A DNA stretch of 28,395 nucleotides from the IMG/VR virus record IMGVR_UViG_3300004279_000008, positions 1 to 28,395 of that record. One strand, given 5' to 3'. The DNA comes from a virus. A program made the translations under genes and the position numbers. This document shows positions 1-28,395 of the stretch, piece by piece (positions within the stretch are counted from its first letter, which is position 1; each line of letters starts with the position of its first letter). The notes beneath the pieces are model-generated. The model was not told the DNA's origin. It made no database searches and saw nothing but the letters and a program-made list of their open reading frames with translations.

Positions 1-146
1 CTAGCCGGTACCGAAAAAGTTTGTGTAAATTCTGTAAATACCTTTGCTATATCTTTTACGTTTTGGATTGTTTGTGTAAGTGATACACTTTCATCTTTGA
101 ACAAATCTACCCTTTGGCCACCTATATATAATTGTAGTATACGCAT
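1..146 (-). CDS. Large tail protein, N-terminal part (runs off left edge)
   Basis: Starts at the ATG at 146-144, sharing one base with the TAA of the preceding gene (TAATG). The first 48 codons stay open to the window edge, with two bases left over. The peptide begins MRILQLYIGGQRVDLF and ends near TFSVPA. In related flavobacterial phage tail proteins, as I recall them, this N-terminus is followed within a few residues by an NKIFKHYYN-like stretch. The right-edge fragment begins with KIFKHYYN, so the two pieces are most simply one gene split by the ends of a circular genome. The role is inferred to be tail tip or baseplate, because the gene sits between other tail genes and the tape measure. 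Partial only because the window ends here. Confidence 0.75.
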   Translation of the reverse strand, partial: MRILQLYIGGQRVDLFKDESVSLTQTIQNVKDIAKVFTEFTQTFSVPA

Positions 147-1162
147 TATCTAATGTTGTTTATGTAGTCAAAGGCTTCTTCAAATTCCATAGTGTATTGT
201 ATTAGCCTATCGTTAAGTTGTGTTTTAAAAGCTACTGATGAATCTTTAACCTTAACCGGTACAATCTGTTGTAAACCATTATAAAACACTTCTAGCCAAA
301 CGTACTCACTTAATAGAAGTTCTTCGAATAATTGATTTGAAGCTTCGGGGTAATATCCACTACTTAAAGAATGGCTTTGTTTTGCTTGTGTATTAAAAAC
401 TTTATTTGCAGCATCTTTTTTATTGTAGGTTGCACCGCTATTTGATGGGTATGATATTATATTTGATTTATAGCCCTCATTTGTTCTTGCTATTTGTTTT
501 GAATTTTTTAAGAAAAACCACAAGTCTTGTTGTGCGCCATATTTGTTTATATAAATAATTTTTAAACCATCACCGTACTTTGAACAACTAGCGCGCTTTA
601 TTGTAAAAACAACCCCATCAGAATTTGTCACACTTGTATCACTTGATGTATAATTAGTAACATATACCCCACTTGAATTAATACTTGGTAATCGGCCACT
701 TTCATTTTCAGGTACCAATATTTCAAATGTTGGTGTCAATAATGGCCTTGGGTTTTGCTCTGGTATTAAATATGTTGGTAACGATCGAAATGGTACAATC
801 GGGTTTACATTTTCTAAAAAAGTGCCATAGGCTTCAAAACCTACATCTTCAATAGTTGCCAATGTTTGTACAATGGTTCCTTGGGCATCTTGTAAAGTGT
901 AAGTTGTAATGTCGGTTTCTATGTCAATAGTTTGGGGTACATAATTTGTTTGGTATTCTATTTCCAAATAGTCCCTTGCTAATTCTGCTATGTCAAAATT
1001 CAATGTAATAATACCGGCCACAAAACCCCCAGTATTTGGTCTATTTTTAGTTAAAAGGTATCTAGTATTATTATTTATTTTTATTCTACATGAAGCTGAA
1101 TTTTCATTTACACCTAATGTTACGCTTTTAAATTGTGGGTTTCTTAATGCGATATTTGCCAT
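146..1162 (-). CDS. Putative tail structural protein (338 aa)
   Basis: A 338-residue protein starting with ATG at 1162, rich in beta-prone, polar sequence, with no signal peptide and no membrane segment. The C-terminal part (about residues 215-338) has a motif-like run with YNKKDAANKVFN and ends in an acidic, aromatic tail. It follows a 47-residue gene with one spacer base and overlaps the next tail gene by TAATG, which suggests translational coupling. Its place between the gp10-like and tail completion genes and the large tail protein argues for a distal tail or tail-tip component. I recognise it as a recurring structural protein of flavobacterial phages but cannot assign a precise function. 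The structural role is inferred from context. Confidence 0.6.
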   Translation of the reverse strand: MANIALRNPQFKSVTLGVNENSASCRIKINNNTRYLLTKNRPNTGGFVAGIITLNFDIAELARDYLEIEYQTNYVPQTIDIETDITTYTLQDAQGTIVQTLATIEDVGFEAYGTFLENVNPIVPFRSLPTYLIPEQNPRPLLTPTFEILVPENESGRLPSINSSGVYVTNYTSSDTSVTNSDGVVFTIKRASCSKYGDGLKIIYINKYGAQQDLWFFLKNSKQIARTNEGYKSNIISYPSNSGATYNKKDAANKVFNTQAKQSHSLSSGYYPEASNQLFEELLLSEYVWLEVFYNGLQQIVPVKVKDSSVAFKTQLNDRLIQYTMEFEEAFDYINNIR

Positions 1163-1163
1163 C

Positions 1164-1307
1164 TTAAAAATCTAGTGTTAAAGTCGCTATAAATAAATAT
1201 AGCCTTATTGTTGTGTATGTATACCTTTCGTCTTTTGCGATGTACTCCCAACCCAACATAAATCTGTTATGTGGGTAATGAAACGCTATGCCTAATTTCC
1301 AATTCAT
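1164..1307 (-). CDS. Small conserved tail-region protein (47 aa)
   Basis: ATG at 1307 gives 47 residues, ending TLTLDF just before the stop at 1166-1164. The peptide carries an AFHYPHNRFMLGWEYI stretch and then a beta-strand-like, aromatic C-terminus with RLYLFIATLTLDF. The alternation of hydrophobic residues suggests a small beta-hairpin or a weakly membrane-associated protein. Small genes with this pattern (an aromatic G-W-E/N-Y core and an L-Y-L-F-I tail) occur beside tail genes in Bacteroidota phages, as I recall. It is packed three bases after the gp10-like gene and one base before the 338-aa tail gene, so it is a real part of the tail operon. Function unknown. Confidence 0.6.
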   Translation of the reverse strand: MNWKLGIAFHYPHNRFMLGWEYIAKDERYTYTTIRLYLFIATLTLDF

Positions 1308-1310
1308 ACT

Positions 1311-1838
1311 TTATTTTTTAAAGTTTATTAATGCGTATTCTATGTCTAATGTAAAGGCATCAATTAATTCTTGGGGTACTTCTTTTAAAACCCTATCAAA
1401 TGGCTTAGAAAAAAATTCGGTTGCCTTTATACCTTTGTGATATATGCTTCTTGCAATTATAAGGCTCATACTTTCATAAGACATAAATTTGCCATCAGGT
1501 GTTCGCCATTGAAACCTTTTTTTATTTAACCAACTTTCGATGCCCTCAGTTAAACCACCCTTTGGATAGTTGCCACTTCCATATTGAAATTGCGATAATG
1601 AAGCTTTTGTTTCTGGGTATGTAGATGTTTTACCCTTAACCCCTTTATCCACAAAAATTCCATAGTCTTGCATGTAAAACTTAACCACAAATTCATTGGT
1701 CTTTTGTTCTATTTCAGCATGTAAAGTATTGTAAAGATCACCATTGCTTTTTCTTTTGTCAACCAAATTCTTTTTGGCTTGGTCAACAATATCATCAGCA
1801 AGACCCCTTATAGCTTGTTCTAAATTGATAAGTTTCAT
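1311..1838 (-). CDS. HK97 gp10-like neck/tail completion protein
   Basis: A 175-residue protein starting at the ATG at 1838, which overlaps the upstream stop as TAATG. A TTG two codons further upstream is a less likely start. The sequence has the organisation of HK97 gp10-like minor tail proteins: an N-terminal helix (AIRGLADDIVDQAKKNL), a central beta region with DYGIFVDKGVKG, then a helix ending in FFSKPFDRVLKE. That family helps join the head-tail connector to the tail tube. Its position directly after the putative tail terminator gene supports this reading. The family call is from pattern recognition, not a search. Confidence 0.65.
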   Translation of the reverse strand: MKLINLEQAIRGLADDIVDQAKKNLVDKRKSNGDLYNTLHAEIEQKTNEFVVKFYMQDYGIFVDKGVKGKTSTYPETKASLSQFQYGSGNYPKGGLTEGIESWLNKKRFQWRTPDGKFMSYESMSLIIARSIYHKGIKATEFFSKPFDRVLKEVPQELIDAFTLDIEYALINFKK

Positions 1839-2308
1839 TAGCAAATATATATATCATTGTAAATTTTAATATTCATAGTCGCAGACCAACCGGCAAGTTC
1901 ATTTTCAAATCTATCGTGAAATGGGGTTAAAGATGGGCTACCATCTAATTGGTACATGTCTTGATGCAATTGACCCATTCTTAATCTTTGGGTAAGTAAG
2001 TTTAAAACAGATAGCTGCGTATTTAAAATGTCTTGCTCATTGTCCATACCGGTAAACCTATTGGTGGTTACATCTTTGGTTTGGTCTACAATGTCACATG
2101 CTAAAATGCTTATGTTAAAATTAAGCACTTGTTCGTCAACGGTAACGCTATTTACAATTATATGCGCCAAAGGAAAAATGTCTTGTTTGTTTAAGTTCAC
2201 TTTGCTAATGTCACCTATTGAAACAGTGTTAACATGTGGGCTTGAAAATAATTGCTCCCTGATTACTTGGGTTAATTGATAATACCCTCTTATACCTTGT
2301 TGGCTCAT
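1838..2308 (-). CDS. Putative tail completion/terminator protein (156 aa)
   Basis: ATG at 2308 overlaps the stop of the -1 frame of the tail chaperone gene as ATGA. The 156-residue protein begins MSQQGIRGYYQLTQVIREQL and contains GDISKVNLNKQDIFPLAHI, DNEQDILNTQLSVLN and FENELAGWSATMNI. The alpha/beta pattern with a C-terminal strand block fits small tail terminator or tail completion proteins that cap the tail tube. I recognise the same layout in flavobacterial siphoviruses, where it lies beside gp10-like and chaperone genes, as here. No catalytic motif is expected. Assignment to tail completion is by synteny and pattern. Confidence 0.6.
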   Translation of the reverse strand: MSQQGIRGYYQLTQVIREQLFSSPHVNTVSIGDISKVNLNKQDIFPLAHIIVNSVTVDEQVLNFNISILACDIVDQTKDVTTNRFTGMDNEQDILNTQLSVLNLLTQRLRMGQLHQDMYQLDGSPSLTPFHDRFENELAGWSATMNIKIYNDIYIC

Positions 2309-2562
2309 TTGAAATTCTTTTTAATTCTTTTTGATTCTAATTCAGCTTTTTCTTTCATAAAGGATAGCATCATAAAACATTTATGTACGTTTAGTTTAGT
2401 GATATCTTCAAATCGTCTAATGTCCCCCTGAGCGAGTCCAAAAATTGATTGGTACCACCCATATTTTGCATTGAAGTTAGATTGTGCATCAAGGCTTGGT
2501 GTTCCTTTTTGTCCAAATAATTCATCATAGCTTTCGACAAGTCTAGCCCTAAATTCCACAAA
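2305..2562 (-). CDS. Tail assembly chaperone, -1 frame extension (C-terminal part)
   Basis: This 85-codon reading frame lies -1 relative to the 216-aa gene and opens in the ten-T run. If entered by a -1 slip there, it gives a fusion of about 245 residues: 160 from the upstream frame plus 85. The frame has a GTG at 2559 that could act as an independent start, but nothing suggests a separate initiation region. Its peptide (AKYGWYQSIFGLAQGDIRRF, then NVHKCFMMLSFMKEKAE) looks like genuine protein and resembles small proteins at this place in flavobacterial phages. Its stop overlaps the next ATG (ATGA). The arrangement parallels the lambda gpG/gpGT tail chaperones. Confidence 0.65.
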   Translation of the reverse strand, partial: FVEFRARLVESYDELFGQKGTPSLDAQSNFNAKYGWYQSIFGLAQGDIRRFEDITKLNVHKCFMMLSFMKEKAELESKRIKKNFK

Positions 2563-3041
2563 AAAAAAATTGAAGATAAAACCGCACTCATTGGCATATC
2601 CAATAGCAAATCATCACTTCCAATTTTGTATTCATTAATTGTGTATTTGTCTTTCACCCTCAAAACTACTGGCCTATATAAAACATTCATTGCTTTTTCC
2701 ATATTGTCCCAATCACCTATATAAGTATCAAGGTCTATATATTCGCCTAAACTAATTTCATCTAGTTGCGGTATGAAACCATATTCAGTTTTACCTAATT
2801 TAAAGTTAGTTACCAATTCAGGTTTTTGGTCAAATACCTTAGTTATTTTTTCAACTATTATTTCACAATCTGATGCCTTTAAAAGCATTACATCTTTAAG
2901 TTCCATCTGGCAAAAGATTTCAATGATCTTTGCTTGTAGATGTTTTTCGTTATCAGCATTTTCTTGAATTTTTAAAAATTCTTTGTATTGCCTTAAAGTG
3001 ATTTCATTTAAACCACTTGGTATCTTAACACTTAACTTCAT
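2391..3041 (-). CDS. Tail assembly chaperone, zero-frame product (gpG-like, 216 aa)
   Basis: ATG at 3041 follows a CGTTATATA element three bases upstream. The 216-residue protein starts MKLSVKIPSGLNEITLRQYK and contains FGFIP-like and GEYIDLDTYIGDWDNMEKAM segments, then LYRPVV, and ends LDDLKISLN. It is mostly helical and acidic. I recognise this as a conserved protein of flavobacterial siphoviruses, typically near tail genes. A second, overlapping frame after a T10 run points to the gpG/gpGT chaperone arrangement, in which both products help load tail tube subunits around the tape measure. The chaperone function is inferred from the frameshift geometry and tail context. The gene begins a new transcription unit after a terminator. 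Confidence 0.6.
   Translation of the reverse strand: MKLSVKIPSGLNEITLRQYKEFLKIQENADNEKHLQAKIIEIFCQMELKDVMLLKASDCEIIVEKITKVFDQKPELVTNFKLGKTEYGFIPQLDEISLGEYIDLDTYIGDWDNMEKAMNVLYRPVVLRVKDKYTINEYKIGSDDLLLDMPMSAVLSSIFFLWNLGLDLSKAMMNYLDKKEHQALMHNLTSMQNMGGTNQFLDSLRGTLDDLKISLN
2560..2569 (-). promoter_or_regulatory. Probable -1 ribosomal frameshift site (T10 run)
   Basis: Ten consecutive T residues on the coding strand lie inside the chaperone gene. In the zero frame they are read ATT-TTT-TTT-TTG. The run contains U UUU UUU, a canonical X XXY YYZ slippery heptamer, and the -1 frame continues for 85 codons past it. I could see no obvious stable hairpin or pseudoknot immediately downstream. Confidence 0.55.
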
Positions 3042-3044
3042 ATT

Positions 3045-3053
3045 TATATAACG
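3045..3053 (-). promoter_or_regulatory. CGTTATATA element upstream of tail chaperone gene
   Basis: An exact CGTTATATA on the minus strand ends three bases before the ATG at 3041. It is preceded by AAAAACTAATTAAAATA and lies downstream of a terminator. It is one of five identical copies, each in front of a structural or packaging gene. It is either a phage late promoter or a translation-start element. Confidence 0.55.
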
Positions 3054-3087
3054 TATTTTAATTAGTTTTTTATACTAAGTAAATATA

Positions 3088-3124
3088 ATAAAAAAAGGCA
3101 CACCATTTCTGATGCACCTTTTAA
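3088..3124 (-). terminator. Rho-independent terminator after packaging operon
   Basis: On the minus strand AAAGGTGCA (3121-3113) pairs with TGTGCCTTT (3102-3094), nine pairs with two G-T wobbles, and is followed by a T run. It lies just after the 37-aa gene stop and before the chaperone gene, separating the packaging and tail units. Confidence 0.7.
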
Positions 3125-3143
3125 TCAAAACTAACTTACTTAA

Positions 3144-3257
3144 CTAAATCATACTTGCTTCATGACATGCGCCAGAGCATACGCCGGGGCTATCTATTTC
3201 TTCACCGCATTCACTACATTCATAATCTTTGTATTCAGGTGGGCTATACCAATCCAT
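3144..3257 (-). CDS. Zinc-ribbon-like microprotein (37 aa)
   Basis: ATG at 3257 lies inside the end of the preceding 44-aa gene (overlap of 14 bases) and the stop is at 3146-3144. The 37-residue, acidic peptide has CSECGEEID near residue 14, then CSGAC and a nearby His. This gives four cysteines in two pairs, CxxC and CxxxC, spaced as in a minimal zinc ribbon. It is the last gene before a terminator. Cys-rich microproteins of this type are common in phages. They may bind nucleic acid or protein partners, but no function can be given. Confidence 0.6.
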   Translation of the reverse strand: MDWYSPPEYKDYECSECGEEIDSPGVCSGACHEASMI

Positions 3258-3378
3258 AATATTCGGTTTTTAATTTACCATTTCGGTAATGTTCAACAAT
3301 AACACCGGTGCTTAAAGGTACTAACTTATAAGGCCTAATGCTTTTTTTTACAAGGTACTTGTTTATTAATTTTTTCAT
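3244..3378 (-). CDS. Small basic hypothetical protein (44 aa)
   Basis: ATG at 3378 follows the previous stop by one base and gives 44 residues, beginning MKKLINKYLVKKSIRPYK and ending YYGLV. It is lysine-rich at the N-terminus with a predicted short beta segment (VPLSTGVIVEHY). There is no recognised domain, signal peptide or membrane helix. It sits between two Cys-rich microproteins and overlaps the second. The tight packing and uniform strand support a real gene, but the short length leaves room for doubt. Confidence 0.5.
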   Translation of the reverse strand: MKKLINKYLVKKSIRPYKLVPLSTGVIVEHYRNGKLKTEYYGLV

Positions 3379-3379
3379 C

Positions 3380-3481
3380 TTATTCTTCTATTTCGTTAAA
3401 GCAAGCGTGTTCTAAACACTCACCACATATTTCATCACTTAAATAACTTGGTTCGGAACCACAACAATTTGATACTTCCAT
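3380..3481 (-). CDS. Cys-rich zinc-ribbon-like microprotein (33 aa)
   Basis: ATG at 3481 lies three bases past the stop of the 69-aa gene. The 33-residue acidic peptide contains SNCCGSEP near the N-terminus and CGECLEHAC near residue 19. The CC...CxxC plus Cys/His set suits one zinc ion. Similar CCGA/CxxC microproteins are familiar in T4-like and Bacteroidota phages. Together with the 37-aa protein it makes a pair of zinc-ribbon microproteins at the end of the packaging operon. Function unknown. Confidence 0.6.
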   Translation of the reverse strand: MEVSNCCGSEPSYLSDEICGECLEHACFNEIEE

Positions 3482-3484
3482 AAC

Positions 3485-3694
3485 CTAGTTTGTTTTGTTT
3501 GCTTGAAAATACAAGATTAAATAATTGGCCGCCGTTCTTTTGTCTAAGTCAAATTGGTCAACTAAGTAAGGTGTTGCACCAAACATATTAGTAACGCCAC
3601 TATCTTTTAAAATGTCTAAGTAAGTGAATACGTCTTGTATTTCTTGGTTTATTTCTTTGGCCATCTGCTTGGCATTGAATTTAGTGTTTTTCAT
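3485..3694 (-). CDS. Conserved small phage protein (69 aa)
   Basis: ATG at 3694, overlapping the upstream 46-aa gene by 14 bases. The 69 residues include a helical, lysine-rich N-terminus and the core DSGVTNMFGATPYLVDQF, followed by DKRTAANYLILYF. A VTNMFGA-x-PYL core with a helical C-terminus is a pattern I recognise from many phage genomes, including myoviruses and Bacteroidota phages. To my knowledge its role is not established. It lies between TerL and the zinc-ribbon microproteins. A small DNA- or protein-binding role is possible but unproven. Confidence 0.65.
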   Translation of the reverse strand: MKNTKFNAKQMAKEINQEIQDVFTYLDILKDSGVTNMFGATPYLVDQFDLDKRTAANYLILYFQANKTN

Positions 3695-3821
3695 TTTGTT
3701 CTATAAATTGGTTTAAAATTTGATTTAATGTAATTTCTTGGGTCATTGATATATCGCCAGTCTTTAGGCCAAAATCATCACATAGTGAGTCCCAACTAAT
3801 GTAGTTTAAAAGGTCGTGCAT
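3681..3821 (-). CDS. Small acidic hypothetical protein (46 aa)
   Basis: The reading frame is open further upstream, into the terminase gene, but the conserved-looking part starts at the ATG at 3821 with MHDLLNYISWDSLCDDFGL. That start gives 46 residues with a compact helical fold pattern (DLLNYISWDSLCDDFGLKTG, then EITLNQILNQFIEQNEK). I recognise similar SWDSxCDDxGL microproteins in Bacteroidota phages. The longer version would overlap TerL by 71 bases and begin with unrelated basic sequence, so I reject it. The gene is preceded by a 70-base AT-rich spacer. Function unknown. Confidence 0.6.
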   Translation of the reverse strand: MHDLLNYISWDSLCDDFGLKTGDISMTQEITLNQILNQFIEQNEKH

Positions 3822-3891
3822 GTCTGTTTGTTTTAAATTAATATACCGCAATATAAGTAAATTAAACTTAACAAACAACAATAAGGTATAA

Positions 3892-5100
3892 TTATGAAAT
3901 ATAGTACTTGCCTTTGTTCGGGTTTTGTAGTTGGTATGATATACTATAACGTACCGCATCAAGCAAATGATTGTGAAGATCTTGTGGGGTTTTTGACTTT
4001 TTTTCCAACCAAGAATAGTTGTTAAGTTCCTTAATTAAGTTTATGCTATTTTCTTCAATGATTAAATCATAGTCTTGTAATAATGCGATACCATAGGTTA
4101 TTGACCCTTGGCCTTTAATTGATTTTACCATATTGCACCCTTTGGCTTTAAGTTCGTGCAAAAGTCTGGGTTCGGCACTATCACCAACCACAAGGCCATC
4201 ATTAGCGTGTTTAAGGTTAAGTTCGGCAATTTGTGAAGTAGTTAGGCCTTTAAGGTAAAAGCATTCTTTTAAATAGATTATTTTGTTTGTTGTGTCTATG
4301 TTCGTTTCAACAAGTGTATTTTCGTCATTTGCAAAACCATAATCTTGACCCCAAACAGATACACCAACTTTTTTAAATTCACCTATTGACCAGTTTTCAA
4401 ATATGACCCCCTCGGCTTTTGCAAGCCAACCCCCAAGCATTTGATGTTTGTATTTGTCCGGCCTACGTTTCTTTATGTTTTCAATTTGGTCTAAATAGCT
4501 TTGCGATAGGTTTTCAAGATTGTCAAGGTATGTTGTATGTATATAGGTGGTATTTCCTTTTGTTTCGTTTAGGCCACCCATTACACCCTTGCTTTGAAAA
4601 AAGCGGTCATATATCCAATGTTCTTTTGTGACTGGGTTTAAAATAAGTATTATCCTATTCTTTTGTTTTAAGTTCCTTACACTTAAATCGATTTTGTCGA
4701 AGATGTTTTCATCATTAAGTTCTTCGGCTTCTTCCATTACCCAAGTACTTACATTTGTTAAACTTTTTAAATTCGCGCTCTGGTCACCGCTTGAAGTCCT
4801 TATACCACGAAATATAATCTTGCTACCTGATAGCTTATTTCTTATTTCATCTTTGGTGACGTAGAAATGATCTTGCAGTTTAAGCGTGTCAATTTTGTCT
4901 AAAAATTCAGGTATGATTGATATGTGCGCCGAAGTCAAAGTGAACCTTGTGAATAGGATTGTATGCCCGGCTTCATAAGTTAGCAATAACAATAATAGGT
5001 TTATAGAATACGATTTACCAGACCCACGCCCACCAGTTACAATATAATACCTTGCATCTGATGTTTGGATAGGTTCATACTTTGGGTCAACTTCTATCAC
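3892..5100 (-). CDS. terL: Terminase large subunit
   Basis: A 402-residue packaging motor ATPase and nuclease of the PBSX-like Terminase_3 type. Walker A is GGRGSGKS (residues 23-30), Walker B with the catalytic acidic pair is VMEEAEE (121-127), and an ILNP coupling-motif-like segment is near 153. The C-terminal RNase H-like nuclease shows acidic residues in GQDYGFAND (D253), GDSAEP (D307) and LLDAVRY (D381). Full length for the family. The ATG at 5100 overlaps the TerS stop as ATGA, so the two are translationally coupled. It is separated from the portal gene by the whole tail module, unlike the usual TerL-portal order. Confidence 0.97.
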   Translation of the reverse strand: MIEVDPKYEPIQTSDARYYIVTGGRGSGKSYSINLLLLLLTYEAGHTILFTRFTLTSAHISIIPEFLDKIDTLKLQDHFYVTKDEIRNKLSGSKIIFRGIRTSSGDQSANLKSLTNVSTWVMEEAEELNDENIFDKIDLSVRNLKQKNRIILILNPVTKEHWIYDRFFQSKGVMGGLNETKGNTTYIHTTYLDNLENLSQSYLDQIENIKKRRPDKYKHQMLGGWLAKAEGVIFENWSIGEFKKVGVSVWGQDYGFANDENTLVETNIDTTNKIIYLKECFYLKGLTTSQIAELNLKHANDGLVVGDSAEPRLLHELKAKGCNMVKSIKGQGSITYGIALLQDYDLIIEENSINLIKELNNYSWLEKKSKTPQDLHNHLLDAVRYSISYQLQNPNKGKYYIS

Positions 5101-5366
5101 TTAAATTTGATAATATCTTTAAAATTAATATTAAAACCATCAGTAGATGAAATGTCTACGCTCTCTTTTGGCTTGCCATATCTGTAACCAAAATATAAAG
5201 ACATAGCCCGGCCATCACCATTAAATATTTGCTCACCTAGTTTTCTAATGACTTCTTCATTGTCAATTAAATTATCTAGTTTTTCAATAAGCTTTTGTTC
5301 GTCTGCTTTTTTTGGTCTGCCGGCACCCTCTCTTTTGCCCCCATTATTTTTTCTTTTATCTTCCAT
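5097..5366 (-). CDS. terS: Terminase small subunit
   Basis: An 89-residue protein with a basic N-terminus (GGKREGAGRPKKADEQ, an AT-hook-like GRPKK segment), then helices, and LYFGYRYGKPKESVDI near residue 57. The GAGRPKK plus YRYGKPKE pattern is typical of small terminases in Bacteroidota and other siphoviruses. The protein should bind the packaging start site and feed DNA to TerL. It directly precedes and overlaps TerL. A CGTTATATA element lies 24 bases upstream of the start, so packaging genes may be switched on with the other late genes. Confidence 0.85.
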   Translation of the reverse strand: MEDKRKNNGGKREGAGRPKKADEQKLIEKLDNLIDNEEVIRKLGEQIFNGDGRAMSLYFGYRYGKPKESVDISSTDGFNINFKDIIKFK

Positions 5367-5390
5367 TTGAAATAAATTTGTTTATTCAAT

Positions 5391-5399
5391 TATATAACG
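5391..5399 (-). promoter_or_regulatory. CGTTATATA element upstream of terS
   Basis: Exact CGTTATATA on the minus strand, 24 bases before the terS ATG, the longest spacing of the five copies. It is preceded by AAAAACTAAAAGTAATTA, sharing AAAAACTAA with the copies at 3045 and 24479. This spacing would suit a promoter with a short leader better than a pure translation signal. Confidence 0.55.
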
Positions 5400-5408
5400 T
5401 AATTACTT

Positions 5409-5561
5409 TTAGTTTTTATTCAGCTTCAAATTAAGAAGTCTTTTTCTTAATGCTTTGCGTTCTTCACCTTTAGGTAATTTGTCAAATAGTTGTTGTAACT
5501 TTTGTATTAGTTTTTTCTTGCTCATAGTGTTTTGCATAAATTGCCATTCTGGTTTAATCAT
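5409..5561 (-). CDS. Small basic helical protein (50 aa)
   Basis: ATG at 5561 overlaps the methyltransferase stop as ATGA and gives 50 residues ending LNLKLNKN. The peptide starts MIKPEWQFMQNTMSKKKLIQ and continues as lysine- and leucine-rich helix (KLQQLFDKLPKGEERKALRK). An internal ATG at codon 13 could also serve. It is probably a short amphipathic helical protein or nucleic-acid-binding peptide. It is the last gene before the terminase operon. No family recognised. Confidence 0.55.
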   Translation of the reverse strand: MIKPEWQFMQNTMSKKKLIQKLQQLFDKLPKGEERKALRKRLLNLKLNKN

Positions 5562-6199
5562 ATTGTGCTTTTTATTATTTCCTTACAAAGTTCTTTTGGT
5601 ATCTTGCTACGCTCATAGTTGCCTTTTAAGCCTTGTACTCCAGTTATTGACCCTCTAGGTGCTTCTTCGTGATTGCACTTCTTATTTCCATTAAAACACA
5701 TTGGCCTTGGCACCCACCCATTAGGGTTAAACATATCGTATATATGATTTGACCAAATGTCTGTTGGTTTCATTGTTACAACTTCTGTTTCATCAGTTGC
5801 ATAGCTACAATATGTTATTGTTGTTCTATCTATGCCACTTACTTTTTTACGCATTTTACCCCTTGGGTTTTCCATAAAATATATTGCGTTTGGGTACCAC
5901 TTAAATATGCTTAAAGTTTTGTTTAGTATTTCCATTCCAAGCAATGCTTCTTTTGTTTTGGGTTTATGATCTTCGAACCAATGTACCCCAATTGATGCCA
6001 CCGAAAAATATGTGCAAGGCGGTGAAGCCCAAATCACATCAGGTGTAAATGGTATCATATCTTTTTTTAATTTTAGAATATCAATTACTAGGTCAATATT
6101 TTTAAAGTTGTTTATGTCTATTGAAAAAACTTCATAGCCTTGTTGCTCGGCTTCTTTACCAATACTTCTTGACCCGGCAAATAATTCTAGTAACTTCAT
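5558..6199 (-). CDS. DNA cytosine-C5 methyltransferase
   Basis: A 213-residue C5-cytosine methyltransferase. Motif I for S-adenosylmethionine binding is ELFAGSRSIG (5-14), motif IV with the catalytic cysteine is SPPCTYFS (Cys62), and the ENP motif is MENPRG (109-114). Compared with bacterial Dcm enzymes (over 300 residues) it is short, with little room for a classical target-recognition domain, as is usual in phage versions. No restriction enzyme of a matching system is adjacent, so it most likely methylates phage DNA to evade host restriction or mark it. It follows the DnaA-like gene by one base. Sequence specificity cannot be read from the sequence. Confidence 0.85.
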   Translation of the reverse strand: MKLLELFAGSRSIGKEAEQQGYEVFSIDINNFKNIDLVIDILKLKKDMIPFTPDVIWASPPCTYFSVASIGVHWFEDHKPKTKEALLGMEILNKTLSIFKWYPNAIYFMENPRGKMRKKVSGIDRTTITYCSYATDETEVVTMKPTDIWSNHIYDMFNPNGWVPRPMCFNGNKKCNHEEAPRGSITGVQGLKGNYERSKIPKELCKEIIKSTI

Positions 6200-6200
6200 T

Positions 6201-6776
6201 TTATGATGCGCATGTTATTATTTCAAATTCGTTTTGTGGTTTTTTCCAATTAAAACTTTTTAAAACCATTTCGGCGCGTTCATCGTATTTTTGTTTTTCT
6301 TCTTCATTTAGTTTTCGGTATTCAAGTTCATTTTTTGTATACCCATCAAATCTTATTATTTTATGTTCTTTTATTGTGTTTAATGCTTCAATATGTTTTT
6401 TTTCTAATTCAATAAAACTTTTTTGTATGCCTAATAATTTTGATAATTGGCTATATTCAAATTTAGATGATACATTAAAATGACTCTCTAAAATATCATA
6501 GTATTCAATTTCACTTTTTTTGTATACAATAAATTGGTTGCAAGCATTAATTGCGGTTGCGTGATTATATGATTTTATTTCCGAATATTTTGATAGGTGT
6601 TTTGCGATACCCTCATAAGTCATTTTAAATTTGGTTCTTAGTATATAACAAAAGAATGCGCGATGTTCAACAATTAAGCGCACCCTAGTTTTTTTGTATA
6701 TATCTATTGATGTTATTTCAAGTAAAAGGTTATATGCTTCTTCAGGTGTTTTTAATAGTTTAAAGTTTTTTTCCAT
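6201..6776 (-). CDS. DnaA domain IV-like DNA-binding protein
   Basis: A 191-residue protein. Residues 30-82 resemble the C-terminal DNA-binding domain of DnaA: an RVRLIVEHRAFFCYILR helix, then MTYEGIAKHL and YNHATAINACNQF. The last matches the DnaA signature [DN]H[TS]T[VI].[NH]A. It lacks the AAA+ ATPase domain of DnaA. The remainder is helical with a lysine/glutamate-rich part (about 125-175). It could recognise the phage origin, recruit host replication proteins or regulate genes. It overlaps the preceding MazG-like gene by 17 bases. The domain call rests on the motif only. Confidence 0.65.
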   Translation of the reverse strand: MEKNFKLLKTPEEAYNLLLEITSIDIYKKTRVRLIVEHRAFFCYILRTKFKMTYEGIAKHLSKYSEIKSYNHATAINACNQFIVYKKSEIEYYDILESHFNVSSKFEYSQLSKLLGIQKSFIELEKKHIEALNTIKEHKIIRFDGYTKNELEYRKLNEEEKQKYDERAEMVLKSFNWKKPQNEFEIITCAS

Positions 6777-6945
6777 TGCTTTGTAGCTTTTGAATATAAA
6801 GTGCGGCGTCCATAAGTTCTTCTTTAAGGTGCTGCAAGAAATCGTCTTTGTTATTGTCTTGTAGTGTTGTTTTATATTTGTCTATGCCCACGCAGCTTCT
6901 TAAATCAAATTCGCGTTTCAGGTCTTCAACGATTTTATCTTTCAT
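6760..6945 (-). CDS. Small MazG/NTP-PPase-like protein (61 aa)
   Basis: The start is placed at the ATG at 6945, which overlaps the exonuclease stop as ATGA. An ATG ten codons upstream is open but would overlap the exonuclease by 34 bases. The 61 residues contain VGIDKYKTTL and HLKEELMDAALYIQKL, the pattern of a phage all-alpha NTP pyrophosphohydrolase-like (MazG-type) family in which an EE-x-x-DA helix binds metal. Only one helix-loop-helix half is present, so it may be non-catalytic or act as an oligomer. Function inferred weakly as nucleotide metabolism. Confidence 0.55.
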   Translation of the reverse strand: MKDKIVEDLKREFDLRSCVGIDKYKTTLQDNNKDDFLQHLKEELMDAALYIQKLQSNGKKL

Positions 6946-7655
6946 TTTGTTCTTAATTTTAATAGGTGATAGCACTCAGCGTATTTTTGCCTTGCCTTGC
7001 CTTTGTATTTTTGTTTAAATAATTCGTACATCTTTTTTGTGTATTGGTATTTTGTGTCGCAATCTTTTAAATATTTCTTTGCAAATACGCGGCCACGCCC
7101 ACGAAACATATTTACATTATCGGCGGTGTCCCCAATTATCATTTGTTCGTAAAAATTATACATTGCTTCATCTTCGGAAATATCAAGTATTTCTTTTTTT
7201 GAGTAATAATAATTATAAATCAAAGCCGGAAATTGTCGGTAGTCTTTATCAATTGAGCAAATCATAACTTCATTGCGGCCTATGTCATCAGAAATTTCTT
7301 TCCAGTACCTAGCAACAATATCATCAGTTTCAATACCATACCCCCATATACTATCATAGTAATCTTTAACATACTGGTGCATTTCATTTAATAGTGGTGG
7401 CAATTCTTGTTTTTTTCTATTGGCCTTATATGTTGGTGTTATAAGTTTACGGAAATTCCCCTTTGAACCACTAAAGGTCAAAACCTTGTCGATTGGCATT
7501 TGGTCTTCAAGGTCATTAATTATTTTCATATAGGATTGGTCGAATTTATTTCTTGCATCTTCTATGTCTTTATAGTAAAGGTCATCATCTGGGTTTTCCC
7601 TTTTACGATAGCAACTTGCAAAAATTAAACTATCGGCATCTATTAATAAAATCAT
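6942..7655 (-). CDS. 5'-3' exonuclease (PIN/FEN-like)
   Basis: A 237-residue nuclease of the phage 5'-3' exonuclease (T7 gp6/FEN-like) class. Acidic metal ligands appear in MILLIDADSL (D6, D8), IETDDIVARYW (109-112), CSIDKDYRQF (134-138) and IIGDTADNV (175-180), the last starting the helix-hairpin DNA-binding region. This is the full set of family motifs. It likely removes RNA primers or generates 3' tails for recombination by the Rad52-like and SSB proteins encoded upstream. It overlaps the 92-aa gene as ATGA. Confidence 0.85.
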   Translation of the reverse strand: MILLIDADSLIFASCYRKRENPDDDLYYKDIEDARNKFDQSYMKIINDLEDQMPIDKVLTFSGSKGNFRKLITPTYKANRKKQELPPLLNEMHQYVKDYYDSIWGYGIETDDIVARYWKEISDDIGRNEVMICSIDKDYRQFPALIYNYYYSKKEILDISEDEAMYNFYEQMIIGDTADNVNMFRGRGRVFAKKYLKDCDTKYQYTKKMYELFKQKYKGKARQKYAECYHLLKLRTK

Positions 7656-7930
7656 GATAAAGCTTCTTTAATCATTTCAAGGTGCATTTCTTGCATCTTC
7701 TTTTGTTCTTTGGTTACCATTCTTATAATTGATGGTAAGTCCTTGTAAAGTTGGTCAATGTCCATCACAAGGGTTTTTTCGTCATTATCATAATATATAT
7801 ATAATTCACCATCATTACAATATAGTGTTTCTGTTTCACCTACATAAGTATGTGTTCTTGCATGTTGCAATTCTTCTTCAAGCCTTACAATTTTTTCTTC
7901 CAATTCTTTTATTCTGTTATCGTGTCCCAT
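7652..7930 (-). CDS. Coiled-coil hypothetical protein (92 aa)
   Basis: ATG at 7930, 92 residues. The N-terminus (IKELEEKIVRLEEELQHAR, about 7-25) has heptad spacing typical of a short coiled coil. A beta-rich middle follows (ETLYCNDGELYIYYDN) and then a helical C-terminus rich in Lys, Glu and Met. It overlaps both neighbours: 22 bases with the 56-aa gene, and the exonuclease by ATGA. Probably a small oligomeric accessory protein of the replication block. No family recognised. Confidence 0.6.
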   Translation of the reverse strand: MGHDNRIKELEEKIVRLEEELQHARTHTYVGETETLYCNDGELYIYYDNDEKTLVMDIDQLYKDLPSIIRMVTKEQKKMQEMHLEMIKEALS

Positions 7931-8079
7931 TTGTCTATTGTTATATTAAGTTTTAAATAATTCTTTTTACCGGGTTTTATTTGGTAATTAATTTGAACAT
8001 CGGTTATTTCACTATCTTGGGTAGTATGATATTCAATTTGTTTTTTCAGTTTTTCCCAAGCCGTTTCGTTTACTTCCAT
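7909..8079 (-). CDS. Small hypothetical protein (56 aa)
   Basis: ATG at 8079 and stop at 7911-7909 give 56 residues beginning MEVNETAWEKLKKQIEYHTT and ending TIDKWDTITE. It has an N-terminal helix followed by two beta strands (EITDVQINYQI and NYLKLNITI). No cysteine cluster or membrane helix. A 66-base gap separates it from the nuclease gene upstream, one of the few gaps inside the early block. Function unknown. Confidence 0.5.
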   Translation of the reverse strand: MEVNETAWEKLKKQIEYHTTQDSEITDVQINYQIKPGKKNYLKLNITIDKWDTITE

Positions 8080-8102
8080 TTGTTTTTTTGATTAATATAA
8101 AA

Positions 8103-8133
8103 GCAATATACATAAATCATAGTTATTTACAAA
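8103..8133 (-). promoter_or_regulatory. Weak Bacteroidota-type promoter candidate
   Basis: On the minus strand TTTG (8133-8130) is followed after 19 bases by TATATTGC (8110-8103), which departs from TAnnTTTG at the last two positions. It lies in the 66-base gap before the 56-aa gene and could give an internal start. Low confidence because the region is very AT-rich. Confidence 0.25.
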
Positions 8134-8145
8134 ACTATTAACAAC

Positions 8146-8568
8146 CTAATCAGGTGAAATATTTATATTTATTCTAACCGCTTGGTTTTCTTTAAGCAAG
8201 TATACATCTTTGTGTAATCTTTTTTTTGTGTATACGCTTGTATCTGGGCAATACTTTTTGACCGGCTTGGGCATTTCTAAAGTATCAAGCCAATACATAA
8301 AATTGCCTTTAGGATCGTTGACAAAGAAAATCTTTACTATGTCTTTATCTAATGCCATAAGTGTTTCATATTTATCACTTTCAAGCATTTTGTCTTCATA
8401 GTATTTTTTTCTAAATTTCATTTCAATAACACAATCTTTACCCTTTGGGGTTTTTCCGATAGCATCATAAGTTTTATTTCCGGTGCCGCAATGTTGTAAG
8501 TCCCAACCATCAAGGTTAAGAAGAAACACAACCGCTTTTTCCCAATCATTTATTGTTTTAATTTCCAT
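8146..8568 (-). CDS. Putative PD-(D/E)XK nuclease (140 aa)
   Basis: A 140-residue protein with a likely PD-(D/E)XK core: an N-terminal helix (NDWEKAVVFLLNLDGWDLQ), then YDAIGKTPKGK with D35, and CVIEMKFRKKYY giving the E49-x-K51 pair. The strand-turn-strand spacing fits restriction-endonuclease-like or resolvase-like folds. The C-terminal half is beta-rich with a KDIVKIFFVNDPKG strand. Likely roles are Holliday-junction or branched-DNA cutting, or degradation of host DNA. It overlaps the 69-aa gene by 11 bases. The fold call is from motif spacing only. Confidence 0.6.
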   Translation of the reverse strand: MEIKTINDWEKAVVFLLNLDGWDLQHCGTGNKTYDAIGKTPKGKDCVIEMKFRKKYYEDKMLESDKYETLMALDKDIVKIFFVNDPKGNFMYWLDTLEMPKPVKKYCPDTSVYTKKRLHKDVYLLKENQAVRININISPD

Positions 8569-8767
8569 TGTCCCAGATTATATTTAAGTCTTTTATCCAA
8601 CCTTTAATTGTCTTTGGTGAACATGTACATGGTTTATAAAAGCGATGCTTATAGTATTCACTATGAAGCTTACATATTAATTCATATTCTATTGTGCTTA
8701 AAGTTGTTTTTGGGTTTGACCTGAAATCACTCCAAATTTCAAAATCTTCTTTACTAAATTTTACCAT
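8558..8767 (-). CDS. Conserved C-x-C microprotein (69 aa)
   Basis: ATG at 8767, overlapping the 48-aa gene by seven bases. Within the 69 residues is the stretch LICKLHSEYYKHRFYKPCTC followed by SPKTIKGWIKDLN. I recognise the pairing of CKLHxxY with KPCxCSPKTI-x-x-WI as recurrent in Bacteroidota phages. Cys and His residues could form a small zinc site, and the C-terminal helix could contact nucleic acid. It lies between two nuclease-like genes. Function unknown. Confidence 0.65.
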   Translation of the reverse strand: MVKFSKEDFEIWSDFRSNPKTTLSTIEYELICKLHSEYYKHRFYKPCTCSPKTIKGWIKDLNIIWDNGN

Positions 8768-8907
8768 CTTTGAATTTTTATTTTGTTTAACTTTTTTCTT
8801 CTTTTATTGCAATTACATTTAGTACCCCAATGTTCATTGTATCGGTTAACTAAATATTTAATTCCGGTATACTTTGTAATGTAATGTATCATATTGCCTA
8901 GTTTCAT
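8761..8907 (-). CDS. Small basic C-x-C protein (48 aa)
   Basis: ATG at 8907 overlaps the upstream nuclease stop as ATGA, and the stop is at 8763-8761. The 48 residues start MKLGNMIHYITKYTGIKYLV and carry CNCNKRRKKLNK near the C-terminus. TGIK followed by a C-x-C-x-KRR-x-KLN tail is a pattern I recall from many Bacteroidota phages and prophages. Strongly basic, so nucleic-acid contact is plausible. It immediately precedes the second C-x-C microprotein. Function unknown. Confidence 0.65.
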   Translation of the reverse strand: MKLGNMIHYITKYTGIKYLVNRYNEHWGTKCNCNKRRKKLNKIKIQRW

Positions 8908-9392
8908 GTTTTTAAATTTTCGCGTTTATTATAATATGCTTTTGTATATCCAAACATTTTGCAACCCCATTCACTTATTTCATCATAACTGCAAGTGTAA
9001 AATTCGGCGGTGATTTTATCTATTATATAAATAAACCAATAACAATCTACTTTAGTTTTACCTTTTGTATGTGATAATTCATTTACTAATATATGTGCGC
9101 CGTTAAAATGTTCGGTTGTTTTTATATCAATTCTGCTTTTGCTTGTTTTTAAATCAGCATCATGTGTTGGTGTTTTTGAAACTAAGTCAACCATTTCAAA
9201 TTCTATGTCATTATTGGTTAAATAGTCTAATGCTATTAATTCGCCAAGCACTCCAATTGTATCGACATGTTTTTGCTTTACACCCCTATTGTGTGTTTTC
9301 TTTTTATATTTTTCTTTATTAAGAATAGCCCTAGCATTACCAATTTCTTCGGCTATTTTCCAAAATGACTTAGGGAAATTATACTCTATCAT
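8904..9392 (-). CDS. Putative PD-(D/E)XK nuclease (162 aa)
   Basis: A 162-residue protein. The helix TIGVLGELIALDYL with E51, the segment HDADLKTS with D78/D80, and RIDIKTTEHF with D89-x-K91 give the order of a PD-(D/E)XK active site. The rest is alpha/beta with an aromatic strand VDCYWFIYII. Phage proteins of this layout are usually endonucleases acting on phage or host DNA. It starts at the ATG overlapping the sigma factor stop (ATGA). It is not evidently related to the 140-aa nuclease-like protein. Confidence 0.65.
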   Translation of the reverse strand: MIEYNFPKSFWKIAEEIGNARAILNKEKYKKKTHNRGVKQKHVDTIGVLGELIALDYLTNNDIEFEMVDLVSKTPTHDADLKTSKSRIDIKTTEHFNGAHILVNELSHTKGKTKVDCYWFIYIIDKITAEFYTCSYDEISEWGCKMFGYTKAYYNKRENLKT

Positions 9393-9871
9393 AATAATTT
9401 TTTTAGTTTTTTCTTTACCTTTTGATATGTGTTATATAAAGAATAGTATTGTATTTTACTTTTTCTTGAAAATTCGGCGATACTTTCATCACCTGAATTT
9501 ATTATTTCAAATACTTTACGGTCATACCAAAACATTTGTGATAATTCTTTTTGTACTTTATCATAAGGTTCTTGGTAGTTTACATCATTGATAGATAATT
9601 GTACGTTTTCTATTGATACCAGATTTATGTTTTTACCCTTTCGATTATAATCATAAAACAATGTTCTTAGCGTTTTGAAAATATAATAGTAGTTTATTTC
9701 TTTTTCGTTGTACATTATATCTAAGCCTTTTTTTTCTATTAAAAGCATTATTTTAATATACATTTCTTGTGTTAGATCTTCGGCTAATTCTTTTTTGCAA
9801 CCAAAAGACATACAGATTTGCACCCAGTCTTTATGTTTTTTTGCAATAAGCTTCATTGTTTCTTGTATCAT
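9389..9871 (-). CDS. Sigma-70 family RNA polymerase sigma factor
   Basis: A 160-residue ECF-sized sigma-like protein. The AEDLTQEMYIKIM segment (30-42) matches sigma region 2, followed by an aromatic/basic part (YYYIFKTLRTLFYDYNRKGK, about 62-81) in the place that melts and binds the -10 element. C-terminal residues 125-160 (DESIAEFSRKSKIQYYSLYN, then KVKKKLKK) form a region 4-like helix-turn-helix. It should redirect host RNA polymerase, and the natural target is the phage late genes. The CGTTATATA elements are candidates. It starts one base after the ATPase stop. Confidence 0.75.
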   Translation of the reverse strand: MIQETMKLIAKKHKDWVQICMSFGCKKELAEDLTQEMYIKIMLLIEKKGLDIMYNEKEINYYYIFKTLRTLFYDYNRKGKNINLVSIENVQLSINDVNYQEPYDKVQKELSQMFWYDRKVFEIINSGDESIAEFSRKSKIQYYSLYNTYQKVKKKLKKLL

Positions 9872-9872
9872 A

Positions 9873-10709
9873 TCATTTTAATGGGTCATATAAATTATTA
9901 ACTATTGTGGGCAAACCTTTTTCATTTACTTCAAAGCTGAATGTGTCAAAAGCATACCCACGACTTCGACCACATTTAACTGATGTGTAACCTTTGTTCA
10001 CATTATTTTCTTCTAAAAGTATTGTAGTTTCACTTTTTTTTTCAAGTGCCGAACCTAGGTGGCCGGTTCCAAGTTTTGCGCTTCCAAAGTTTTGGTGAAT
10101 TACATTTATGATATGACAATTATTTTGTTGTGAAATTCGCATTAAGGCACTTACTAAACTATTGCAAGATTTTATATCGTTAACATCATTACACATATCG
10201 GCCACACCATCTAAGATGACCAATGATGGTTCTTTTATGTTTTCCCTTAAATAGTATTCAAGAAATTTTAATCTATCAACATAGCTAATTGTACGCAATG
10301 CAAAAGTATTGTATTTGTCTTTTGGAATTTTTGAGTCCATTTGTAAAGGCCTTTGGAAAACCCGGCTTGCATGATAATTTGATTGCTCGGTATCAATATG
10401 AATTAAACTTCCATTACCCCTATGCCCTTTTATCTGGCCACCATAAATATTTGAACCGCTTAAATACGCGCTTGCTAAAAGGCTGCAAAAGAAGCTTTTA
10501 CGGGTTTTTGGGGGCGCGGTAATTGTACTGATATTGCCATACGTGCAAATTCCGATTGGTACTATTGTATCACCTTTATCAGAATGTATTACTTTTTCAC
10601 CATAGCTTATTGCCGTAGGTGGGTAGTCTATTTTTTTTTCAATGTCAATGAAACAAGTATCTGCGATAAATTCCATTAGCATGTTTTCTTCTGTTTGTTT
10701 TTCTGTCAT
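9873..10709 (-). CDS. RecA-like ATPase (AAA_25/RepA-type helicase-like)
   Basis: A 278-residue RecA-fold ATPase. The P-loop region TAPPKTRKSFF (64-74) keeps the Lys-Ser pair but lacks the usual GxxxxGK glycines. A conserved DTEQ (106-109) supplies the catalytic glutamate, Walker B is LVILDG (163-168), and a motif III-like HQN is at 205-207. These match the AAA_25/RepA helicase-like class used by phages and plasmids in replication or recombination. There is no primase domain. It is preceded by a terminator-like hairpin after SSB and followed by the sigma factor. Confidence 0.75.
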   Translation of the reverse strand: MTEKQTEENMLMEFIADTCFIDIEKKIDYPPTAISYGEKVIHSDKGDTIVPIGICTYGNISTITAPPKTRKSFFCSLLASAYLSGSNIYGGQIKGHRGNGSLIHIDTEQSNYHASRVFQRPLQMDSKIPKDKYNTFALRTISYVDRLKFLEYYLRENIKEPSLVILDGVADMCNDVNDIKSCNSLVSALMRISQQNNCHIINVIHQNFGSAKLGTGHLGSALEKKSETTILLEENNVNKGYTSVKCGRSRGYAFDTFSFEVNEKGLPTIVNNLYDPLK

Positions 10710-10721
10710 TCGTTAAATGTA

Positions 10722-10760
10722 TAAAAAAAAGGTGCAAGTTAAAAACCTACACCCTTTAAA
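10722..10760 (-). terminator. Imperfect hairpin with T run after SSB
   Basis: On the minus strand AAAGGGTGTAGG pairs with CTTGCACCTTT, with one bulged G, and is followed by eight Ts ending at 10723. It lies between the SSB stop and the ATPase start and probably attenuates read-through rather than fully stopping it, since no strong promoter follows. Confidence 0.5.
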
Positions 10761-10772
10761 AGTTATTATTAA

Positions 10773-11090
10773 TTAAAATGGCAAGCCATTGTCTTCATCT
10801 TTTAATTTTGGTATTGCACTTTCAAAAGATGGTTTTTCTTCACGCTCGGCAACTTCTATTTTACCATCAGATACCCAAACGACTTTACCATTACCCAAAT
10901 ATGTTTTTTGCATTTTGGCTTCACGTTGTTCTTTACTCTGGCTATCTACAATCGCGACATTATTTCCATATCTTGTTTCGTCTTGTAAAACGATACTAAA
11001 ATTATAAAATACGGCACCATCGCGGCCTTTTACGAATTTTTCCTTTGGTAGTTTATCTACCCTTATACTAGCATTAATAATTGCACTCAT
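10773..11090 (-). CDS. ssb: Single-stranded DNA-binding protein
   Basis: A 105-residue OB-fold protein starting with ATG at 11090. An N-terminal strand (IINASIRVDKLP) is followed by GRDGAVFYNFSIVLQDE and KVVWVSDGKIEV. The C-terminus is a low-complexity linker ending in the acidic tip DEDNGLPF, equivalent to the DDDIPF tip through which bacterial SSB recruits partners. Shorter than bacterial SSB but typical for phage. It is adjacent to the Rad52-like annealing protein, consistent with a recombination and replication role. Confidence 0.85.
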   Translation of the reverse strand: MSAIINASIRVDKLPKEKFVKGRDGAVFYNFSIVLQDETRYGNNVAIVDSQSKEQREAKMQKTYLGNGKVVWVSDGKIEVAEREEKPSFESAIPKLKDEDNGLPF

Positions 11091-11117
11091 TGTTTATATA
11101 TATTTATTGATTAATAT

Positions 11118-11654
11118 TTATTTTTTTGCGGTGAAATCACCCCACTTAAACCTTAGTTTTCCTTTATGATCTTTGCAAGCAATACCCTTTAATTTATGGC
11201 CATCAAATTCACTATGCCATTTCCAATCTTTAAGTTTTAAGTCCCAAGTTTGTTTAACCCTTTGACTCTCAATTTTAAATTCGTTTTGCTCTAGTTTTAT
11301 TTGAATTACCGGGTAGTCATATAATTCAATGCCAATACCTAAATTAAAGCATGCGCGTTTAAAACTATCAGATGCCAAACCTTTTTGACTATCGGCCATA
11401 CTTTCGGTGCCGGTATCTTCTTTTGATACCCATTGTTTATTTTCATTGTCCCAAAGTGAAACAATACAATTTTTATTATCTCTGGTATGTTCACGCTTCC
11501 AACCTAGAACACCACAAACTTCATTTAGTCTTTTGATGTCAACCCTTGCATCTTTGTATGCTAAGATTGTAGCGTACCCACCTTTGTTAATTGATTGCAC
11601 CCTAAAGTCAATATCTTCTATCGCTAGGGGTTTTGATAAATTTTTTAATTCCAT
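11118..11654 (-). CDS. Rad52-like single-strand annealing protein
   Basis: A 178-residue protein with the Rad52/22 phage annealase pattern: AIEDIDFRVQSINKGGYATI and LAYKDARVDIKRLNEVCGVL near the N-terminus, then a GW-x-R region, and DTGTESMADSQKGLASDSFK with RACFNLGIG around residues 80-108. The acidic E-x-x-x-D-x-x-KG-x-x-SDSFKRA block is the most characteristic. It should anneal complementary strands during recombination-dependent replication with SSB and the 5'-3' exonuclease. It overlaps the 48-aa gene by ten bases. Confidence 0.85.
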   Translation of the reverse strand: MELKNLSKPLAIEDIDFRVQSINKGGYATILAYKDARVDIKRLNEVCGVLGWKREHTRDNKNCIVSLWDNENKQWVSKEDTGTESMADSQKGLASDSFKRACFNLGIGIELYDYPVIQIKLEQNEFKIESQRVKQTWDLKLKDWKWHSEFDGHKLKGIACKDHKGKLRFKWGDFTAKK

Positions 11655-11791
11655 TTTGTTTCTTGTTTAAATATTTGTGATACTTCTATTTGTGCTTTAA
11701 GTTCTTCAATTCTATTACACAAGGCTTCTATCCTATATGTATATTCGTCAAATTTAGTCTTTGCGGTTTCTTTTGAATAGTTATTTTTCAT
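11645..11791 (-). CDS. Small coiled-coil protein (48 aa)
   Basis: ATG at 11791 (TAATG with the upstream gene) gives 48 residues, with a helical, heptad-like stretch FDEYTYRIEALCNRIEELKA. It ends four codons inside the next gene, so the two are probably translated in concert. Charged and helical with no membrane segment. It may be a small partner of the Rad52-like protein, but that is only positional inference. Confidence 0.5.
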   Translation of the reverse strand: MKNNYSKETAKTKFDEYTYRIEALCNRIEELKAQIEVSQIFKQETKWN

Positions 11792-11940
11792 TACTGAATA
11801 TTTATTAAAGTTGACTTTGCTACATCTAATCTTTTATTTATAGATAGTTGCGTAAAAGCATCTAAGTTAATAACTGCAAATCTTAATTGACTTTCAAGGT
11901 GTTTAATTTCTTGCTTTAAATCGTGTTTTTGTGTTTTCAT
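11791..11940 (-). CDS. Small coiled-coil protein (49 aa)
   Basis: ATG at 11940, with the stop overlapping the next ATG as TAATG. The 49 residues begin MKTQKHDLKQEIKHLESQLR and form a likely continuous amphipathic helix through INLDAFTQLSINKRLDVAKS. Same length class and charge pattern as the following 48-aa protein, so the pair may form a heterodimer. This is inference. It follows the HTH gene after a short gap. No family recognised. Confidence 0.5.
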   Translation of the reverse strand: MKTQKHDLKQEIKHLESQLRFAVINLDAFTQLSINKRLDVAKSTLINIQ

Positions 11941-11956
11941 TCTGTTTTGTTTTAAA

Positions 11957-12142
11957 TTAGTTTTTCAGGTCTTTTTTCATTACGGCATCGATTATTTCTT
12001 GCCTATCAAAAATAATTAGCCGGTTAAACCTATAAGGCGTTAATTGTTCGGCTTTAATTAAATTGTTAATTGTACCTACTGAACATCTTAAAAGTTCGGC
12101 GGCTTCGGTTTTGTTTAAAAATAAAGGTGGTTCTTTTTCCAT
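11957..12142 (-). CDS. Helix-turn-helix (excisionase/MerR-like) DNA-binding protein
   Basis: A 61-residue protein with FLNKTEAAELLRCSVGTINN and LIKAEQLTPYRFNRLIIF, the winged helix-turn-helix layout of the HTH_17/excisionase family: helix AAELLRCS, turn, recognition helix GTINNLIKAEQL, then a wing with RFNRLIIF and a RQEIIDAVMK helix. With no integrase in the window it is more likely a transcriptional regulator than an excisionase. It is the first gene downstream of the Bacteroidota-type promoter at 12170-12200 and may control that early operon. Confidence 0.75.
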   Translation of the reverse strand: MEKEPPLFLNKTEAAELLRCSVGTINNLIKAEQLTPYRFNRLIIFDRQEIIDAVMKKDLKN

Positions 12143-12169
12143 TTAGTCTTATTAAAGATTAATAATGCC

Positions 12170-12200
12170 CAAATGTATACAAAAAAATACAATAAACAAA
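12170..12200 (-). promoter_or_regulatory. Bacteroidota-type promoter of the early operon
   Basis: On the minus strand TTTG (12200-12197), 19 bases, then TACATTTG (12177-12170) match the Bacteroidota consensus TTTG-N19-TAnnTTTG exactly. It is 28 bases upstream of the HTH gene start. Its -33 element overlaps the T run of the upstream terminator, a very compact back-to-back arrangement. It should be used by the host housekeeping sigma factor soon after infection. Confidence 0.75.
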
Positions 12201-12231
12201 AAAAAGGGCTACTTAAAAAAGCAGCCCCCTT
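12198..12231 (-). terminator. Rho-independent terminator after NinG
   Basis: On the minus strand GGGCTGC (12227-12221) pairs with GTAGCCC (12212-12206), including one G-T wobble that works only on this strand, with a TTTTTTAA loop and an eight-T run ending at 12198. It separates the NinG unit from the early operon promoter. Confidence 0.7.
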
Positions 12232-12295
12232 AATTTACTTTATACCGAAGATGTATAAAGACTTCAACTTAAACAGAACAAGTGACAAATATATG

Positions 12296-12709
12296 TTATT
12301 TCATTTTATCTACCAATTCTTTATAGTAATTTATTTTATCTAATAATTCATCATTTGAAAACTTTACAACTTCTTTTGATTTTACATAAAGTTCTTCGGC
12401 GGTACCATCACCAAATTTTTTATCTAAATTTTTACTAAATATAAATTGTTGGCCGTAATTATAAACATTACAAGAAACACATTGTGGCATGCAATTTTTA
12501 TCTTCCCACCGGGTAGCATAATTTTTTCTTGACTGGAAGTGGCCGCATTGCATACCATCACCATACCAATGGGTTACTTTACCACAAGTAAAACAAGAAA
12601 CATTTCCAAGATTATCAGCATCTTTTAACCGAATGTATTGGCTAAATATTGCATCTAGTTTCTTTACAATTTTACTTCTTGATAATTTTTTTGGTTTTTT
12701 AGATGGCAT
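12296..12709 (-). CDS. ninG: NinG-like recombination endonuclease
   Basis: A 137-residue protein of the lambda NinG (Rap) family, a Holliday-junction and D-loop endonuclease. Zinc-binding residues are CFTC (C39, C42), CGHF (C55, H57) and CMPQCVSCN (C73, C77, C80), with a basic N-terminus (PSKKPKKLSRSKIVKKLD). Lambda NinG is longer (about 200 residues), so this version lacks part of the C-terminus but keeps the metal-binding core. It overlaps the preceding 42-aa gene by 11 bases and ends before a terminator. Confidence 0.85.
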   Translation of the reverse strand: MPSKKPKKLSRSKIVKKLDAIFSQYIRLKDADNLGNVSCFTCGKVTHWYGDGMQCGHFQSRKNYATRWEDKNCMPQCVSCNVYNYGQQFIFSKNLDKKFGDGTAEELYVKSKEVVKFSNDELLDKINYYKELVDKMK

Positions 12710-12827
12710 TGTCTATGACTTCAATTATATGCCTAAGTTGGCTTTTTTCAAATTCACCAAGCGATTTATCGTCTATAATTAATAAATAATAATCTTTCCT
12801 AACTTCAATACATTTTGTGTTTTCCAT
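12699..12827 (-). CDS. Small acidic protein (42 aa)
   Basis: ATG at 12827 follows a promoter and gives 42 residues: MENTKCIEVRKDYYLLIIDD, then a helical C-terminus (EFEKSQLRHIIEVIDNAI). The stop lies 11 bases inside ninG, suggesting coupling. A short beta hairpin followed by a helix is predicted. Acidic. First gene of a two-gene unit with ninG. Function unknown. Confidence 0.55.
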   Translation of the reverse strand: MENTKCIEVRKDYYLLIIDDKSLGEFEKSQLRHIIEVIDNAI

Positions 12828-13009
12828 CTTTTATTTGTTTTTTAAAAATATATGTAATAACTTTACACTTTTTTATTACTTCAAATATAGAAATAAATAG
12901 TTAAATAAATCAAGAAAAAAATATATCTAAATATGTATATAAAAATACATAGAAATAAGAATAGAAAAAATATATATAGATTTTGGGGTTTTAATCTATT
13001 CAAGAAACA
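12828..13009 (-). other. AT-rich 182-base leader with inverted repeats
   Basis: The longest gap of the window holds no convincing gene. Its features are an imperfect 7-base inverted repeat (ATAGATT...AATCTAT, 12976-12999), possibly the weak terminator of the holin operon because TATATATTTTTT follows it, a second 7-base inverted repeat (TATGTAT...ATACATA, 12932-12951), and the promoter at 12882-12913. It could be an origin or operator region. Confidence 0.4.
12882..12913 (-). promoter_or_regulatory. Bacteroidota-type promoter for the 42-aa gene and ninG
   Basis: TTG (12913-12911), 21 bases, then TATATTTG (12889-12882) on the minus strand fit TTG-N17-23-TAnnTTTG, the flavobacterial form. It lies 54 bases before the ATG at 12827. 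Strong match, although the surrounding region is very AT-rich. Confidence 0.65.
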
Positions 13010-13519
13010 CTATCTGTTTTTATTAAGTTGCTTGTCTTTGTTTTTAGAACCAATCGAAGAACCAAAAAAGAAGTTTATTACTTGTTGGCGTTCTTGTAAA
13101 AGTGCGGTTGTTAAACCACCAATAGCCGAAGATATAATTGCTATTAAAGTTTTATCTTGCATATAGATAACAACTAAAATTTCAATAACAATAGCCAAAA
13201 AAACAATCCACAAGTTCCAAACAATTACCCTATTGGCGATTTGATCGGCCATTTGGTTTTCAGTTTTGTACATTTCCCTTGCACCGGCTCTATCTTCAAA
13301 ATCTAATTCAATAAGCTTATTAGCTTCTTTTTCTTGCTCTGGGCTAATACCTTTATCTTTATGTAATAATGTCTTAACGACCCCTAAGAAGTCACCGGTG
13401 GCCACATCACCGGCCATAGCAATAGCGGTTTCTAAAATATCAGAGCGCCCTATTTCGCGAAGCCAATTTCCGACTCTAGTTCCTGAACCACCATTTTTTT
13501 TAAGTTTTGGGTTACTCAT
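13010..13519 (-). CDS. Putative holin (169 aa)
   Basis: A 169-residue protein with an N-terminal soluble part (about 1-98, basic and then acidic, including LGVVKTLLHKDKGISPEQEK) and two hydrophobic segments near the C-terminus: NRVIVWNLWIVFLAIVIEIL (about 96-115) and LIAIISSAIGGLTTALL (about 124-140). The very C-terminus is basic. This N-terminal domain plus two-helix layout is typical of Bacteroidota phage holins. It would permeabilise the membrane to release the M15 peptidase. Its start overlaps the previous small membrane gene (TAATG). Confidence 0.65.
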   Translation of the reverse strand: MSNPKLKKNGGSGTRVGNWLREIGRSDILETAIAMAGDVATGDFLGVVKTLLHKDKGISPEQEKEANKLIELDFEDRAGAREMYKTENQMADQIANRVIVWNLWIVFLAIVIEILVVIYMQDKTLIAIISSAIGGLTTALLQERQQVINFFFGSSIGSKNKDKQLNKNR

Positions 13520-13671
13520 TACTTATTTCTTTTTCTTAAAATAAACCATTTATTTAAGGTATACCCAATTGTGACCACCAACAAGATGACCTTTAACACT
13601 ACATCAATATTTGTCATTGAAAAAATAAATGTGCCTAAATTTATAAAAAGGGTTTTGTAATCTTGTTCCAT
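13519..13671 (-). CDS. Small membrane protein (50 aa), lysis cassette
   Basis: ATG at 13671, 50 residues, with TAATG into the holin gene. After a short N-terminus (MEQDYKTLFINLGTF) there is a hydrophobic run (VVLKVILLVVTIGYTL, about 24-39) and a basic tail with WFILRKRNK. One or two membrane helices with a positive cytoplasmic end. I recall similar genes beside lysis genes in flavobacterial phages, and it may be an antiholin or second holin. This is inferred from position and membrane character. Confidence 0.6.
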   Translation of the reverse strand: MEQDYKTLFINLGTFIFSMTNIDVVLKVILLVVTIGYTLNKWFILRKRNK

Positions 13672-13674
13672 ATT

Positions 13675-14142
13675 CTATTCAGTATAAAAATGATATAAAC
13701 CTTTTTTTCTGGTTATTAAAGCTTGTTTTCTGTTTTTACCTTTGTTATAAGATATGTGTAACCATTGCGGCTCATGTTTTCCATACTCCCAAATAATTTG
13801 GTCATAATCTAAATGAGCGCGAACCCAATCAAATATTTCTTTATTTGTTTTGCCACCCATATTTGTGATATCAAAAGCATTACCATCTAAATGGCTGCTA
13901 GTAAATGAACCCCCAAGACTTCGGTTAAGTTCTTTTGACCTGAACATGCTATTGATTTTTATTGGTTTACCTACCCATTCGCGTAATGGCTCAAAAACTT
14001 TTTCAGCAAGTAAAACCATATTCTTTACTTGTTGTTTATTAGGTTCGTTTTTTATATTATTTCTTTTTGCATGATTTGAATGTGTCGCTTCATGATATGA
14101 AATATGTTCACTTATGTTTTTAGTCTTTTTGGTAGCTTCCAT
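13675..14142 (-). CDS. Peptidase M15-like endolysin (D-Ala-D-Ala carboxypeptidase-like)
   Basis: A 155-residue M15 family peptidase. The zinc site is visible: SSHLDGNAFDIT gives H84, G87 and D91, and QWLHIS gives H129. An upstream SMFRSKELNRSLGG loop carries the R that positions the substrate. It cuts peptide cross-links or stems in host peptidoglycan. No signal peptide, so it needs the holin for access. It overlaps the 73-aa gene start by 23 bases. Full length for phage versions. Confidence 0.85.
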   Translation of the reverse strand: MEATKKTKNISEHISYHEATHSNHAKRNNIKNEPNKQQVKNMVLLAEKVFEPLREWVGKPIKINSMFRSKELNRSLGGSFTSSHLDGNAFDITNMGGKTNKEIFDWVRAHLDYDQIIWEYGKHEPQWLHISYNKGKNRKQALITRKKGLYHFYTE

Positions 14143-14341
14143 CTTTTAAATCTATTTTAATTTTGCCGTATTTATCTTCAATTTCTTTTTTGTATTTTTC
14201 TTGCTTTAAAGAATTTTCGGCGTACATGTGTGATAAAGTATGGGTTTGGGCTTGCAGCAAACCTATGTCATGCAATATTGCAAGTTTTTTTTGTTCAAGA
14301 TCTTGAAATTTTTTTAATTCGTTTTTTGATAATTTTTTCAT
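14120..14341 (-). CDS. Coiled-coil protein upstream of endolysin (73 aa)
   Basis: ATG at 14341, 73 residues, almost entirely helical with heptad repeats: LSKNELKKFQDLEQKKLAIL, then a QAQTHTLSHMY spacer and EKYKKEIEDKYGKIKIDLKD. The IEDKYG-x-(V/I)-x-(I/V)-D-(L/I)-x-(D/T)-G C-terminus is a pattern I recall from Bacteroidota phages near tail-fibre or lysis genes. Function unknown; it may be a spanin-like or fibre-associated coiled coil. It overlaps the endolysin gene. Confidence 0.6.
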   Translation of the reverse strand: MKKLSKNELKKFQDLEQKKLAILHDIGLLQAQTHTLSHMYAENSLKQEKYKKEIEDKYGKIKIDLKDGSYQKD

Positions 14342-14374
14342 AATATTGTTTTTTGATTAAATCAAATATACAAA

Positions 14375-14698
14375 TTATTTTGGCACTTCGGCATTTCTAG
14401 GGTAACCGTAAAAACTATGTGCTGCTTCAACTGGGTATACCATAAAAGAGCCAAAGTCAAGGTTTGGATTTGCGTTCATTACATCTATGGCATAGCCGGG
14501 ATAAAAAACTGCCGGAGTAATTATATTTCCATCTGCATCATAAGTAGCGGGTATCTTAACCACCTTACCGATATAAACAACCGCTGCCGTATCTTTTGCA
14601 AATACTATTTCTCCATCTGTTTCAACTAAAACACCAATACTTAAAAGGTAGTCTTTGCCATCTTGCTCTGTTGGAAAATTTGTCTTGTATATATTCAT
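14375..14698 (-). CDS. Small conserved protein after receptor-binding protein (107 aa)
   Basis: ATG at 14698 shares a base with the stop of the receptor-binding protein gene. The 107 residues contain beta-rich strands (AAVVYIGKVVKIPATYD, FYPGYAIDVM) and end with FYGYPRNAEVPK. Such proteins follow fibre genes in flavobacterial phages, as I recall. The role may be a fibre chaperone or minor structural part, but no motif proves it. No membrane segment or signal peptide. Confidence 0.55.
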   Translation of the reverse strand: MNIYKTNFPTEQDGKDYLLSIGVLVETDGEIVFAKDTAAVVYIGKVVKIPATYDADGNIITPAVFYPGYAIDVMNANPNLDFGSFMVYPVEAAHSFYGYPRNAEVPK

Positions 14699-17337
14699 TA
14701 TATTGTTGTTAAAGATTGTAATTCGCTATCGCTTAAAGCCTCTTTCCAAACTGCAAGTGCTTTTGTTTTGCCGTAGAAGAAAAATCTATTATCTCCATAT
14801 TCAAATTCAAAATTGTTTAAGGTGTTTGCTGGTAAAACATTTCCACTTACATCTGTTGCAACCTCAATTCCATTTACATATAAGCTAAAATCATTTTGCT
14901 TGTACTTAAAAGCTATTTTATTAAAAGATTTTGCATCAGTTAAAGTGTAATTTAAACTTGCTTGTCCAGCACCCCCAATATCATAAGCGGCAGTAATTAA
15001 ATTATTTGTGCTTGAATATTGTAAACCTACTCTATTGCTCTGCGTTCCATCATTTAAAACTATCATTCTTAAAGTACCATCATTAGCCAAAGCTGCTATC
15101 TCTGCATATAAAACACCCTCTGTGCTATTTATTGTTGCTAAACTACCGCCATTGGTGCATACGTCTTGGTTACGAGTAACTGTTGAGCCAGATGTTGGAA
15201 TTAGGCTTGTAGGATAGCTTAAAGCCTCAAATTGAGCGCCCCAAATACTAATATCCAAATCTCCTACTTGACCGCCTGATTTTATTAAACCAACATTTCT
15301 ATATGATTGTGTTGGCGTTGTTGTGTTTGTGAATTCAAATCTTTGCCATTGTGTTGTAACTACCACATCTTGACCTTGCGCTCCGTTATCCATAAATAAT
15401 CTAACATTTTGGCTAACATCTGTATTACTTTTTAAATATATAGATAAAGTAAAATTACTACCAACGTGTGATAAAGATTGATATATATAATTTGTCGCAT
15501 TTGTCCATTGTAATCTTGTAGCATTATTTTGACCGCTTGGAGATGTTGTATAGTTATCTGTTGTGGTTATACTTCCAACCCTTTGCCAACTTGCATCGCT
15601 AAATAATTCAGATTGTGTTATTAGGTTGGTAGACTGACTTTCAAACAACCAACTTCCGCACCCCGAATTAGGTACTACTTCTTGCCCTAAATACTCTTTT
15701 ACAGATACGCTTGTAATGGTTGCTATTGTGTCGCTATTTATTGAGTAGATAAATAATAAGCCACTTCCTATAAAACTTTCTTTTGATATATTAATTTTAT
15801 TGCCATTATTAATAATATCAGAAACAGAATAACTGACAAATGAATTTCCATTACCAACTAAAAGCTGTATGCCATTGCCAGATATACTACTAAATTTTAT
15901 TTCTATATTATAAGTTTTAGTTAAATCACTTACAACATTTTGATATATTTTTGCATTATTTTCAAATATAACACTTGAATTTTCAAACACAGCAAGATTA
16001 CCTATATTAGCCCAATTAGCACCTCCATCATCAAACCCACCATTTACAACTTCCTCACTTCCTAAAGCATCTTGATAACTGAAGTTCTCGTAGTTTATTC
16101 TCGGTAGGTTAGTATCGTCTGTTATTTCTATTACTGAAATGTTTGTTATAGTTCCCGTAAATGATTGCCCAACAAATTCAACTAATCCATTTCCATTTGA
16201 TGTAAAAACATAATCAATATTATCGTAAAAGTAACCTAAAGAAACACCCCCTACTCTTAATTGTATGCCACCCCCACTTATATTAACATCAGCTTTTATT
16301 CTTGCTTTATTAGATGATGTTATTGTAATGTTTGTGTATAATACACCCGTTGCAGATGTTCCAATTGCTACATCATCCCCAATAGACCAACCCGTTCCAA
16401 ACACCCAATCCATACCCACCTCTTTAACCGAGATGTTTGTAACAGAGCCACTTGTTGTTCCTCTACTTCTAATGTAAAAAGCACCAGTACCCGTAGCAGT
16501 TAAGTATTCTGTATAAACACCTACACCACTATTTTGGTTAGCACTTATAGTTGTGCCTATTGAAGCACTAAACGCTCCCTCTGTTCTTGATTTAATTTCA
16601 TAGGATACTTTATAAGTTTTTCCACTAACACCAAGCAAACTTAATTGTGCTAATTGTAGACCACTTGCAACAGAAGTAAAGATAGCTTCATCATCCCCTA
16701 TTGATATACCAGTACCTAATGTCCAATCTTGACCGACCTCAACGCAACTGACGTTGTCTATTGAGCCAGTGAAATTACCAACACTTCTGAAAGCCATATT
16801 TAATGAAACAGCTTCAAAATATTCAGTATATGTTCCACTTGTAGTTCTGTATCTTGAAGAAAGATTTACTGTATCATAATATGTTACAAATGTACCACTA
16901 TCAACAACTAAATCATAAGTGATTTTATATTGTTTACCTATTGTAGTTACTGAATTTTGGAGTAGTATATATTCAGAAGATGTAGATACAGTATTTGCTT
17001 TATCATCATACACTGTTGTAACACCTCTTAAATCCCACCCCGTAGAGCCATTACTAAAATCCCCGTTGGTAATTAATTCCGAACCCTCTTGAGAAAAACT
17101 GCCGTTAGAAATTTCTTGTACACCCTCCTCTGAAAAGTTGCCATTTTGCACCAAATTACTCGATAGTATCTGTACGTTTTCTACAAGACCTTGAGCATTT
17201 ACTCTCGTGGCTGCTGAATTTCTGCTAAAATCAAAATCACCGCTTCCATCACTTGGTTTAACACATAGTGCTTCACCATTATTATAGGCGGTTGGTGTGA
17301 GTACAACCGAAGCTTTATCTAAAAGATTATTTGCCAT
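14698..17337 (-). CDS. Receptor-binding/tail fibre protein with lectin-like C-terminus (879 aa)
   Basis: The largest gene. The N-terminal GDFDFSRNSAATRVNAQG (33-50) is the SR-x-x-ATRVN motif of Bacteroidota phage fibres. It is followed by a triple NG-x-FS repeat (about 65-98) and by two similar modules of roughly 100 residues starting DWTLGTGISIGDDEA (about 205) and DWVFGTGWSIGDDVA (about 312), both carbohydrate-binding-like and ending TNISVKEVG or TNISVIEIT. Residue 562 onward has SWLFESQSTNLITQ, then a jelly-roll-like segment. The C-terminus (about 740-879) looks like a concanavalin A/LamG lectin (FNKIAFKYKQNDFSLYVNGI, AVWKEALSDSELQSL). It likely binds host surface glycans. Confidence 0.75.
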   Translation of the reverse strand: MANNLLDKASVVLTPTAYNNGEALCVKPSDGSGDFDFSRNSAATRVNAQGLVENVQILSSNLVQNGNFSEEGVQEISNGSFSQEGSELITNGDFSNGSTGWDLRGVTTVYDDKANTVSTSSEYILLQNSVTTIGKQYKITYDLVVDSGTFVTYYDTVNLSSRYRTTSGTYTEYFEAVSLNMAFRSVGNFTGSIDNVSCVEVGQDWTLGTGISIGDDEAIFTSVASGLQLAQLSLLGVSGKTYKVSYEIKSRTEGAFSASIGTTISANQNSGVGVYTEYLTATGTGAFYIRSRGTTSGSVTNISVKEVGMDWVFGTGWSIGDDVAIGTSATGVLYTNITITSSNKARIKADVNISGGGIQLRVGGVSLGYFYDNIDYVFTSNGNGLVEFVGQSFTGTITNISVIEITDDTNLPRINYENFSYQDALGSEEVVNGGFDDGGANWANIGNLAVFENSSVIFENNAKIYQNVVSDLTKTYNIEIKFSSISGNGIQLLVGNGNSFVSYSVSDIINNGNKINISKESFIGSGLLFIYSINSDTIATITSVSVKEYLGQEVVPNSGCGSWLFESQSTNLITQSELFSDASWQRVGSITTTDNYTTSPSGQNNATRLQWTNATNYIYQSLSHVGSNFTLSIYLKSNTDVSQNVRLFMDNGAQGQDVVVTTQWQRFEFTNTTTPTQSYRNVGLIKSGGQVGDLDISIWGAQFEALSYPTSLIPTSGSTVTRNQDVCTNGGSLATINSTEGVLYAEIAALANDGTLRMIVLNDGTQSNRVGLQYSSTNNLITAAYDIGGAGQASLNYTLTDAKSFNKIAFKYKQNDFSLYVNGIEVATDVSGNVLPANTLNNFEFEYGDNRFFFYGKTKALAVWKEALSDSELQSLTTI

Positions 17338-17537
17338 TATTGTATATTTTCTAATTCGGTTAATGTTTCATTTGTACAAGTTACATTCTCGTAATATGTT
17401 GCCCTTGCTTGTAAGGTTAAAAGTAAAGCCGGCACGGCACTACACCCGGCATAAATTTTATAAATAATACCCCAACCAACGGTATTGTCACAAACACCAC
17501 GACCCCACCAACTTTTATAATACATTTCGTTTGCCAT
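17337..17537 (-). CDS. Small conserved aromatic protein (66 aa)
   Basis: ATG at 17537; the stop overlaps the fibre start by one base (TAATG). The 66 residues begin MANEMYYKSWWGRGVCDNTV and include GCSAVPALLLTLQARATYYE and CTNETLTELENIQ. Three cysteines and many aromatic residues suggest a compact, possibly disulphide- or metal-stabilised fold. I recognise a MANE-x-YYKSWWG-x-GVCDNT protein in flavobacterial phage structural operons. It probably belongs to the virion neck or fibre base, but this is inferred from position. Confidence 0.6.
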   Translation of the reverse strand: MANEMYYKSWWGRGVCDNTVGWGIIYKIYAGCSAVPALLLTLQARATYYENVTCTNETLTELENIQ

Positions 17538-17608
17538 TACTTCTTCTTTTTTTTCTTTAAAAACACTTTTAATTTTTCAATGTTCTTTGCCTTTGGTTTG
17601 TATATCAT
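17537..17608 (-). CDS. Lys-rich micro-ORF (23 aa), doubtful
   Basis: ATG at 17608 to TAA at 17539-17537 gives a 23-residue peptide starting MIYKPKAKNIEKLKVF and ending in a run of lysines. Its stop and the next ATG share a base (TAATG), as at many real junctions here, and it fills an otherwise odd gap between the connector and the 66-aa gene. It may be a coupling leader or simply an artefact of AT-rich sequence. No homologue is known to me. Confidence 0.3.
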   Translation of the reverse strand: MIYKPKAKNIEKLKVFLKKKKKK

Positions 17609-17618
17609 TACTAATAAA

Positions 17619-18128
17619 TTAAAGCACCCAACCATTAAACAAACTATCATAGCTTGGGTATAAATCATCATTTTTATTCTGGGTGTATTCAGGGTAAATA
17701 GCTTGATTAAAATTCATGAAGTCAATAAATCTTCTTGAATACCATTCGGCGTTTGTTCTTGCTTTTTCAACTAAAAAATCTATTTCTGATTTGTCAACGC
17801 TTTGCGAATTCTCGCTTTGATGTTTGTACACACCCCCATTGGCCACCGTATAAGCTGCGAATGGGTAGAAATTCGCTTGCCCAAACCAAATTAGCATGCT
17901 CACAATATAGTCGTCAAGAATAGTTTTCCATCTTGCATTGGCCGGAAGATCAATACCGGCAATTATTGCATTGGTTAAACCCTCATACATTTTGGTTCCG
18001 ATTATTTCTTGGACATCAATTTCTTGCGCGATTTTGATATGCTGCAAAAGCTTTGAAGTGTCCAAATTTCCATCAATAATTGAATTCCTTACTAGGTCGG
18101 TTCTATTTAAAAAAAGTACTGTTGCCAT
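17619..18128 (-). CDS. Head-tail connector-like protein (169 aa)
   Basis: A 169-residue protein following the portal gene by five bases. It is largely helical: FLNRTDLVRNSIIDGNLDTS, QHIKIAQEIDVQEIIGTKMY, then ILDDYIVSMLIWFGQANFYPF, YKHQSENSQSVDKSEIDFLV and WYSRRFIDFMNFN. This matches the DUF6712/gp6-like adaptor layout known in Bacteroidota phages, which binds the portal ring and starts the neck. The assignment is from position and pattern, with no search available. Full length for the family as I recall it. Confidence 0.65.
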   Translation of the reverse strand: MATVLFLNRTDLVRNSIIDGNLDTSKLLQHIKIAQEIDVQEIIGTKMYEGLTNAIIAGIDLPANARWKTILDDYIVSMLIWFGQANFYPFAAYTVANGGVYKHQSENSQSVDKSEIDFLVEKARTNAEWYSRRFIDFMNFNQAIYPEYTQNKNDDLYPSYDSLFNGWVL

Positions 18129-18133
18129 ATATG

Positions 18134-20098
18134 TTATTTTACGCCCGGATAATGTCCTTGATTTGGCATGTTGACCGGTGCCGTTTCTGATTGTTTTGTT
18201 CCCCTTGGTGATTTTATATAACTATCCGGTATGCTTCTTGTTTTTTTATAGTCACTTAAATCTTCAGATGGTTCGGTATTCTTTTTAAGGCGATATAAGA
18301 CACGAACCCATTTATGGCGACAATATACCCCACCTTTGAATTTAAACAAGTCATAGGGCTTCCCGTTGTGTCCTAGGCTTTCGTTTACACCATCGCGCGA
18401 AGCTGCATCGATACCCTCTAATCTATATACAATGCCAGACTTAGATAATCGCATCATGTTTTCACAAAATGGCCTTGATTTATTATTGTCTTTCATTTGC
18501 TTTGTTGACCCAACAACGTACTTGTATCTAATCTTATAATTTTTACTATCTAAATAACTAAACCCACTTGGCTTTGATGTTATTTCATCAGCAAATTTTT
18601 TAAATAAAGACTTTTTTTCCTTAATACATAAAGCTGCCCAATCTTCATCGCTTATGTCTATGTCTGTTTCAAGTTCGTCAACTAATTCATATTCATCAGA
18701 TATTGTTTCACCTTTTAAATTGTCTAATATTTGTTCACCTAAATCATCTGATAAAAATTCTGAATGTGTTTCACAAGGCATATACCAAACATCATCACCA
18801 TCTTTATGTTCGTGGTAACCATCGCACCCTTGCTCTTTTGCTTTTGCTTTTGCTTCTTCTATTGTCTTATAAGCTTCTTTGCCATCAATTTGTTTTAAAT
18901 TAACCTTTGACATTTCAACACCGGTTTCTTCTTCAATGGTTTCTTTGTCTTGTAATGTTTGGTCTACTTCAGTAAATTCTAAGGGTTGTAAGGTCGTAAA
19001 GTATAGGTTTAAGCTAATATCGTTGTATGCTAGTATCTTATCAAAGTTATCTATTAAAAGTTCCTGAAATGGCCTTATAATCGTGTTATCCATTAAAATA
19101 CTGGCAACTTCAATTTCATCGGCATTATTTCCAAAACCTGAACCATTATTTATACCTAGTAATTTTGGGCTTACAATTCTATGGCTTAACATCACTTTGG
19201 TGCTGCATTCTTCCGATAAAAATTGATACTGGTTATGAGCATCACTTAATTGCACCGGTGTTATTTCGGCTTGGCTTTCTTTATTGTCGTTAAAAGCTAC
19301 AATCATACGGCCACTATTTGAAGACCCTTGGAATTTAGCCGCAATTCTACTTTCAATTAATTGGCGTTCTTGTTGGTTCGGAATTCCATTATTGAAATTT
19401 ATTAAAAGACCGGGTGCAAGGCCATTAATAACATTCGATAAATGGTAATTTGATACTTCTTCTTCAAGTTCGGCATACTGAAGCCCTCCTTGATAATCTA
19501 CCGGTGAATAGTAGTAAAAACCACTTTTGTATGGTTTAATGTATAATATTTCAATATCTTCATTAGACATACCCCAAGCCGGTATTCTTAAAGGTTCGTC
19601 TGAATTTGTTAAATTTGCCCAATCATTAAAATAATAATATGCCGGTATATTTCCATCTTCATCACATTTTGCAGCGCGTAAAGTTTCGATAGGCATGTGT
19701 TCTATTTCGGCAATTTTACTTCTATCTTTTGAGTAGATAACTTGTATTGCACATTGACCCATAAGTTTAAGATCGTAGCATAATTTCCTTACAATATCTT
19801 TTTTAAATAAAGATACCATTTGGGCATATTCGTTTGGTCTTCGGTTGCTATCGGTAGCATTTAAACCTTTACCATAAATTTGTTGGCTTACACCATTTAT
19901 ACAAGCCGAATTTGTAGGGCTTCCATTAAAACGGTCTATCAAAAACTGGAAATAATCATTATCAGCCCCATAGGAAATCCACGATTCGCCGTTTACTTCT
20001 TTTACTTCAGGGCTAGTATATGTACTTAATTGTAAAAAACTTGCTTCTTGCTTTTTGTTTTGCTTTACAAATTGACCCTTGTTATTTCTTTTTCTCAT
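18134..20098 (-). CDS. Portal protein with C-terminal extension
   Basis: 654 residues. Residues about 30-385 form the portal: WISYGADNDYFQFLIDRFNG, a helical stem region, an RIVSPKLLGINNGSGFGN-like segment near 307-324 typical of PBSX/HK97-like portals, and a crown helix RPFQELLIDNFDKIL. Portals of this type usually end near residue 450. The extension holds a Cys/His motif (YHEHKDGDDVWYMPCETH, 428-445), an acidic linker, then SRPFCENMMRLSKSGIVYRL (541-560) and GGVYCRHKWVRV (589-600). This may be a head-morphogenesis (MuF-like) or DNA-associated domain. The 130-aa gene stop overlaps its start (ATGA-type). Confidence 0.75.
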   Translation of the reverse strand: MRKRNNKGQFVKQNKKQEASFLQLSTYTSPEVKEVNGESWISYGADNDYFQFLIDRFNGSPTNSACINGVSQQIYGKGLNATDSNRRPNEYAQMVSLFKKDIVRKLCYDLKLMGQCAIQVIYSKDRSKIAEIEHMPIETLRAAKCDEDGNIPAYYYFNDWANLTNSDEPLRIPAWGMSNEDIEILYIKPYKSGFYYYSPVDYQGGLQYAELEEEVSNYHLSNVINGLAPGLLINFNNGIPNQQERQLIESRIAAKFQGSSNSGRMIVAFNDNKESQAEITPVQLSDAHNQYQFLSEECSTKVMLSHRIVSPKLLGINNGSGFGNNADEIEVASILMDNTIIRPFQELLIDNFDKILAYNDISLNLYFTTLQPLEFTEVDQTLQDKETIEEETGVEMSKVNLKQIDGKEAYKTIEEAKAKAKEQGCDGYHEHKDGDDVWYMPCETHSEFLSDDLGEQILDNLKGETISDEYELVDELETDIDISDEDWAALCIKEKKSLFKKFADEITSKPSGFSYLDSKNYKIRYKYVVGSTKQMKDNNKSRPFCENMMRLSKSGIVYRLEGIDAASRDGVNESLGHNGKPYDLFKFKGGVYCRHKWVRVLYRLKKNTEPSEDLSDYKKTRSIPDSYIKSPRGTKQSETAPVNMPNQGHYPGVK

Positions 20099-20484
20099 AA
20101 TACTATATAGTCATTATTAAAACCATCATATTCTTGGTATACATCTTTGTTTATCTTATAAAAATAATTGGGGTCTGCTTGTATGTCTATTTTTTGTTCA
20201 GTACAAAATACTCTATCGCGATAAATCACATTTGTTTTTCCTACATCTGAATAAATGGTCATATCGTAAAAGTGACCCTCGGCCATATTTGAATAGGTGT
20301 CATTATATACATTATAGGTGTCGTTTACAATTTCAATATTACCAACACCAACAACCCTAGGTATCAGGGTATAATCTACCGATACATTTGTGCTATCATC
20401 ACGAATAGTCATATATGCGTTTGTCACATATTCACGGGGTATGCATGTAAATTTATTTCCGGCTTGTGGTCTAAATATAATCAT
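20095..20484 (-). CDS. Structural protein upstream of portal (129 aa)
   Basis: I place the start at the ATG at 20484, four bases after a CGTTATATA element; a GTG one codon upstream is possible but less likely. 129 residues, beta-rich, with FRPQAGNKFTCIPREYV near the N-terminus, then GHFYDMTIYSDVGKTNVIYR and DRVFCTEQKIDIQAD, ending NDYIVL. I recognise the YDMTIY...NVIYRDRVFCT pattern from flavobacterial phage structural operons. It lies between the tail tube and portal genes and is probably a head-tail joining or minor structural protein. Function inferred from position. Confidence 0.6.
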   Translation of the reverse strand: MIIFRPQAGNKFTCIPREYVTNAYMTIRDDSTNVSVDYTLIPRVVGVGNIEIVNDTYNVYNDTYSNMAEGHFYDMTIYSDVGKTNVIYRDRVFCTEQKIDIQADPNYFYKINKDVYQEYDGFNNDYIVL

Positions 20485-20488
20485 CACC

Positions 20489-20497
20489 TATATAACG
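20489..20497 (-). promoter_or_regulatory. CGTTATATA element upstream of 129-aa gene and portal
   Basis: Exact CGTTATATA on the minus strand, four bases before the ATG at 20484 and just after the terminator at 20523-20555, where a new transcript is expected. The upstream sequence differs from the other copies (T-rich, TTAGTAATTTTTATA). Confidence 0.6.
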
Positions 20498-20522
20498 TAT
20501 AAAAATTACTAATTTGTAAAAA

Positions 20523-20555
20523 CAAAAAAAAAGCACCCGATTAAGGATGCTTTTA
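20523..20555 (-). terminator. Rho-independent terminator after tail tube gene
   Basis: On the minus strand AAAGCATCC (20553-20545) pairs with GGGTGCTTT (20538-20530), nine pairs with one G-T wobble, with a six-base loop and a T run ending at 20524. Placed just after the 179-aa gene stop. Confidence 0.75.
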
Positions 20556-20574
20556 ATTATAAGTAAATAATAAA

Positions 20575-21114
20575 TTATGCCGTAGGGTCAACTTGGTCTG
20601 CGGCCGGTGTTATTACTACCGAAGATGCTAAGAAATACGGTGCCGTTTCTTCCATTCCCTCCATCACAATTGTGAATCCTGATAAATCGCCGGCGGCTGC
20701 GCCAGTCTGAATTTGGCCACTCACCAATTCCATACCATTTTCTAAACCACATAAAAAGCGATTTGAATAGTAATCTTCAACTATAACGTATGGTCTTGCC
20801 ACCGCTACGGTTTGAAGTTCTGCTTGTGTTAAAGCATCTAAATAAGTAAGTGTAAGGTTTAAAGTTTGGGTGTAAAATGTCGTACCATTATCGCGACTCG
20901 ATACCACGGCCGTGTCTAATGATGATGTACCCTTGATGTCATACTCATACCAAGTTGGCGGTGTTGCCGCATCTGTAATTGCAGTTACTTCTTTTGTTGT
21001 TGGGTCTACCGTTATACTTCCAATAGTTCCAAAGTCTGCAAATAGTACTTTTTTAATACCACCAAAGGCACTTTTGCAAGGTAGTTTTCTACCCGTTGTT
21101 AATGAACAAGCCAT
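20575..21114 (-). CDS. Major tail (tube) protein, putative (179 aa)
   Basis: A 179-residue protein with no signal peptide, starting ACSLTTGRKLPCKSAFGGIK. It contains VLFADFGTIGSITVDPTTKE, YEYDIKGTSSLDTAVVSSRD, NGTTFYTQTLNLTLTYLDAL and TGAAAGDLSGFTIVMEGMEE. The beta-rich, small-domain layout and the position between major capsid and portal fit the tail tube protein seen in Bacteroidota siphoviruses. It is flanked by terminators on both sides, so it is probably a highly expressed single-gene transcript. Assigned by pattern and context, not by search. Confidence 0.65.
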   Translation of the reverse strand: MACSLTTGRKLPCKSAFGGIKKVLFADFGTIGSITVDPTTKEVTAITDAATPPTWYEYDIKGTSSLDTAVVSSRDNGTTFYTQTLNLTLTYLDALTQAELQTVAVARPYVIVEDYYSNRFLCGLENGMELVSGQIQTGAAAGDLSGFTIVMEGMEETAPYFLASSVVITPAADQVDPTA

Positions 21115-21130
21115 ATTTTTTTTGTTTTAT

Positions 21131-21168
21131 ATAAAAAAAGGGTAAGTAGGCAAAACCCACCTACCCTA
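21131..21168 (-). terminator. Rho-independent terminator after major capsid gene
   Basis: On the minus strand GGGTAGGTGGG (21166-21156) pairs with CCTACTTACCC (21150-21140), eleven pairs with two wobbles, with a five-base loop and a seven-T run. It is the strongest stem in the window and sits directly after the capsid gene stop. Confidence 0.8.
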
Positions 21169-21189
21169 GTTTTTGATTAATTATTAAAT

Positions 21190-22185
21190 TTAAGCGTATG
21201 AAACGATGTCATTAGTTCCAAATTGTACGGCCGCAGAAAAACGCATTACCATACGAATATTAGATGACCCGTCCAAATCGCGCATGTCTAAAACCTTGAC
21301 TTCATTTTGTGAATTCATCAAGCCGCAGCCGAAGTATAAATTTGACCTTTGCGCCGCATACATTTTGTCATCTGATAGTCCCGGTGAAACAAAAACTTTA
21401 ACGCCGTTTATCATAAGTGAGCCGTTGTTAAACCAAGTTGTACCCATATTATTTACACCGTTGTTTGTCATACCGGTAGCGAAACCACCTAATGCTTGAA
21501 CATAAAGCTTCGCAGCTTTAGAAGAAACATATACAAAAAGGTCTTCTTTACCATATAGTGTATTAGGAATGGCCGCAACTACCTTGCTCATTTCTTCAAT
21601 GATATTTACAGATGTTAAAGCAACACCGGCAATAGCTTGTGCCGCCGGAATTTCAGCCGCCGCAACCGCCGCAGCAATTAGTTTTTCAAAACCATCAAAA
21701 GAATTTACAGATGCCGCCGCAGTATCACCTCGCCAGATATTTTCTTCAGTTGACTGGGCAACCTCGGCCGCCACATGAGCAATTAGAAAATCTGAAAATG
21801 TAGGTGGTAAAGTAGTCGCAAGACCAAAGCCCATTTGCTGCGATTCCCAGTCCGATAGGAAATCATTTGAACACAAATTTAAGTTAACTTGTAGATTTTT
21901 TGGCTCAATTATACGCTCAGTAAGTGTGATTGTAGATGTTGGGTCAAAATCACATGTAGCGGTTTTTACTAAAGCATCGGTAGATAACTTTTTCAAAACT
22001 TCCTTAAAGCTGATGTTTGATTTAATTGTTAAACCGCCATCATCAATTGTGCTTGCGCTCAAAAGTGCTGCGGCAATATACGTACCAGAAAATTGTCCGG
22101 CATAGGTAGTCGTGATATTCGTAGCCGTGGCTAGGTTTACATTTCTTTTGCTTAAACCTACGTTTCTTTTATTCATTTTATTCAT
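21190..22185 (-). CDS. Major capsid protein (HK97-like fold)
   Basis: 331 residues. The N-terminus (NKRNVGLSKRNVNLATATNI) is basic and precedes a TYAGQFSGTYIAAALLSAST segment. Later segments such as NLCSNDFLSDWESQ, ENIWRGDTAAASVNSFDGFE and NNMGTTWFNNGSLMINGVKV, with MYAAQRSNLYFGCGLM, match Bacteroidota phage capsid proteins of the HK97 fold. It follows a scaffold-like gene by three bases and ends in the strongest terminator. The long Ala-rich helix near 165-190 fits the spine helix. Probably processed by the XkdF-like protease. Confidence 0.85.
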   Translation of the reverse strand: MNKMNKRNVGLSKRNVNLATATNITTTYAGQFSGTYIAAALLSASTIDDGGLTIKSNISFKEVLKKLSTDALVKTATCDFDPTSTITLTERIIEPKNLQVNLNLCSNDFLSDWESQQMGFGLATTLPPTFSDFLIAHVAAEVAQSTEENIWRGDTAAASVNSFDGFEKLIAAAVAAAEIPAAQAIAGVALTSVNIIEEMSKVVAAIPNTLYGKEDLFVYVSSKAAKLYVQALGGFATGMTNNGVNNMGTTWFNNGSLMINGVKVFVSPGLSDDKMYAAQRSNLYFGCGLMNSQNEVKVLDMRDLDGSSNIRMVMRFSAAVQFGTNDIVSYA

Positions 22186-22188
22186 TTT

Positions 22189-22749
22189 TTATTGATTTAA
22201 TTTGTTTATTACTCTATCTAGTGTTGTGTTAAATTTTCCTTTACCAAATTGCACTTGTTGTTTTTGTGTTTTGGTTTCTGGGTTATGTCTTAATGGTTTT
22301 CTTGAAGCACTCATTTCTTCTTTTTTCTTGTTATCAGAATAAAGTTTTTTAAGTTCTTCAATTTCTTCTTTTACTTCTTCAATTACTGGTGCAATAACTT
22401 CAACAACCGCTTCAATGATTGCTTCAATTTCAGTTACTACTTCTTCAGGTACTTCAGTTACCACTTCTTCAAGATCTTCAGTTTCTTCTTTGGCCGGTAC
22501 TTCATCAGATACTTCACGAACATCTGCAATTAAGCCCTCAGACTCAACTACTAATAAACGCCCATCTTCGAGTAAATATTCACCTACGGGCATTGCGATT
22601 TTTTCTTCATCACTTACAATGAAAATTTCACTATCTTTTTCAAATGATTCGGCGGTCACGATTGTGCCGTTTTCCAATTTCATTTCTTCAAGCTTCACTT
22701 CCATTTTTAGAAGCGTTCTTATTTGATTTAACATTTTTGTTTTTTCCAT
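22189..22749 (-). CDS. Putative scaffold/capsid-associated protein (186 aa)
   Basis: 186 residues with a highly acidic middle (about 85-140) made of Glu/Val-rich repeats (EEVVTEVPEEVVTEIEAIIE) predicted as long helix, then a basic C-terminus with SASRKPLRHNPETK. The N-terminal half is a small beta domain (NGTIVTAESFEKDSEIF, GEYLLEDGRLLVVES). Placement directly before the major capsid gene and the acidic helical design fit a scaffold protein. A CGTTATATA element lies six bases before the ATG. No active-site motif. Confidence 0.65.
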   Translation of the reverse strand: MEKTKMLNQIRTLLKMEVKLEEMKLENGTIVTAESFEKDSEIFIVSDEEKIAMPVGEYLLEDGRLLVVESEGLIADVREVSDEVPAKEETEDLEEVVTEVPEEVVTEIEAIIEAVVEVIAPVIEEVKEEIEELKKLYSDNKKKEEMSASRKPLRHNPETKTQKQQVQFGKGKFNTTLDRVINKLNQ

Positions 22750-22755
22750 ACTATT

Positions 22756-22764
22756 TATATAACG
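22756..22764 (-). promoter_or_regulatory. CGTTATATA element upstream of scaffold and capsid genes
   Basis: Exact CGTTATATA on the minus strand, continued as AAATA, six bases before the ATG at 22749. The extended CGTTATATAAATA is shared with the copy at 3045 and contains the T4-like late box TATAAATA. Confidence 0.55.
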
Positions 22765-22788
22765 ATTATTAATTATTTTTTTGCGTTT

Positions 22789-22950
22789 TTAAACTGTTCT
22801 TGTAATTACGCCTATGCCTTGGGCTTGCATAGAGCCATCGCAGCACTTACTTGAATAAGTTGCGGTGTCCCAACATAAACAACCCCTTTGACCGCCGGTA
22901 GGCGATGCATGGCTAGGTATAAAGGTTTTATTTTTATTGTTTCTATTCAT
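22789..22950 (-). CDS. Cys-rich microprotein (53 aa)
   Basis: ATG at 22950 overlaps the previous stop (TAATG), giving 53 residues ending IGVITRTV. The peptide contains GGQRGCLCWDTATYSSKCCD and the tail GSMQAQGIG. Four cysteines in CxC and CC pairs plus the KCCDG-x-(L/M)QAQGIG tail form a pattern I remember from many Bacteroidota phages, always among head genes. It may be a metal-binding minor virion protein or capsid-stabilising peptide. No function is established. Confidence 0.65.
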   Translation of the reverse strand: MNRNNKNKTFIPSHASPTGGQRGCLCWDTATYSSKCCDGSMQAQGIGVITRTV

Positions 22951-23396
22951 TAAGACCAATCCCTAAATTCCATTTCATTTTTCTTGTATTGTTCATCACT
23001 TTCACGCATATATTCCAATGCTTCCATATGTCTATCATATGATGGGTAAACATCATCTGCTTCTAAACCTAGTTCTTCGGCTTTTGCTTTAATTTCATTT
23101 AGTTTTTCAATATCACCTGAAACATCATCAAACCTAAATACTGCGCTTCCATTGTGTTGGTATTCATCGTTTAGTTCCATCCAAGCTTGGCGATATGCTT
23201 CAAATTTTTCATCGTGCCATTCGTAAGCTAAATAAGACAATAAACCGCTTTGGTCTTCAATAGTATCAATATCATAGTCTAAATTGTCAATCAATCCTAA
23301 TGCTACTTTATGTGCTTTAAGGTTTACTTTTTGCGATTTAAGGTCAACTTTATTTGTTGCCAGTTTGTCGTATACTCTATCTAATCTACTTTTCAT
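22950..23396 (-). CDS. Head-region protein, paralogue of its neighbour (148 aa)
   Basis: I choose the ATG at 23396 (MKSRLDRVYDKLATNKVDLK). An upstream start at 23450 would overlap the preceding gene with unrelated basic sequence. The 148 residues are charged and helical. The start (LDRVYDKL) and a later segment (IKAKAEELGLEADDVYPSYD) match positions of the 152-aa neighbour (IERVYSKL; VKADEIGVDPSVIDGYT), so the two are likely an old tandem duplication. Both lie between protease and scaffold genes, suggesting an internal head or scaffolding role. Confidence 0.6.
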   Translation of the reverse strand: MKSRLDRVYDKLATNKVDLKSQKVNLKAHKVALGLIDNLDYDIDTIEDQSGLLSYLAYEWHDEKFEAYRQAWMELNDEYQHNGSAVFRFDDVSGDIEKLNEIKAKAEELGLEADDVYPSYDRHMEALEYMRESDEQYKKNEMEFRDWS

Positions 23397-23436
23397 TTTA
23401 TATTTGGTTTTATTTATACTGTATAAGATTTGTTTT

Positions 23437-23895
23437 TTACCACTGCGCATCTACTATTGTTTTTAATCTATCAGCGTTATAGTGTACTTCTTCAAAATAA
23501 GCATCTTCGATACCTTTTATTGCAAAAAAATCTATTTTAGCTAATTCTTCTAGTTTTGTATATCCGTCTATAACGCTAGGATCTACTCCTATTTCATCGG
23601 CTTTTACTCTTACATTTTCTAATACTTCGTCAACTTGTTCGGTAGCATTGTACCCTAGACCTAAAAAAGCACTTGCCATAGAAACTTCGGTATTTGCTTC
23701 GTCTGCTATTTCTTCTATTCGCTTGCCTAAGTCTCTTAATTTAGCGTTGTAGTCTTCGCCATCTTTCATTAAAGGTTCTATTAAATTTATAGCTGCGTTT
23801 ATTTCGTCTACTAAACTTAATTTAATTTTATGGTTTTTAAAGTTGTGTTTCTTTTGTGGTAGTTTAGAGTATACCCTTTCAATGTTAGTTTTCAT
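23437..23895 (-). CDS. Head-region protein, paralogue of its neighbour (152 aa)
   Basis: ATG at 23895 is 11 bases inside the end of the protease gene. 152 residues, starting MKTNIERVYSKLPQKKHNFK, then helical with GEDYNAKLRDLGKRIEEIAD and VRVKADEIGVDPSVIDGYTK. It shares its N-terminal block and the KA(D/E)E(I/L)G block with the downstream 148-aa protein. Acidic and helix-rich, no membrane segment. A structural or assembly role in the head is inferred from its place after the protease. Confidence 0.6.
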   Translation of the reverse strand: MKTNIERVYSKLPQKKHNFKNHKIKLSLVDEINAAINLIEPLMKDGEDYNAKLRDLGKRIEEIADEANTEVSMASAFLGLGYNATEQVDEVLENVRVKADEIGVDPSVIDGYTKLEELAKIDFFAIKGIEDAYFEEVHYNADRLKTIVDAQW

Positions 23896-24475
23896 TTAAT
23901 ATATCTTTTATTTGGTTTAATAATTGTCCCGACATTTTTTCTTTTTCTTTGTCGTTTGGTGACTCTATTTTATCGGCGAAAAATCCTTCAATACTGAAGC
24001 CACGGCATTTCTTAGTTAAAATATATTCTTGCCAAACTTTTTCGTTATTCACCTTAACGCTGCCGACCCACGAACCCACCGGTACGTCTAGGCCATACAA
24101 TGCGGTTTTATCTTTTTCTTTATCTTCTACAATCCAACTTTCAACTAAGGTTAACCCATCAAGGGGCTTCGCATGTTCAAGTGTCGAATTACTTTGGTTC
24201 CCATTTTGAAGAAATAATTGTGATGCTTTATTTATTGTTTCTTTGGAAAAAAATATATAATATTCACCATCTTCACCGGTTCTATAAATTGGCTTATCAG
24301 GTATTAATAAAGCCCCCATAAGTATACGTTTTTCTTTGTCTACTTCAGCAAGTTTTATTTCTTGATTTTTCAAAGCCACAAAGTCACTTTCGATGGCCGG
24401 TGATTCCACAATTGATATTGCTTCGATTCCGGCTTCAAAATCTTCTTCATCTAAAATAAGTTCTATGATCTTCAT
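23885..24475 (-). CDS. XkdF-like prohead serine protease
   Basis: 196 residues resembling the phage XkdF-type putative serine protease. The segments GEDGEYYIFFSKETINKASQ, STLEHAKPLDGLTLVESWIV (His105 region with a later Ser) and YGLDVPVGSWVGSVKVN, then CRGFSIEGFF, follow the prohead protease layout with His and Ser catalytic candidates. It would cleave scaffold and capsid N-termini during head maturation. It starts three bases after a CGTTATATA element and leads the head operon, overlapping the 152-aa gene by 11 bases. Confidence 0.75.
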   Translation of the reverse strand: MKIIELILDEEDFEAGIEAISIVESPAIESDFVALKNQEIKLAEVDKEKRILMGALLIPDKPIYRTGEDGEYYIFFSKETINKASQLFLQNGNQSNSTLEHAKPLDGLTLVESWIVEDKEKDKTALYGLDVPVGSWVGSVKVNNEKVWQEYILTKKCRGFSIEGFFADKIESPNDKEKEKMSGQLLNQIKDILNEN

Positions 24476-24478
24476 AAA

Positions 24479-24487
24479 TATATAACG
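24479..24487 (-). promoter_or_regulatory. CGTTATATA element upstream of protease gene
   Basis: Exact CGTTATATA on the minus strand, three bases before the ATG at 24475, preceded by AAAAACTAAACA. The short gap before it (24488-24509) shows no terminator hairpin. Confidence 0.55.
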
Positions 24488-24509
24488 TGTTTAGTTTTTA
24501 ATTTTGCAT

Positions 24510-26261
24510 TTACCCAATACTTGCCCCCTCGATTATATTGCGTTCAAGTTCTTGGCTTGTGGTAATGTCATTGCTCACAACATAACTTCTTGATGGTCTT
24601 TGGCTTTGTCCACCTATTGCATCTGCTAATTGGTTTGTATCACTTTGACCAACCACATTAAAGGCCGGGGGTATGGCCGCACCACCACCACCGCTTGAAG
24701 TTGGCACGCTTCCAGTATTACCTTTACCGCTTGGGTCTATTGATTTAATCGCTGCAATGTTTTTTAAGGCAACCGCACCGGCAAGACCGGCTTGAATAAA
24801 TGGGTAGGCCGGAAATGCAACGGTAATAGGTGACTTATTAGCCGTTGCAAAAGCATTCATAGTTCCTTGTATACCGCTTATAGTTGCACTTGCTATGGCC
24901 ATTGCTTTACCTACCTTTGAGTCTTTACCGGCTAATTGACCTACCATATCAAAAGTGGCTTGTGCATCGTTTAAACCTTGCTTCAAAAGTTCGTCACTTA
25001 GTGCTTTTTCTTCTTCTTTATTTTTCTTTTTTACATCTAGTATTGCATCTTCATAAAATTTTTCTATTGCAAGTTTTTCATCTTTTGTTGCTTTTAATAA
25101 AGTTAATTCGGCTAATGCTTCGGTTTGTTGTTGTTCAAGTTTTTCAATGTCGGTTAATTCTTTATGGTCATCTTGAATTTTCTTTATACTAGCAAGTCTA
25201 TCTATTTCATCTTGTTCGGCTTTTTCTGTATATGTTTTGTTTATTAAAGCTAGTTCACTTTGCCTTGCTTCTTCTAATTCGGTTGTGCTTATACCGTATT
25301 CTTTTGCCGCTTCAATTAGTGCATAATATTTTTCATATACTGCATTTTCTTCTTGTGTTTGTTTATCAAGTTTTGATTGGAAATATTCATCTTCTAGTTT
25401 TGCAATTTCTTCTATTGCGGTTGCTTCAGCAAGGGCGGCTTCATCTGCTAATTTCTTGGCCGCAGCGGCGGCAAAATCGGCGGCTTTTTGTTTTTCATCA
25501 TTGGCCTTTTTGTCCATTTGTAACAATGAAATTTTTAGGCTTTCAGCTTGGGTGTTTGCTTTGTTTATGTCTTCTTGTAATTTTAATTCTTTTTCATTTT
25601 CTTCTTTTATATTTCTTGCTGCAAAGGCTAGGGCGGTTGTGCTTCCAAGTCTTGTGCCAACCCAAAATGCTGCTTTTTCTAAAAATGTTACTTCCTTTCG
25701 ACTATTTTTTTCTAATTCTAATTGTGTTTGTAGATTTTTTAAAAGTTCAACATTCTTTTGTACCTGATAAAGCAATTCTTCTTTTATTGCATTTTTAATT
25801 CTTATAGTGCTTTTGCCTTGTAATTCAAGTATTGTTTGTTGGTTTTTTAATGAAGCAAGTTTTACATTACTTGCATCTACTGATTTATTTATTTCAATAG
25901 CTTGATTTTCTAAATCTTTATTTATAAACCCTAATGCTTCACCTATTTCGTCCCAATATTCAACAAGTAAACCAACGGCCACCACCGCCAAACCAATACC
26001 ACTTGATATCAAAGCGGTCTTCATAGCTTTACCACTTAGCTTTGCAGCTTTACCAACGGCAACCAATTTAGATGCAAGACCTCCGGTCGCTTTATCTATT
26101 TGCTTTACGGCTTCGCCACCGATTTGTGCCATACCAGAAATTTCATCTTTGGCCTTTTTAGTGGTTTTTTCGGTTTTCTTTATTTCATCATTTAACTTCC
26201 CAACATTTTTAACCGCTTGGTCTGTTTTTCCTATGATTTCAAATTCTGCTATTTCTGGCAT
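24510..26261 (-). CDS. Tape measure protein
   Basis: 583 residues with the typical layout: N-terminal EIIGKTDQAVKNVGKLNDEI with coiled-coil lysine/glutamate repeats, a hydrophobic segment (ALISSGIGLAVVAVGLLVEY, about 83-102), a long coiled-coil middle (about 130-440), and a C-terminal hydrophobic/Gly-rich part (GKAMAIASATISGIQGTMNA, FPAYPFIQAGLAGAVALKNI, TSSGGGGAAIPPAFN). It fixes tail length. At about 0.15 nm per residue it predicts a tail near 90 nm, which suggests a siphovirus. It overlaps the 47-aa gene by 13 bases and is preceded by the large tail protein. Confidence 0.85.
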   Translation of the reverse strand: MPEIAEFEIIGKTDQAVKNVGKLNDEIKKTEKTTKKAKDEISGMAQIGGEAVKQIDKATGGLASKLVAVGKAAKLSGKAMKTALISSGIGLAVVAVGLLVEYWDEIGEALGFINKDLENQAIEINKSVDASNVKLASLKNQQTILELQGKSTIRIKNAIKEELLYQVQKNVELLKNLQTQLELEKNSRKEVTFLEKAAFWVGTRLGSTTALAFAARNIKEENEKELKLQEDINKANTQAESLKISLLQMDKKANDEKQKAADFAAAAAKKLADEAALAEATAIEEIAKLEDEYFQSKLDKQTQEENAVYEKYYALIEAAKEYGISTTELEEARQSELALINKTYTEKAEQDEIDRLASIKKIQDDHKELTDIEKLEQQQTEALAELTLLKATKDEKLAIEKFYEDAILDVKKKNKEEEKALSDELLKQGLNDAQATFDMVGQLAGKDSKVGKAMAIASATISGIQGTMNAFATANKSPITVAFPAYPFIQAGLAGAVALKNIAAIKSIDPSGKGNTGSVPTSSGGGGAAIPPAFNVVGQSDTNQLADAIGGQSQRPSRSYVVSNDITTSQELERNIIEGASIG

Positions 26262-26392
26262 TTTAATTCTTTTTTAAGTTGTTGGTAACCCTCTTTAAAT
26301 GTTTCGGCTAGTTTATATTTTCCTTGGGCTATTCTTATGTTTTCGGTGTCACCATTGGCAATTTGCAATAAGTCTAAAATATCTTTTATCAT
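26249..26392 (-). CDS. Small helical protein between tail gene and tape measure (47 aa)
   Basis: ATG at 26392 overlaps the large tail protein stop as ATGA, and its own stop lies 13 bases inside the tape measure gene. The 47 residues begin MIKDILDLLQIANGDTENIR and continue as amphipathic helix (KYKLAETFKEGYQQLKKELK). Short, charged and helical. It may be a tail assembly factor. Start and overlap patterns match the rest of the operon, so it is real. Confidence 0.6.
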   Translation of the reverse strand: MIKDILDLLQIANGDTENIRIAQGKYKLAETFKEGYQQLKKELKCQK

Positions 26393-28395
26393 ATCAATGT
26401 GTTTAAAAGTTCAAATTCAGTTTTCCCGGTTGTTAAATCGGTAGTTAATGAATTAATTTTATATGTTTCTTGGTTTATTTCTATAAGGTTATTTAATTCA
26501 AGATCATAATATATTTTTAATGGCAAAATTGCTGAAACCTTAACCAATCTACGCCTATTGCTGAAAACGTCTTGTATATAAGTTTTATACTTTGTTTCAA
26601 AAATACTATCAATAAAGCAATTTGGGTTGCCGGGTTCACGTGCCAAATATTCGCTTATTTCATTTTGAAAATGTATTGATGTTTCACTTGTACCGCATTG
26701 TAACGCTAAAGTGTTTGATGGTATAAAGTAATTTGTAAGTGTCGCAATATCAGATGCAACTTCGGTATCAATAATTTTCATTGCGGTACCGTTATTTAAA
26801 ATGGGGTAAAATATTAAAGGGTCACCATAATAGCTTTCAAAATTATCATCTACAAAAAAACCATATTGAATAGTTGTATTTCCAATATTACTTGCCGAAG
26901 TGTCAAGGTCATATAGTCTTTCAAATTGCATGTGTTCAAATGGTGCAATTACATTGTAATCTTCGGTAGGTGCATCGTATGTTTGATTGTTTAAGGTATA
27001 AGAAGTTGACCCCCAACCAGAATTGAATATTTGCTCATATTGTTTTGCTAGTAAAGTTCCAAGCCCTTTGTATGCGAAATTTATTTCCTTAAAAGGCAAA
27101 GCAACTTCAACATCTGATTTTGTCACATCAATATATTCATCTATGACTATGGGTGCCTTTGTGTTTGCTGCGTAATAACTATCTAATGTTCTAACTACCA
27201 AAACCCCTAAATTGTCAACATAGGCCGTTAAATTAAATAACTTAAAAAGACCTGATAAAAAATCTATAATTTTCATCTTAGGTATTTGCTCGGTAATGTT
27301 AAATTCACGAACCGCGCTTGTACTAAATGTTGCCGAATTATTATATATTATACCCCCGGTATATTCAATTAAATCATCATCACGAAATTCATATTCTACT
27401 TTCCATTTTATGCCATTGGCTGCAAATTGCACTAATACATCACTTCTAATTTCAATTGCGTATGTACCATTATCAAAGGCGGTATCCCAAGGTATTTGTA
27501 CCGGTATAATTGTTTGCTGCCCACCGGCGGTATTTACCAAAACATTATATCCATTTGAACCGGTTACCCTTACATCGTATGGTATTGGTGGGGTTGTTGC
27601 AATCGGGGTTAAAACCAATGAAACCCTTGGTGACCTTAAAGAAAAATCAACACCCGTATTTTTATCAATTGTTAATTGGCCATTTTGAAAACTTGATAAA
27701 CTTGGCATGTCACCATAATCGCCAAATGGCGTGCCGGGGCTTGCACCCTCGTATGTTGTCCATTCAGCTTCACCAAAGCTAGTGCTTTCAACATTACCTT
27801 TTTTTCTATGTAACCACATAAACAAATCATCAAATTCTTGATTTGTAGCATCATTAAAAAAATCATCTGAAAAAACTATGTCTGTTGCATACCCATTTGC
27901 AATAGTGTATTTTTCTTCTATGGCCGTTATAATAGCTTGTAACCTTAAAGCGTATTTGAATTGATACCAATTAATGCCGTTAATATTAGTGCCGCTATGT
28001 ACCGCAACATTTCCATATTCATGCGCATTTGCATTACCATTGTAAATCATTCTATCGGTATGGGTAATCAAAGGCACGCAAATATTATCATTAGTGTTTG
28101 GTGCGTAGCCTTGTATGTAATTTGTTACATTGGCAAAATCGTAAACTTGTGAATATTCATTTAGTGTTGCTAAACTACTTAAAAGATCATCGCCTAAGAC
28201 ATCTTTTAAATCGACAACATTTCCGAAAAATGTTATATGATATGTATGTGCTACATTGTTTTTTAAACCTACTCTATTAAGCTTTATTTTACCCTCTTTA
28301 AAAGGGGTGTTGTTTAATTCTAAATAAGCAGCCTTTTTGGTTCTTGCATCAAAACCACCTTGAACACTTGCATTGTAATAATGTTTAAATATCTT
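26389..28395 (-). CDS. Large tail protein, main part (runs off right edge)
   Basis: The frame is open from the window edge (28395) to the TGA at 26391-26389, 668 residues. A GTG at 28077 is only an internal codon, not the start, because coding sequence continues without a stop to the edge. The first residues, KIFKHYYNASVQGGFDARTK, and later KEGKIKLNRVGLKNN continue the N-terminal fragment at positions 1-146. The full protein would be about 720 residues, mostly beta-rich with no membrane segment. It is probably a tail-tip or baseplate protein, located upstream of the tape measure. Partial only because the window ends. Confidence 0.75.
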   Translation of the reverse strand, partial: KIFKHYYNASVQGGFDARTKKAAYLELNNTPFKEGKIKLNRVGLKNNVAHTYHITFFGNVVDLKDVLGDDLLSSLATLNEYSQVYDFANVTNYIQGYAPNTNDNICVPLITHTDRMIYNGNANAHEYGNVAVHSGTNINGINWYQFKYALRLQAIITAIEEKYTIANGYATDIVFSDDFFNDATNQEFDDLFMWLHRKKGNVESTSFGEAEWTTYEGASPGTPFGDYGDMPSLSSFQNGQLTIDKNTGVDFSLRSPRVSLVLTPIATTPPIPYDVRVTGSNGYNVLVNTAGGQQTIIPVQIPWDTAFDNGTYAIEIRSDVLVQFAANGIKWKVEYEFRDDDLIEYTGGIIYNNSATFSTSAVREFNITEQIPKMKIIDFLSGLFKLFNLTAYVDNLGVLVVRTLDSYYAANTKAPIVIDEYIDVTKSDVEVALPFKEINFAYKGLGTLLAKQYEQIFNSGWGSTSYTLNNQTYDAPTEDYNVIAPFEHMQFERLYDLDTSASNIGNTTIQYGFFVDDNFESYYGDPLIFYPILNNGTAMKIIDTEVASDIATLTNYFIPSNTLALQCGTSETSIHFQNEISEYLAREPGNPNCFIDSIFETKYKTYIQDVFSNRRRLVKVSAILPLKIYYDLELNNLIEINQETYKINSLTTDLTTGKTEFELLNTLI

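Follow-up and report, generated by a model that had tools for sequence, protein, structure and literature searches.

A conserved run of nine or ten T's and two selected reading frames in a probable tail assembly chaperone gene of marine flavobacterial phages

A morphogenesis gene found in phages of marine flavobacteria contains two overlapping reading frames that are both under selection, a slip site of nine or ten T's at which the frames meet, and no other start that would account for the second frame. Comparison among the relatives makes this combination almost certain. The gene, probably that of a tail assembly chaperone, would specify two proteins that have their first ~160 residues, an N-terminal domain, in common. 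Reading straight through, as for most messages, would yield a 216-aa protein that carries one C-terminal tail. A fraction of expression would enter the -1 frame at the T10 site and yield a 245-aa protein, whose C-terminal domain is a different, helical one and finishes at the start codon of the following gene. The shift is proposed to occur mainly through RNA polymerase slipping on T9-T10, which would add one U or lose two, and ribosomal slippage on U_UUU_UUU may contribute. By analogy with lambda gpGT, the long form may bridge the tape measure and the tail tube protein. The chances are about even that the broadest reading holds, namely that RNA polymerase slippage on T9-T10, rather than ribosomal shifting, sets the proportion of short and long chaperone in a large and diverse group of phages, several of them with Bacteroidota hosts, and that the alternative C-termini are encoded in two frames of the same 50-250 nucleotides.

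The T run and the two frames

The window is the whole stretch of DNA that was analyzed, the 28,395 nucleotides of IMG/VR record IMGVR_UViG_3300004279_000008, and it represents a complete or almost complete phage genome. A minus-strand ORF of ~716 aa appears to span the record ends (window positions 3-146 and 26389-28395), and because it seems to cross the 28395/1 junction the genome is taken to be probably circular or permuted.

The two-frame gene lies on the minus strand, where its zero-frame ORF (2391..3041, with an ATG at 3041) encodes the 216-aa G-like product. The plus strand has ten A's at 2560-2569, which become U10 in the minus-strand mRNA. Across this slip site the zero frame reads SSI FF LWNLGLDL, with the codons ATT TTT TTT TTG that contain U_UUU_UUU. 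The -1 frame runs open from 2571 until it meets a stop at 2305-2307. Its extension past the run (2305..2559, minus strand) forms the T-like domain of 84 codons plus the stop, with 84 aa counted from the GTG after the run, and the joining of zero-frame residues 1-160 to 85 residues of the -1 frame gives the fusion of 245 aa. The zero frame continues for 55 codons beyond the run, creating a dual-coding overlap at 2391..2559 (minus strand) with selection on both frames. The -1 stop overlaps the start of the next gene as ATGA (2305..2308, minus strand), an arrangement conserved in relatives. The original prediction had placed ten T's within the 216-aa gene and described the open stretches of both frames past them and the size of the fusion, all of which agrees with the sequence. 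The frame transition that it proposed is supported by the conserved run, by both frames and by the downstream gene junction.

Searches of viral contigs return hundreds of relatives whichever frame is used as the query, and homologues of the zero-frame product cover residues 1-216 in hundreds of viral contigs. There are 399 loci in total, 392 of which are complete enough for comparison. These correspond to 277 unique sequences and form 100 clusters at 80% identity, 47 at 60% and 19 at 45%. The patterns of two of the searches did not include the run and relatives were confirmed from their protein sequences, which means that the presence of the run is not a product of the searching itself.

The run consists of nine T's at 202 of the 399 loci and of ten at the other 197, and none of the 399 has 7, 8, 11 or 12 T's at the site. 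Nine or ten T's are present in all of the ~410 related sequences, deeper relatives included, and still more distant relatives have nine. Each of 154 relatives that are 54-90% identical to the window has exactly ten, in two codon registers. Away from this site, the same strand of the related loci has T runs of at least nine at a density of 0.03 per kb, compared with 399 of 399 at the homologous site, and the run is therefore not due to chance. An avoidance of runs of at least 11 (ATA/ATC before TTT TTT TTT) is seen and is not significant given codon usage.

Runs of nine are built in the registers NTT TTT TTT TAY/TGG/TCG/TGC, TTT TTT TTT C and AGT TTT TTT TTG, and runs of ten in the registers NTT TTT TTT TTN and TTT TTT TTT T. 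Since the registers differ between relatives, the length of the run has been kept while its codons have changed. The zero-frame residue after the run varies (Tyr, Trp, Leu, Phe, Ser or Cys), and the codon after the run always begins with T where that T is needed to reach nine. Two cases depart from the usual arrangement. In sequence L223, three Phe codons already supply nine T's and the next codon, CTG, starts with C. In lineage L422, AGT precedes the run and TTG follows it, so that a T lost on the 5' side is made up on the 3' side, again giving nine.

Members of the group include the cultured Nonlabens phages P12024S and P12024L (the site was read in P12024S) and a prophage of the cultured Flagellimonas onchidii XY-359, in which the run is present. 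The group may extend beyond flavobacteria, to judge from a relative (L371) in a phage contig of 58% GC, where T9 is the sole A or T homopolymer of at least eight.

Long homopolymers are prone to errors, and the original prediction had allowed for a mistake in run length that would leave one true frame. An assembly or sequencing error of this kind can be dismissed almost completely, because ~410 contigs drawn from many metagenomes share a run of 9-10 T's at this site, the cultured phage P12024S of Nonlabens and the genome sequence of the cultured Flagellimonas strain have it too, and both frames are under selection.

Selection on both frames

The zero-frame and -1-frame products each align well across the family. 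In synonymous shuffles that keep the -1 protein, the zero frame gains a mean of 3.8 stops and is open in 1.4% of trials; in shuffles that keep the zero-frame protein, the -1 frame gains a mean of 4.3 stops and is open in 0.8%. These shuffles, with ~1% open, rule out passive openness of either frame.

Heterozygosity at the three codon positions was compared along the gene in 45 representatives. Before the run, the values are 0.26/0.16/0.51, as for ordinary zero-frame coding. Heterozygosity is 0 within the run and is low at all three positions in the overlap (0.14/0.20/0.22). After the zero-frame stop, the values change to 0.09/0.33/0.18, which is the pattern of -1-frame coding. In 84 of 100 clusters the -1 stop coincides with the ATG of the next gene (as ATGA in 61), and in none of the 100 does that ATG lie at the zero-frame stop. 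Stops also limit the zone of the shift, with -1 stops occurring down to 2 nt 5' of the run and zero-frame stops down to 47 nt 3' of it.

A separate gene of 84 aa, started at a GTG after the run, had been named in the original prediction as an alternative source of the -1 product. The window does have a GTG at 2559-2557, and in one third of clusters a GTG is the strongest candidate for a start. However, in 39 of the 100 clusters the open -1 stretch lacks ATG, GTG and TTG alike near the beginning of the domain, ATG is present in only 2 of the 100, and a separate gene would leave the conserved run without a reason to be kept. Separate initiation of the -1 ORF is thus excluded by the relatives that lack start codons, and the alternative is very improbable.

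The step at which the frame changes

Two known routes, slippage by RNA polymerase and slippage by the ribosome, can act on a T9-T10 site. The pattern of bases at the run moderately favors RNA polymerase slippage, alone or mainly, as the cause of the shift, and makes it somewhat more likely than ribosomal -1 shifting. The original prediction was of a programmed ribosomal shift; its frame change is upheld, and the mechanism may be transcriptional instead.

Conventional -1 ribosomal frameshifting would have two tRNA-Phe slip in tandem on U_UUU_UUU. The fused product and its role would be unchanged, with only the step of the frame change differing, and the case would resemble lambda G/GT, yet with another heptamer and without a stimulator. 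This explanation has a lesser but appreciable probability. The heptamer U_UUU_UUU, of the form X_XXY_YYZ, occurs in the correct register at every locus, and the presence of this 7-nt core in every member counts against the transcriptional reading. In E. coli, U_UUU_UUY belongs to the motifs that shift efficiently (PMC4066793), and the tail-chaperone cases in one review (PMC5009743) are ribosomal. Hydrophobic residues in both frames could set the NTT and TNN flanks, and such residues, where favored in both frames, could alone stretch the core to nine; this amino-acid link between core and run of nine is broken solely by lineage L422 and sequence L223. Run length alone was consequently rejected as proof of transcriptional slippage, as amino-acid constraint and the heptamer together could give nine.

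Several observations argue against the ribosomal route. No stimulatory RNA structure, which is a common but not obligatory feature, is found 5' or 3' of the run in 48 cluster representatives (mean z ~0 to +0.8), in agreement with the earlier remark that no downstream hairpin is clear. The run is never 7 or 8 T's long despite its several registers, and L422 restores at the 3' side the T lost 5'. In 54 clusters the second Phe codon could end in C with no change to either protein, and in all 54 it ends in T, so that U_UUU_UUC, which is expected of a ribosomal site without defining one, is never used where it would be free of cost. Tested against local codon use, the bias at this silent site has P = 1.7e-7 if the clusters are independent and 0.0018 over deep lineages; the test takes tRNAs to behave as in E. 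coli and the clusters to be partly independent. T9 is kept even in a phage of 58% GC whose TTC:TTT ratio is 28:8. U_UUU_UUC works efficiently as a ribosomal site in E. coli, as does U_UUU_UUU, and of the two tetramers U_UUC is better than U_UUU (PMC4066793). As C is never used even though it is silent and would serve the ribosome well, the homopolymer as such appears to be what is kept.

This preference for an unbroken run fits slippage by RNA polymerase. The E. coli enzyme slips on at least seven T's with a bias to poly(T), giving ~5 and 10% rescue on T7 and T8 (PMC6260861), and in many bacteria A/T runs are evidently selected against once they reach 9 nt, an effect attributed to transcriptional slippage (PMC1088944). 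An uninterrupted A/T run of at least nine with conserved length, the criterion used for transcriptional slippage, is present at 399 of 399 loci. A third-frame product, also expected from transcriptional slippage, has no evidence in its favor at these loci, where the third frame stops within ~3 codons. The gene resembles known transcriptional slippage genes (Thermus dnaX, IS elements and type III secretion genes) in having an unbroken run of 9-10 A/T in the coding sequence and products in two frames, and differs from them in being a phage tail-type gene.

Frameshifted tail genes are known and widespread in long-tailed phages, and the slip site of lambda G/GT is G_GGA_AAG. The parallel to lambda G/GT that had been drawn for this gene is supported by the comparative evidence as regards its two predicted products. 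In both, the N-terminal domain is common to two products, the longer form is reached via a -1 change, the second domain lies in the -1 frame, and the gene precedes that of the tape measure, with both on one strand. The present gene differs in its T9-T10 homopolymer, in its position after the terminase gene and several genes before the tape measure gene, and in the lack of any sequence similarity found here to a named chaperone family. It also differs from the lambda G/GT group in that the zero frame is dual-coding and stops 47-251 nt past the site across the family (median 166), whereas the average zero-frame stretch past the site is 26 nt for the SEA-PHAGES collection and 36 nt for that of Xu et al. 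(PMC10885494).

The closest described counterpart is gene 38/39 of Nonlabens phages P12024S and P12024L, a homologous gene after the terminase with T9 and a homologous -1 domain, in which the zero frame differs by stopping ~25 codons after the run. The deposited annotation of P12024S lists gene 39 as a separate ORF and does not mark a frameshift. P12024S_39 (L156 6528-6695, JQ823122.1) is the distal portion of P12024S_38's -1 extension.

The new elements are a T9-T10 site with its length conserved over a very diverse phage group and a long dual-coding overlap in a phage tail-type gene. RNA polymerase slippage in a tail gene, if true, would possibly be new as well; no report of transcriptional slippage in a tail assembly gene was found in the open-access papers searched, and an earlier one may exist among subscription papers. 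If RNA polymerase slippage is the cause, these phages would solve the same ratio problem at a different step of gene expression, using a homopolymer slip site whose conservation is very deep and whose length rule, 9 or 10, can be tested. The two-frame arrangement also accounts for two unannotated overlapping ORFs in such phages, which annotators can join. The cultured Flagellimonas strain with its prophage and the cultured Nonlabens phages offer direct test systems.

Identity of the protein and its genomic setting

The gene likely encodes a tail assembly chaperone of the lambda G/GT kind, judging from its two-product architecture together with weak profile and fold matches. Residues 5-170 of the zero-frame product match phrog_32199 (function not assigned), as do 47 of 47 aligned members, and 14 of the 47 match phrog_166 'tail protein' (best E 4e-5). 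The -1 domain is not matched by PHROG 32199; in a PHROG scan, its family matches only phrog_38404 (function not assigned), in 5 of 49 members. Sequence searches of Pfam, NCBIfam and the PDB with the zero-frame family, and of the PDB with the -1 family, gave nothing credible. The AlphaFold models are of moderate quality (pLDDT 78 and 73). Against viral models, Foldseek returns uncharacterised phage proteins together with a 191-aa protein of Flavobacterium phage 6H (E 1.6e-4), and two viral entries appear as marginal matches, one annotated tail assembly chaperone (E 0.063, probability 0.95) and one annotated tail assembly protein (E 0.022, probability 0.80). Against PDB folds, Foldseek finds no match for the zero-frame model and, on a second look, weak ones only for the -1 model.

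The models of both domains match the same seven viral proteins of 226-267 aa, which suggests that some relatives carry both domains in one frame. Two more searches for natural in-frame fusions found only frameshift versions among the loci inspected. Phage 6H has a gene of 191 aa, gp10, which is upstream of the tape measure gene and gives a weak profile match only (30% probability). In 6H (L306 9500-10930), unannotated open frames of ~105 and ~48 codons follow gp10, and this gene may also use a frame change, at a different site.

The terminase large subunit gene (3892..5100, minus strand) is upstream of the two-frame gene. The next gene downstream (1838..2308, minus strand; 156 aa) matches phrog_30964, with no function assigned, and probably encodes a tail terminator or neck protein. 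Its neighbor (1311..1844, minus strand; 177 aa) has a weak match to tail completion/Neck1 (phrog_5, E 0.0079). The tape measure gene (24510..26261, minus strand; phrog_24676, E 2.8e-13) is ~4.4 kb downstream on the same strand, across the circular junction, and is separated from the two-frame gene by the terminator-like gene, the neck-like gene and two larger genes. The gene is thus not directly between the major tail protein and tape measure genes and comes instead after the terminase gene. The same placement, after the terminase, beside neck-like genes and ~4.4 kb before the tape measure, is seen in the Flagellimonas prophage.

This placement in both genomes, along with the absence of matches in Pfam, NCBIfam and the PDB, would suit a protein of the neck or connector that also has a minor, frameshifted form, instead of a chaperone, a reading that is independent of the question of mechanism. 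Such an assignment is unlikely given the matches of 14 of the 47 members to phrog_166, the fold matches to annotated tail assembly entries and to the 6H protein, and the two-product architecture shared with G/GT. The identification as a tail assembly chaperone, made in the original prediction, therefore retains the support of the architecture, of the weak profile and fold matches and of the related flavobacterial phage gene, and lacks strong homology to a characterised chaperone. The gene is accordingly described as one that would work like G/GT and is not filed as a proven member, because it does not sit in the usual place beside the tape measure gene.

Further features were noted in the window. 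A portal-like ORF of 654 aa (18134-20098, minus strand) matches DUF3721 at residues 410-446 (E 1.9e-7), beyond its portal domain, leaving its C-terminal third without explanation. Two A9 runs (10034-10042 and 10631-10639, minus strand) fall in lysine codons of an ATPase/recombinase-like ORF (9873-10709) and are possible further slippage sites. Finally, consecutive parts of phrog_24921 are matched by two minus-strand ORFs, at 22189-22749 (202-338) and 23885-24475 (2-179 of 349), with two small genes (22950-23450 and 23437-23895) between them. A protease-scaffold gene in the window seems to have been split by an insertion; at the corresponding place in the Flagellimonas prophage (L225 15184-16263) there is one ORF of 359 aa.

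Follow-up and report, generated by a model that had tools for sequence, protein, structure and literature searches.

The window analysed here, a 28,395-nucleotide stretch comprising positions 1 to 28,395 of the IMG/VR virus record IMGVR_UViG_3300004279_000008, carries on its minus strand five genes that appear to be devoted to virion assembly and DNA packaging, each of which is preceded by the nine-base element CGTTATATA, together with a gene for a sigma factor-like protein (Table 1). An exact search of both strands confirmed the original prediction that the element occurs five times, exclusively on the coding (minus) strand and with no further copy; dinucleotide shuffles of the window held a mean of 0.48 copies, and none of 100 shuffles reached five. 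When one mismatch was allowed, 12 sites were seen against 11.7 expected, and because this count equals expectation, only exact copies accompanied by the upstream block described below are regarded as informative.

The spacing of 3 to 24 bases between element and gene start, as originally described, was also reproduced, the gap to the ATG being 3 nt at the tail-chaperone-like gene, 24 nt at terS, 6 nt at the scaffold-like gene and 3 nt at the protease gene; at the pre-portal gene it is 4 nt to an ATG or 1 nt to a GTG. Two copies do lie just after terminators, as had been noted. The name "tail chaperone" for the product of 2391-3041 was not borne out by PHROGs, which places it in a family of unknown function. 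A further suggestion, namely that two copies extend to a sequence containing a T4-like late promoter box, was accurate in so far as two copies do form CGTTATATAAATA; however, the window contains 11 copies of TATAAATA distributed over both strands, and relatives show no conservation of the extension. T4 late promoters have no -35 element and consist of one TATAAATA box, whereas the sites in the window possess a conserved -35 block and a CGTT core, with TATAAATA unconserved. The T4-like reading was consequently dropped.

TABLE 1 Proposed late promoters, terminators, target genes and sigma factor gene of the window
Feature	Position	Strand	Remarks
Protease promoter, -10 CGTTATATA	24479..24487	-	Before 23885-24475; predicted +1 24475, the A of ATG
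Protease promoter, -35 GCAAAA	24502..24507	-	CAAA at 24503-24506; 15-nt spacer
Scaffold promoter, -10 CGTTATATA	22756..22764	-	Before 22189-22749; predicted +1 22752, 3-nt leader
Scaffold promoter, -35 GCAAAA	22779..22784	-
Pre-portal promoter, -10 CGTTATATA	20489..20497	-	Gene 20095-20487, ATG at 20484; predicted +1 20485
Pre-portal promoter, -35 ACAAAT	20512..20517	-
terS promoter, -10 CGTTATATA	5391..5399	-	Predicted +1 5387, 21-nt leader
terS promoter, -35 ATAAAA	5414..5419	-	TAAA variant
Tail-chaperone-like gene promoter, -10 CGTTATATA	3045..3053	-	Predicted +1 3041, the A of ATG
Tail-chaperone-like gene promoter, -35 ATAAAA	3068..3073	-	TAAA variant
Intrinsic terminator	20529..20554	-	Just upstream of pre-portal promoter
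Intrinsic terminator	3093..3122	-	Upstream of tail-chaperone-like gene promoter
Head maturation protease gene	23885..24475	-	Target gene
Scaffold-like gene	22189..22749	-	Target gene; directly upstream of capsid-protein-like gene 21190-22185
Pre-portal gene	20095..20487	-	Target gene; directly before portal
Small-terminase-like gene (terS)	5097..5366	-	Target gene; directly before terL 3892-5100
Tail-chaperone-like gene	2391..3041	-	Target gene
ECF-like sigma factor gene	9389..9871	-	160 aa; regions 2 and 4 at about residues 1-81 and 96-159, respectively; predicted promoter reader

Bipartite architecture and variation among relatives

The original prediction overlooked a second conserved block, located about 15 nt upstream of the nine-base element. 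Across 356 distinct sites in relatives, this block takes the form (R)YAAA(W) and is positioned 15 nt upstream of the core: CAAA is separated from it by 15 nt at 252 sites and by 16 nt at 2, and TAAA by 15 nt at 68 more, with CAAA at the fixed 15-nt spacer carrying 1.8 to 1.9 bits per position. The two-part motif is present five times in the window versus 0.003 expected. In 698 kb of relatives, CGTTATATA was encountered 122 times in forward and 0 times in reverse orientation, and an unbiased 8-mer scan ranked CGTTATAT first upstream of ATGs (z of 32 and 48); two extra copies of CGTTATATA, in relatives G003 and G005, are intragenic and lack the -35 block. The distance from the -10 to the ATG is 3 to 7 nt at most sites and 23 to 38 nt ahead of terS, and the C of CGTT lies 12 to 16 nt from the A of the ATG at four of the five gene types.

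Rigid spacers and a -10 of the form G-11 T-10 T-9 are described for ECF promoters (PMC6411747), and the ECF -10 of Flavobacterium is known as the "CGT box" (PMC9723704). The relatives display both properties, since the -35/-10 spacer is 15 nt at 252 of 254 CAAA sites and GTT is kept in all of the recognised variants (CGTTATATA, CGTTAATATA, TGTTATAT, CGTTTTAA and TGTTATTC). Two short blocks, a rigid spacer and a GTT -10 core are likewise typical of group 4 (ECF) promoters such as those of Mycobacterium tuberculosis SigH (GGAACA / GTT) and the "CGT box" class SM6 in Flavobacterium psychrophilum, although the phage -35 is RYAAA(W) rather than GGAAC-like. There is thus strong support at the sequence level for regarding CGTTATATA as the -10 half of an ECF-like, two-part promoter in which the spacer is fixed at 15 nt and the core is GTT.

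Conservation before homologous genes in relatives, which had been put forward as a check, is clear. Sites at terS, the tail-chaperone-like gene, the protease gene, the scaffold-like gene and the pre-portal gene are common to 12 genomes (the window and 11 near-complete relatives), with few missing, and altered versions that keep the GTT core occur, either at the same late genes or at adjacent ones, in many distant relatives, among them the isolate Nonlabens phage P12024S. The Nonlabens (Persicivirga) phages P12024S/L (genus Inhavirus), whose portal is 37% identical to that of the window, have late genes preceded by ACAAAW-N12-13-CGTTAATA, giving a CAAA-to-CGTT spacer of 13 to 14 nt versus 15 nt and CGTTAATATA in place of CGTTATATA. 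Element similarity is higher within genomes (0.69) than between genomes (0.54; P = 0.0002), a pattern that control genes did not show in the same concerted-variation test; such concerted change is as expected for sites with one trans-acting reader.

When viral contigs were scanned with the pattern, 105 of 111 new loci among the matches listed belonged to the same phage family, compared with 4 of 80 loci among the matches listed for a scrambled-pattern control, and the two-part switches are present in more than 100 related ocean virus fragments. No form of the element was found near terS in a distant terL group (L218-L241), where the repeated AAATACAGC looked like something different. The literature searched contained no earlier description of these late promoters.

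The phage-encoded sigma factor-like protein

A sigma-like gene is indeed present in the window, as the original prediction had stated, and its 160-aa product shows the ECF layout of regions 2 and 4 alone within about 160 to 200 aa. Profile comparison with PDB entries returned the ECF sigmas SigW (E = 2.5e-7, both domains), SigE and SigL; modelled residues 1 to 81 match sigma-2 structures (SigR fragment, 2.2 Å over 70 residues) and modelled residues 96 to 159 match region 4 of Escherichia coli sigmaE bound to -35 DNA (1.9 Å over 64). Its score against Pfam Sigma70_r2 is 17.4 bits, below the 24-bit cut-off. Among 24 members of the sigma family, 12 match Pfam Sigma70_r2 or r4 at E 0.01 and 7 match a PHROG named RNA polymerase sigma factor. 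When isolate phages were searched directly with the window protein, no match reached significance; gp33 of P12024S, annotated as Sigma-70 region 2 in P12024S/L, scores above the Pfam cut-off.

One homologue per genome was found in 19 of 19 genomes examined, upstream of terS in 13 of the 14 for which both positions were listed. With portal distance controlled, promoter distance and sigma distance are suggestively correlated (partial Mantel r = 0.22, P = 0.076), a value at which the sigma-promoter match is inseparable from shared descent. Possession of sigma-2 and sigma-4 alone likens the protein to group 4 (ECF) sigmas, from which it differs in being phage encoded and in appearing to drive virion genes; in the latter respect it would resemble T4 gp55, a phage-encoded sigma-like protein that turns on virion genes late. 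The phage ECF-like sigma is most likely the factor that reads these promoters.

Proposed late gene control and competing explanations

Second block and same-gene placement in relatives together support the late-promoter regulon originally envisaged; a phage sigma as its likely reader and leaderless or near-leaderless messages, the other elements of the original interpretation, also find support. The promoter role of the elements is strongly supported by comparative analysis, which shows that the element is bipartite, has a rigid spacer, is placed orthologously and varies in concert, and that every genome encodes an ECF-like sigma. The element is associated with late intergenic regions and host-type TAnnTTTG boxes with others (odds ratio 10.9, P = 5e-11), and late genes of the whole family are depleted of TAnnTTTG (8 forward versus 33 reverse). 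None of the five window sites has TAnnTTTG, the Bacteroidetes primary-sigma promoter, at -7, and promoter-like matches in a generic sigma-70 scan did not exceed those in shuffles.

We propose that the window very probably contains five late promoters of the form (R)YAAA(W)-N14-CGTTATATA, read by the phage's own ECF-like sigma and yielding near-leaderless mRNAs. Host RNA polymerase carrying the phage sigma would engage all five, region 4 contacting the CAAA/TAAA block and region 2 the CGTT. The sigma gene belongs to the early (DNA-metabolism) module, in which genes have host-type TAnnTTTG boxes, and its product, once synthesised, would turn on terS-terL, the tail operon, the protease, scaffold-capsid and pre-portal-portal, with late promoters restarting transcription downstream of terminators. 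The specificity of the sigma for these sites, the precise points of initiation and expression late in infection are features that we infer. Because ECF geometry (G at -11) sets the predicted starts at or near the ATG, four late mRNAs would be leaderless or nearly so, starting on or 1 to 4 nt before the ATG, and the terS message would start about 21 nt before it. Certain observations sit less comfortably with this proposal: the Pfam score of the window sigma is below the cut-off, flavobacterial hosts make few leaderless mRNAs (5.5%; PMC9723704), most target genes in a terL group further removed (e.g., G020) lack a clear form of the element despite the presence of a sigma homologue, and L062 and L074 combine a more P12024-like sigma with promoters near the window type.

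That the promoters are real but read by a host ECF sigma is improbable. Such a sigma could read a CGTT -10, given that seven ECF sigmas and a class of promoters with a "CGT box" are known in F. psychrophilum (PMC9723704), but every phage genome examined encodes its own ECF-like sigma, and the element version is phage specific and concerted within genomes, although differing hosts could also yield such differences. The proximity of most copies to the ATG is what would be anticipated of a translation-start or mRNA-level element, such as a Kozak-like context or a site bound by an RNA-binding protein, and Bacteroidetes initiate translation without Shine-Dalgarno sequences, favouring A-rich start contexts (PMC6847099). 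A role of this kind is nevertheless very unlikely: the -35/-10 distance is constant whereas that to the ATG is variable, reaching 38 nt at terS, orthologous pre-portal sites follow a terminator-like run of six or more Ts in 58 of 58 cases, and most other genes lack the element.

A conserved bipartite site before co-regulated genes might equally be expected of operators bound by a phage repressor or activator, with another promoter driving the genes. The element is, however, non-palindromic and fits ECF -35/-10 geometry, host-type TAnnTTTG boxes are depleted at late genes, and the genome encodes an ECF-like sigma, leaving this the least probable of the explanations considered.

Recognition by the phage's own sigma would provide a sequence-level, testable account of late gene control in a widespread group of ocean phages that are uncultured. 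Two predictions follow from it: a phage ECF sigma whose promoter code is defined, and which may serve Bacteroidetes as an orthogonal expression part, and virion mRNAs that are leaderless in hosts with few such messages. In metagenomic contigs from this marine flavobacterial phage family, the motif also flags late operons. We lean, by a modest degree, towards the broader view that this large family employs a dedicated ECF-type late sigma and leaderless virion mRNAs, with sigma and promoters co-varying as a code private to each clade.

A two-block element before the late genes

Phage-family matches among the genes of the window, a 28,395-base viral contig, include terminase, portal, protease, tape measure, endolysin, NinG and Erf, and the window's only portal relatives among an isolate phage collection are the Nonlabens phages P12024S and P12024L (~37% identity); it is thus taken for a marine flavobacterial phage, the probable host being inferred from these relatives. 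The original prediction had described five exact copies of CGTTATATA and no others, and the window indeed contains exactly five, all on the minus (coding) strand, whereas dinucleotide shuffles average 0.48 and never reach five. The distances from element to gene start and the terminators upstream of two copies, both part of the same prediction, were likewise confirmed on the window. The search of related phages that it had proposed, applied to 80 contigs gathered by portal similarity (698 kb), returned 122 forward and 0 reverse copies.

Alignment of 105 distinct sites revealed a second conserved block upstream, R-C-A-A-A-W, in which the four bases of CAAA each carry 1.8-1.9 bits and are separated from CGTT by 15 nt. 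Across 356 distinct sites, the CAAA spacer was 15 in 252 and 16 in two, while TAAA was found at spacer 15 in 68 further sites, and 29 sites had neither CAAA nor TAAA. Composites of the two blocks number 5 in the window versus 0.003 expected from Markov shuffles, and an unbiased scan ranked CGTTATAT first among the 8-mers enriched before ATGs in both close groups. Two blocks with a rigid spacer, as read from these alignments, are arranged like a -35/-10 promoter.

Placement and variation among relatives

In the window and 11 near-complete relatives, sites precede terS, the tail-chaperone-like gene, the protease, the scaffold and the pre-portal gene. The terS site was not seen in G006, nor the scaffold site in G007, whose contig ends within that stretch; the ORF after the first site in G005 is an unassigned one of 119 aa, and no ORF is called directly after that site in G009. 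Just two extra copies occur in this set (G003 and G005), both intragenic and lacking a -35 block. A terminator-type T-run lies upstream of 58/58 pre-portal sites with enough preceding sequence. The C of CGTT lies 12-16 nt from the ATG at four gene types versus 33-40 nt at terS (the terS site being 23-38 nt upstream of the ATG in the terL group), whereas the -35 spacer is constant at 15, except for a spacer of 16 at two terS sites and the absence of YAAA at one. A promoter is, therefore, favored over a translation element.

In intergenic regions before late genes of 20 genomes, the GTT element outnumbers the host-type TAnnTTTG box 81 to 8, versus 53 to 57 in other intergenic regions (odds ratio 10.9, p = 5e-11). 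Intergenic TAnnTTTG boxes of the window cluster before the lysis and early genes.

Several further features were observed in the window (see table). The terS promoter and start codon are separated by an inverted repeat rich in A/T, ATTGA(A/T)TAA(A/T)CAAT, which is conserved, also occurs in terL-group loci and could represent an operator or be bound by TerS. Downstream of the capsid-like gene is a strong terminator, and no late promoter precedes the gene behind it, an arrangement in which attenuation by read-through is possible. At its end, the tail-chaperone-like gene is overlapped by another ORF in a different frame, a layout similar to that of frameshifted tail assembly chaperones.

Distant relatives carry altered forms of the element (see table), its form being unclear or absent at most of these late genes in G010, G012, G016 and G020. 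A motif-blind test of concerted variation, covering, in 10 genomes, the 14 nt upstream of the ATG of three orthologous genes, gave a pre-ATG similarity of 0.69 within a genome versus 0.54 when one gene was compared across genomes (p = 0.0002), as predicted for a single trans-acting reader per genome; for control genes, within-genome similarity was not above between-genome similarity (permutation p = 0.04 and 0.18). In a distant terL group (L218-L241), no CGTT elements were found upstream of terS, and a tandem array of AAATACAGC repeats (11-bp period) immediately upstream of the gene is a candidate packaging site.

Features of the window and its relatives, with altered element forms
Source	Feature or form	Coordinates	Location
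Window	ECF-like sigma gene, 160 aa	9389-9871	
Window	TAnnTTTG cluster	14370-11756 (e.g., 14370, 12889, 12293, 12177)	
Window	Inverted repeat	5390-5367	
Window	Terminator	21167-21139	
Window	Gene behind terminator	20575-21114	
Window	Tail-chaperone-like gene	2391-3041	
Window	Overlapping ORF	2305-2559	
L062	Sigma gene	9441-9932	
L074	Sigma gene	11969-12460	
L239	Tandem AAATACAGC repeats	7627-7645	before terS
P12024S	CAAA-N13/14-CGTTAA		before six late genes
P12024S	CGTTACTATA		before gp01
G015	AACAAA, 13-nt spacer, TGTTATAT		before terS, tail-chaperone gene, pre-portal gene
G015	TGTTATATAA		before protease
G017	CGTTT(T/A)TAATAT		
G013	CGTTTTAAA		
G011	TGTTATTC		
G022	CGTTATAA or CGTTTTAA		
G014	GTTTTAAA, longer leader		

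An ECF-like sigma as predicted reader

That phages can encode sigma factors for their late genes is established in principle, as in T4 (gp55) and SPO1. The literature searched, flavophage papers included but with subscription papers under-covered, yielded neither an earlier description of this late-promoter family nor an earlier ECF-type phage late sigma.

The window sigma protein alone scores under the Pfam cut-off; among 24 family members, Sigma70_r2 is matched by 12 at E 0.01 and a PHROG with the name sigma factor by 7, and a profile of all 24 matches ECF sigmas in the PDB, led by SigW (E = 2.5e-7 across both regions) and followed by SigE and SigL. The top Foldseek matches to the AlphaFold model (mean pLDDT 82, linker poor) are almost without exception ECF sigmas; their whole-chain TM is low owing to a different placement of the two domains. 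Compared domain by domain, residues 1-81 fit sigma-2 structures at 2.2-2.9 A and residues 96-159 fit sigma-4 structures, including region 4 of E. coli sigmaE on -35 DNA (1.9 A over 64 residues). For helical domains, Z values of 8-10 such as these are moderate, so the sequence profile outweighs the structural match.

A sigma homologue is present in 23/30 records, the remainder being six contigs no longer than about 20 kb and G010; one was present in every one of the 19 fully read genomes. Both gene positions were listed for 14 genomes; in 13 of them the sigma gene precedes terS by ~1-6 kb, the exception being G014. A partial Mantel test of promoter against sigma distance, controlled for portal distance, gave an at most suggestive r = 0.22 (p = 0.076), and the apparent pairing of sigma with promoter may equally reflect shared descent. 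The sigma genes of L062 and L074 are more P12024-like, though the portal is window-like, and may have been exchanged; both contigs carry window-like promoters, slightly changed in L074. That a host ECF sigma, instead of the phage protein, reads the promoters is considered improbable.

Predicted transcription starts

The SigH -10 consensus of Mycobacterium tuberculosis is G-11 T-10 T-9 with a rigid spacer, and the scaffold on which its -35 block lies starts at -34 (PMC6411747). If the G of CGTT is set at -11 by this geometry, the RYAAAW block would occupy approximately -32 to -27 and transcription would start 12 nt past the C of CGTT. The predicted start would coincide with the A of the ATG at 3041 and at 24475; for the ATGs at 20484 and 22749 it would lie 1 and 3 nt upstream, respectively, and for terS 21 nt upstream. 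In Flavobacterium psychrophilum, one class of ECF promoters has been reported to contain a "CGT box", and leaderless mRNAs account for 5.5% (PMC9723704), while 87% of predicted leaders in F. johnsoniae exceed 10 nt (PMC6847099); the near-leaderless phage messages predicted here would thus be unusual for such hosts.
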